Source: Saccoglossus kowalevskii (taxonomy: Eukaryota; Hemichordata; Enteropneusta; Harrimaniidae). Taken from it: a stretch of 64,000 nt of DNA. Below the pieces are notes generated by a model. It had not been told where the DNA came from. It did not search any database and saw only the letters and a program-made list of their open reading frames with translations. The stretch lies in the NCBI RefSeq assembly GCF_000003605.2, contig NW_003113394.1, forward strand, positions 35,512-99,511. Direction: 5' to 3'. Both the position numbers and the translations under genes were made by a program. This document shows positions 1 through 64,000 of the stretch, piece by piece; position 1 is the stretch's first letter, and the number at the start of each line of letters is the position of its first letter.

Positions 1-890
1 ATTGCAGTCATCACATTTATCAGTTAGTTATTGCAGTCATCACATTTATCTGTTGGCTATTGCAGTCATCACATATATCTGTTAGTTATTACAGCCATCA
101 CATTTATCTGTTAGCTATTGCAGTCATCACATTTATCTGTTAGCTATTGCAGTCATCACATTTATCAGTTAGTTATTGCAGTCATCACATTTATCTGTTA
201 GTTATTGCAGTCATCACATTTATCTGTTAGTTATTACAGCCATCACATTTATCTGTTAGCTATTGCAGTCATCACATGTATCAGTTAGTTATTGCAGTCA
301 TCACATTTATCTGTTGGCTATTGCAGTCATCACATATATCTGTTAGCTATTGCAGTCATCACATTTATCTGTTGGCTATTGCAGTCATCACATTTATCTG
401 TTAGCTATTGCAGTCATCACATTTATTTGTTAGCTATTGCAGTCATCATATTTATCTGTTAGGTATTGCAGTCATCACATTTATCTGTTAGCTATTGCAG
501 TCATCACATTTATCTATTAGCTATTGCAGTCATCACATTTATCTATTAGCAATTGCAGCCATCACATTTATTTGTTAGTTATTGTAGTCATCACATTTAT
601 CTGTTAGCTATTGCAGTCATCACATATATATGTTAGTTTTTGTAGCCATCACATTTATCTTTTAGCTATTGCAAAACATCACATTTATCTGTTAGCTATT
701 GCAGTCATCACATTTATCTGTTAGCTATTGCAGTCATCACATTTATCTATTGGCTATTTCAGTCATCACATATATCTGTTAGGTATTGCCGTCATCTCAT
801 TTATCTGTTAGCTATTGCAGTCATCACATTTATCTGTTAGCTATTGCAGTCATCACATTTATCTGTTAGCTATTGCAGTCATCACATTTA
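1..890 (+). repeat. Mixed-variant block, left end of window
   Basis: This block mixes ATCAGTTAG, GTTGGCTATT and TTACAGCC units with consensus units. Positions 1-370 match 52,819-53,188 at an offset of 52,818 with one difference seen (GTCATC near 299 against GTAATC near 53,117). The match includes the marker ATGTATCAGTTAG at 276 and 53,094. The block then becomes ordinary, with a TTTTTGTAGCC unit near 637 and a damaged GCAAAACATC unit at 671 that I saw nowhere else. No coding or regulatory signal was seen. Confidence 0.85.
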
Positions 891-2170
891 TCTGTTATCT
901 GTTAGCTGTTGCAGTCATCACATTTATCTGTTAGCTACTGCAGTCATCACATATATCTGTTAGCTATTGCAGTCATCACATTTATCTTTTCGCTACTGCA
1001 GTCATCACATATATCTGTTAGCTATTGCAGTCATCACATTTATCTGTTAGCTATTGCAGTCATCACATTTATCTGTTAGCTATTGCAGTCATCACATTTA
1101 TCTGTTAGCTATTGCAGTCATCACATTTATCTGTTAGTTATTGCAGTCATCACATTTATCTGTCAGCTATTGCAGTCATCACATTAATCTGTTAGCTATT
1201 GCAGACATCACATTTATCTGTTAGCTACTGCAGTCATCACATATATCTGTTAGCTATTGCAGTCATCACATTTATCTTTTCGCTACTGCAGTCATCACAT
1301 ATATCTGTTAGCTATTGCAGTCATCACATTTATCTGTTAGCTATTGCAGTCATCACATTTATCTGTTAGCTATTGCAGTCATCACATTTATCTGTTAGCT
1401 ATTGCAGTCATCACATTTATCTGTTAGCTATTGCAGTCATCACATTTATCTGTTATCTGTTAGCTGTTGCAGTCATCACATTTATCTGTTAGCTACTGCA
1501 GTCATCACATATATCTGTTAGCTATTGCAGTCATCACATTTATCTTTTCGCTACTGCAGTCATCACATATATCTGTTAGCTATTGCAGTCATCACATTTA
1601 TCTGTTAGCTATTGCAGTCATCACATTTATCTGTTAGCTATTGCAGTCATCACATTTATCTGTTAGCTATTGCAGTCATCACATTTATCTGTTAGTTATT
1701 GCAGTCATCACATTTATCTGTCAGCTATTGCAGTCATCACATTAATCTGTTAGCTATTGCAGACATCACATTTATCTGTTAGCTATTGTAGTCATCACAT
1801 TTATCTGTTAGCTATTGCAGTCATCACATTTATCTGTTAGTTATTGCAGTCATCACATTTATCTGTCAGCTATTGCAGTCATCACATTAATCTGTTAGCT
1901 ATTGCAGTCATCACATTTATCTGTTAGCTATTGCAGTCATCACATTAATCTGTTAGTTATTGCAGCCATCACATATATCTGCTAGCTATTGCAGTCATCA
2001 CATTTATCTGTTAGCTATTTCAGTCATCACATATATATGTTAGTTATTGCAGTCATCACATTTATCTGTTAGCTATTGCAGTCATCACATTTATCTGTTA
2101 GTTATTGCAGCCATCACATATATCTGCTAGCTATTGCAGTCATCACATTTATCTGTTAGCTATTTCAGTC
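891..2170 (+). repeat. F1 higher-order repeat cluster, copies 1 and 2
   Basis: Two F1 units start at the 7-bp duplication TCTGTTATCTG at 891 and 1,449, spaced 558 bp (19 units plus the extra 7). Each runs in the order GCTGTTGCAG, CTACTGCAG, CACATATATC, TTTTCGCTACTGCAG, followed by consensus units, TGTCAGC, CATTAATCTG and GCAGACATC units. The ACTGCAG change creates PstI sites absent from consensus units. The stretch from GCAGACATC at about 1,201 into a second ACTGCAG/TTTTCGC set near 1,220-1,290 is repeated near 12,850-12,940, so this cluster and the one at 12.5-13.1 kb share an ancestor. The 3' end carries CTGCTAGC units at about 1,980 and 2,127. Confidence 0.85.
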
Positions 2171-2600
2171 ATCACGTACTTCTGTTAGGTAATGCAGCCA
2201 TCACATTTATCTGTTAGCTTTTGCAGTCATCACATTTATCTGTTGGTTATTGCAGTCATCTCATTTATCTATTAGCTATTGCAGTCATTACATTTATCTG
2301 TTAGCTATTGCAGTCATCACATTTATCTGTTATCTGTTAGCTGTTGCAGTCATCACATTTATCTGTTAGCTACTGCAGTCATCACATATATCTGTTAGCT
2401 ATTGCAGTCATCACATTTATCTTTTCGCTACTGCAGTCATCACATATATCTGTTAGCTATTGCAGTCATCACATTTATCTGTTAGCTATGCAGTCATCAC
2501 ATTATCTGTTAGCTATGCAGTCATCACATATATCTGTTAGCTATTTCAGTCATCACATTTATCTGTTAGCTATTGCAGTCATCACATTTATCTGTTAGTT
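2171..2600 (+). repeat. F2 fragment joined to F1 copy 3
   Basis: A truncated F2 block starts with CACGTACTTCTG at about 2,174 and TAATGCAG at 2,190. It continues through TTGGTTATTG and CATTACAT, then stops before the TAATACAG unit and joins F1 at the TCTGTTATCTG of 2,326. The same junction occurs at 33,192 to 33,328, at an identical offset of 31,002. The two are therefore copies of one rearranged segment, not independent joins. Two units near 2,485-2,520 lack one T each (CTATGCAG), which opens the longest forward frame here; that frame is only satellite translation. Confidence 0.83.
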
Positions 2601-4065
2601 ATTGCAGTCATCACATTTATCTGTTAGCTATTGCAGTCATCACATTTATCTGTTAGCTATTGCAGTCATCACATTTATCTGTTAGCTATTGCAGTCATCA
2701 CATTTATCTTTTAAGATATTGCAATCATCACATTTATCTGTTAGTTATTGCAGTCATCACATTTATCTGTTAGCTATTGCAGTCATCAGATTTATCTGTT
2801 AGCTATTGCAGTCATCACATTTATCTGTTAGTTATTGCAGTCATCACATTTATCTGTTAGCTATTGCAGTCATCACATGTATCTGTTAGCTATTGCCGTC
2901 ATCTCATTTATCTGTTAGCTATTGCAGTCATCACATTTATCTGTTAGCTATTGCAGTCATCACATTTATCTGTTCGTTATTGCAGTCATCACATTTATCT
3001 GTTAGCTATTGCAGTCATCACATTTATCTGTTAACTATTGCAGTCATCAAATTTATCTGTTAGCTATTGCAGTCATCACATTTATCTGTTAGCTATTGCA
3101 GTCATCACATTTATCTGTTAGCTATTGCAGTCATCACATTTATCTGTTAGCTGTTGCAGTCATCACATTTATCTGTTAGCTACTGCAGTCATCACATATA
3201 TCTGTTAGCTATTGCAGTCATCACATTTATCTGTTCGCTACTGCAGTCATCACATATATCTGTTAGCTATTGCAGTCATCACATTTATCTGTTAGCTATT
3301 GCAGTCATCACATTTATCTGTTAGCTATTGCAGTCATCACATTTATCTGTTAGCTATTGCAGTCATCACATTTATCTGTTAGTTATTGCAGTCATCACAT
3401 TTATCTGTTAGCTATTGCAGTCATCACATTTATCTGTTAGCTATTGCAGTCATCACATTTATCTGTTAGTTATTGCAGTCATCACATTGATCTGTTAGCT
3501 ATTACAGTCATCACATTTATCTGTTGGCTATTTCAGTCATCACATATATCTGTTAGGTATTGCCGTCATCTCATTTATCTGTTAGCTATTGCAGTCATCA
3601 CATTTATATGTTAGTTATTGCAGTCATCACATTTATCTGTTAGCTATTGCAGTCATCACAAATATCTGTTAGCTTTTGCCGTCATGTCATTTATCTGTTA
3701 GCTATTACAGTCATCACATTTATCTGTTAACTATTGCAGTCATCCCATTTATGTGTTAGCTATTACAGTCATCACATTTATCTGTTAGCTATTGCAGTCA
3801 TCACATTTATCTGTTAGCTATTGCACTCATCACATATATCTGTTAGCTATTGCAGTCATCACATTTATCTGTTAGCTATTGCAGTCATCACATTTATCTG
3901 TTAGCTATTGCAGTCATCACATTTATCTGTTAGCTATTGCAGTCATCTTATATATCTGTTAGCTATTGCAGTCATCACATTTATCTGTTAGCTATTGCAG
4001 TCATCACATTTATCTGTTAGCTATTGCAGTCATCACATTTATCTTTTAGCTATTGCTGTCATCAC
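2601..4065 (+). repeat. Mixed block with F5 and GTTAAC markers
   Basis: The block starts near consensus with a CTTTTAAGATATTG unit at about 2,709. A GTTAAC unit at 3,030 lies 120 bp before GCTGTTG at 3,150, the same spacing as at 13,193/13,313 and 42,132/42,252, and is followed by PstI-type ACTGCAG units. An F5 set lies near 3,658 (ACAAATATCTG then TTTTGCCGTCATG). No gene-like sequence was seen. Confidence 0.8.
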
Positions 4066-5540
4066 ATTTATCTGTTAGCTATTGCAGTCATCACATTTAT
4101 CTGTTAGCTATTGCAGTCATCCCATTTATCTGTTAGCTATAGCAGTCATCACATTTATCTGTTAGCTGTTGCAGTCATCACATTTATCTGTTTGCTACTG
4201 CAGTCATCACATATATCTGTTAGCTATTGCAGTCATCACATTTATCTGTTCGCTACTGCAGTCATCACATATATCTGTTAGCTATTGCAGTCATCACATT
4301 TATCTGTTAGCTATTGCAGTCATCACATTTATCTGTTAGCTATTGCAGTCATCACATTTATCTGTTAGCTATTGCAGTAATCACATTTATCTGTTAGTTA
4401 TTGCAGTCATCACATTTATCTGTTAGCTATTGCAGTCATCACATTTATCTATTAGCTATTGCAGACATCACATTTATCTGTTAGCTATTGCAGTCAACAC
4501 ATTTATCTGTTAGCTATTGTAGTCATCACATTTATCTGTTAGCTATTGCAGTCATCACAGTTATCTGTTAGTTATTGCAGTCATCACATTTATCTATTAG
4601 ATATTGCAGTCATTACATTTATCTGTTAGCTAATACAGTCATCATATTCATCTGTTAGCTATTGCAGTCATCACATATCTCTTAGCTATTGCATTCATCT
4701 CATTTATTTGTTAGCTATTGCAGTCATCACATTCATCTCTTAGCTATTGCAGTCATCACATATCTCTTAGATATTGCTTTCATCTCATTTATTTGTTAGC
4801 TATTGCAATCATCACATTTATCTGTTAGTTATTGCAGTCATCACATTTATCTGTTAGCTATTGCAGTCGTCACATATATCTGTTAGCTTTTGTCGTCATC
4901 TCATTTGTCTGTTAGCTATTACAGTCATCACATATATCTGTTAGCTATTGCCGTCATCTCATTTATCTGTTAGCTATTGCAGTCATCACATTTATCTGTT
5001 AGCTATTGCAGTCATCAAATTATCTGTTAGCTATTGCAGTCATCACATATATCTGTCAGTTATTGCAGTCATCACATTTATCTGTTAGCTATTGCAGTCG
5101 TCACATTTATCTGTTAGCTATTGCAGACATCACATTTATCTGTTAGCTATTGTAGTCATCACATATATCTGTTAGCTTTTGTCGTCATCTCATTTGTCTG
5201 TTAGCTATTACAGTCATCACATTTATCTGTTAGCTATTGCCGTCATCTCATTTATCTGTTAGCTATTGCAGTCATCACATTTATCTGTTAGCTATTGCAG
5301 TCATCACATTATCTGTTAGCTATTGCAGTCATCACATATATCTGTTAGCTATTTCAGTCATCACATTTATCTGTTAGCTATTGCAGTCATCACATTTATC
5401 TGTTAGTTATTGCAGTCATCACATTTATCTGTTAGCTATTGCAGTCATCACATTTATCTGTTAGCTATTGCAGTCATCACATTTATCTGTTAAGATATTG
5501 CAGTCATCACATTTATCTGTTAGTTATTGCAGTCATCACA
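4066..5540 (+). repeat. PstI-type, F2 and F4 mosaic
   Basis: From about 4,066 to 4,595 this block matches 53,326-53,855 at an offset of exactly 49,260 with about six single-base differences and no indel. Shared markers include CATCCCAT at 4,119 and the CTATAGCAG unit after it. An F2 part follows with TAATACAG near 4,629 and the private CATCATATTCATC variant, again shared with 53,951. Two F4 sets (TTTTGTCGTCATCTC) sit near 4,890 and 5,177. The second is part of a segment also found at 31.37 and 60.63 kb. Confidence 0.83.
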
Positions 5541-6450
5541 TTTATCTGTTAGCTACTGCAGTCATCACATTGATCTGTTAGCTATTGCAGTCATCACATT
5601 TATCTGTTAGCTATTGCAGTCATCACATTTATCTGTTAGCTATTGCAGTCATCATATTTATCTGTTAGTTATTGCAGTCATCACATTTATCTGTTAGCTA
5701 TTGCAGTCATCACATTTATCTGTTAGCTATTGCAGACATCACATTCATCTGTTAGCTATTGCAGTCATCACATTTATCTGTTAGCTATTGTAGTCATCAC
5801 ATTTATCTGTTAGCTATTGCAGTCATCACAGTTATCTGTTAGTTATTGCAGTCATCACATTTATCTGTTATCTATTGCAGTCATCACATATATCTGTTAG
5901 CTATTGCCGCCATCTCAATTATCTGTTAGCTATTGCAGTCATCACATTTATCTGTTAGCTATTGCAGTCATCACATTTATCTGTTAGTTATTGCAGCCAT
6001 CACATATATCTGCTAGCTATTGCAGTCATCACATTTATCTGTTAGCTATTTCAGTCATCACATTTATCTGTTAGCTATTGCAGTCATCACATTATCTGTT
6101 GGCTATTGCAGTCATCACATACTTCTGTTAGGTAATGCAGCCATCACATTTATCTGTTAGCTTTTGCAGTCATCACATTTATCTGTTGGTTATTGCAGTC
6201 ATCTCATTTATCTATTAGCTATTGCAGTCATTACATGTATCTGTTAGGTAATACAGTCATCACATTCATCTGTTAGCTATTGCAGTCATCACATATCTCT
6301 TAGCTATTGCATTCATCTCATTTATTTGTTAGCTATTGCAGTCATCACATTCATCTCTTAGCTATTGCAGTCATCACATATCTCTTAGCTATTGCATTCA
6401 TCTCGTTTATTTGTTAGCTATTGCAGTCATCACATTTATCTGTTAGCTAC
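5541..6450 (+). repeat. Near-consensus units then F2 copy
   Basis: Consensus-like units with CACAGTTATC and CATCTCAATTATC variants lead to a full F2 block from about 6,115 (CATACTTCTG) through TAATGCAG, TTGGTTATTG, GGTAATACAG and two CTCTTAG/TTTGTTAG cycles ending near 6,420. Here the usual GCTAATACAG is GGTAATACAG, which marks this copy. Confidence 0.8.
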
Positions 6451-7715
6451 TGCAGTCATCACATTTATCTGTTAGCTATTGCAGTCATCACATTTATCTG
6501 TTAGCTATTGCAGTCATCACATTTATCTGTTAGTTATTGCAGTCGTCACATTTATCTGTTAGCTATTGAAGTCATCATATTTATCTGTTAGCTATTGCAG
6601 ACATCACATTCATCTGTTAGCTATTGCAATCATCACATTTATCTGTTAGTTATTGCAGTCATCACATTTATCTGTTAGCTATTGCAGTCATCACATTTAT
6701 CTGTTAGCTACTGCAGTCATCACATTTATCTATTAGTTATTGCAGTCATCACATTTATCTGTTAGCTATTGCAGTCATCACATTTATCTGTTAGCTATTG
6801 CAGTCATCTTATATATCTGTTAGCTATTGCAGTCATCACATTTATCTGTTAGCTATTGCAGTCATCACATTTATCTGTTAGCTATTGCAGTCATCACATT
6901 TATCTTTTAAGATATTGCAATCATCACATTTATCTGTTAGTTATTGCAGTCATCACATTTATCTGTTAGCTATTGCAGTCATCACATTTATCTGTTAGCT
7001 ATTGCAGTAATCACATTTATCTGTTAGTTATTGCAGTCATCATATTTATCTGTTAGTTATTGCAGTCATCACATTTATCTGTTAGCTATTGCAGTCATCA
7101 CATTTATCTGTTAGCTATTGCAGTCATCACATTTATCTGTTAGCTATTGCAGTCATCACATTTATCTGATTGTTATTGCAGTCATCACATTTATCTGTTA
7201 GCTATTGCAGTCATCACAGTTATCTGTTAGCTATTGCAGTCATCACATTTATCTGTTAGTTATTGCAGTCATCACATTTATCTGTTAGCTATTGCAGTCA
7301 TCACATGTATCTGTTAACTATTGCAGTCATCACATTTATCTGTTAGCTATTGCAGTCATCACATTTATCTGTTAGCTATTGCATTCATCACATTTATCTG
7401 TTAGTTATTGCAGTCATCGCATTTATCTGTTAGCTATTGTAGTCACCATATTTATCTGTTAGCTATTGCAGACATCACATTAATCTGTTAGCTATTGCAA
7501 TCATCACATTTATCTGTTAGTTATTGCAGTCATCACATTTATCTGTTAGTTATTGCAGCCATCACATATATCTGCTAGCTATTGCAGTCATCACATATAT
7601 CTGTTAGGTATTGCCGTCATCTCATTTATCTGTTAGCTATTGCAGTCATCACATTTATCTGTTAGCTATTGCAGTCATCACATTTATCTGTTAGCTATTG
7701 CAGTCATCACATTTA
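6451..7715 (+). repeat. Near-consensus block with scattered variants
   Basis: Most units are consensus or one change away. Markers are ACTGCAG units near 6,449 and 6,709, CATCTTATATATC near 6,815, CTTTTAAGATATTG near 6,904, and a GTAGTCACCATAT unit near 7,439 that recurs near 39,810. The latter, with the GCATTCATC unit before it, ties this segment to 39.7-39.9 kb. Confidence 0.78.
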
Positions 7716-8520
7716 TCTGTTATCTGTTAGCTGTTGCAGTCATCACATTTATCTGTTAGCTACTGCAGTCATCACATATATATGTTAGCTATTGCAGTCA
7801 TCACATTTATCTTTTCGCTACTGCATTCATCACATATATCTGTTAGCTATTGCAGTCATCACATTTATCTGTTAGCTATTGCAGTCATCACATTTATCTG
7901 TTAGCTATTGCAGTCATCACATTTATCTGTTAGCTATTGCAGTCATCACATTTATCTGTTAGTTATTGCAGTCATCACATTTATCTGTAAGCTATTGCAG
8001 TCATCACATTAATCTGTTAGCTATTGCAGACATCACATTTATCTGTTAGCTATTGCAGTCATCACATTTATCTGTTAGCTATTGTAGTCATCACATTTAT
8101 CTGTTAGCTATTGCACTCATCACAGTTATCTGTTAGTTATTGCAGTCATCACATTTATCTGTTATCTATAGCAGTCATCACATATATCTGTTAGCTATTG
8201 CAGTCATCTCAATTATCTGTTAGCTATTGCAGTCATCACATTTATCTGTTAGCTATTGCAGTCATCACATTTATCTGTTAGTTATTGCAGCCATCACATA
8301 TATCTGCTAGCTATTGCAGTCATCACATTTATCTGTTAGCTATTTCAGTCATCACATATATATGTTAGTTATTGCAGTCATCACATTTATCTGTTAGCTG
8401 TTTGCAGTCATCACATATATATGTTAGTTATTGCAGCCATCACATATATCTGCTAGCTATTGCAGTCATCACATTTATCTGTTAGCTATTGCAGTCATCA
8501 CATTTATCTTGTAAGATATT
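7716..8520 (+). repeat. F1 copy 4 with ACTGCATTC variant
   Basis: An F1 unit starts at 7,716. Its second PstI-type unit reads ACTGCATTC instead of ACTGCAGTC, and TGTAAGC occurs at 7,986. Both private variants recur at 37.15 and 37,314, so this segment and 37,045-37,860 are copies. The offset is 29,329 at the start, 29,328 after a one-base loss in the right copy, and 29,386 after a two-unit (58 bp) duplication in the right copy. CTGCTAGC units lie near 8,308 and 8,448. Confidence 0.84.
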
Positions 8521-9040
8521 GCAATCATCACATTTATCTGTTAGTTATTGCAGTCATCACATTTATCTGTTAGCTATTGCAGTCATCAGATTTATCTGTT
8601 AGGTATTGCAGTCATCACATTTATCTGTTAGTTATTGCAGTCATCACATTTATCTGTTAGGTATTGCAGTCATCACATGTATCTGTTAGCTATTGCCGTC
8701 ATCTCATTTATCTGTTAGCTATTGCAGTCATCACATTTATCTGTTAGCTATTGCAGTCATCACATTTATCTGTTCGTTATTGCAGTCATCACATTTATCT
8801 GTTAGCTATTGCAGTCATCACATTTATCTGTTAACTATTGCAGTCATCACATTTATCTGTTAGCTATTGCAGTCATCACATTTATTTGTTAGCTATTGCA
8901 GTCATCACATTTATGTGTTAGCTACTGCAGTCATCACATATATCTGTTAGCTATGCAGTCATCACATTTATCTGTTGGTACGGCAGTCATCACATATATC
9001 TGTTAGCTATTGCAGTCATCTATATATATGTAGCTATGCA
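8521..9040 (+). repeat. Mixed block ending in an indel cluster
   Basis: Ordinary units include GTTAAC near 8,832. From about 8,940 to 9,040 the periodicity becomes ragged: several units lack one or more bases (CTATGCAG, TTGGTACGGCAG, CATCTATATATATG, TGTAGC). The loss of single bases in T runs resembles sequencing error, but CTATGCAG is also inherited elsewhere in the array, so some may be real. Confidence 0.75.
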
Positions 9041-9440
9041 GCCATCACATTTATCTGTTAGCTTTTGCAGTCATCACATTTATCTGTTGGTTATTGCAGT
9101 CATCTCATTTATCTATTAGCTATTGCAGTCATTACATTTATCTGTTTGCTAATACAGTCATCACATTCATCTGTTAGCTATTGCAGTCATCACATATCTC
9201 TTAGCTATGCATTCATCTCATTTATTTGTTAGCTATTGCAGTCATCACATTCATCTCTTAGCTATTGCAGTCATCACATATCTCTTAGCTATTTCATTCA
9301 TCTCATTTATTTGTTAGCTATTGCAGTCATCACATTTATCTGTTAGCTATTGCAGTCATCACATTTATCTGTTAGCTATTGCAGTCATCACATTTATCTG
9401 TTAGCTATTGCAGTCATCACATTTATCTGTTAGCTATTGC
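9041..9440 (+). repeat. F2 copy with GTTTGCTAATACAG
   Basis: This is a full F2 order: TTTTGCAG, TTGGTTATTG, CATCTCATTTATCTATTAG, CATTACAT, TAATACAG and two CTCTTAG/TTTGTTAG cycles. Two private variants, TTTGCTAATACAG at 9,144 and CTATTTCATTC at 9,289, recur at 63,757 and 63,903 (offset 54,613-54,614), so the right end of the window repeats this segment. A one-base loss (CTATGCATTC) near 9,206 explains the one-base shift. Confidence 0.84.
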
Positions 9441-10585
9441 AGTCATCACATTTATCTGTTAGCTATTGCAGTCATCACATTTATCTGTTAGCTACTGCAG
9501 TCATCACATATATCTGTTAGCCATTGCAGTCATCACATTTATCTGTTAGCTATTGCAGTCATCACATTTATATGTTAGTTATTGCAGTCATCACATTTAT
9601 CTGTTAGCTATTGCAGTCATCACAAATATCTGTTAGCTTTTGCCGTCATCTCATTTATCTGTTAGCTATTACAGTCATCACATTTATCTGTTAACTATTG
9701 CAGCCATCTCATTTATCTGTTAGCTATTGCGGTCATCACATTTATCTGTTAGCTACTGCAGTCATCACATTTATCTGTTAGCTATTGCAGTCATCACATA
9801 TATCTGTTAGCTATTGCAGTAATCACATATATCTGTTAGCTATTGCAGTCATCACATTTATCTGTTAGCTATTGCAGTCATCATATATATCTGTTAGCTA
9901 TTGCAGTAATCACATATATCTGTTAGCTATTGCAGTCATCACATTTATCTGTTAGCTATTGCAGTCATCATATATATCTGTTAGCTATTGCAGTCATCAC
10001 ATTTATCTGTTAGCTATTGCAATCATCATATATATCTGTTAGCTATTGCAGTCATCACATTTATCTGTTAGCTATTGCAGTCATCACATGTATCTGTTAG
10101 CTATTGCCGTCATCTCATTTATCTGTTAGCTATTGCAGTCATCACATTTATCTGTTAGCTATTGCAGTCATCACATTTATCTGTTAGCTATTGCAGTCAT
10201 CACATTTATCTGTTAGCTATTGCAGTCATCACATTTATCTGTTAGCTATTGCAGTCATCACATAAATCTGTTAGCTTTTGCCGTCATCTTATTTATCTGT
10301 TAGCTATTGCAGTCATCACATTTATCTGTTAGTTATTGCAGTTATCACATTTATCTGTTAGCTATTACAGTCATCACATTTATAAGTTAGCTATTGCAGT
10401 CATCACATTTATCTGTTAGCTATTGCAGTCATCACATTTATCTATTGGCAATTTCAGTCATCACATATATCTGTTAGGTATTGCCGTCATCTCATTTATC
10501 TGTTAGCTATTGCAGTCATCACATTTATCTGTTAGCTATTGCAGTCATCACATTTATCTGTTAGCTATTGCAGTCATCACATTTA
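9441..10585 (+). repeat. F5 higher-order repeat, copy 1, with 87-bp sub-period
   Basis: The marker ACAAAT at 9,622 begins an ordered run: TTTTGCCGTCATC, TTACAGTC, GTTAACTATT, an ACTGCAG unit, then GCAGTAATC at 9,819 and 9,906. The last two are exactly three units (87 bp) apart and alternate with CATCATATATATC units. The same order with the same 197-bp spacing occurs from 14,926 and 19,359. Near 10,381 a TATAAGTTAG unit and an upstream GCAGTTATC unit also recur at 19,190. Confidence 0.84.
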
Positions 10586-13100
10586 TCTGTTATCTGTTAG
10601 CTGTTGCAGTCATCACATTTATCTGTTAGCTACTGCAGTCATCACATATATCTGTTAGCTATTGCAGTCATCACATTTATCTTTTCGCTACTGCAGTCAT
10701 CACATATATCTGTTAGCTATTGCAGTCATCACATTTATCTGTTAGCTATTGCAGTCATCACATTTATCTGTTAGCTATTGCAGTCATCACATTTATCTGT
10801 TAGCTATTGCAGTCATCACATTTATCTGTTAGTTATTGCAGTCATCACATTTATCTGTCAGCTATTGCAGTCATCACATTAATCTGTTAGCTATTGCAGA
10901 CATCACATTTATCTGTTAGCTATTGCAGTCATCACATTTATCTGTTAGCTATTGTAGTCATCACATTTATCTGTTAGCTATTGCAGTCATCACATTTATC
11001 TGTTAGCTATTGCAGTCATCACATTTATCTGTTAGTTATTGCAGTCATCACATTTATCTGTTAGCTATTACAGTCATCACATTTATCTGTTAGCTATTGC
11101 AGTCATCACATTTATCTGTTAGCTATTGCAGTCATCACATTTATCTATTGGCTATTTCAGTCATCACATATATCTGTTAGGTATTGCCGTCATCTCATTT
11201 ATCTGTTAGCTATTGCAGTCATCACATTTATCTGTTAGCTATTGCAGTCATCACATTTATCTGTTAGCTATTGCAGTCATCACATTTATCTGTTATCTGT
11301 TAGCTGTTGCAGTCATCACATTTATCTGTTAGCTACTGCAGTCATCACATATATCTGTTAGCTATTGCAGTCATCACATTTATCTTTTCGCTACTGCAGT
11401 CATCACATATATCTGTTAGCTATTGCAGTCATCACATTTATCTGTTAGCTATTGCAGTCATCACATTTATCTGTTAGCTATTGCAGTCATCACATTTATC
11501 TGTTAGCTATTGCAGTCATCACATTTATCTGTTAGTTATTGCAGTCATCACATTTATCTGTCAGCTATTGCAGTCATCACATTAATCTGTTAGCTATTGC
11601 AGACATCACATTTATCTGTTAGCTATTGCAGTCATCACATTTATCTGTTAGCTATTGTAGTCATCACATTTATCTGTTAGCTATTGCAGTCATCACATTT
11701 ATCTGTTAGCTATTGCAGTCATCACATTTATCTGTTAGTTATTGCAGTCATCACATTTATCTGTCAGCTATTGCAGTCATCCATTAATCTGTTAGCTATT
11801 GCAGTCATCACATTTATCTGTTAGCTATTGCAGTTATCACATTTATCTGTTAGGTATTGTAGTCATCACATTTATCTGTTAGTTATTGCAGTCATCACAT
11901 TTATCTGTCAGCTATTGCAGTCATCACATTAATCTGTTAGCTATTGCAGACATCACATTTAACTGTTAGCTATTGTAGTCATCACATTTATCTGTTAGCT
12001 ATTGCAGTCATCACAGTTATCTGTTAGTTATTGCAGTCATCACAGTATCTGTTAGTTATTGCAGTCATCACATTTATCTGTTAGCTATTTCAGTCATCAC
12101 ATTTATCTGTTAGCTATTGCAGTCATCATATATATCTGTTACCTATTGCAGTCATCACATTTATCTGTTAGCTATTTCAGTCATAACATTTATCTGTTAG
12201 CTATTGCAGTCATCACATTTATCTGTTAGCTATTGCAGTCATCACATTTATCTGTTAGCTATTGCAGTCATCACATTTATCTGTTAGTTATTGCAGTCAT
12301 CACATTTATCTGTTAGCTATTACAGTCATCACATTTATCTGTTAGCTATTGCAGTCATCACATTTATCTGTTAGCTATTGCAGTCATCACATTTATCTAT
12401 TGGCTATTTCAGTCATCACATATATCTGTTAGGTATTGCCGTCATCTCATTTATCTGTTAGCTATTGCAGTCATCACATTTATCTGTTAGCTATTTCAGT
12501 CATCACATTTATCTGTTAGCTATTGCAGTCATCACATTTATCTGTTATCTGTTAGCTGTTGCAGTCATCACATTTATCTGTTAGCTACTGCAGTCATCAC
12601 ATATATCTGTTAGCTATTGCAGTCATCACATTTATCTTTTCGCTACTGCAGTCATCACATATATCTGTTAGCTATTGCAGTCATCACATTTATCTGTTAG
12701 CTATTGCAGTCATCACATTTATCTGTTAGCTATTGCAGTCATCACATTTATCTGTTAGCTATTGCAGTCATCACATTTATCTGTTAGTTATTGTAGTCAT
12801 CACATTTATCTGTCAGCTATTGCAGTCATCACATTAATCTGTTAGCTATTGCAGACATCACATTTATCTGTTAGCTACTGCAGTCATCACATATATCTGT
12901 TAGCTATTGCAGTCATCACATTTATCTTTTCGCTACTGCAGTCATCACATATATCTGTTAGCTATTGCAGTCATCACATTTATCTGTTAGCTATTGCAGT
13001 CATCACATTTATCTGTTAGCTATTGCAGTCATCACATTTATCTGTTAGCTATTGCAGTCATCACATTTATCTGTTAGCTATGCAGTCATCACATTTATCT
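10586..13100 (+). repeat. F1 higher-order repeat cluster, copies 5 to 8
   Basis: TCTGTTATCTG markers lie at 10,586, 11,289, 12,541 and 13,098. The first interval is 703 bp (24 units plus 7), the same as between 21,335 and 22,038. The third is 557 bp, near the 558 bp of 891-1,449. Within each unit the order is ACTGCAG, TTTTCGC, several consensus units, TGTCAGC, CATTAATC, GCAGACATC. The fourth marker is incomplete: it is followed by CTATGCAG rather than GCTGTTGCAG. A TTACC unit at 12,140 and TATTGGC at 12,399 recur with the same 259-bp spacing at 18,994 and 36,644. Confidence 0.85.
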
Positions 13101-13885
13101 GTTATCTGTTAGCTATGCAGTCATCACATTTATCTGTTCGTTATGCAGTCATCACATTTATCTGTTAGCTATTGCAGTCATCACATTTATCTGTTAACTA
13201 TTGCAGTCATCACATTTATCTGTTAGCTATTGCAGTCATCACATTTATCTGTTAGCTATTGCAGTCATCACATTTATCTGTTAGCTATTGCAGTCATCAC
13301 ATTTATCTGTTAGCTGTTGCAGTCATCACATTTATCTGTTAGCTACTGCAGTCATCACATATATCTGTTAGCTAATGCAGTCATCACATTTATCTGTTCG
13401 CTACTGCAGTCATCACATATATCTGTTAGCTATTGCAGTCATCACATTTATCTGTTAGCTATTGCAGTCATCACATTTATCTGTTAGCTATTGCAGTCAT
13501 CACATTTATCTGTTAGCTATTGCAGTCATCACATTTATCTGTTAACTATTGCAGTCATCACATTTATCTGTTAGCTATTGCAGTCATCACATTTATCTGT
13601 TAGCTATTGCAGTCATCACATTTATCTGTTAGCTATTGCAGTCATCACATTTATCTGTTAGCTGTTGCAGTCATCACATTTATCTGTTAGCTACTGCAGT
13701 CATCACATATATCTGTTAGCTATTGCAGTCATCACATTTATCTGTTCGCTACTGCAGTCATCACATATATCTGTTAGCTATTGCAGTCATCACATTTATC
13801 TGTTAGCTATTGCAGTCATCACATTTATCTGTTAGCTATTGCAGTCATCACATTTATCTGTTAGCTATTGCAGTCATCACATTTA
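13101..13885 (+). repeat. 348-bp (12-unit) tandem higher-order repeat
   Basis: GTTAAC occurs at 13,193 and 13,541, and GCTGTTG at 13,313 and 13,661; both intervals are 348 bp, exactly 12 units. Each copy runs GTTAAC, consensus units, GCTGTTGCAG, CTACTGCAG, CACATATATC, TTCGCTACTGCAG. Unlike F1 there is no 7-bp TCTGTTA duplication and the last marker is CTGTTCGC rather than CTTTTCGC. Copies with the same internal spacing occur at 3.03 and 42.13 kb. Short losses near 13,080-13,145 precede the block. Confidence 0.85.
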
Positions 13886-14720
13886 TCTGTATAAATTATT
13901 GCAGTCATCACATTTATCTGTTAGCTATTGCAGTCATCACATTTATCTGTTAGCAATTGCAGTCATCACATTTATCTGTTAGCTATTGCAGTCATCACAT
14001 GTATCCGTTAGTTATTGCAGCCATCACATTTATCTGTTAGCTATTGCAGTCATCACATTTATCTGTTAGCTATTGCAGTCATCACATATATCTGCTAGCT
14101 ATTGTAGTCATCACATGTATCCGTTAGTTATTGCAGCCATCACATTTATCTGTTAGCTATTGCAGTCATCACATTTATCTGTTAGTTATTGCTGTCATCA
14201 CATTTAACTGTTAGTTATTACATCCATCACATTTATCTGTTAGCTATTGCAGTCATCACATTTATCAGTTAGCTATTGCAGTCATCACATTTATCTGTTG
14301 GTTATTGCAGTCATCACATATATCTGTTAGGTATTGCAGCCATCACATGTATCTTTTAGCTATTGCAGTCATCACATTTATCTGTTAGTTATACCAGTCA
14401 TCACATTTATCTCTTAGTTATTACAGCCATCACGTTTATCTCTTAGCTATTGCAGTCATCACATTTATCTGTTAGCTATTGCAGTCATCACATTTATCTG
14501 TTAGCAATTACAGGCATCACATTTATCTGTTAGCTATTGCAGTCATCACATTTATCTGTTAGTTATTGCAGTCATCACACTTATCTGTTAGTAATATACA
14601 GCCATCACATTTATCTGTTAGCTATTGCAGTCATTACATTTATATGTTAGCAATTACAGCCATCACATATATCTGTTAGTTATTGCAGCCATCACATTTA
14701 TCTGTTAGCTATTGCAGTCA
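13886..14720 (+). repeat. Mixed block with ATCCGTTAG, TTTAACTG and ACAGGC markers
   Basis: An odd TGTATAAATTATTG unit opens the block near 13,889. ATGTATCCGTTAG units occur near 14,000 and 14,116, and TTTAACTG at about 14,203. The spacing of the second CCG (14,121) to AACTG (14,206) is repeated at 46,267/46,352 with the same offset of 32,146. A GCAATTACAGGC unit near 14,504 followed by CACACTTATC recurs at 42.8 and 43.03 kb. TAATATACAGCC near 14,591 carries a small insertion. Confidence 0.8.
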
Positions 14721-15900
14721 TCATATATATCTGTTAGCTATTGCAGTAATCACATATATCTGTTAGCTATTGCAGTCATCACATTTATCTGTTAGATACT
14801 GCAGTCATCACATATATCTGTTAGCCATTGCAGTCATCACATTTATCTGTTAGCTATTGCAGTCATCACATTTATATGTTAGTTATTGCAGTCATCACAT
14901 TTATCTGTTAGCTATTGCAGTCATCGCAAATATCTGTTAGCTTTTGCCGTCATCTCATTTATCTGTTAGCTATTACAGTCATCACATTTATCTGTTAACT
15001 ATTGCAGTCATCACATTTATCTGTTAGCTATTGCAGTCATCACATTTATCTGTTAGCTACTGCAGTCATCACATTTATCTGTTAGCTATTGCAGTCATCA
15101 CATATATCTGTTAGCTATTGCAGTAATCACATATATCTGTTTGCTATTGCAGTCATCACATTTATCTGTTAGCTATTGCAGTCATCATATATATCTGTTA
15201 GCTATTGCAGTAATCACATATATCTGTTAGCTATTGCAGTCATCACATTTATCTGTTAGCTATTGCAGCCATCATATATATCTGTTAGCTATTGCAGTCA
15301 TCACATTTATCTGTTAGCTATTGCAGTCATCACATGTATCTGTTAGCTATTGCCGTCATCTCATTTATCTGTTAGCTATTGCAGTCATCACATTTATCTG
15401 TTAGCTATTGCAGTCATCACATTTATCTGTTAGTTATTGCAGTCATCACATTTATCTGTTAGCTATTGCAGTCATCACATTTATCTGTTAGCTATTGCAG
15501 TCATCACATATATCTGTTAGCTTTTGCCGTCATCTTATTTATCTGTTAGCTATTTCAGTCATAACATTATCTGTTAGCTATTGCAGTCATCACATTTATC
15601 TGTTAGCTATTGCAGTCATCACATTTATCTGTTAGTTATTGCAGTCATCACATTTATCTGTTAGCTATTACAGTCATCACATTTATCTGTTAGCTATTGC
15701 AGTCATCACATTTATCTGTTAGCTATTGCAGTCATCACATTTATCTATTGGCTATTTCAGTCATCACATATATCTGTTAGGTATTGCCGTCATCTCATTT
15801 ATCTGTTAGCTATTGCAGTCATCACATTTATCTGTTAGCTATTGCAGTCATCACATTTATCTGTTAGCTATTGCAGTCATCACATATATCTGTCAGTTAT
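14721..15900 (+). repeat. F5 higher-order repeat, copy 2
   Basis: GCAAAT at 14,926 (one base changed from ACAAAT) leads through TTTTGCCGTC, TTACAGTC and GTTAACTATT to GCAGTAATC markers whose GTAATC parts are at 15,123 and 15,210, again 87 bp apart. The 197-bp lead spacing equals copies 1 and 3. The copy ends in a TATTGGCTATTTC and TTAGGTATTGCCG pair near 15,750, which is common throughout the window. Confidence 0.82.
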
Positions 15901-18830
15901 TGCAGCCATCACATTTATCTGTTAGCTATTGCAGTCATCTCATTTATCTGTTAGTTATTGCAGCCATCACATTTATCTTTTAGCTATTGCAGTCATCACA
16001 TTTATCTGTTAGCTATTGCAGTCATCACATATATCTGTTAGTTACTGCAGCCATCACATTTATCTGTTAGCTATTGCAGTCATCACATTTATCTGTTAGC
16101 TACTGCAGTCATCACATTAATCTGTTAGCTATTGCAGTCATCACATTTATCTTTTTGCTATTGTAGTCATCACATATATCTGTTAGTTATGGCACCCATC
16201 ACATATATCTGCTAGCTATTGTAGTCATCACATGTATCTGTTAGTTATTGCAGTCATCACATATATCTGCTAGCTATTGCAGTCATCACATATATCTGTT
16301 AGCTATTGCAGTCATCACATTTATCTGTTAGTTATTGCAGTCATCACATTTATCTGTTAGTTATTACAGCCATCACATTTATCTGTTAGCTATTGCAGTC
16401 ATCACATTTATCAGTTAGCTATTGCAGTCATCACATTTATCTGTTGGCTATTGCAGTCATCACATATATCTGTTAGGTATTGCAGTCATCTCATTTATCT
16501 GTTAGCTATTGCAGTGATCACATTTATCTGTTAGCTATTGCAGTCATCTCATTTATCTGTTAGCTATTGCAGTCATCACATTTATCTGTTAGCTATTGCA
16601 GTCATCACATTTATCTGTTAGCTATTGCAGTCATCACATTTATCTGTTAGCTATTGCAATCATCACATATATCAGTTAGCTATTGCAGTCATCTCATTTA
16701 TCTGTTAGTTATTGCAGCCATCACATTTATCTGTTAGCTATTGCAGTCATCACATTTATCTGTTAGCTATTGCAGTCATCACATATATCTGTCAGTTATT
16801 GCAGCCATCACATTTATCTGTTAGCTATTGCAGTCATCACATTTATCAGTTAGTTATGCAATCATCACATTTGTCTCTTAGCTATTGCAGTCATCACATT
16901 TATCTGTTAGCTATTGCAGTCATCACATTTATCTGTTAGCTATTGCAGTCATCACATATCTCTTAGCTATTGCAGTCATCACATTTATCAGTTAGTTATT
17001 GCAGTCATCACATTTATCTGTTAGTTATTGCAGTCATCACATTTATCTGTTAGTTATTACAACCATCACATTTATCTGTTAGCTATTGCAGTCATCACAT
17101 TTATCAGTTAGCTATTGCAGTCATTACATTTATCTGTTAGCTATTGCAGTCATCACATTTATCTGTTAGCTATTGCAGTCATCACATTTATCTGTTAGCT
17201 ATTGCAATCATCACATATATCTGTTAGCTATTGCAGTCATCTCATTTATCTGTTAGTTATTGCAGCCATCACATTTATCTGTTAGCTATTGCAGTCATCA
17301 CATTTATCTGTTAGCTATTGCAGTCATCACATATATCTGTCAGTTATTGCAGCCATCACATTTATCTGTTAGCTATTGCAGTCATCACATTTATCTGTTA
17401 GCTATTGCAGTCATCACATTTATCTGTTAGCTATTGCAGTCATCACATATATCTGTTAGCTATTGCAGTCATCTCATTTATTTGTTAGTTATTGCAGCCA
17501 TCACATTTATCTGTTAGCTATTGCAGTCATCACATTTATCTGTTAGCTATTGCAGTCATCACATTTATCTGTCAGTTATTGCAGCCATCACATTTATCTG
17601 TTAGCTATTGCAGTCATCTCATTTATCTGTTAGTTATTGCAGCCATCACATTTATCTTTTAGCTATTGCAGTCATCACATTTATCTGTTAGCTATTGCAG
17701 TCATCACATATATCTGTTAGTTACTGCAGCCATCACATTTATCTGTTAGCTATTGCAGTCATCACATTTATCTTTTTGCTATTGTAGTCATCACATATAT
17801 CTGTTAGTTATGGCACCCATCACATTTATCTGTTAGTTATTGCAGTCATCACATTTATCTGTTAGTTATTGCAGTCATCACATTTATCTGTTAGCTATTG
17901 CAGCCATCTCATATATATGTTAGCTATTGCAGTCATCACATTTATCTGTTAGCTATTGTAGTCATCTCATTTATCTGTTAGTTATTGCAGTCATCATATT
18001 TATCTGTTAGCTATTGTAGTCATCACATTTATCTGTTAGTTATTACAGCCATCACATTTATCTGTTAGCTATTGCAGTCATCACATTTATCAGTTAGCTA
18101 TTGCAGTCATCACATATATCTGTTAGTTATTACAGCCATCACATTTATCTGTTAGCTATTGCAGTCATCACATATATCTGCTAGCTATTGCAGTCATCAC
18201 ATTTATCTGTTAGCTATTGCAGTCATCACATTTATCTGTTAGTTATTGCAGTCATCACATTTATCTGTTAGTTATTACAGCCATCACATTTATCTGCTAG
18301 CTATTGCAGTCATCACATTTATCTGTTAGCTATTGCAGTCATCACATATATCTGCTAGCTATTGCAGTCATCACATTTATCTGTTAGCTATTGCAGTCAT
18401 CACATATATCTGCTAGCTATTGGAGTCATCACATGTATCTGTTAGCTATTGCACTCATCACATTTATCTGTTAGTTATTGCAGTCATCACATATATCTGC
18501 TAGCTATTGCAGTCATCACATATATCTGTTAGCTATTGCAGTCATCACATTTATCTGTTAGTTATTGCAGTCATCACATTTATCTGTTAGCTATTGCAGT
18601 CATCACATTTATCTGTTAGCTATTGCAGTCATCACATAAATCTGTTAGCTTTTGCCGTCATCTTATTTATCTGTTAGCTATTACAGTCATCGCATTTATC
18701 TGTTAACTATTGCAGTCATCTCATTTATCTGTTAGCTATTGCAGTCATCACATTTATCTGTTGGCTATTGCAGTCATCACATATATCTGTTAGGTGTTGC
18801 AGCCATCACATTTATCTGTTAGCTATTGCA
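15901..18830 (+). repeat. F6 domain, copy 1
   Basis: The domain is rich in GCAGCC, TTACAGCC, CTGCTAGC and ATCAGTTAG units and nearly lacks PstI-type units apart from a few GTTACTGCAG. TGGCACCC markers lie near 16,192 and at 17,811. From about 17,440 to 17,990 it matches 43,563 onward at an offset of 26,123 without indel. From about 18,010 to 18,588 it matches 59,262 onward at an offset of 41,252, including GGAGTC at 18,422. The CTGCTAGC variant (an NheI site) appears five times between 18,170 and 18,510. The longest forward open frame here (16,712-16,939) is satellite translation only. Confidence 0.85.
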
Positions 18831-20200
18831 GTCATCACAGTTATCTGTTAGTTATTGCAGTCATCACAGTTATCTGTTAGTTATTGCAGTCATCACAGTT
18901 ATCTGTTAGTTATTGCAGTCATCACAGTTATCTGTTAGCTATTTCAGTCATCACATTTATCTGTTAGCTATTGCAGTCATCATATATATCTGTTACCTAT
19001 TGCAGTCATCACATTTATCTGTTAGCTATTTCAGTCATAACATTTATCTGTTAGCTATTGCAGTCATCACATTTATCTGTTAGCTATTGCAGTCATCACA
19101 TTTATCTGTTAGCTATTGCAGTCATCACATTTATCTGTCAGTTATTGCAGTTATCACATTTATCTGTTAGCTATTACAGTCATCACATTTATAAGTTAGC
19201 TATTGCAGTCATCACATTTATCTGTTAGCTATTGCAGTCATCACATTTATCTATTGGCTATTTCAGTCATCACATATATCTGTTAGGTATTGCCGTCATC
19301 TCATTTATCTGTTAGCTATTGCAGTCATCACATTTATCTGTTAGCTATTGCAGTCATCACAAATATCTGTTAGCTTTTGCCGTCATCTCATTTATCTGTT
19401 AGCTATTACAGTCATCACATTTATCTGTTAACTATTGCAGCCATCTCATTTATCTGTTAGCTATTGCAGTCATCACATTTATCTGTTAGCTACTGCAGTC
19501 ATCACATTTATCTGTTAGCTATTGCAGTCATCACATATATCTGTTAGCTATTGCAGTAATCACATATATCTGTTAGCTATTGCAGTCATCACATTTATCT
19601 GTTAGCTATTGCAGTCATCATATATATCTGTTAGCTATTGCAGTAATCACATATATCTGTTAGCTATAGCAGTCATCACATTTATCTGTTAGCTATTGCA
19701 GTCATCATATATATCTGTTAGCTATTGCAGTCATCACATTTATCTGTTAGCTATTGCAGTCATCATATATATCTGTTAGCTATTGCAGTCATCACATTTA
19801 TCTGTTAGCTATTGCAGTCATCACATGTATCTGTTAGCTATTGCCGTCATCTCATTTATCTGTTAGCTATTGCAGTCATCACATTTATCTGTTAGCTATT
19901 GCAGTCATCACATTTATCTGTTAGTTATTGCAGTCATCACATTTATCTGTTAGCTATTGCAGTCATCACATTTATCTGTTAGCTATTGCAGTCATCACAT
20001 AAATCTGTTAGCTTTTGCCGTCATCTTATTTATCTGTTAGCTATTACAGTCATCGCATTTATCTGTTAACTATTGCAGTCATCACATTTATCTGTTAGCT
20101 ATTGCAGTCATCTTATGTATCTGTTAGCTATTGCACTCATCACATTTATCTGTTAGCTATGCAGTCATCACATTTATCTGTTAGCTATTGCAGTCATCAC
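18831..20200 (+). repeat. F5 higher-order repeat, copy 3, opened by a CACAG run
   Basis: Four consecutive units carry CACAGTTATC (about 18,835-18,935), a local run of one variant. TTACC at 18,994, TATAAG at 19,190 and TATTGGC at 19,251 follow, shared with the 10-12 and 36.6 kb regions. The F5 set starts at 19,359 with GTAATC at 19,556 and 19,643 (87 bp). A CATAAATC set at 19,998 with CATCGCAT, CATCTTATGTATC and a CTATGCAG one-base loss is reproduced at 63,430-63,600 (offset 43,432). Confidence 0.84.
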
Positions 20201-21334
20201 ATTTATCTTTTCGCTACTGCAGTCATCACATATATCTGTTAGCTATTGCAGTCATCACATTTATCTGTTCGCTACTGCAGTCATCACATATATCTGTTAG
20301 CTATTGCAGTCATCACATTAATCTGTTAGCTATTGCAGTCATCACATTTATCTGTTAGCTATTGCAGTCATCACATATCTCTTAGCTATTGCAGTCATCA
20401 CATTTATCTTTTAGCTATTGCAGTCATCACATTTATCTGTTAGTTATTGCAGTCATCACATTTATCTGTTAGCCATTGCAGTCATCACATTTATCTGTTA
20501 GCTATTGCAGTCATCACATTTATCTGTTAGTTATTGCAGCCATCACATTTATCTGTTAGCTATCGCAGTCATCACATTTATCTGTTAGTTATTGCAGTCA
20601 TCTCATTTATCTGTTAGCTATTGCAGTCATCACATTTATCTGTTAGCTATTGCAGTCATCACATTTATCTGTTAGCTATTGCAGTCATCTCATTTATCTG
20701 TTAGCTATTGCAGTGATCACATTTATCTGTTAGCTATTGCAGTGATCACATTTATCTGTTAGCTATTGCAGTCATCACATTTATCTGTTAGCTATTGCTG
20801 TCATCACATGTATCTGTTAGGTATTGTAGTCATCACATTTATCTGTTAGCTATTGCAGTCATCACATTTATCTGTTAGCTATTGCAGTCATCACATATAT
20901 ATGTTAGTTATTGCAGCCATCACATATATCTGTTAGTTATTGCAGCCATCACATTTATCTGTTAGCTATTGCAGTCATCACATTTATCTGTTAGCTATTG
21001 CAGTCATCACATATATCTGTTAGCTATTGTAGTCATCACATGTATCCGTTAGTTATTGCAGCCATCACATTTATCTGTTAGCTATTGCAGTCATCACATT
21101 TATCTGTTAGCTATTACAGCCATCACATTTATCTGTTAGCTTCTCCAGTCATTACATTTATCTGTTAGCAATTACAGCCATCACATATATCTGTTAGCTA
21201 TTTCAGTCATCACATTTATCTGTTAGCTATTGCCGTCATCTCATTTATCTGTTAGCTATTGCAGTCATCACATTTATCTGTTAGCTATTGCAGTCATCAC
21301 ATTTATCTGTTAGCTATTGCAGTCATCACATTTA
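20201..21334 (+). repeat. Mixed block with GTGATCAC and ATCCGTTAG units
   Basis: The block opens with TTTTCGCTACTGCAG and CTGTTCGCTACTGCAG units without the F1 duplication. Two GTGATCAC units lie near 20,713 and 20,742. TAGGTATTGTAG at 20,818 and ATCCG at 21,046 match 46,039 and 46,267 at the same offset of 25,221. The end carries GCTTCTCCAGTC near 21,130, a private variant. Confidence 0.8.
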
Positions 21335-24300
21335 TCTGTTATCTGTTAGCTGTTGCAGTCATCACATTTATCTGTTAGCTACTGCAGTCATCACATATAT
21401 CTGTTAGCTATTGCAGTCATCACATTTATCTTTTCGCTACTGCAGTCATCACATATATCTGTTAGCTATTGCAGTCATCACATTTATCTATTAGCTATTG
21501 CAGTCATCACATTTATCTGTTAGCTATTGCAGTCATCACATTTATCTGTTAGCTATTGCAGTCATCACATTTATCTGTTAGTTCTTGCAGTCATCACATT
21601 TATCTGTCAGCTATTGCAGTCATCACATTAATCTGTTAGCTATTGCAGACATCACATTTATCTGTTAGCTATTGCAGTCATCACATTTATCTGTTAGCTA
21701 TTGTAGTCATCACATTTATCTGTTAGCTATTGCAGTCATCACATTTATCTGTTAGCTATTGCAGTCATCACATTTATCTGTTAGTTATTGCAGTCATCAC
21801 ATTTATCTGTCAGCTATTGTAGTCATCACATTTATCTGTTAGCTATTGCAGTCATCACATTTATCTGTTAGTTATTGCAGTCATCACATTTATCTGTCAG
21901 CTATTGCAGTCATCACATTAATCTGTTAGCTATTGCAGACATCACATTTATCTGTTAGCTATTGCAGTCATCACATTTATCTGTTAGCTATTGCAGTCAT
22001 CACATTTATCTGTTAGCTATTGCAGTCATCACATTTATCTGTTATCTGTTAGCTGTTGCAGTCATCACATTTATCTGTTAGCTACTGCAGTCATCACATA
22101 TATCTGTTAGCTATTGCAGTCATCACATTTATCTTTTCGCTACTGCAGTCATCACATATATCTGTTAGCTATTGCAGTCATCACATTTATCTGTTAGCTA
22201 TTGCAGTCATCACATTTATCTGTTAGCTATTGCAGTCATCACATTTATCTGTTAGCTATTGCAGTCATCACATTTATCTGTTAGTTATTGCAGTCATCAC
22301 ATTTATCTGTCAGCTATTGCAGTCATCACATTAATCTGTTAGCTATTGCAGACATCACATTTATCTGTTAGCTATTGTAGTCATCACATTTATCTGTTAG
22401 CTATTGCAGTCATCACATTTATCTGTTAGTTATTGCAGTCATCACATTTATCTGTCAGCTATTGCAGTCATCACATTAATCTGTTAGCTATTGCAGTCAT
22501 CACATTTATCTGTTAGCTATTGCAGTCATCACATTAATCTGTTAGTTATTGCAGCCATCACATATATCTGCTAGCTATTGCAGTCATCACATTTATCTGT
22601 TAGCTATTTCAGTCATCACATATATATGTTAGTTATTGCAGTCATCACATTTATCTGTTAGCTATTGCAGTCATCACATTTATCTGTTAGTTATTGCAGC
22701 CATCACATTTATCTGTTAGCTATTGCAGTCATCACATTTATCTGTTAGCTATTGCAGTCATCACATTTATCTGTTAGCTATTGCAGTCATCACATTTATC
22801 TGTTAGCTATTTCAGTCATCACGTACTTCTGTTAGGTAATGCAGCCATCACATTTATCTGTTAGCTTTTGCAGTCATCACATTTATCTGTTGGTTATTGC
22901 AGTCATCTCATTTATCTATTAGCTATTGCAGTCATTACATTTATCTGTTAGCTAATACAGTCATCACATTCATCTGTTAGCTATTGCAGTCATCACATAT
23001 CTCTTAGCTATTGCATTCATCTCATTTATTTGTTAACTATTGCAGTCATCACATTCATCTCTTAGCTATTGCAGTCATCACATATCTCTTAGCTATTGCA
23101 TTCATCTCATTTATTTGTTAGCTATTGCAGTCATCACATTTATCTGTTAGCTATTGCAGTCATCACATTTATCTGTTAGCTATTGCAGTCATCACATTTA
23201 TCTGTTAGCTATTGCAGTCATCACATTTATCTGTTAGTTATTGCAGTTATCACATTTATCTGTTAGCTATTACAGTCATCACATTTATCTGTTAGCTATT
23301 GCAGTCATCACATTTATCTATTGGCTATTTCAGTCATCACATATATCTGTTAGGTATTGCCGTCATCTCATTTATCTGTTAGCTATTGCAGTCATCACAT
23401 TTATCTGTTAGCTATTGCAGTCATCACATTTATCTGTTAGCTATTGCAGTCATCACATTTATCTGTTATCTGTTAGCTGTTGCAGTCATCACATTTATCT
23501 GTTAGCTACTGCAGTCATCACATATATCTGTTAGCTATTGCAGTCATCACATTTATCTTTTCGCTACTGCAGTCATCACATATATCTGTTAGCTATTGCA
23601 GTCATCACATTAATCTGTTAGCTATTGCAGACATCACATTTATCTGTTAGCTATTGTAGTCATCACATTTATCTGTTAGCTATTGCAGTCATCACATTTA
23701 TCTGTTAGTTATTGCAGTCATCACATTTATCTGTCAGCTATTGCAGTCATCACATTTATTTGTTAGCTATTGCAGTCATCACATTTATCTGTTAGCTATT
23801 GCAGTCATCACATTTATCTGTTAGCTATTGCAGTCATCACATTTATCTGTTAGCTATTGCAGTCATCACATTTATCTGTTATCTGTTAGCTGTTGCAGTC
23901 ATCACATTTATCTGTTAGCTACTGCAGTCATCACATATATCTGTTAGCTATTGCAGTCATCACATTTATCTTTTCGCTACTGCAGTCATCACATATATCT
24001 GTTAGCTATTGCAGTCATCACATTTATCTGTTAGCTATTGCAGTCATCACATTTATCTGTTAGCTATTGCAGTCATCACATTTATCTGTTAGCTATTGCA
24101 GTCATCACATTTATCTGTTAGTTATTGCAGTCATCACATTTATCTGTCAGCTATTGCAGTCATCACATTAATCTGTTAGCTATTGCAGACATCACATTTA
24201 TCTGTTAGCTATTGTAGTCATCACATTTATCTGTTAGCTATTGCAGTCATCACATTTATCTGTTAGTTATTGCAGTCATCACATTTATCTGTCAGCTATT

Positions 24301-24400
24301 GCAGTCATCACATTAATCTGTTAGCTATTGCAGTCATCACATTTATCTGTTAGCTATTGCAGTCATCACATTAATCTGTTAGTTATTGCAGCCATCACAT
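21335..24400 (+). repeat. F1 cluster, copies 9 to 12, with embedded F2
   Basis: TCTGTTATCTG markers lie at 21,335, 22,038, 23,462 and 23,875. Intervals are 703, 1,424 and 413 bp; the last is 14 units plus 7. The first copy carries GTTCTTGCAG at 21,581, reproduced at 48,479 (offset 26,898). Between the second and third a complete F2 block begins with ACGTACTTCTG at 22,821. It includes the private TTTGTTAACTATT and GCAGTTATC variants that recur after 34,054. The 22.0-23.6 kb segment is therefore a copy of 33.3-34.8 kb, differing by gain or loss of whole units and single bases. Confidence 0.85.
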
Positions 24401-25538
24401 ATATCTGCTAGCTATTGCAGCCATCACATTTATCTGTTAGCTATTGCAGTCATCACATTTATCTGTTAGTTATTGCAGTCATCTCATTTATCTGTTAGCT
24501 ATTGCAGTCATTACATTTATCTGTTAGCTATTGCAGTCATCACATTTATCTGTTAGCTATTGCAGTCATCTCATATATCTGTTAGCTATTGCAGTCATCA
24601 CATTTATCTGTTAGCTATTGCAGTCATCACATTTATCTGTTAGCTATTGCAGTCATCACATTTATCTGTTAGCTATTGCAGTCATCATATTTATCTGTTA
24701 GCTATTGCAGTCATCACATTTATCTGTTAGCTATTGCAGTCATCACATTTATCTGTTAGCTATTGCAGTCATCACATTTATCTGTTAGCTATTGCAGTCA
24801 TCACATTTATCTTTTAGATATTGCAGTCATCACATTTATCTGTTAGTTATTGCAGTCATCACATTTATCTGTTAGCTATTGCAGTCATCACATTTATCTG
24901 TTAGCTATTGCAGTCATCACATTTATCTGTTAGTTATTGCAGTCATCACATTTATCTGTTAGCTATTGCAGTCATCACATTTATCTGTTAGCTATTGCAG
25001 TCATCACATTTATCTGTTAGTTATTGCAGTCATCACATTTATCTGTTAACTATTGCAGTCATCACATTTATCTGTTAGCTATTGCAGTCATCACATTTAT
25101 CTGTTAGTTTTTGCAGTCATCACATTTATCTGTTAGCTATTGCAGTCATCACATATATCTGTTAGCTTTTGCCGTCATCTCATTTATCTGTTAGCTATTA
25201 CAGTCATCACATTTATCTGTTAACTATTGCAGTCATCTCATTTATCTGTTAGCTATTGCAGTCATCACATTTATCTGCTAGCTATTGCAGTCATCACATT
25301 TATCTGTTAGCTATTGCAGTCATCACATATATCTGTTAGCTATTGCAGTCATCACATTTATCTGTTAGCTATTGCTGTCATCACATATCTCTTAGCTATT
25401 GCAGTCATCTCATTTATCTGTTATCTATTGCAGTCATCACATTTATCTGTTAGCTATTGCAGTCATCACATTTATCTGTTAGCTATTGCAGTCATCACAT
25501 TTATCTGTTAGTTATTGCAGTCATCACATTTATCTGTA
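24401..25538 (+). repeat. Near-consensus run
   Basis: This is one of the most homogeneous stretches: long runs of consensus units alternate with GTTAGTTATT units, and few other variants occur. An F5-like set (TTTTGCCGTC, TTACAGTC, GTTAACTATT) lies near 25,160-25,230. A forward frame at 25,314-25,511 is satellite translation. A one-base loss (CTGTAGC) near 25,537 marks the edge of the next domain. Confidence 0.78.
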
Positions 25539-28500
25539 GCTATTGCAGTCATCACATTTATCTGTTAGCTATTGCAGTCATCACATTTATTTGTTAGTTA
25601 TTGTAGTCATCACATTTATCTGTTAGCTATTGCAGTCATCACATATATATGTTAGTTTTTGTAGCCATCACATTTATCTTTTAGCTATTGCAGTCATCCA
25701 TTAATCTGTTAGCTATTGCAGTCATCACATTTATCTGTTAGCTATTGCAGTCATAACATTATCTGTTAGTTATTGCAGCCCTCACATTTATCTGTTAGCT
25801 ATTGCAGTCATCACATTTATCTGTTGGCTATTGCAGTCATCACATATATCTATTAGGTATTGCAGTCATCACATTTATCTGTTAGCTATTGCAGTCATCA
25901 CATATCTCTTAGGTATTGCAGTCATCTTATTTATTTGTTAGCTATTGCAGTGATCACATTTATCTGTTAGCTATTGCAGTGACCACATTTATCTGTTAGT
26001 TTTTACATCCATCACATTTATCCGTTAGTTATTGCAGCCATTACATTTCTCTGTTAGCTATTGCAGTCATCACATTTATCTGTTAGCTATTGCAGCCATC
26101 ACATATCTCTTAGGTATTGCAGTTATCTTATTTATCTGTTAGCTATTGCAGTGATCACATTTATCTGTTAGCAATTGCAGTGATCACATTTATCTGTTAG
26201 TTATTACATCCATCACATTTATTTGTTAGTTATTGCAGTCATCACATTTATCTGTTAGTTATTACAGCCATCACATTTATCTGTTAGCTATTGCAGTCAT
26301 CACATTCATCAGTTAGCTATTGCAGTCATCACATTTATCTGTTGGCTATTGCAGTCATCACATATATCTGTTAGGTATTGCAGCCATCACATGTATCTGT
26401 TAGCTATTGCAGTCATCACATTTATCTGTTGGCTATTGCAGTCATCACATTTATCTGTTGGCTATTGCAGTAATCACATGTATCTGTTAGTTATTGCAGC
26501 CATCACATTTATCTGTTAGCTATTGCAGCCATCTCATATATCTGTTAGCTATTGCAGTCATCACATTTATCTGTTAGCTATTGTAGTCATCTCATTTATC
26601 TGTTAGTTATTGCAGTCATCTCATTTATCTGTTAGCTATTGCAGTCATCACATTTATCTTTTAGCTATTGCAGTCATCACATTTATCTGTTAGCTATTGC
26701 AGTCATCACATATCTCTTAGCTATTGCAGTCATCTCATTTATCTGTTAGCTATTGCAGTGATCACATTTATCTGTTAGCTATTGCAGTGATCACATTTAT
26801 CTGTTAGCTATTGCAGTGATCACATTTATCTGTTAGTTATTACATCCATCACATTTATTTGTTAGCTATTGCAGTCATCATATTTATCTGTTAGGTATTG
26901 CAGTCATCACATTTATCTGTTAGCTATTGCAGTCATCACATTTATCTGTTAGCTATTGCAGTGATCACATTTATCTGTTAGTTATTACATCCGTCACATT
27001 TATTTGTTAGCTATTGCAGTCATCATATTTATCTGTTAGGTATTGCAGTCATCACATTTATCTGTTAGCTATTGCAGTCATCACATTTATCTGTTAGCTA
27101 TTGCAGTCATCACATTTATTTGTTAGTTATTGTAGTCATCACATTTATCTGTTAGCTATTGCAGTCATCACATATATATGTTAGTTTTTGTAGCCATCAC
27201 ATTTATCTTTTAGCTATTGCAGTCATCACATTTATCTGTTGGCTATTGCAGTCATCACATTTATCTGTTGGCTATTGCAGTAATCACATGTATCTGTTAG
27301 TTATTGCAGCCATCACATTTATGTGTTAGCTATTGCAGCCATCTCATATATCTGTTAGCTATTGCAGTCATCACATTTATCTGTTAGCTATTGTAGTCAT
27401 CTCATTTATCTGTTAGCTATTGCAGTCATCATATTTATCTGTTAGCTATTTCAGTCATCACATTTATCTGTTAGCTATTGCAGTCATCACATATATCTGT
27501 TAGTTATTGCAGTCATCACATATATCTGCTAGCTATTGAAGTCATCACATTTATCTGTTTGTTATTGCAGTCATCACATTTATCTGTTAGTTATTACAGC
27601 CATCACATTTATCAGTTAGCTATTGCAGTCATCACATTTATCAGTTAGCTATTGCAGTCATCACACTTATCTGTTGGCTATTGCAGTCATCACATATATC
27701 TGTTAGGTATTGCAGCCATCACATGTATCTGTTAGCTATTGCAGTCATCACATTTATCTGTTAGTTATTGCAGTCCTCTCATTTATCTGTTAGCTATTGC
27801 AGTCATCACATTTATCTGTTAGCTATTGCAGTCATCACATTTATCTGTTAGCTATTGCAGTCATCACATATCTCTTAGCTATTGCAGTCATCTCATTTAT
27901 CTGTTAGCTATTGCAGTGATCACATTTATCTATTAGCTATTGCAGTGATCACATTTATCTGTTAGTTATTACATCCATCACATTTATCTGTTAGTTATTG
28001 CAGTCATCACATTTACTGGTATCTGTTAGTTATTACAGCCATCACATTTATCTGTTAGCTATTGCAGTAATCACATTTATCTGTTAGCTATTGCAGTCAT
28101 CACATTTATCTGTTAGCTATTGCAGTCATCTCATTTATCTGTTAGTTATTGTAGCCATCACATTTATCTGTTAGCTATTGCAGTCATCACATTTATCTGT
28201 TAGCTATTGCAGTCATCACATTAATCTGTTAGCTATTGCAGTCATCACATTTATCTTTTAGCTATTGTAGTCATCACATATATCTGTTAGTTATGGCAGC
28301 CATCACATTTATCTGTTAGCAATTGCAGTCATCACATTTATCTCTTAGCTATTGCAGTCATCACATTTATCTGTTGGCTATTGCAGTAATCACATGTATC
28401 TGTTAGTTATTGCAGCCATCACATTTATCTGTTAGCTATTGCAGCCATCTCATATATCTGTTAGCTATTGCAGTCATCACATTTATCTGTTAGCTATTGT

Positions 28501-29710
28501 AGTCATCTCATTTATCTGTTAGCTGCAGTCATCAAATTTATCTGTTAGCTATTTCAGTCATCACATTTATCTGTTAGCTATTGCAGTCATCACATATATC
28601 TGTTAGTTATTGCAGTCATCACATATATCTGCTAGCTATTGCAGTCATCACATTTATCTGTTTGTTATTGTAGTCATCACATTTATCTGTTAGTTATTAC
28701 AGCCATCACATTTATCAGTTAGCTATTGCAGTCATCACATTTATCAGTTAGCTATTGCAGTCATCACACTTATCTGTTGGCTATTGCAGTCATCACATAT
28801 ATCTGTTAGGTATTGCAGCCATCACATGTATCTGTTAGCTATTGCAGTCATCACATTTATCTGTTAGTTATTGCAGTCCTCTCATTTATCTGTTAGCTAT
28901 TGCAGTCATCACATTTATCTGTTAGCTATTGCAGTCATCACATTTATCTGTTAGCTATTGCAGTCATCACATATCTCTTAGCTATTGCAGTCATCTCATT
29001 TATCTGTTAGCTATTGCAGTGATCACATTTATCTGTTAGCTATTGCAGTGATCACATTTATCTGTTAGTTATTACATCCATCACATTTATCTGTTAGTTA
29101 TTGCAGTCATCACATTTACTGGTATCTGTTAGTTATTACAGCCATCACATTTATCTGTTAGCTATTGCAGTCATCACATTTATCAGTTAGCTATTGCAGT
29201 CATCACATTTATCTGTTGGCTATTGCAGTCATCACATATATCTGTTAGGTATTGCAGCCATCACATGTATCTGTTAGCTATTGCAGTCATCACATTTATC
29301 TGTTGGCTATTGCAGTCATCACATTTATCTGTTAGCTATTGCAGTAATCACATGTATCTGTTAGTTATTGCAGCCATCACATTTATCTGTTAGCTATTGC
29401 AGCCATCTCATATATCTGTTAGCTACTGCAGTCATCACATTTATCTGTTAGCTATTGCAGTCATCACATATATCTGTTAGTTATTGCAGTCATCACATAT
29501 ATCTGTTAGCTATTGCAGTCATCACATTTATCTGTTAGCTATTGCAGTCATCACATTTATCTGTTAGCTATTGCAGTCATCACATATCTCTGTTAGCTAT
29601 TGCAGTCATCTCATTTATCTGTTAGCTATTGCAGTGATCACATTTATCTGTTAGCTGTTGCAGTGATCACATTTATCTGTTAGCTATTACATCCATCACA
29701 TTTATTTGTT
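25539..29710 (+). repeat. F3 (GTGATCAC) domain, copy 1
   Basis: Units reading GTGATCAC, which create a BclI site, and TTACATCC are concentrated here, with CACATATCTCTTAG, GTAATCACATGTATC and GCAGCCATCTCATATATC units. The segment from about 25,539 to 26,810 matches 50,480-51,751 at an exact offset of 24,941; several check points show no indel. Within the domain, segments of about 1.1 kb are tandemly repeated: a 6-bp insertion CTGGTA occurs at about 28,015 and 29,118, 1,103 bp apart (38 units plus 1). PstI-type variants are nearly absent. Confidence 0.86.
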
Positions 29711-31260
29711 AGTTATTGCAGTCATCACATTTATCTGTTAGCTATTGCAGTCATCACAAATATCTGTTAGCTTTTGCCGTCATCTCATTTATCTGTTAGC
29801 TATTACAGTCATCACATTTATCTGTTAACTATTGCAGTCATCCCATTTATCTGTTAGCTATTGCAGTCATCACATTTATCTGTTAGCTATTGCAGTCATC
29901 ACATATATCTGTTAGCTATTGCAGTCATCACATTTATCTGTTAGCTATTGCAGTCATCACATTTATCAGTTAGCTATTGCAGTCATCAAATTTATCTGTT
30001 AGCTATTGCAGTCATCACATTTATCTGTTGGCTATTTCAGTCATCACATATATCTGTTAGGTATTGCCGTCATCTCATTTATCTGTTAGCTATTGCAGTC
30101 ATCACATTTATCTGTTAGCTATTGCAGTCATCACATTTATCTGTTAGCTATTGCAGTCATCACATTTATCTGTTAGCTATTGCAGTCATCACATTTATCT
30201 ATTAGCTGTTGCAGTCATCACATTTATCTGTTAGCTACTGCAGTCATCACATATATCTGTTAGCAATTGCAGTCATCACATTTATCTGTTAGCTATTGCA
30301 GTCATCACATATATCTGTTAGCAATTGAAGTCATCACATTTATCTGTTAGCTATTGCAGTCATCACATACTTCTGTTAGGTAATGCAGCCATCACATTTT
30401 TCTGTTAGCTTTTGCATTCATCACATTTATCTGTTGGTTATTGCAGTCATCTCATTTATCTATTAGCTATTGCAGTCATTACATTTATCTGTTAGCTAAT
30501 ACAGTCATCACATTCATCTGTTAGCTATTGCAGTCATCACATATCTCTTAGCTATTGCATTCATCTCATTAATTTGTTAGCTATTGCAGTCATCACATTT
30601 TTCTGTTAGCTATTACAGTCATCACATTTATCTGTTGGTTATTTCAGTCATCACATTTATCTGTTAGCTATTGCAGTCATCACATTTATCTGTTAGCTAT
30701 TGCAGTCATCACATTTATCTGTTAGTTATTGCACTCATCACATTTATCTGTTAGCTATTACAGTCATCACATTTATCTGTTGGCTATTTCAGTCATCACA
30801 TATATCTGTTAGGTATTGCCGTCATCTCATTTATCTGTTAGCTATTGCAGTCATCACATTTATATGTTAGTTATTGCAGTCATCACATTTATCTGTTAGC
30901 TATTGCAGTCATCACAAATATCTGTTAGCTTTTGCCGTCATCTCATTTATCTGTTAGCTATTACAGTCATCACATTTATCTGTTAACTATTGCAGTCATC
31001 CCATTTATCTGTTAGCTATTGCAGTCATCACATTTATCTGTTAGCTATTGCAGTCATCACATTTATCTGTTAGCTGTTGCAGTCATCACATTTATCTGTT
31101 AGCTACTACAGTCATCACATATATCTGTTAGCTATTGCAGTCATCACATTTATCTGTTCGCTACTGCAGTCATCACATATATCTGTTAGCTATTGCAGTC
31201 ATCACATTTATCTGTTAGCTATTGCAGTCATCACATTTATCTGTTAGCTATTGCATTCAT
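29711..31260 (+). repeat. F5, PstI-type and F2 mosaic
   Basis: F5 markers (ACAAATATC) lie near 29,757 and at 30,914. A set of ACTGCAG units follows near 30,238. An F2 block runs from CATACTTCTG near 30,367 to TTTGTTAG near 30,570. GCACTCATC at 30,731 and ACAAAT at 30,914 match 57,452 and 57,635 (offset 26,721), so about 30.7-31.05 kb is a copy of 57.4-57.77 kb. Confidence 0.81.
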
Positions 31261-32714
31261 CTCATTTATTTGTTAGCTATTGCAATCATCACATTTATCT
31301 GTTAGTTATTGCAGTCATCACATTTATCTGTTAGCTATTGTAGTCATCACATATATCTGTTAGCTTTTGTCGTCATCTCATTTGTCTGTTAGCTATTACA
31401 GTCATCACATTTATCTGTTAGCTATTGCCGTCATCTCATTTATCTGTTAGCTATTGCAGTTATCACATTTATCTGTTAGCTATTGCAGTCATCACATTAT
31501 CTGTTAGCTATTGCAGTCATCACATATATCTGTTAGCTATTTCAGTCATCACATTTATCTGTTAGCTATTGCAGTCATCACATTTATCTGTTAGTTATTG
31601 CAGTCATCACATTTATCTGTTAGCTATTGCAGTCATCACATTTATCTGTTAGCTATTGCAGTCATCACATTTATCTTTTAAGATATTGCAATCATCACAT
31701 TTATCTGTTAGTTATTGCAGTCATCACATTTATCTGTTAGCTATTGCAGTCATCACATTTATCTGTTAGCTATTGCAGTCATCACATTTATCTGTTAGTT
31801 ATTGCAGTCACCACATTTATCTGTTAGCTATTGCAGTCATCACATTTATCTGTTAGCTATTGCAGTCATCACATATATATGTTAGTTATTGCAGCCATCA
31901 CATTTATCTGTTAGCTATTGCAGTCATCACATTAATCTGTTTGCTATTGCAGTCATCACATTTATCTGTTAGCTATTGCAGTCATCACATTTATCTGTTG
32001 GCTATTGCAGTTATCACATATATCTGTTAGATATTGCAGACATCACATTGATCTGTTAGCTATTGCAGTCATCACATTTATCTGTTAGCTATTGCAGTCA
32101 TCACATTTATCTGTTAGCTATTGCAGTCATCACATTTATCTGTTAGTTATTGCAGTCATCACATTTATCTGTTAGCTATTACAGTCACCACATTTATCTG
32201 TTGGCTATTTCAGTCATCACATATATCTGTTAGCTATTGCCGTCATCTCATTTATCTGTTAGCTATTGCAGTCACCACATTTATCTGTTAGCTATTGCAA
32301 TCATCACATTTATCTGTTAGCTATTGCAGTCATCACATTTATCTGTTAGTTATTGCAGTCATCACATTTATCTGTTAGCTATTACAGTCATCACATTTAT
32401 CTGTTGGCTATTTCAGTCATCACATATATCTGTTAGGTATTGCCGTCATCTCATTTATCTGTTAGCTATTGCAGTCATCACATTTATATGTTAGTTATTG
32501 CAGTCATCACATTTATCTGTTAGCTATTGCAGTCATCACAAATATCTGTTAGCTTTTGCCGTCATCTCATTCATCTGTTAGCTATTACAGTCATCACATT
32601 TATCTGTTAACTATTGCAGTCATCCCATTTATCTGTTAGCTATTGCAGTCATCACATTTATCTGTTAGCTATTGCAGTCATCACATTTATCTGTTAGCTA
32701 TTGCAGTCATCACA
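31261..32714 (+). repeat. F4/F5 segment duplicated at 54.0-55.6 kb
   Basis: Five check points from CTTTTAAGAT at 31,675 through ACATATATATG (31,871), CATTGATC (about 32,046), TTATATG (about 32,484) and ACAAAT (32,538) all reappear 22,844 bp later, so about 1,040 bp are in exact register. The match ends at 32,714/55,558, where CATGTATC faces CATACTTC. Upstream, the F4 marker at 31,371 matches 54,127 once an 88-bp tandem gain in the right copy is allowed for. Confidence 0.86.
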
Positions 32715-33327
32715 TGTATCTGTTAGCTATTGCCGTCATCTCATTTATCTGTTAGCTATTGCAGTCATCACATTTATCTGTTAGCTATTGCAGTCATCAC
32801 ATTATCTGTTAGCTATTGCAGTCATCACATATATCTGTTAGCTATTTCAGTCATCACATTTATCTGTTAGCTATTGCAGTCATCACATTTATCTGTTAGT
32901 TATTGCAGTCATCACATTTATCTGTTAGCTATTGCAGTCATCACATTTATCTGTTAGCTATTGCAGTCATCACATTTATCTTTTAAGATATTGCAATCAT
33001 CACATTTATCTGTTAGTTATTGTAGTCATCACATTTACCTATTAGCTACTGCAGTCATCACATTTATCTGTTAGCTATTGCAGTCATCACATTTATCTGT
33101 TAGTTATTGCAGTCATCACATTTATCTGTTAGCTATTGAAGTCATCACATTTATCTGTTAGCTATTGCAGTCATCACATACTTCTGTTAGGTAATGCAGC
33201 CATCACATTTATCTGTTAGCTTTTGCAGTCATCACATTTATCTGTTGGTTATTGCAGTCATCTCATTTATCTATTAGCTATTGCAGTCATTACATTTATC
33301 TGTTAGCTATTGCAGTCATCACATTTA
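32715..33327 (+). repeat. Mixed units and truncated F2
   Basis: Mixed units include a one-base-short CACATTATC, CTTTTAAGATATTG near 32,983 and CATTTACC. The F2 start CATACTTCTG lies near 33,178, with TAATGCAG at 33,192. The block stops after CATTACAT and joins F1 at 33,328, exactly as at 2.19-2.33 kb. Confidence 0.8.
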
Positions 33328-35150
33328 TCTGTTATCTGTTAGCTGTTGCAGTCATCACATTTATCTGTTAGCTACTGCAGTCATCACATATATCTGTTAG
33401 CTATTGCAGTCATCACATTTATCTTTTCGCTACTGCAGTCATCACATATATCTGTTAGCTATTGCAGTCATCACATTTATCTGTTAGCTATTGCAGTCAT
33501 CACATTTATCTGTTAGCTATTGCAGTCATCACATTTATCTGTTAGCTATTGCAGTCATCACATTTATCTGTTAGTTATTGCAGTCATCACATTTATCTGT
33601 CAGCTATTGCAGTCATCACATTAATCTGTTAGCTATTGCAGACATCACATTTATCTGTTAGCTATTGTAGTCATCACATTTATCTGTTAGCTATTGCAGT
33701 CATCACATTTATCTGTTAGTTATTGCAGTCATCACATTTATCTGTCAGCTATTGCAGTCATCACATTAATCTGTTAGCTATTGCAGTCATCACATTTATC
33801 TGTTAGCTATTGCAGTCATCACATTAATCTGTTAGTTATTGCAGCCATCACATATATCTGCTAGCTATTGCAGTCATCACATTTATCTGTTAGCTATTTC
33901 AGTCATCACATATATATGTTAGTTATTGCAGTCATCACATTTATCTGTTAGCTATTGCAGTCATCACATTTATCTGTTAGTTATTGCAGCCATCACATAT
34001 ATCTGCTAGCTATTGCAGTCATCACATTTATCTGTTAGCTATTTCAGTCATCACGTACTTCTGTTAGGTAATGCAGCCATCACATTTATCTGTTAGCTTT
34101 TGCAGTCATCACATTTATCTGTTGGTTATTGCAGTCATCTCATTTATCTATTAGCTATTGCAGTCATTACATTTATCTGTTAGCTAATACAGTCATCACA
34201 TTCATCTGTTAGCTATTGCAGTCATCACATATCTCTTAGCTATTGCATTCATCTCATTTATTTGTTAACTATTGCAGTCATCACATTCATCTCTTAGCTA
34301 TTGCAGTCATCACATATCTCTTAGCTATTGCATTCATCTCATTTATTTGTTAGCTATTGCAGTCATCACATTTATCTGTTAGCTATTGCAGTCATCACAT
34401 TTATCTGTTAGCTATTGCAGTCATCACATTTATCTGTTAGCTATTGCAGTCATCACATTTATCTGTTAGTTATTGCAGTTATCACATTTATCTGTTAGCT
34501 ATTACAGTCATCACATTTATCTGTTAGCTATTGCAGTCATCACATTTATCTATTGGCTATTTCAGTCATCACATATATCTGTTAGGTATTGCCGTCATCT
34601 CATTTATCTGTTAGCTATTGCAGTCATCACATTTATCTGTTAGCTATTGCAGTCATCACATTTATCTGTTATCTGTTAGCTGTTGCAGTCATCACATTTA
34701 TCTGTTAGCTACTGCAGTCATCACATATATCTGTTAGCTATTGCAGTCATCACATTTATCTTTTCGCTACTGCAGTCATCACATATATCTGTTAGCTATT
34801 GCAGTCATCACATTTATCTGTTAGCTATTGCAGTCATCACATTTATCTGTTAGCTATTGCAGTCATCACATTTATCTGTTAGCTATTGCAGTCATCACAT
34901 TTATCTGTTAGTTATTGCAGTCATCACATTTATCTGTCAGCTATTGCAGTCATCACATTAATCTGTTAGCTATTGCAGACATCACATTTATCTGTTAGCT
35001 ATTGCAGTCATCACATTTATCTGTTAGCTATTGTAGTCATCACATTTATCTGTTAGCTATTGCAGTCATCACAGTTATCTGTTAGTTATTGCAGTCATCA
35101 CATTTATCAGTTATCTATAGCAGTCATCACATATATCTGTTAGCTATTGC
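33328..35150 (+). repeat. F1 copies 13 and 14 with embedded F2
   Basis: TCTGTTATCTG lies at 33,328 and 34,665 (1,337 bp apart). Between them, ACGTACTT at 34,054 starts a full F2 block that carries the same private TTTGTTAACTATT and GCAGTTATC variants as the block at 22.8-23.3 kb. CACAGTTATC and CTATAGCAG units end the second copy near 35,070-35,120. Confidence 0.84.
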
Positions 35151-37044
35151 CGTCATCTCAATTATCTGTTAGCTATTGCAGTCATCACATTTATCTGTTT
35201 GCTATTGCAGTCATCACATTTATCTGTTAGTTATTGCAGCCATCACATATATCTGCTAGCTATTGCAGTCATCACATTTATCTGTTAGCTATTTCAGTCA
35301 TCACATATATATGTTAGTTATTGCAGTCATCACATTTATCTGTTAGCTATTGCTGTCATCACATTTATCAGTTAGTTATTGCAGCCATCACATATATCTG
35401 CTAGCTATTGCAGTCATCACATTTATCTGTTAGCTATCGCAGTCATCACATTTATCTGTTAGGTATTCCAGCCATCACATGTATCTGTTAGCTATTGCAG
35501 TCATCACATTTATCTGTTAGTTATTGCAGTCATCTCATTTATCTGTTAGCTATTGCAGTTATCACATTTATCTGTTGGTTATTGCAGTCATCTCATTTAT
35601 CTATTAGCTATTGCAGTCATTACATTTATCTGTTAGCTAATACAGTCATCACATTCATCTGTTAGCTATTGCAGTCATCACATATCTCTTAGCTATTGCA
35701 TTCATCTCATTTATCTGTTAGCTATTGCAGTCATCACATTTATCTGTTAGTTATTGCAGTCACCACATTTATCTGTTAGCTATTGCAGTCATCACATTTA
35801 TCAGTTAGCTATTGCAGTCATCACATATATATGTTAGTTATTGCAGCCATCACATTTATCTGTTAGCTATTGCAGTCATCACATTAATCTGTTTGCTATT
35901 GCAGTCATCACATTTATCTGTTAGCTATTGCAGTCATCACATTTATATGTTGGCTATTGCAGTTATCACATATATCTGTTAGATATTGCAGACATCACAT
36001 TGATCTGTTAGCTATTGCAGTCATCACATTTATCTGTTAGCTATTGCAGTCATCACATTTATCTGTTAGCTATCGCAGTCATCACATTTATCTGTAGGTA
36101 TTCCAGCCATCACATTTATCTGTTAGCTATTGCAGTCATCACATTTATCTGTTAGTTATTGCAGTCATCTGATTTATCTGTTAGCTATTGCAGTTATCAC
36201 ATTTATCTGTTGGTTATTGCAGTCATCTCATTTATCTATTAGCTATTGCAGTCATTACATTTATCTGTTAGCTAATACAGTCATCACATTCATCTGTTAG
36301 CTGTTGCAGTCATCACATATCTCTTAGCTATTGCATTCATCTCATTTATCTGTTAGCTATTGCAGTCATCACATTTATCTGTTGGCTATTGCAGTCATCA
36401 CATTTATCTGTTGGCTATTGCAGTCATCACATATATCTGTTAGGTGTTGCAGCCATCAAATTTATCTGTTAGCTATTGCAGTCATCACAGTTATCTGTTA
36501 GTTATTGCAGTCATCTCATTTATCTGTTAGCTATTGCAGTCATTACATTTATCTGTTAGCTATTGCAGTCATCACATTTATCTGTTAGCTATTTCAGTCA
36601 TCACATTTATCTGTTAGCTATTGCAGTCATCATATATATCTGTTACCTATTGCAGTCATCACATTTATCTATTAGCTATTTCAGTCATAACATTTATCTG
36701 TTAGCTATTGCAGTCATCACATTTATCTGTTAGCTATTGCAGTCATCACATTTATCTGTTAGCTATTGCAGTCATCACATTTATCTGTTAGTTATTGCAG
36801 TCATCACATTTATCTGTTAGCTATTACAGTCATCACATTTATCTGTTAGCTATTACAGTCATCACATTTATCTGTTAGCTATTGCAGTCATCACATTTAT
36901 CTATTGGCTATTTCAGTCATCACATATATCTGTTAGGTATTTCCGTCATCTCATTTATCTGTTAGCTATTGCAGTCATCACATTTATCTGTTAGCTATTG
37001 CAGTCATCACATTTATTTGTTAGCTATTGCAGTCATCACATTTA
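35151..37044 (+). repeat. F2-rich mosaic
   Basis: Two partial F2 blocks begin at TTGGTTATTG near 35,574 and 36,212 without the leading TAATGCAG unit and end in TAATACAG (near 35,639 and 36,276) and CTCTTAG. TATTCCAGCC units near 35,465 and 36,099 precede both, so this is a tandem duplication of about 0.64 kb. Between them a TATATATG, CATTAATC, GCAGTTATC, CATTGATC set (about 35,828-36,000) matches sets at 31.87, 54.72 and 56.80 kb. TTACC at 36,644 and TATTGGC at 36,901 repeat the pattern of 12.1 and 19.0 kb. Confidence 0.8.
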
Positions 37045-38270
37045 TCTGTTATCTGTTAGCTGTTGCAGTCATCACATTTATCTGTTAGCTACTGCAGTCA
37101 TCACATATATCTGTTAGCTATTGCAGTCATCACATTATCTTTTCGCTACTGCATTCATCACATATATCTGTTAGCTATTGCAGTCATCACATTTATCTGT
37201 TAGCTATTGCAGTCATCACATTTATCTGTTAGCTATTGCAGTCATCACATTTATCTGTTAGCTATTGCAGTCATCACATTTATCTGTTAGTTATTGCAGT
37301 CATCACATTTATCTGTAAGCTATTGCAGTCATCACATTAATCTGTTAGCTATTGCAGACATCACATTTATCTGTTAGCTATTGCAGTCATCACATTTATC
37401 TGTTAGCTATTGTAGTCATCACATTTATCTGTTAGCTATTGCACTCATCACAGTTATCTGTTAGTTATTGCAGTCATCACATTTATCTGTTAGCTATTGC
37501 ACTCATCACAGTTATCTGTTAGTTATTGCAGTCATCACATTTATCTGTTATCTATAGCAGTCATCACATATATCTGTTAGCTATTGCAGTCATCTCAATT
37601 ATCTGTTAGCTATTGTAGTCATCACATTTATCTGTTAGCTATTGCAGTCATCACATTTATCTGTTAGTTATTGCAGCCATCACATATATCTGCTAGCTAT
37701 TGCAGTCATCACATTTATCTGTTAGCTATTTCAGTCATCACATATATATGTTAGTTATTGCAGTCATCACATTTATCTGTTAGCTGTTTCAGTCATCACA
37801 TATATATGTTAGTTATTGCAGCCATCACATATATCTGCTAGCTATTGCAGTCATCACATTTATCTGTTAGCTATTTCAGTAATCACATATATCTGTTAGC
37901 TATTGCAGTCATCACATTTATCTGTTAGCGATTGCAGTCATCACATTTATCTGTTAGTTATTGCAGCCATCACATATATCTGCTAGCTATTGCAGTCATC
38001 ACATTTATCTGTTAGCTATTTCAGTCATCACATATATATGTTAGTTATTGCAGCCATCACATATATCTGCTAGCTATTGCAGTCATCACATTTATCTGTT
38101 AGCTATTTCAGTAATCACATATATCTGTTAGCTATTGCAGTCATCACATTTATCTGTTAGCGATTGCAGTCATCACATTTATCTGTTAGTTATTGCAGCC
38201 ATCACATATATCTGCTAGCTATTGCAGTCATCACATTTATCTGTTAGCTATTTCAGTCATCACGTACTTC
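37045..38270 (+). repeat. F1 copy 15 with 58-bp and 232-bp tandem gains
   Basis: This F1 copy starts at 37,045 and carries ACTGCATTC and TGTAAGC like the 7.7 kb copy. A two-unit gain has doubled the GCACTCATCACAG unit (about 37,439 and 37,497, 58 bp). Further on, TTCAGTAAT at 37,875 and 38,107 and GCGATTGCAG near 37,929 and 38,161 are each 232 bp apart, an eight-unit tandem duplication. CTGCTAGC units are frequent. It ends in CACGTACTTCTG near 38,263. Confidence 0.86.
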
Positions 38271-40360
38271 TGTTAGGTAATGCAGCCATTACATTTATCT
38301 GTTAGCTAATACAGTCATCACATTCATCTGTTAGCTATTGCAGTCATCACATATCTCTTAGCTATTGCATTCATCTCATTTATTTGTTAGCTATTGCAGT
38401 CATCACATTCATCTCTTAGCTATTGCAGTCATCACATATCTCTTAGCTATTGCATTCATCTCATTTATTTGTTAGCTATTGCAGTCATCACATTTATCTG
38501 TTAGCTATTGCAGTCATCACATTTATCTGTTAGCTATTGCAGTCATCACATTTATCTGTTAGCTATTGCAGTCATCACATTTATCGTTAGCTATTGCAGT
38601 CATCACATTTATCTGTTAGTTATTGCAGTCATCACATTTATCTGTTAGCTATTGAAGTCATCATATTTATCTGTTAGCTATTGCAGACATCACATTCATC
38701 TGTTAGCTATTGCAATCATCACATTTATCTGTTAGTTATTGCAGTCATCACATTTATCTGTTAGCTATTGCAGTCATCACATATATCTGTTAGCTTTTGT
38801 CGTCATCTCATTTGTCTGTTAGCTATTACAGTCATCACATTTATCAGTTAGCTATTGCCGTCATCACATTTATCGTTAGCTATTGCAGTCATCACATTTA
38901 TCTGTTAGTTATTGCAGTCATCACATTTATCTGTTAGCTATTGCAGTCATCACATTTATCTGTTAGCTATTGCAGTCATCACATATATCTGTTAGCTTTT
39001 GTCGTCATCTCATTTGTCTGTTAGCTATTACAGTCATCACATTTATCAGTTAGCTATTGCCGTCATCACATTTATCGTTAGCTATTGCAGTCATCACATT
39101 TATCTGTTAGTTATTGCAGTCATCACATTTATCTGTTAGCTATTGCAGTCATCACATTTATCGTTAGCTATTGCAGTCATCACATTTATCTGTTAGTTAT
39201 TGCAGTCATCACATTTATCTGTTAGCTATTGAAGTCATCATATTTATCTGTTAGCTATTGCAGACATCACATTCATCTGTTAGCTATTGCAATCATCACA
39301 TTTATCTGTTAGTTATTGCAGTCATCACATTTATCTGTTAGCTATTGCAGTCATCACATATATCTGTTAGCTTTTGTCGTCATCTCATTTGTCTGTTAGC
39401 TATTACAGTCATCACATTTATCAGTTAGCTATTGCCGTCCTCTCATTTATCTGTTAGCTATTGCAGTCATCACATTTATCTGTTGGCTACTGCAGTCATC
39501 ACATTTATCTGTGCGTTATTGCAGTCATCACATTTATCTGTTAGCTATTGCAGTCATCACATTTATCTGTTAGCTATTGCAGTCATCACATTTATCTGTT
39601 AGCTATTGCAGTCATCACATTTATCTGTTAGTTATTGCAGTCATCACATTTATCTTTTAGCTATTGCAGTCATCACATGTATCTGTTAACTATTGCAGTC
39701 ATCACATTTATCTGTTAGCTATTGCAGTCATCACATTTATCTGTTAGCTATTGCATTCATCACATTTATCTGTTAGTTATTGCAGTCATCGCATTTATCT
39801 GTTAGCTATTGTAGTCACCATATTTATCTGTTAGCTATTGCAGACATCACATTCATCTGTTAGCTATTGCAATCATCACATTTATCTGTTAGTTATTGCA
39901 GTCATCACATTTATCTGTTAGCTATTGCTGTCATCACATATATCTGTTAGCTTTTGTCGTCATCTCATTTGTCTGTTAGCTATTACAGTCATCACATTTA
40001 TCTGTTAGCTATTGCCGTCATCTCATTTATCTGTTAGCTATTGCAGTCATCACATTTATCTGTTGGCTACTGCAGTCATCACATTTATCTGTGAGTTATT
40101 GCAGTCATCACATTTATCTGTTAGCTATTGCAGTCATCACATTTATCTGTTAGCTATTGCAGTCATCACATTTATCTGTTAGTTATTGCAGTCATCACAT
40201 TTATCTGTTAGCTATTGCAGTCATCACATATGTGTGTTAGCTATTGACGTCATATCATTTATCTGTTAGCTATTACAGTCATCACATTTATCTGTTAGCT
40301 ATTGCAGTCATCACATTTATCTGTTAGTTATTGCAGTCATCACATGTATCTGTTGGCTAT
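38271..40360 (+). repeat. F2 then nested F4 tandem duplications
   Basis: An F2 block (38,279-38,480) lacks its middle units and passes from TAATGCAG straight to CATTACAT. A one-base loss, TATCGTTAG, then marks units at 38,584, 38,873, 39,075 and 39,161. Intervals are 289, 202 and 86 bp, that is 10, 7 and 3 units each minus one base. GAAGTCATC at 38,654 and 39,231 is 577 bp apart, matching 38,584 to 39,161. A 202-bp duplication is therefore nested in a 577-bp one. F4 markers sit at 38,801, 39,003 and 39,378, with a fourth near 39,957. An unusual CATATGTGTG unit lies near 40,227. Confidence 0.87.
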
Positions 40361-41309
40361 TGCAGTCATCACATACTTCTGTTAGGTATTGCAGCCATCA
40401 CATTTATCTGTTAGCTATTGCTGTCATCACATTTATCTGTTGGTTATTGCAGTCATCTCATTTATCTGTTAGCTATTGCAGTCATTACATTTATCTGTTA
40501 GCTAATACAGTCATCACATTCATCTGTTAGCTATTGCAGTCATCACTTATCTCTTAGCTATTGCATTCATCTCATTTATTTTTAGCCATTGCAGTCATCA
40601 CATTTATCTGTTAGCTATTGCATTCATCACATTTATCTGTTAGTTATTGCAGTCATCGCATTTATCTGTTAGCTTTGTAGTCATCATATTTATCTGTTAG
40701 CTATTGCAGACATCACATTCATCTGTTAGCTATTGCAATCATCACATTTATCTGTTAGTTATTGCAGTCATCACATTTATCTGTTAGCTATTGCTGTCAT
40801 CACATCATCACATATATCTGTTAGCTTTTGTCGTCATCTCATTTATCTGTTAGCTATTACAGTCAGCACATTTATCTGTTAGCTATTGCAGTCATCACAT
40901 GTATCTGTTAGCTATTGCAGTCATCACATTTATCTGTTAGCTATTGTAGTCATCACATTTATCTGTTAGCTATTGCAGTCATCACATTTATCTGTTAGTT
41001 ATTGCAGTCATCACATTTATCTGTTAGCTATTGCAGTCATCACATTTATCTGTTAGTTATTGCAGTCATCACATTTATCTGTTAGCTATTACAGTCATCA
41101 CATTTATCTGTTAGCTATTGCAGTCATCACATTTATCTGTTAGCTATTGCAGTCATCACATTTATCTATTGGCTATTTCAGTCATCACATATATCTGTTA
41201 GGTATTGCCGTCATCTCATTTATCTGTTAGCTATTGCAGTCATCACATTTATCTGTTAGCTATTGCAGTCATCACATTTATCTGTTAGCTATTGCAGTCA
41301 TCACATTTA
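40361..41309 (+). repeat. F2 variant and F4 copy
   Basis: The F2 start here reads CATACTTCTGTTAGGTATTG, without the TAATGCAG change, and the later TAATACAG unit lies near 40,505. From about 40,617 to 40,870 the order GCATTCATC, CATCGCAT, TAGTCATCATAT, GCAGACATC, F4 matches 47.58-47.83 kb. An internal duplication CACATCATCACAT lies near 40,800. The remainder is near consensus with the common TATTGGCTATTTC and TATTGCCG pair near 41,165-41,210. Confidence 0.8.
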
Positions 41310-42120
41310 TCTGTTATCTGTTAGCTGTTGCAGTCATCACATTTATCTGTTAGCTACTGCAGTCATCACATATATCTGTTAGCTATTGCAGTCATCACAT
41401 TTATCTGTTAGCTATTGCAGTCATCACATTTATCTGTTAGCTATTGCAGTCATCACATTTATCTGTTGGCTATTGCAGTCATCACATTTATCTGTTAGTT
41501 ATTTCAGTCATCACATTTATCTGTCAGCTATTGCAGTCATCACATTAATCTGTTAGCTATTGCAGACATCACATTTATCTGTTAGCTATTGCAGTCATCA
41601 CATTTATCTGTTAGCTATTGTAGTCATCACATTTATCTGTTAGCTATTACAGTCATCACAGTTATCTGTTAGTTATTGCAGTCATCACATTTATCTGTTA
41701 TCTATAGCAGTCATCACATATATCTGTTAGCTATTGCCGTCATTTCAATTATCTGTTAGCTATTGCAGTCATCACATTTATCTGTTAGCTATTGCAGTCA
41801 TCACATTTATCTGTTAGTTATTGCAGCCATCACATATATCTGCTAGCTATTGCAGTCATCACATTTATCTGTTAGCTATTTCAGTCATCACATATATATG
41901 TTAGTTATTGCAGTCATCACATTTATCTGTTTGCTATTGCAGTCATCACATTTATCTGTTAGTTATTGCAGCCATCACATATATCTGCTAGCTATTGCAG
42001 TCATCACATTTATCTGTTAGCTATTTCAGTCATCACGTACTTCTGTTAGGTAATGCAGCCATAACATTTATCTGTTCGTTATTGCAGTCATCACATTTAT
42101 CTGTTGGTTATTGCAGTCAT
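41310..42120 (+). repeat. F1 copy 16 lacking TTTTCGC
   Basis: TCTGTTATCTG lies at 41,310, followed by GCTGTTGCAG and ACTGCAG. The usual TTTTCGCTACTGCAG unit is absent and consensus units follow. TGTCAGC, CATTAATC and GCAGACATC follow in the F1 order, then CACAG, CTATAGCAG and CTGCTAGC units, ending in CACGTACTTC and TAATGCAG near 42,049. Confidence 0.82.
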
Positions 42121-43300
42121 CACATTTATCTGTTAACTATTGCAGTCATCACATTTATCTGTTAGCTATTGCAGTCATCACATTTATCTGTTAGCTATTG
42201 CAGTCATCACATTTATCTGTTAGCTATTGCAGTCATCACATTTATCTGTTAGCTGTTGCAGTCATCACATTTATCTGTTAGCTACTGCAGTCATCACATA
42301 TATCTGTTAGCTATTGCAGTCATCACATTTATCTGTTCGCTACTGCAGTCATCACATTTATCTGTTAGTTATTGCAGTCATCACATTTATCTGTTAGCTA
42401 TTGCTGTCATCACATTTATCTGTTAGCTATTGCAGTCATCACATTTATCTGTTAGCTATTGCAGTCATCCCATTTATCTGTTAGCTATAGCAGTCATCAC
42501 ATTTATCTGTTAGCTGTTGCAGTCATCACATTTATCTGTTTGCTACTGCAGTCATCACATATATCTGTTAGCTATTGCAGTCATCACATTTATCTGTTCG
42601 CTACTGCAGTCATCACATATATCTGTTAGCTATTGCAGTCATCACATTTATCTGTTAGTATTACATCCATCACATTATCTGTTAGCTATGCAGTCATCAC
42701 ATTATCTGTAGTTATTGCAGCCATCACATTTATCTGTTAGCTATTGCAGTCAACACATTTATCTGTTAGCTATTGCAGTCATCACATTTATCTGTTAGCA
42801 ATTACAGGCATCACATTTATCTGTTAGCTATTGCAGTCATCATATTTATCTGTTAGTTATTGCAGTCATCACACTTATCTGTTAGCTATTACAGCCATCA
42901 CATTTATCTGTTAGCTATTGCAGTCATTACATTTATCTGTTAGCTATTGCAGTCAACACATTTATCTGTTAGCTATTGCAGTCATCACATTTATCTGTTA
43001 GCTATTGCAGTCATCACATTTATCTGTTAGCAATTACAGGCATCACATTTATCTGTTAGCTATTGCAGTCATCACATTTATCTGTTAGTTATTGCAGTCA
43101 TCACACTTATCTGTTAGTTATTACAGCCATCACATTTATCTGTTAGCTATTGCAGTCATTACATTTATCTGTTAGCAATCGCAGTCATCACATTTATCTT
43201 TTAGCTATTGCAGTCAGCATATTTATCTGTTAGCTATTGCAGTCATCAAATATATCTGTTAGCTATTGCAGTCATCACATTTATCTGTTAGTTATTACAT
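42121..43300 (+). repeat. 12-unit-type block and ACAGGC tandem
   Basis: GTTAAC at 42,132 and GCTGTTG at 42,252 repeat the 120-bp spacing of the 13.2 kb tandem. CATCCCAT and CTATAGCAG near 42,468-42,490 match the 4.12 and 53.38 kb copies. At 42,655-42,715 five bases are missing within about 60 bp. CAACAC at 42,751 and 42,954 are 203 bp apart (seven units), and ACAGGC near 42,805 and 43,036 are 232 bp apart (eight units). The second copy therefore gained one unit. This segment is also related to 14.5 kb. Confidence 0.81.
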
Positions 43301-45020
43301 CCATCACATTTATCTGTTAGCTATTGCAGTCATCACATATATATGTTAGTTATTGCAGCCATCACATTTATCTGTTAGCTATTGCGGTCATCACATTAAT
43401 CTGTTGGCTATTGCAGTCATCACATTTATCTGTTAGCTATTGCAGTCATCACATATATCTGTCAGTTATCTGCAGCCATCACATTTATCTGTTAGCTATT
43501 GCAGTCATCACATTTATCTGTTAGCTATTGCAGTCATCACATTTATCTGTTAGCTATTGCAGTCATCACATATATCTGTTAGCTATTGCAGTCATCTCAT
43601 TTATTTGTTAGTTATTGCAGCCATCACATTTATCTGTTAGCTATTGCAGTCATCACATTTATCTGTTAGCTATTGCAGTCATCACATTTATCTGTCAGTT
43701 ATTGCAGCCATCACATTTATCTGTTAGCTATTGCAGTCATCTCATTTATCTGTTAGTTATTGCAGCCATCACATTTATCTTTTAGCTATTGCAGTCATCA
43801 CATTTATCTGTTAGCTATTGCAGTCATCACATATATCTGTTAGTTACTGCAGCCATCACATTTATCTGTTAGCTATTGCAGTCATCACATTTATCTTTTT
43901 GCTATTGTAGTCATCACATATATCTGTTAGTTATGGCACCCATCACATTTATCTGTTAGTTATTGCAGTCATCACATTTATCTGTTAGTTATTGCAGTCA
44001 TCACATTTATCTGTTAGCTATTGCAGCCATCTCATATATCTGTTAGCTATTGCAGTCATCACATTTATCTGTTAGCTATTGTAGTCATCTCATTTATCTG
44101 TTAGTTATTGCAGTCATCATATTTATCTGTTAGCTATTGTAGTCATCACATTTATCTGTTAGTTATTACAGCCATCACATTTATCTGTTAGCTATTGCAG
44201 TCATCACATTTATCAGTTAGCTATTGCAGTCATCACATATATCTGCTAGCTATTGCAGTCATCACATTTATCTGTTAGCTACTGCAGTCATCACATATAT
44301 CTGTTAGTTATTACAGCCATCACATTTATCTGTTAGCTATTGCAGTCATCACATATATCTGCTAGCTATTGGAGTCATCACATGTATCTGTTAGCTATTG
44401 CCGTCATCTCATTTATCTGTTAGCTATTGCAGTCATCACATTTATCTGTTAGCTATTGCAGTCATCACATTTATCTGTTAGTTATTGCAGTCATCACATA
44501 TATCTGCTAGCTATTGCAGTCATCACATATATCTGTTAGCTATTGCAGTCATCACATTTATCTGTTAGTTATTGCAGTCATCACATTTATCTGTTAGTTA
44601 TTACAGCCATCACATTTATCTGTTAGCTATTGCAGTCATCACATTTATCAGTTAGCTATTGCAGTCATCACATTTATCTGTTGGCTATTGCAGTCATCAC
44701 ATATATCTGTTAGGTATTGCAGTCATCTCATTTATCTGTTAGCTATTGCAGTGATCACATTTATCTGTTAGCTATTGCAGTCATCTCATTTATCTGTTAG
44801 CTATTGCAGTCATCACATTTATCTGTTAGCTATTGCAGTCATCACATTTATCTGTTAGCTATTGCAGTCATCACATTTATCTCTTAGCTATTGCAGTCAT
44901 CTCATTTATCTGTTAGCTATTGCAGTCATCAAATATATCTGTTAGCTATTGCAGTCATAACATTTATCTGTTAGCAATTACAGCCATCACATATATCTGT
45001 TAGCTATTGCAGTCATCACA
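43301..45020 (+). repeat. F6 domain, copy 2
   Basis: TTTGTTAGTT at 43,604 and TGGCACCC at 43,934 both lie 26,123 bp right of their partners in the first F6 domain. TGGCACCC and GGAGTC at 44,371 both lie 14,723 bp left of partners in the third. Relative to copy 1, six units (174 bp) separate the alignments at GGAGTC. A CAGTTATCTGCAGCC unit near 43,463 has gained one base and created a PstI site. Forward open frames here are satellite translation. Confidence 0.86.
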
Positions 45021-46400
45021 TGTATCTGTTAGTTATTGCAGCCATCACATTTATCTGTTAGCTATTGCAGTCATCACATCTATCTGTTAGCTATTGCAGT
45101 CATCACATTTATATGCTAGCTATTGCAGTCATCACATTTATCTGTTAGCTATTGCAGTCATCACATATATATGTTAGTTATTGCAGCCATCATATTTATC
45201 TGTTAGCTATTGCAGTCATCGCATTTATCTGTTAGTTATTGCAGTCATCACATTTATCTGTTAGGTATTCCAGCCATCACATGTATCTGTTAGCTATTGC
45301 AGTCATCACATTTATCTGTTAGTTATTGCAGTCATCTCATGTATCTGTTAGCTATTGCAGTCATCACATTTATCTGTTAGCTATTGCAGTCATCACATTT
45401 ATCTGTTAGCTATTGCAGTCATCACATATCTCTTAGCTATTGCAGTCATCTCATTTATCTGTTAGCTGTTGCAGTGATCACCTATATCTGTTAGCTATTG
45501 CAGTGATCACATTTATCTGTTAGCTATTTCAGTCATCACATTTATCTCTTAGCTATTGCAGTCATCACATATCGCTTAGCTATTGCAGTCATCTCATTTA
45601 TCTGTTAGCTGTTGCAGTGATCACCTATATCTGTTAGCTATTGCAGTGATCACATTTATCTGTTAGCTATTTCAGTGATCACATTTATCTGTTAGTTATT
45701 GCAGTCATCACATTTATCTGTTAGCTATTGCAGTCATCACATTTATCTGTTAGTTATTGCAGTCATCTCATTTATCTGTTAGCTATTGCAGTCATCACAT
45801 TTATCTGTTAGCTATTGCAGTCATCACATTTATCTGTTAGCTATTGCAGTCATCACATTTATCTGTTAGCTATTGCAGTCATCACATATCTCTTAGCTAT
45901 TGCAGTCATCTCATTTATCTGTTAGCTATTGCAGTGATCACATTTATCTGTTAGCTATTGCAGTGATCACATTTATCTGTTAGCTATTGCAGTCATCACA
46001 TTTATCTGTTAGCTATTGCTGTCATCACATTTATCTGTTAGGTATTGTAGTCATCACATTTATCTGTTAGCTATTGCAGTCATCACATTTATCTGTTAGC
46101 TATTGCAGTCATCACATATATATGTTAGTTATTGCTGCCATCACATATATCTGTTAGTTATTGCAGCCATCACATTTATCTGTTAGCTATTGCAGTCATC
46201 ACATTTATCTGTTAGCTATTGCAGTCATCACATATATCTGCTAGCTATTGTAGTCATCACATGTATCCGTTAGTTATTGCAGCCATCACATTTATCTGTT
46301 AGCTATTGCAGTCATCACATTTATCTGTTAGTTATTGCTGTCATCACATTTAACTGTTAGTTATTACAGCCATCACATTTATCTGTTAGCTATTGCAGTC
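45021..46400 (+). repeat. GTGATCAC-containing block with 143-bp tandem
   Basis: GTGATCACC followed by TATATC occurs at 45,481 and 45,624 (counted from CCTATA), 143 bp apart, which is five units minus the two bases lost in a CACATATC unit. More GTGATCAC units lie near 45,945 and 45,974. TAGGTATTGTAG at 46,039 and ATCCG at 46,267 match 20,818 and 21,046 (offset 25,221). TTTAACTG near 46,349 matches 14.2 kb. Confidence 0.84.
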
Positions 46401-48232
46401 ATCACATTTATCTGTTAGTTATTGCCGTCATCACATTTATCTGTCAGCTATTGCAGTCATCACATTAATCTGTTAGCTATTGCAGACATCACATTTATCT
46501 GTTAGCTATTGTAGTCATCACATTTATCTGTTAGCTATTGCAGTCATCACATTTATCTGTTAGTTATTGCAGTCATCACATTTATCTGTCAGCTATTGCA
46601 GTCATCACATTAATCTGTTAGCTATTGCAGACATCACATTTATCTGTTAGCTATTGTAGTCATCACATTTATCTGTTAGCTATTGCAGTCATCACAGTTA
46701 TCTGTTAGTTATTGCAGTCATCACATTTATCTGTTATCTATAGCAGTCATCACATATATCTGTTAGCTATTGCCGTCATCTCAATTATCTGTTAGCTATT
46801 GCAGTCATCACATTTATCTGTTAGCTATTGCAGTCATCACATTTATCTGTTAGTTATTGCAGCCATCACATATATCTGCTAGCTATTGCAGTCATCACAT
46901 TTATCTGTTAGCTATTTCAGTCATCACATATATATGTTAGTTATTGCAGTCATCACATTTATCTGTTAGCTATTGCAGTCATCACATTTATCTGTTAGTT
47001 ATTGCAGCCATCACATATATCTGCTAGCTATTGCTGTCATCACATTTATCTCTTAGCTATTTCAGTCATCACGTACTTCTGTTAGGTAATGCAGCCATCA
47101 CATTTATCTGTTAGCTTTTGCAGTCATCACATTTATCTGTTGGTTATTGCAGTCATCTCATTTATCTAGTAGCTATTGCAGTCATTACATTTATCTGTTA
47201 GCTAATACAGTCATCACATTCATCTGTTAGCTATTGCAGTCATCACATATCTCTTAGCTATTGCATTCATCTCATTTATTTGTTAGCTATTGCAGTCATC
47301 ACATTCATCTCTTAGCTATTGCAGTCATCACATATCTCTTAGCTATTGCATTCATCTCATTTATTTGTTAGCTATTGCAGTCATCACATTTATCTGTTAG
47401 CTATTGCAGTCATCACATTTATCTGTTAGCTATTGCAGTCATCACATTTATCTGTTAGTTATTGCAGTCATCACATTTATCTGTCAGCTATTGCAGTCAT
47501 CACATGTATCTGTTAGCTATTGCAGTCATCACATTTATCTGTTAGCTATTGCAGTCATCATATTTATCTGTTAGCTATTGCATTCATCACATTTATCTGT
47601 TAGTTATTGCAGTCATCGCATTTATCTGTTAGCTATTGTAGTCATCATATTTATCTGTTAGCTATTGCAGACATCACATTCATCTGGTAGCTATTGCAAT
47701 CATCACATTTATCTGTTAGTTATTCCAGTCATCACATTTATCTGTTAGCTATTGCTGTCATCACATATATCTGTTAGCTTTTGTCGTCATCTCATTTATC
47801 TGTTAGCTATTACAGTCAGCACATTTATCTGTTAGCTATTGCAGTCATCACATTTATCTGTTAGCTATTGCAGTCATCACATTTATCTGTTAGTTATTGC
47901 AGTCATCACATTTATCTGTTAGTTATTGCAGTCATCACATTTATCTGTCAGCTATTGCAGTCATCACATTAATCTGTTAGCTATTGCAGACATCACATTT
48001 ATCTGTTAGCTATTGTAGTCATCACATTTATCTATTGGCTATTTCAGTCATCACATTATCTGTTAGCTATTGCAGTCATCACATATATCTGTTAGCTATT
48101 TCAGTCATCACATTTATCTGTTAGCTATTGCCGTCATCTCATTTATCTGTTAGCTATTGCAGTCATCACATTTATCTGTTAGCTATTGCAGTCATCACAT
48201 TTATCTGTTAGCTATTGCAGTCATCACATTTA
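46401..48232 (+). repeat. F1-tail, F2 and F4 mosaic
   Basis: TGTCAGC, CATTAATC and GCAGACATC units repeat twice near 46,440 and 46,590 without the F1 head. CTATAGCAG, CATCTCAATTATC and CTGCTAGC units follow. A full F2 block runs from CACGTACTTC near 47,072 to TTTGTTAG near 47,380. GCATTCATC, CATCGCAT and F4 follow at 47,580-47,800 as at 40.6 kb. A one-base-short CACATTATC unit near 48,055 marks a junction. Confidence 0.8.
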
Positions 48233-48640
48233 TCTGTTATCTGTTAGCTGTTGCAGTCATCACATTTATCTGTTAGCTACTGCAGTCATCACATATATCT
48301 GTTAGCTATTGCAGTCATCACATTTATCTTTTCGCTACTGCAGTCATCACATATATCTGTTAGCTATTGCAGTCATCACATTTATCTATTAGCTATTGCA
48401 GTCATCACATTTATCTGTTAGCTATTGCAGTCATCACATTTATCTGTTAGCTATTGCAGTCATCACATTTATCTGTTAGTTCTTGCAGTCATCACATTTA
48501 TCTGTCAGCTATTGCAGTCATCACATTAATCTGTTAGCTATTGCAGACATCACATTTATCTGTTAGCTATTGCAGTCATCACATTTATCTGTTAGCTATT
48601 GTAGTCATCACATTTATCTGTTAGCTATTGCAGTCATCAC
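48233..48640 (+). repeat. F1 copy 17
   Basis: TCTGTTATCTG at 48,233 and GTTCTTGCAG at 48,479 keep the exact spacing of the 21,335/21,581 copy (offset 26,898). The unit includes ACTGCAG, TTTTCGC, TCTATTAGC, TGTCAGC, CATTAATC and GCAGACATC. It ends where the F3 domain starts. Confidence 0.84.
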
Positions 48641-51600
48641 ATACATATGTTAGTTTTGCAGCCATCACATTTATCTTTTAGCTATTGCAGTCATCCATTA
48701 ATCTGTTAGCTATGCAGTCATCACATTTATCTGTTAGCTATTGCAGTCATCACATGTATCTGTTAGTTATTGCAGCCATCACATTTATCTGTTAGCTATT
48801 GCAGTAATCACATGTATCTGTTAGTTATTGCAGCCATCACATTTATCTGTTAGCTATTGCAGCCATCTCATATATCTGTTAGCTATTGCAGTCATCACAT
48901 TTATCTGTTAGCTATTGTAGTCATCTCATTTATCTGTTAGCTATTGCAGTCATCACATTTATCTGTTGGCTATTGCAGTCATCACATTTATCTGTTAGTT
49001 ATTGCAGCCATCACATTTATCTGTTAGCTATTGCAGTCATCACATTTATCTGTTAGCTATTGCAGTCATCACATTTATCTGTTAGCTATTGCAGTCATCA
49101 CATTAATCTGTTAGCTATTGCAGTCATCACATTTATCTTTTAGCTATTGTAGTCATCACATATATCTGTTAGTTATTGCAGCCATCACATTTATCTGTTA
49201 GCTATTGCAGTCATCACATTTATCTGTTAGCTATTGCAGTCATCACATATATCTGTCAGTTATTGCAGCCATCACATTTATCTGTTAGCTATTGCAGTCA
49301 TCACATTTATCTGTTAGCTATTGCAGTCATCACATTTATCTGTTAGCTATTGCAGTCATCACATATATCTGTTAGCTATTGCAGTCATCTCATTTATTTG
49401 TTAGTTATTGCAGCCATCACATTTATCTGTTAGCTATTGCAGTCATCACATTTATCTGTTAGCTATTGCAGTCATCACATTTATCTGTCAGTTATTGCAG
49501 CCATCACATTTATCTGTTAGCTATTGCAGTCATCTCATTTATCTGTTAGTTATTGCAGCCATCACATTTATCTGTTAGCTATTGCAGTCATCACATTTAT
49601 CTGTTAGCTATTGCACGTCATCACATTCATCTGTTAGCTATTGCAGTCATCACATATCTCTTAGCTATTGCAGTCATCTCATTTATCTGTTAGCTATTGC
49701 AGTGATCACATTTATCTGTTAGCTATTGCAGTGATCACATTTATCTGTTAGTTATTACATCCATCACATTTATCTGTTAGTTATTGCAGTCATCACATTT
49801 ACTGGTATCTGTTAGTTATTACAGCCATCACATTTATCTGTTAGCTATTGCAGTCATCACATTTATCAGTTAGCTATTGCAGTCATCACATTTATCTGTT
49901 GGCTATTGCAGTCATCACATATATCTGTTAGGTATTGCAGCCATCACATGTATCTGTTAGCTATTGCAGTCATCACATTTATCTGTTAGCTATTGCAGTC
50001 ATCTCATTTATCTGTTGGCTATTGCAGTAATCACATGTATCTGTTAGTTATTGCAGCCATCACATTTATCTGTTAGCTATTGCAGCCATCTCATATATCT
50101 GTTAGCTATAGCAGTCATCACATTTATCTGTTAGCTATTGTAGTCATCTCATTTATCTGTTAGTTATTGCAGTCATCTCATTTATCTGTTAGCTATTGCA
50201 GTCATCACATTTATCTGTTAGCTATTGCTGTCATCACATTTATCTGTTAGCTATTGCAGTCATCACATTTATCTGTTAGCTATAGCAGTCATCACATATC
50301 TCTTAGCTATTGCAGTCATCTCATTTATCTGTTAGCTATTGCAGTGATCACATTTATCTGTTAGCTATTGCAGTGATCACATTTATCTGTTAGTTATTAC
50401 ATCCGTCACATTTATTTGTTAGCTATTGCAGTCATCATATTTATCTGTTAGGTATTGCAGTCATCACATTTATCTGTTAGCTATTGCAGTCATCACATTT
50501 ATCTGTTAGCTATTGCAGTCATCACATTTATTTGTTAGTTATTGTAGTCATCACATTTATCTGTTAGCTATTGCAGTCATCACATATATATGTTAGTTTT
50601 TGTAGCCATCACATTTATCTTTTAGCTATTGCAGTCATCCATTAATCTGTTAGCTATTGCAGTCATCACATTTATCTGTTAGCTATTGCAGTCATAACAT
50701 TATCTGTTAGTTATTGCAGCCCTCACATTTATCTGTTAGCTATTGCAGTCATCACATTTATCTGTTGGCTATTGCAGTCATCACATATATCTATTAGGTA
50801 TTGCAGTCATCACATTTATCTGTTAGCTATTGCAGTCATCACATATCTCTTAGGTATTGCAGTCATCTTATTTATTTGTTAGCTATTGCAGTGATCACAT
50901 TTATCTGTTAGCTATTGCAGTGACCACATTTATCTGTTAGTTTTTACATCCATCACATTTATCCGTTAGTTATTGCAGCCATTACATTTCTCTGTTAGCT
51001 ATTGCAGTCATCACATTTATCTGTTAGCTATTGCAGTCATCACATATCTCTTAGGTATTGCAGTTATCTTATTTATCTGTTAGCTATTGCAGTGATCACA
51101 TTTATCTGTTAGCAATTGCAGTGATCACATTTATCTGTTAGTTATTACATCCATCACATTTATTTGTTAGTTATTGCAGTCATCACATTTATCTGTTAGT
51201 TATTACAGCCATCACATTTATCTGTTAGCTATTGCAGTCATCACATTCATCAGTTAGCTATTGCAGTCATCACATTTATCTGTTGGCTATTGCAGTCATC
51301 ACATATATCTGTTAGGTATTGCAGCCATCACATGTATCTGTTAGCTATTGCAGTCATCACATTTATCTGTTGGCTATTGCAGTCATCACATTTATCTGTT
51401 GGCTATTGCAGTAATCACATGTATCTGTTAGTTATTGCAGCCATCACATTTATCTGTTAGCTATTGCAGCCATCTCATATATCTGTTAGCTATTGCAGTC
51501 ATCACATTTATCTGTTAGCTATTGTAGTCATCTCATTTATCTGTTAGTTATTGCAGTCATCTCATTTATCTGTTAGCTATTGCAGTCATCACATTTATCT

Positions 51601-52740
51601 TTTAGCTATTGCAGTCATCACATTTATCTGTTAGCTATTGCAGTCATCACATATCTCTTAGCTATTGCAGTCATCTCATTTATCTGTTAGCTATTGCAGT
51701 GATCACATTTATCTGTTAGCTATTGCAGTGATCACATTTATCTGTTAGCTATCGCAGTCATCACATTTATCTGTTAGCTATTGCAGTCATCACATTTATA
51801 TGTTAGCTATTGCAGTCATCACATTTATCTGTTAGCTATTGCAGTCATCACATTTATCTGTTAGTTATTGCAGTCATCACATTTATCTGTTAGCTATTGC
51901 AGTCATCACATTTATCTGTTAGCTATTGCAGTCATCACATATATATGTTAGTTATTGCAGCCATCACATTTATCTGTTAGCTATTGCAGTCATCACATTA
52001 ATCTGTTAGCTATTGCAGTCATCACATTTATCTGTTAGCTATTGCAGTCATCACATTTATCTGTTAGTTATTGCAGTCATCTCATTTATCTGTTAGCTAT
52101 TGCAGTTATCACATTTATCTGTTAGCTATTGCAGTCATCACATTTATCTGTTAGCTATTGCAGTCATCACTTATCTATTAGCTATTGCAGTCATCTCATT
52201 TATCTGTTAGCTATTGCAGTGATCACATTTATCTGTTAGCTATTTCAGTGATCACATTTATCTGTTAGCTATTGCAGTCATCACATTTATCTGTTAGCTA
52301 TTGCTGTCATCACATTTATCTGTTAGCTATTGTAGTCATCACATTTATCTGTTAGCTATTGCAGTCATCACATTTATCTGTTAGCTATTGCAGTCATCAC
52401 ATATATATGTTAGTTATTGCAGCCATCACATTTATCTGTTAGCTATGCAGTCATCACATTTATCTGTTAGCAATTGCAGTCATCACATTTATCTGTTAGC
52501 TATTGCAGTCATCACATGTATCTGTTAGTTATTGCAGCCATCACATTTATCTGTTAGCTATTGCAGTCATCACATTTATCTGTTAGCTATTGCAGTCATC
52601 ACATATATCTGCTAGCTATTGTAGTCATCACATATCTCTTAGGTATTGCAGTCATCTTATTTATCTGTTAGCTATTGCAGTGATCCCATTTATCTGTTAG
52701 CTATTGCAGTGATCACATTTATCTGTTAGTTATTACATCC
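48641..52740 (+). repeat. F3 (GTGATCAC) domain, copy 2
   Basis: Composition is as in copy 1: GTGATCAC, TTACATCC, GTAATCACATGTATC, GCAGCCATCTCATATATC and CACATATCTC units. The segment 50,480-51,751 repeats 25,539-26,810 at an offset of 24,941. The stretch upstream of it (about 50,400-50,480) instead resembles 26,990-27,070, so the copies are mosaics. The CTGGTA insertion occurs once here (near 49,801) against twice in copy 1. At 49,614 a one-base gain gives GCACGTCATC. Confidence 0.86.
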
Positions 52741-53325
52741 ATCACATGTATTTGTTAGTTATTGCAGTCATCACATTTATCTGTTAGTTATTACAGCCAT
52801 CACATTTATCCGTTAGCTATTGCAGTCATCACATTTATCAGTTAGTTATTGCAGTCATCACATTTATCTGTTGGCTATTGCAGTCATCACATATATCTGT
52901 TAGTTATTACAGCCATCACATTTATCTGTTAGCTATTGCAGTCATCACATTTATCTGTTAGCTATTGCAGTCATCACATTTATCAGTTAGTTATTGCAGT
53001 CATCACATTTATCTGTTAGTTATTGCAGTCATCACATTTATCTGTTAGTTATTACAGCCATCACATTTATCTGTTAGCTATTGCAGTCATCACATGTATC
53101 AGTTAGTTATTGCAGTAATCACATTTATCTGTTGGCTATTGCAGTCATCACATATATCTGTTAGCTATTGCAGTCATCACATTTATCTGTTAGCTATTGC
53201 ACTCATCACATATATCTGTTAGCTATTGCAGTCATCACATTTATCTGTTAGCTATTGCAGTCATCACATTTATCTGTTAGCTGTTGCAGTCATCACATTT
53301 ATCTGTTCGCTACTGCAGTCATCAC
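52741..53325 (+). repeat. Block repeated at the left end of the window
   Basis: ATCAGTTAG, TTGGCTATTG and TTACAGCC units in the same order as 1-370 occupy 52,819-53,188. One substitution was noted. The block then changes to GCACTCATC and GCTGTTGCAG units leading into the PstI-type segment. Confidence 0.84.
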
Positions 53326-55558
53326 ATTTATCTGTTAGCTATTGCAGTCATCACATTTATCTGTTAGCTATTGCAGTCATCCCATTTATCTGTTAGCTAT
53401 AGCAGTCATCACATTTATCTGTTAGCTGTTGCAGTCATCACATTTATCTGTTAGCTACTGCAGTCATCACATATATCTGTTAGCTATTGCAGTCATCACA
53501 TTTATCTGTTCGCTACTGCAGTCATCACATATATCTGTTAGCTATTGCAGTCATCACATTTATCTGTTAGCTATTGCAGTCATCACATTTATCTGTTAGC
53601 TATTGCAGTCATCACATTTATCTGTTAGCTATTGCAGTCATCACATTTATCTGTTAGTTATTGCAGTCATCACATTTATCTGTTAGCTATTGCAGTCATC
53701 ACATTTATCTGTTAGCTATTGCAGACATCACATTTATCTGTTAGCTATTGCAGTCATCACATTTATCTGTTGGCTATTGTAGTCATCACATTTATCTGTT
53801 AGCTATTGCAGTCATCACAGTTATCTGTTAGTTATTGCAGTCATCACATTTATCTGTTATCTATTGCAGTCATCACATATATCTGTTAGCTATTGCCGTC
53901 ATCTCATTTATCTATTAGCTATTGCAGTCATTACATTTATCTGTTAGCTAATACAGTCATCATATTCATCTGTTAGCTATTGCAGTCATCACATATCTCT
54001 TAGCTATTGCATTCATCTCATTTATTTGTTAGCTATTGCTATCATCACATTTATCTGTTAGTTATTGCAGTCATCACATTTATCTCTTAGCTATTGCAGT
54101 CATCACATATATCTGTTAGCTTTTGTCGTCATCTCATTTGTCTGTTAGCTATTACAGTCATCACATTTATCTGTTAGCTATTGCCGTAATCTCATTTATC
54201 TGTTAGCTATTGCAGTCATCACATTTATCTGTTAGCTATTGCAGTCATCACATTATCTGTTAGCTATTGCAGTCATCACATATATCTGTTAGCTATTGCA
54301 GTCATCACATTTATCTGTTAGCTATTGCAGTCATCACATTTATCTGTTAGCTATTGCAGTCATCACATATATCTGTTAGCTATTGCAGTCATCACATTTA
54401 TCTGTTAGCTATTGCAGTCATCACATTTATCTTTTAAGATATTGCAATCATCACATTTATCTGTTAGCTATTGCAGTCATCACATTTATCTGTTAGCTAT
54501 TGCAGTCATCACATTTATCTTTTAAGATATTGCAATCATCACATTTATCTGTTAGTTATTGCAGTCATCACATTTATCTGTTAGCTATTGCAGTCATCAC
54601 ATTTATCTGTTAGCTATTGCAGTCATCACATTTATCTGTTAGTTATTGCAGTCACCACATTTATCTGTTAGCTATTGCAGTCATCACATTTATCTGTTAG
54701 CTATTGCAGTCATCACATATATATGTTAGTTATTGCAGCCATCACATTTATCTGTTAGCTATTGCAGTCATCACATTAATCTGTTTGCTATTGCAGTCAT
54801 CACATTTATCTGTTAGCTATTGCAGTCATCACATTTATCTGTTGGCTATTGCAGTTATCACATATATCTGTTAGATATTGCAGACATCACATTGATCTGT
54901 TAGCTATTGCAGTCATCACATTTATCTGTTAGCTATTGCAGTCATCACATTTATCTGTTAGCTATTGCAGTCATCACATTTATCTGTTAGTTATTGCAGT
55001 CATCACATTTATCTGTTAGCTATTACAGTCATCACATTTATCTGTTGGCTATTTCAGTCATCACATATATCTGTTAGTTATTGCCGTCATCTCATTTATC
55101 TGTTAGCTATTGCAGTCATCACATTTATCTGTTAGCTATTGCAGTCATCACATTTATCTGTTAGCTATTGCAGTCATCACATTTATCTGTTAGTTATTGC
55201 AGTCATCACATTTATCTGTTAGCTATTACAGTCATCACATTTATCTGTTGGCTATTTCAGTCATCACTTATATCTGTTAGGTATTGCCGTCATCTCATTT
55301 ATCTGTTAGCTATTGCAGTGATCACATTTATATGTTAGTTATTGCAGTCATCACATTTATCTGTTAGCTATTGCAGTCATCACAAATATCTGTTAGCTTT
55401 TGCCGTCATCTCATTTATCTGTTAGCTATTACAGTCATCACATTTATCTGTTAACTATTGCAGTCATCCCATTTATCTGTTAGCTATTGCAGTCATCACA
55501 TTTATCTGTTAGCTATTGCAGTCATCACATTTATCTGTTAGCTATTGCAGTCATCACA
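53326..55558 (+). repeat. Composite of 4.1 kb and 31-33 kb segments
   Basis: The first 530 bp copy 4,066-4,595 (offset 49,260). An F2 part with the private CATCATATTCATC variant follows near 53,951, at an offset two units larger. From 54,006 the block copies 31.26-32.71 kb and holds exact register (22,844) from 54,519 to 55,558. A CTTTTAAGAT unit is doubled at 54,431 and 54,519 (88 bp, three units plus one base), a gain absent from the left copy. This is a clear splice of two segments that are 27 kb apart in the left half. Confidence 0.86.
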
Positions 55559-57429
55559 TACTTCTGTTAGGTAATGCAGCCATCACATTTATCTGTTAGC
55601 TTTTGCAGTCATCACATTTATCTGTTGGTTATTGCAGTCATCTCATTTATCTATTAGCTATTGCAGTCATTACATTTATCTGTTAGCTAATACAGTCATC
55701 ACATTCATCTGTTAGCTATTGCAGTCATCACCTATCTCTTAGCTATTGCATTCATCTCATTTATTTGTTAGCTATTGCAGTCATCATATTCATCTCTTAG
55801 CTATTGCATTCATCACATATCTCTTAGCTATTGCATTCATCTCATTTATTTGTTAGCTATTGCAATCATCACATTTATCTGTTAGTTATTGCAGTCATCA
55901 CATTTATCTGTTAGCTATTGCAGTCATCACATATATCTGTTAGCTTTTGTCGTCATCTCATTTGTCTGTTAGCTATTACAGTCATCACATTTATCTGTTA
56001 GCTATTGCCGTCATCTCATTTATCTGTTAGCTATTGCAGTCATCACATTTATCTGTTAGCTATTGCAGTCATCACATTATCTGTTAGCTATTGCAGTCAT
56101 CACATATATCTGTTAGCTATTGCAGTCATCACATTTATCTGTTAGCTATTGCAGTCATCACATTTATCTGTTAGCTATTGCAGTCATCACATATATCTGT
56201 TAGCTATTGTCGTCATCTCATTTGTCTGTTAGCTATTACAGTCATCACATTTATCTGTTAGCTATTGCCGTCATCTCATTTATCTGTTAGCTATTGCAGT
56301 CATCACATTTATCTGTTAGCTATTGCAGTCATCACATTATCTGCTAGCTATTGCAGTCATCACATATATCTGTTAGCTATTGCAGTCATCACATTTATCT
56401 GTTAGCTATTGCAGTCATCACATTTATCTGTTAGCTATTGCAGTCATCACATATATCTGTTAGCTTTTGTCGTCATCTCATTTGTCTGTTAGCTATTACA
56501 GTCATCACATTTATCTGTTAGCTATTGCCGTCATCTCATTTATCTGTTAGCTATTGCAGTCATCACATTTATCTGTTAGCTATTGCAGTCATCACATTAT
56601 CTGCTAGCTATTGCAGTCATCACATATATCTGTTAGCTATTGCAGTCATCACATTTATCTGTTAGCTATTGCAGTCATCACATTTATCTGTTAGCTATTG
56701 CAGTCATCACATTTATCTGTTAGCTATTGCAGTCATCACATTTATCTGTTAGCTATTGCAGTCATCACATTTATCTGTTAGCTATTGCAGTCATCACATA
56801 TATATGTTAGTTATTGCAGCCATCACATTTATCTGTTAGCTATTGCAGTCATCACATTAATCTGTTTGCTATTGCAGTCATCACATTTATCTGTTAGCTA
56901 TTGCAGTCATCACATTTATCTGTTGGCTATTGCAGTTATCACATATATCTGTTAGATATTGCAGACATCACATTGATCTGTTAGCTATTGCAGTCATCAC
57001 ATTTATCTGTTAGCTATTGCAGTCATCACATTTATCTGTTAGCTATTGCAGTCATCACATTTATCTGTTAGTTATTGCAGTCATCACATTTATCTGTTAG
57101 CTATTACAGTCATCACATTTATCTGTTGGCTATTTCAGTCATCACATATATCTGTTAGGTATTGCCGTCATCACATTTATCTGTTAGCTATTGCAGTCAT
57201 CACATTTATCTGTCAGCTAATACAGTCATCACATTCATCTGTTAGCTATTGCAGTCATCACATATCTCTTAGCTATTGCATTCATCTCATTTATTTGTTA
57301 GCTATTGCAGTCATCACATTTATCTGTTAGCTATTACAGTCATCACATTTATCTGTTGGCTATTTCAGTCATCACATTTATCTGTTAGCTATTGCAGTCA
57401 TCACATTTATCTGTTAGCTATTGCAGTCA
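55559..57429 (+). repeat. F2 block and three-copy 260-bp F4 tandem
   Basis: F2 begins with CATACTTCTG at about 55,557 and ends near 55,855. The F4 marker CGTCATCTCA then occurs at 55,951, 56,211 and 56,471, two equal intervals of 260 bp (nine units minus the base lost in a CACATTATC unit). The second and third copies share CTGCTAGC after the short unit, while the first has CTGTTAGC. A TATATATG, CATTAATC, GCAGTTATC, CATTGATC set follows at 56.80-57.0 kb as at 54.72 kb. The 57,046-57,330 forward frame is satellite translation. Confidence 0.87.
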
Positions 57430-58260
57430 TCACATTTATCTGTTAGTTATTGCACTCATCACATTTATCTGTTAGCTATTACAGTCATCACATTTATCTG
57501 TTGGCTATTTCAGTCATCACATATATCTGTTAGGTATTGCCGTCATCTCATTTATCTGTTAGCTATTGCAGTCATCACATTTATATGTTAGTTATTGCAG
57601 TCATCACATTTATCTGTTAGCTATTGCAGTCATCACAAATATCTGTTAGCTTTTGCCGTCATCTCATTTATCTGTTAGCTATTACAGTCATCACATTTAT
57701 CTGTTAACTATTGCAGTCATCCCATTTATCTGTTAGCTATTGCAGTCATCACATTTATCTGTTAGCTATTGCAGTCATCACATTTATCTGTTAGCTATTG
57801 CACTCATCACATATATCTGTTAGCTATTGCAGTCATCACATTTATCTGTTAGTTATTGCACTCATCACATTTATCTGTTAGCTATTACAGTCATCACATT
57901 TATCTGTTGGCTATTTCAGTCATCACATATATCTGTTAGGTATTGCCGTCATCTCATTTATCTGTTAGCTATTGCAGTCATCACATTTATATGTTAGTTA
58001 TTGCAGTCATCACATTTATCTGTTAGCTATTGCAGTCATCACAAATATCTGTTAGCTTTTGCCGTCATCTCATTTATCTGTTAGCTATTACAGTCATCAC
58101 ATTTATCTGTTAACTATTGCAGTCATCCCATTTATCTGTTAGCTATTGCAGTCATCACATTTATCTCTTAGCTATTGCAGTCATCACATTTATCTGTTAG
58201 CTATTGCACTCATCACATATATCTGTTAGCTATTGCAGTCATCACATTTATCTGTTAGCT
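57430..58260 (+). repeat. 406-bp (14-unit) F5 tandem duplication
   Basis: GCACTCATC at 57,452 and 57,858 and ACAAAT at 57,635 and 58,041 are both exactly 406 bp apart, 14 units with no indel. The copies differ at one noted base (CTGTTAG against CTCTTAG near 58,167). The first copy also matches 30,731-31,050 at an offset of 26,721. Confidence 0.88.
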
Positions 58261-60050
58261 ATTGCAGTCATCACATATATCTGTTAGCTATTGCAGTCAT
58301 CCCATTTATCTGTTAGCTATTGCAGTCATCACATTTATTTGTTAGCTATTGCACTCATCACATATATCTGTTAGCTATTGCAGTCATCACATTATCTGTT
58401 AGCTATGCAGTCATCACATTTATCTGTCAGTATGCAGCCATCACATTATCTGTAGCTATGCAGTCATCTCATTATCTGTTAGTATGCAGCCATCACATTT
58501 ATCTTTTAGCTATGCAGTCATCACATTTATCTGTTAGCTATTGCAGTCATCACATATATCTGTTAGTTACTGCAGCCATCACATTTATCTGTTAGCTATT
58601 GCAGTCATCACATTTATCTTTTTGCTATTGTAGTCATCACATATATCTGTTAGTTATGGCACCCATCACATTTATCTGTTAGTTATTGCAGTCATCACAT
58701 TTATCTGTTAGTTATTGCAGTCATCACATTTATCTGTTAGCTATTGCAGCCATCTCATATATCTGTTAGCTATTGCAGTCATCACATTTATCTGTTAGCT
58801 ATTGTAGTCATCTCATTTATCTGTTAGTTATTGCAGTCATCATATTTATCTGTTAGCTATTGTAGTCATCACATTTATCTGTTAGTTATTACAGCCATCA
58901 CATTTATCTGTTAGCTATTGCAGTCATCACATTTATCAGTTAGCTATTGCAGTCATCACATATATCTGCTAGCTATTGCAGTCATCACATTTATCTGTTA
59001 GCTACTGCAGTCATCACATATATCTGTTAGTTATTACAGCCATCACATTTATCTGTTAGCTATTGCAGTCATCACATATATCTGCTAGCTATTGGAGTCA
59101 TCACATGTATCTGTTAGCTATTGCCGTCATCTCATTTATCTGTTAGCTATTGCAGTCATCACATTTATCTGTTAGCTATTGCAGTCATCACATTTATCTG
59201 TTAGTTATTGCAGTCATCACATATATCTGCTAGCTATTGCAGTCATCTCATATATCTGTTAGCTATTGTAGTCATCACATTTATCTGTTAGTTATTACAG
59301 CCATCACATTTATCTGTTAGCTATTGCAGTCATCACATTTATCAGTTAGCTATTGCAGTCATCACATATATCTGTTAGTTATTACAGCCATCACATTTAT
59401 CTGTTAGCTATTGCAGTCATCACATATATCTGCTAGCTATTGCAGTCATCACATTTATCTGTTAGCTATTGCAGTCATCACATTTATCTGTTAGTTATTG
59501 CAGTCATCACATTTATCTGTTAGTTATTACAGCCATCACATTTATCTGCTAGCTATTGCAGTCATCACATTTATCTGTTAGCTATTGCAGTCATCACATA
59601 TATCTGCTAGCTATTGCAGTCATCACATTTATCTGTTAGCTATTGCAGTCATCACATATATCTGCTAGCTATTGGAGTCATCACATGTATCTGTTAGCTA
59701 TTGCACTCATCACATTTATCTGTTAGTTATTGCAGTCATCACATATATCTGCTAGCTATTGCAGTCATCACATATATCTGTTAGCTATTGCAGTCATCAC
59801 ATTTATCTGTTAGTTATTGCAGTCATCACATTTATCTGTTAGTTATTACAGCCATCACATTTATCTGTTAGCTATTGCAGTCATCACATTTATCAGTTAG
59901 CTATTGCAGTCATCACATTTATCTGTTGGCTATTGCAGTCATCACATATATCTGTTAGGTATTGCAGTCATCTCATTTATCTGTTAGCTATTGCAGTGAT
60001 CACATTTATCTGTTAGCTATTGCAGTCATCTCATTTATCTGTTAGCTGTT
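58261..60050 (+). repeat. F6 domain, copy 3
   Basis: TGGCACCC at 58,657 and GGAGTC at 59,094 match copy 2 (offset 14,723). A second GGAGTC lies at 59,674, 580 bp or exactly 20 units later. The stretch from 59,262 matches 18,010 onward in copy 1 (offset 41,252), so the domain joins sequence like both other copies. Between about 58,386 and 58,520 roughly nine bases are missing relative to the equivalent 43.69-43.81 kb stretch. Confidence 0.86.
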
Positions 60051-61390
60051 GCAGTCATCACATTTATCTGTTAGCTATTACAGTCATCACATTTATCTGT
60101 TGGCTATTTCAGTCATCACATTTATCTGTTAGCTACTGCAGTCATCACATATATCTGTTAGCTATTGCAGTCATCACATTTATCTGTTCGCTACTGCAGT
60201 CATCACATTTATCTGTTAGCTATTGCAGTCATCACATTTATCTGTTAGCTATTGCAGTCATCACATTTATCTGTTAGCTATTGCAGTCATCACATTTATC
60301 TGTTAGCTATTGCAGTCATCACATTTATCTGTTAGTTATTGCAGTCATCACATTTATCTGTTAGCTATTGCAGTCATCTTATATATCTGTTAGCTATTGC
60401 AGTCATCACATTTATCTGTTAGCTATTGCAGTCATCACATTTATCTGTTAGCTATTGCAGTCATCACATTTATCTTTTAAGATATTGCAGTCATCACATT
60501 TATCTGTTAGCTATTGCATTCATCTCATTTATTTGTTAGCTATTGCAATCATCACATTTATCTGTTAGTTATTGCAGTCATCACATTTATCTGTTAGCTA
60601 TTGTAGTCATCACATATATCTGTTAGCTTTTGTCGTCATCTCATTTGTCTGTTAGCTATTACAGTCATCACATTTATCTGTTAGCTATTGCCGTCATCTC
60701 ATTTATCTGTTAGCTATTGCAGTCATCACATTTATCTGTTAGCTATTGCAGTCATCACATTATCTGTTAGCTATTGCAGTCATCACATATATCTGTTAGC
60801 TATTTCAGTCATCACATTTATCTGTTAGCTATTGCAGTCATCACATTTATCTGTTAGTTATTGCAGTCATCACGTTTATCTGTTAGCTATTGCAGTCATC
60901 ACATTTATCTGTTAGCTATTGCAGTCATCACATTTATCTGTTAGCTATTGCAGTCATCACATTTATCTGTTAGTTATTGCAGTCATCACATTTATCTTTT
61001 ATCTATTGCAGTCATCACATTTATCTGTTAGCTATTGCAGTCATCACATGTATCTGTTAGCTATTGCAGTCATCACATTTATCTGTTAGCTATTGCATTC
61101 ATCACATTTATCTGTTAGTTATTGCAGTCATCACATTTATCTGTTAGCTATTGTAGTCATCATATTTATCTGTTAGCTATTGCAGACATCACATTCATCT
61201 GTTAGCTATTGCAATCATCACATTTATCTGTTAGTTATTGCAGTCATCACATTTATCTGTTAGCTATTGCTGTCATCACATACATCTGTTAGATATTGCA
61301 GTCATCACATTTATCTGTAACCTATTGCAGTCATCACATTTATATGTTAGTTATTGCAGTCATCACATTTATCTGTTAGCTATTGCAGTC
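60051..61390 (+). repeat. PstI-type and F4 block
   Basis: GCTGTTGCAG, ACTGCAG and CTGTTCGCTACTGCAG units occur near 60,047-60,200, then near-consensus units with CTTTTAAGATATTG near 60,475. F4 at 60,633 belongs to the segment also present at 5,183 and 31,371, recognised by TAGTCATC before TTTTGTCG. A GCATTCATC, CATCATAT, GCAGACATC order near 61,095-61,195 resembles 40.6 and 47.6 kb. The forward frame 60,020-60,277 is satellite translation. Confidence 0.8.
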
Positions 61391-63080
61391 ATCACAAATA
61401 TCTGTTAGCTTTTGCCGTCATCCCATTTATATGTTAGCTATTACAGTCATCACATTTATCTGTTAACTATTGCAGTCATCTCATTTATCTGTTAGCTATT
61501 GCAGTCATCACATTTATCTGTTAGCTATTGCAGTCATCACATTTATCTGTTAGCTATTGCAGTCATCACATATATCTGTTAGCTAATGCAGTCATCACAT
61601 ATATCTGTTAGCTATTGCAGTCATCACATTTATCTATTAGCTATTGCAGTCATCACATTTATCTGTTAGCTATTGCAGTCATCACATTATATGTTAGTTA
61701 TTGCAGTCATCACATTATCTGTTAGCTATTGCAGTCATCACATATATCTGTTAGCTATTGCAGTCATCACATATATCTGTTAGCTATTGCAGTCATCACA
61801 TTTATCTGTTAGCTATTGCAGTCATCACATATATCTGTTAGCTATTGCAGTCATCACATTTATCTGTTAGCTATTGCAGTCATCACATTTATCTGTTAGC
61901 TATTGCAGTCATCACATTTATCTGTTAGCTATTGCAGTCATCACATTTATCTGTTAGTTATTGCAGTCATCACATTTATCTGTTAGCTATTGCAGTCATC
62001 ACATTTATCTGTTAGCTATTGCAGACATCACATTTATCTGTTAGCTATTGCAGTCATCACATTTATCTGTTAGCTATTGCAGTCATCAAATTTATCTGTT
62101 AGCTATTGCAGTCATCACATTTATCTGTTGGCTATTTCAGTCATCACATATATCTGTTAGGTATTGCCGTCATCTCATTTATCTGTTAGCTATTGCAGTC
62201 ATCACATTTATCTGTTAGCTATTGCAGTCATCACATTTATCTGTTAGCTATTGCAGTCATCACATTTATCTGTTAGCTATTGCAGTCATCACATTTATCT
62301 GTTAGCTGTTGCAGTCATCACATTTATCTGTTAGCTACTGCAGTCATCACATATATCTGTTAGCTATTGCAGTCATCACATTTATCTTTTCGCAACTGCA
62401 GTCATCACATATATCTGTTAGCTATTGCAGTCATCACATTTATCTGTTAGCTATTGCAGTCATCACATTTATCTGTTAGCTATTGCAGTCATCACATTTA
62501 TCTGTTAGCTATTGCAGTCATCACATTTATCTGTTAGTTATTGTAGTCATCACATTTATCTGTCAGCTATTGCAGTCATCACATTAATCTGTTAGCTATT
62601 GCAGACATCACATTTATCTGTTAGCTATTGCAGTCATCACATTTATCTGTTAGCTATTGTAGTCATCACATTTATCTGTTAGCTATTGCAGTCATCACAG
62701 TTATCTGTTAGTTATTGCAGTCATCACATTTATCTGTTATCTATAGCAGTCATCACATATATCTGTTAGCTATTGCCGTCATCTCAATTATCTGTTAGCT
62801 ATTGCCGTCATCACATTTATCTGTTAGCTATTGCAGTCATCACATTTATCTGTTAGCTATTGTAGTCATCACATTTATCTGTTAGCTATTGCAGTCATCA
62901 CATTTATCTGTTAGTTATTGCAGTCATCACATTTATCTGTCAGCTATTGCAGTCATCACATTTATTTGTTAGCTATTGCAGTCATCACATTTATCTGTTA
63001 GCTATTGCAGTCATCACATTTATCTGTTAGCTATTGCAGTCATCACATTTATCTGTTAGCTATTGCAGTCATCACATTTA
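61391..63080 (+). repeat. F5 copy, near-consensus run and F1-like unit
   Basis: ACAAAT at 61,394 starts an F5 set with TTTTGCCGTC, TTACAGTC and GTTAACTATT. A near-consensus run follows, including one-base-short CACATTATC and CACATTATATG units near 61,685 and 61,715. GCTGTTGCAG, ACTGCAG and a private CTTTTCGCAACTGCAG form an F1-like set near 62,305-62,400 without the 7-bp TCTGTTA duplication. TGTCAGC, CATTAATC, GCAGACATC, CACAG and CTATAGCAG follow. Confidence 0.8.
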
Positions 63081-64000
63081 TCTGTTATCTGTTAGCTGTT
63101 GCAGTCATCACATTTATCTGTTAGCTACTGCAGTCATCACATATATCTGTTAGCTATTGCAGTCATCACATTTATCTTTTCGCTACTGCAGTCATCACAT
63201 ATATCTGTTAGCTATTGCAGTCATCACATTTATCTGTTAGCTATTGCAGTCATCACATGTATCTGTTAGCTATTGCCGTCATCTCATTTATCTGTTAGCT
63301 ATTGCAGTCATCACATTTATCTGTTAGCTATTGCAGTCATCACATTTATCTGTTAGTTATTGCAGTCATCACATTTATCTGTTAGCTATTGCAGTCATCA
63401 CATTTATCTGTTAGCTATTGCAGTCATCACATAAATCTGTTAGCTTTTGCCGTCATCTTATTTATCTGTTAGCTATTACAGTCATCGCATTTATCTGTTA
63501 ACTATTGCAGTCATCACATTTATCTGTTAGCTATTGCAGTCATCTTATGTATCTGTTAGCTATTGCACTCATCACATTTATCTGTTAGCTATGCAGTCAT
63601 CACATTTATCTGTTAGCTATTGCAGTCATCTTATATATATGTTAGCTATTGCAGCCATCACATTTATCTGTTAGCTTTTGCAGTCATCACATTTATCTGT
63701 TGGTTATTGCAGTCATCTCATTTATCTATTAGCTATTGCAGTCATTACATTTATCTGTTTGCTAATACAGTCATCACATTCATCTGTTAGCTATTGCAGT
63801 CATCACATATCTCTTAGCTATTGCATTCATCTCATTTATTTGTTAGCTATTGCAGTCATCACATTCATCTCTTAGCTATTGCAGTCATCACATATCTCTT
63901 AGCTATTTCATTCATCTCATTTATTTGTTAGCTATTGCAGTCATCACATTTATCTGTTAGCTATTGCAGTCATCACATTTATCTGTTAGCTATTGCAGTC
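63081..64000 (+). repeat. F1 copy 18, F5 fragment and F2 copy at right end
   Basis: TCTGTTATCTG lies at 63,081. The F1 unit stops after TTTTCGC. A segment equal to 19.8-20.2 kb follows (offset 43,432, including the CTATGCAG one-base loss), then an F2 block equal to 9.04-9.44 kb (offset 54,613). The array continues past the window end. The forward frame at 63,678-63,875 is satellite translation. Confidence 0.84.

Follow-up and report, generated by a model that had tools for sequence, protein, structure and literature searches.

The window, that is, the whole 64,000-bp stretch of DNA analysed, lies in a single-orientation satellite array that has probably been reshuffled by local turnover of units and by long-range copying of short tracts, with an excess of matches at offsets of 23–29 kb forming a second, weaker layer. 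The array is a mosaic of sharply bounded blocks, mostly shorter than 1 kb, that recur at all offsets. A recurrence near 26 kb in the contig that holds the window (C719) is moderately supported, the 26-kb scale itself is unproven, and the array is ordinary in kind.

Analyses by TRF, contig placement and unit parsing identified the window (1..64000, + strand) as entirely 29-bp satellite (consensus ATTGCAGTCATCACATTTATCTGTTAGCT; 2206 copies, 90% matches and 0% indels by TRF). The window is the right end of C719 (99.5 kb, all satellite, parsed into 3433 units), and the array extends 35.5 kb leftward beyond it and rightward to the contig end. All 1423 exact matches to the consensus in the genome were on the forward strand, and nearly all were in four contigs (~170 kb) on a single strand, each contig being satellite end to end. 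Unit parsing assigned 1422 consensus units to these contigs (C719, 876; C328, 96; C3710, 363; C3319, 87; the last two counts derived from printed fractions), and one variant unit had 70 genome matches, all within the same four. Satellite DNA is marked by a single short unit repeated head to tail over a long array and by many genome copies at one or a few loci, and both features were found here. No reverse-complement matches of at least 120 bp were detected within or between the four contigs, in which the longest exact repeat was 1397 bp (1180 bp in C719). Four sub-sequences of the unit, two from each strand, had no match in the open-licence PMC literature. The phrase “29-bp satellite” was absent from the matches listed in one literature search, and some of the papers listed in another contained “29 bp”. 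A notothenioid origin, suggested by mitochondrial gene orders, was not confirmed, the inversion published for Trematominae extending from the control region to trnI and not across COX1 (PMC7936035).

Local alignment of the unit strings in the 99.5-kb contig identified 356 alignments of at least 40 bits, with a median length of 15 units (10th–90th percentile, 9–30) and a maximum of 71 units (~2.1 kb); offsets spanned 0.4–94 kb among the 70 of these alignments listed. The order of neighbouring blocks in the contig was not kept at 2–4 kb (same to reversed, 118:121 and 21:25 pairs), though the same order led at 4–7 kb (289:226 and 61:35). Divergence was unrelated to distance (rho −0.09, P 0.30; computed from 149 of the 168 alignments scoring 60 bits or more), and blocks within the 23–29 kb band were of very unequal age, ranging from 0 mismatches in 1131 bp to 28 in 895 bp. 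A hint from the block list that in-band blocks are younger was not confirmed (P 0.64; permutation 2754/10,000). Block ends did not resume as indels would: across gaps of 3–35 units, to which the test was confined, one copy was abutting in 14 of 282 cases, whereas shifted positions gave 19.6 on average. These findings do not uphold the proposal of the earlier note that very large pieces had been duplicated and later changed in length by gain and loss of units, and the keeping of large pieces in order is not clearly shown. Short local duplications were also present (e.g., 11 of 14 units shared at 57,420 and 57,826).

That proposal had been built on seven anchors said to recur in the same order 23–29 kb to the right, four of which were exact multi-unit matches, all on the + strand. 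The F6 anchor (17,811/43,934) contained an exact run of 18 units within a block at 17288..18099 that pairs with 43410..44222 (offset 26.1 kb; identical in 26 of 28 units), and the F1 anchor (21,581/48,479) was likewise an exact run of 18 units (21200..21728 and 48098..48626, offset 26,898 bp). The F3 anchor (25,539/50,480) comprised exact runs of 19 and 24 units in a 44-unit block at 25542..26809 that pairs with 50483..51750 (offset 24,941 bp; identical in 43 of 44 units, with a single mismatch over 1268 bp). For F4/F5 (31,675/54,519), an exact run of 19 units (core 31626..32177) was embedded in a pairing of 31366..32699 with 54122..55543 (offset 22.8 kb; 35 of 49 columns identical). The ATCCG pair (21,046/46,267) held up in part, as one rare unit is in common and the surrounding neighbourhood is broken. 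The GTTAAC pair carries no weight because the contig has 36 copies of the motif, 25 inside the window, and the three ACAGGC occurrences (14,510, 42,804 and 43,036) hardly match in context.

The order shared by these anchors is not exclusive, since parts of the F6 block recur at 40.8 kb, at 58.5 kb and in the left flank. In addition, blocks pair at offsets outside the band, all on the + strand: 22019..23739 with 33309..34942 at 11.3 kb (identical in 52 of 59 columns), 1430..2306 with 33309..34185 at 31.9 kb (30 identical units) and 43817..44657 with 58540..59351 at 14.7 kb (26 of 29 columns). The two long matches placed by the earlier note at about twice the proposed period do exist (−173..290 to 52,645, offset 52.8 kb; 4.1 to 53.3 kb, offset 49.3 kb), but collinear chains at 40–70 kb were no better than in shuffles.

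To assess the 23–29 kb layer, shuffles of pieces that keep blocks were used as the null model; full unit shuffles were dropped because they destroy the blocks themselves, and first-order Markov unit strings were dropped also. Comparison of collinear with anti-collinear chains inside one offset band was unfair, as a narrow band leaves reversed chains no room, and only the unbanded comparison was retained. The refuting condition set in the earlier note, same-order matches in the band no commoner than at random offsets, does not hold, as an excess was present at 23–29 kb. Offsets of 22.8–28.9 kb held 24% of the matching bits lying beyond ~7 kb, compared with means of 15.9% and 14.5% (maxima 23.4% and 25.9%) when blocks were shuffled 40 times in each of two sets. 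Within the window, 6, 2 and 4 of 300 shuffles (1.7, 3.5 and 7.0 kb pieces) gave an in-band collinear chain as good as the real one, for a band that had been picked from the same data. The lag profile of the contig peaked at 26.4 kb and rose again at 53–54 kb; the free peak was equalled by 2, 5 and 20 of 500 shuffles, and the band of the earlier note by 1, 0 and 0 of 500. Type-phase periodograms peaked at 27–27.5 kb in the window (3 and 23 of 400) and at 30–30.5 kb in the contig (0 and 14 of 400). The excess extended, weakly, into flanking sequence that had not been read when the band was proposed, the left-flank rows also favouring this band (equalled by 22, 34 and 63 of 1000 shuffles). All these values are to be read with many statistics having been tried on one contig, C719.

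It is possible, if somewhat doubtful, that there is no super-period at all and that the earlier note had traced, in a band picked by eye, one of the many chains that can be drawn when a mosaic shares blocks by the hundred. When the offset was left free (at least 7 kb), the chain of the window was equalled by 36, 42 and 42 of 300 shuffles (1.7, 3.5 and 7.0 kb pieces) and that of the contig by 9–23 of 200; even the in-band chain, taken over the whole contig, was equalled in 16–23 of 200. The real chain was also reached in 22 of 280 contigs simulated without a 26-kb feature, and the free lag peak of the window in 27 of 280 such simulations and in 11, 38 and 86 of 500 shuffles. The periodogram of the left flank alone had nothing at 23–29 kb, and C3710 alone lacked an in-band excess (equalled by 273, 273 and 302 of 1000 shuffles) and had its free peak at 33.5 kb. 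The lag tests on the contig and the periodogram peaks of the contig and window speak against this explanation. An assembly artefact, in which long reads of ~26 kb were mis-joined to give a false recurrence at read length, is very improbable. Four all-satellite contigs are a usual place for assembly breaks; however, mis-joined reads of a single locus would have many kb in common, the longest exact repeats are those of 1180 and 1397 bp given above, and overlaps of several kb would resolve such an array.

A weakened form of the earlier idea, in which a ~26–27 kb piece underwent duplication two to four times before short-tract turnover overwrote it about once, leaving a recurrence of neighbourhoods, appears unlikely. 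It would account for the 26.4-kb peak, the rise at 53–54 kb and the preference of the unread left flank. A simulated four-fold amplification of 26.7 kb followed by 200 turnover steps gave a median peak of 0.38 (real, 0.379) and reached the real peak plus harmonic in 19 of 40 runs, compared with 0 of 200 without amplification, a statistic that was devised after the contig profile was known and whose small counts overstate the case. In another set of runs with this setting 7 of 24 did so, 3 of them also with a longest run of at most 45 units, as short as the real one, but none of 24 once tract copying was raised. With four copies and 200 steps, the real run number, top-10 run length, abutting fraction and same-order ratios at 0.5–2 and 4–7 kb all fell below the 5% point. 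With two copies and 200 steps the run number and the 4–7 kb ratio fitted, but the abutting fraction, top-10 run and 0.5–2 kb ratio lay slightly under the 5% point, and the harmonic exceeded the 95% point. Amplifications at least 300 turnover steps old left little or no trace in the simulated contig statistics. The very unequal ages of in-band blocks also argue against a common amplification, as does the lack of shared order with another contig of the same satellite. The cross-profile of C3710 and C719 had maxima at shifts of ~1, 25, 52 and 78 kb, plus smaller ones elsewhere. Shared order between the two was at or above the observed value in 163, 158 and 153 of 200 shuffles in the chain test, and phase coherence gave global counts of 430, 488 and 519 of 600, with reversed order outscoring forward.

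We favor the combination of local turnover and tract copying, in which runs of units would be continually duplicated and deleted locally while short tracts (mostly <1 kb, at most ~2 kb) would be copied between sites tens of kb apart. The route of copying may be ectopic gene conversion, patch-like exchange of misaligned sister chromatids, or excision and re-insertion. In a comparison of four hand-set rather than fitted models (8 runs per model and mutation rate; a single size law for unequal exchange), tandem duplication and deletion with random-distance tract copying (mean ~20 units) came near the real array in how many blocks there were and how long, in the spread of their distances, in the order ratios and in the type of junction. 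Simulations of local turnover only, of log-uniform unequal exchange, and of local turnover with an occasional 26-kb duplication failed on several statistics. Small misfits of the tract-copying simulation were a lower share of runs beyond 7 kb (0.87, real 0.95) and a higher same-to-reversed ratio at 0.5–2 kb (1.14 and 1.39, real 0.93). Over 200 runs, the real run number, longest run, top-10 run, order ratios and junctions were inside the 5–95% range, the order at 0.5–2 kb sitting at its lower edge.

Only 13 of 280 and 2 of 200 runs of random-distance copying equalled the real contig lag peak, and just 2 of 280 and none of 200 the peak plus harmonic; tract copying alone therefore does not explain the 26-kb layer. 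The layer could be the residue of an old ~26-kb amplification that was mostly overwritten, a distance preference in the choice of template, or a lucky draw from tract copying. Of these, a template preference for a distance of ~26 kb (e.g., set by chromatin loop size) seems improbable, although if tracts were mostly copied one such distance away, the recurrence would arise without local order. When 30–60% of tract copies were sent ~26 kb (40 runs per setting, the distance taken from the data), three of the five settings placed the real array within the 5–95% range on 11 of the 12 statistics, and the remaining two did so on 10 and 7; random-distance copying already misses just the two peak statistics.

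Unequal crossover between neighbouring units is the usual explanation for satellite arrays. Reading this array unit by unit, short-tract copying over tens of kb fits better than the three other simulated processes. In a log-uniform simulation of Smith-type unequal crossover there were ~9 times too many shared runs, and the longest runs averaged ~280–360 units compared with the 39 observed here. The array is a test case for a preferred distance in tract copying; should the 26-kb lag recur in relatives or elsewhere in the array, sequence alone would suffice to measure the scale at which exchange takes place within satellites.

The array resembles the higher-order repeats (HORs) of alpha and other centromeric satellites, in which monomer variants build recurring multi-unit blocks, for which unequal crossover and gene conversion are commonly invoked (PMC9859433; PMC8122249). 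It differs in that at 23–29 kb there is no contiguous head-to-tail multi-unit block in high-identity tandem; the blocks are scattered, short and locally out of order. The order of variants was weakly kept between neighbourhoods, and at 2–4 kb it was not. Very large intra-array duplications do occur, such as those of hundreds of kb inside human DXZ1 (PMC9859433). Unlike these, and unlike large segmental duplications with long collinear copies of uniform divergence, the longest local alignment here was ~2.1 kb, and in-band divergence varied over the range given above.

A 29-bp satellite occupied the whole window (2206 copies, 90% matches), in which there were no open frames of at least 150 aa. 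The same satellite ran end to end through the remainder of the contig, C719 (99,511 bp, with the window at 35,512-99,511), and through three other contigs, C328 (13.6 kb), C3710 (43.9 kb) and C3319 (13.4 kb), of the 572-Mb genome of 4830 contigs. Exact copies of the consensus numbered 1423 genome-wide (1423 forward, 0 reverse), and all 70 hits to a variant unit were in these four contigs. As the consensus units parsed there (876, 96, 363 and 87, respectively, the last two counts being derived from printed fractions) sum to 1422 of the 1423, and as 70/70 variant hits were there too, the four contigs probably belong to a single array, 170 kb or more in length. No reverse-complement matches of at least 120 bp were found within or between them; in about 170 kb of satellite no inversions were seen and the copies found were all on one strand.

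The array was aligned to the consensus to split it into units, and the resulting string of letters, one per unit type, was compared with itself (window, 2207 units and 383 types; C719, 3433 units and 463 types). Within C719 there were 356 local alignments at 40 bits or more, with a median length of 15 units (10th to 90th percentile, 9 to 30) and a maximum of 71 units, or about 2.1 kb. C328, C3710 and C3319 were mosaics built from the same blocks. The longest exact repeat was 1180 bp in C719 and 1397 bp in any of the four contigs, the latter being 47 whole units at 35318 and 37964 of C3710, a spacing of 2.6 kb. The object is of an already known kind, satellite DNA with scattered block duplication. 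A block family with a 36-bp unit (7 extra bases) recurred in steps of about 10-12 kb over the first 35 kb; its places were 698-2306, 10451-11740, 21961-24413, 33309-35058 and near 41000 in the window, and in the left flank at about -20500 to -18600 (negative positions denote the 35.5 kb of C719 left of the window). Two blocks were also common to the outermost kilobases at either end of C719, in the same order and 91-94 kb apart (-35487 to -34883 with 55803-56407, and -33487 to -32676 with 60860-61671).

The earlier note had claimed an order-preserving super-period of about 23-29 kb from seven anchor pairs at offsets of 22.8-28.9 kb, and had attributed it to very large duplicated pieces that gained and lost units. 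Self-comparison of the unit string recovered four of these pairs (F6, F1, F3 and F4/F5) at their offsets as exact matches 18 to 24 units long, with F3 the strongest (43/44 units identical). The ATCCG match was only partial, ACAGGC was weak, and the GTTAAC pair, with 25 occurrences in the window, proves nothing. The strongest alignments also lay outside 23-29 kb, for example at 11.3, 14.7, 31.6, 42.5, 53.8, 59.5 and 94.3 kb, and the 36-bp-unit family was the source of many pairs outside the 26-kb band.

Order was assessed against shuffles of pieces of 1.7, 3.5 and 7.0 kb, which leave blocks intact but break up order at long range; counts below are shuffles reaching the real value, in that order of piece size. 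For collinear chains the value to be reached was the mean obtained when the string was cut into pieces but left in its original order. Window chains in the 22.8-28.9 kb band were reached by 6/300, 2/300 and 4/300 shuffles, those at any offset of at least 7 kb by 36/300, 42/300 and 42/300, and those at 14-40 kb by 13/300, 15/300 and 17/300. Over the whole contig the counts were 23/200, 22/200 and 16/200 in the band, 23/200, 22/200 and 9/200 at any offset, 71/200, 46/200 and 36/200 at 14-40 kb, and 149/200, 128/200 and 119/200, showing no excess, at 40-70 kb. A preceding run of the chain test, which allowed only smaller gaps and used fewer shuffles (window 60, contig 25), gave fractions of 0.033, 0 and 0.017 for the window in the band and 0.16, 0.04 and 0.12 for the contig maximum over bands. 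Without banding, chains in same order scored above reversed ones when gaps of as much as 5.2 kb were allowed (window 1207 vs 530, contig 1496 vs 1192), and below them at a limit of 2.0 kb (312 vs 356 and 402 vs 469).

The lag profile of neighborhood composition (1-kb bins) peaked at 26.4 kb in the contig (free peak 2/500, 5/500, 20/500; band 1/500, 0/500, 0/500; peak plus harmonic 0/500, 0/500, 3/500). For the window only, the corresponding counts were 11/500, 38/500, 86/500; 2/500, 5/500, 11/500; and 6/500, 38/500, 57/500. Winsorised free peaks gave 1/500, 4/500 and 10/500 for the contig and 46/500, 96/500 and 161/500 for the window. Type-phase periodograms, run with 1.7- and 3.5-kb pieces, were best at 27-27.5 kb in the window (global 3/400, 23/400) and at 30-30.5 kb in the contig (0/400, 14/400).

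In sequence that the earlier note had not covered, rows from the left flank only, with partners that include the window, gave 22/1000, 34/1000 and 63/1000 in the band, 122/1000, 137/1000 and 183/1000 at 49-57 kb, 1/1000, 6/1000 and 10/1000 for both jointly, and 98/1000, 197/1000 and 269/1000 for the free peak. The periodogram of the left flank alone detected nothing (104/400, 224/400). C3710 alone gave 273/1000, 273/1000 and 302/1000 in the band; it had a free peak at 33.5 kb (154/1000, 288/1000, 306/1000), a weak best period of 27.5 kb (123/400, 174/400; within 23-29 kb, 20/400, 31/400), and no common order with C719. Taken together, the chain, lag-profile, unseen-sequence and periodogram tests make a moderate, not firm, case for recurrence near 26 kb within C719.

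The earlier observation held in part, as the band was enriched and the strong anchors were real. Very large duplicated pieces were not established: block order at 2-4 kb, block ends and divergence all spoke against large pieces with gained or lost units. Neighboring block pairs 2-4 kb apart in the contig were in same and reversed order at 118:121 (40 bits) and 21:25 (60 bits), with a ratio of 1.18 on exact runs; the 0.5-2 kb row is biased against same order by alignment merging. At 4-7 kb same order led (289:226 and 61:35; exact runs 1.05); at greater distances its lead widened, in part a geometric effect of the contig's limited length. Block ends resumed with one copy abutting in 14/282 cases (gaps of 3-35 units only), whereas shifted positions gave 19.6 (sd 4.1) and a backward control gave 19. 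Divergence had no relation to offset (rho -0.09, P 0.30) in the 149 alignments that were left when 19 of the 168 scoring 60 bits or more had been dropped for length difference. Within the band it was very unequal, the extremes being 0 mismatches over 1131 bp and 28 over 895 bp.

We simulated candidate processes on unit strings, with 8 runs per setting in the first comparison. With local duplication and deletion alone, no pairs remained at distances above 29 kb; when unequal exchange drew its sizes from a log-uniform law, runs were far too many and too long; and an occasional 26-kb duplication added to local turnover left runs hundreds of units long. A model that combined local turnover with the copying of tracts, each about 20 units long, to random places came near the real array in the number and length of blocks, their distances and order, and the junctions, with small misfits. 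Short-tract copying over long distances explains most of the array structure.

For the 26-kb layer there are three candidate explanations. Random-distance tract copying only rarely made a contig peak as high as the real one (13/280 runs; by setting, 1/120, 3/80 and 9/80; 2/200 in a separate set), and peak plus harmonic even less often (2/280 and 0/200). For the window alone it did so in 27/280 and 9/280 runs, respectively, and the chain statistic was less telling, its real value being reached by 22/280 contigs and 18/280 windows. An earlier 26.7-kb amplification followed by short-tract turnover is possible: four copies made 150 or 200 turnover steps earlier easily gave the peak (29/40 and 19/40), but block number and run length then came out too high, as did the short-range order and junction statistics, and two copies gave it (25/40 and 16/40) with a smaller misfit but too low a harmonic. 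Also possible is copying that prefers a distance, with 30-60% of tract copies going about 26 kb away, which placed the real value within 5-95% for 11/12 statistics in three of five settings, for 10/12 in one and for 7/12 in one. Since that distance was set from the data, the fit shows this reading to be possible, not true.

Contig C4830 (17,037 bp) was a mitochondrial genome, and as its COX3 matched PDB COX3 chains (E about 1e-129; entry 1v54 is bovine), the genome is an animal's. It was read as that of a vertebrate, probably a fish. Gene names were read from translations, with searches backing only COX1 and COX3. ND1, ND2 and ND5 each had one internal AGA codon, a stop under the vertebrate mitochondrial code, and stayed open with AGA as serine (table 5); the ND1 residue lies in a stretch that we take to have a conserved serine. 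The other nine frames examined had no AGA, AGG, TAA or TAG. COX1 (13,355-14,941) ran in the opposite direction to COX2, COX3, ATP6, ND1 and ND2, ND2 preceded ND1, and ND6 lay between tRNA-Pro and tRNA-Phe. This order, unusual by the vertebrate standard, may reflect either a genuine rearrangement or an assembly error.
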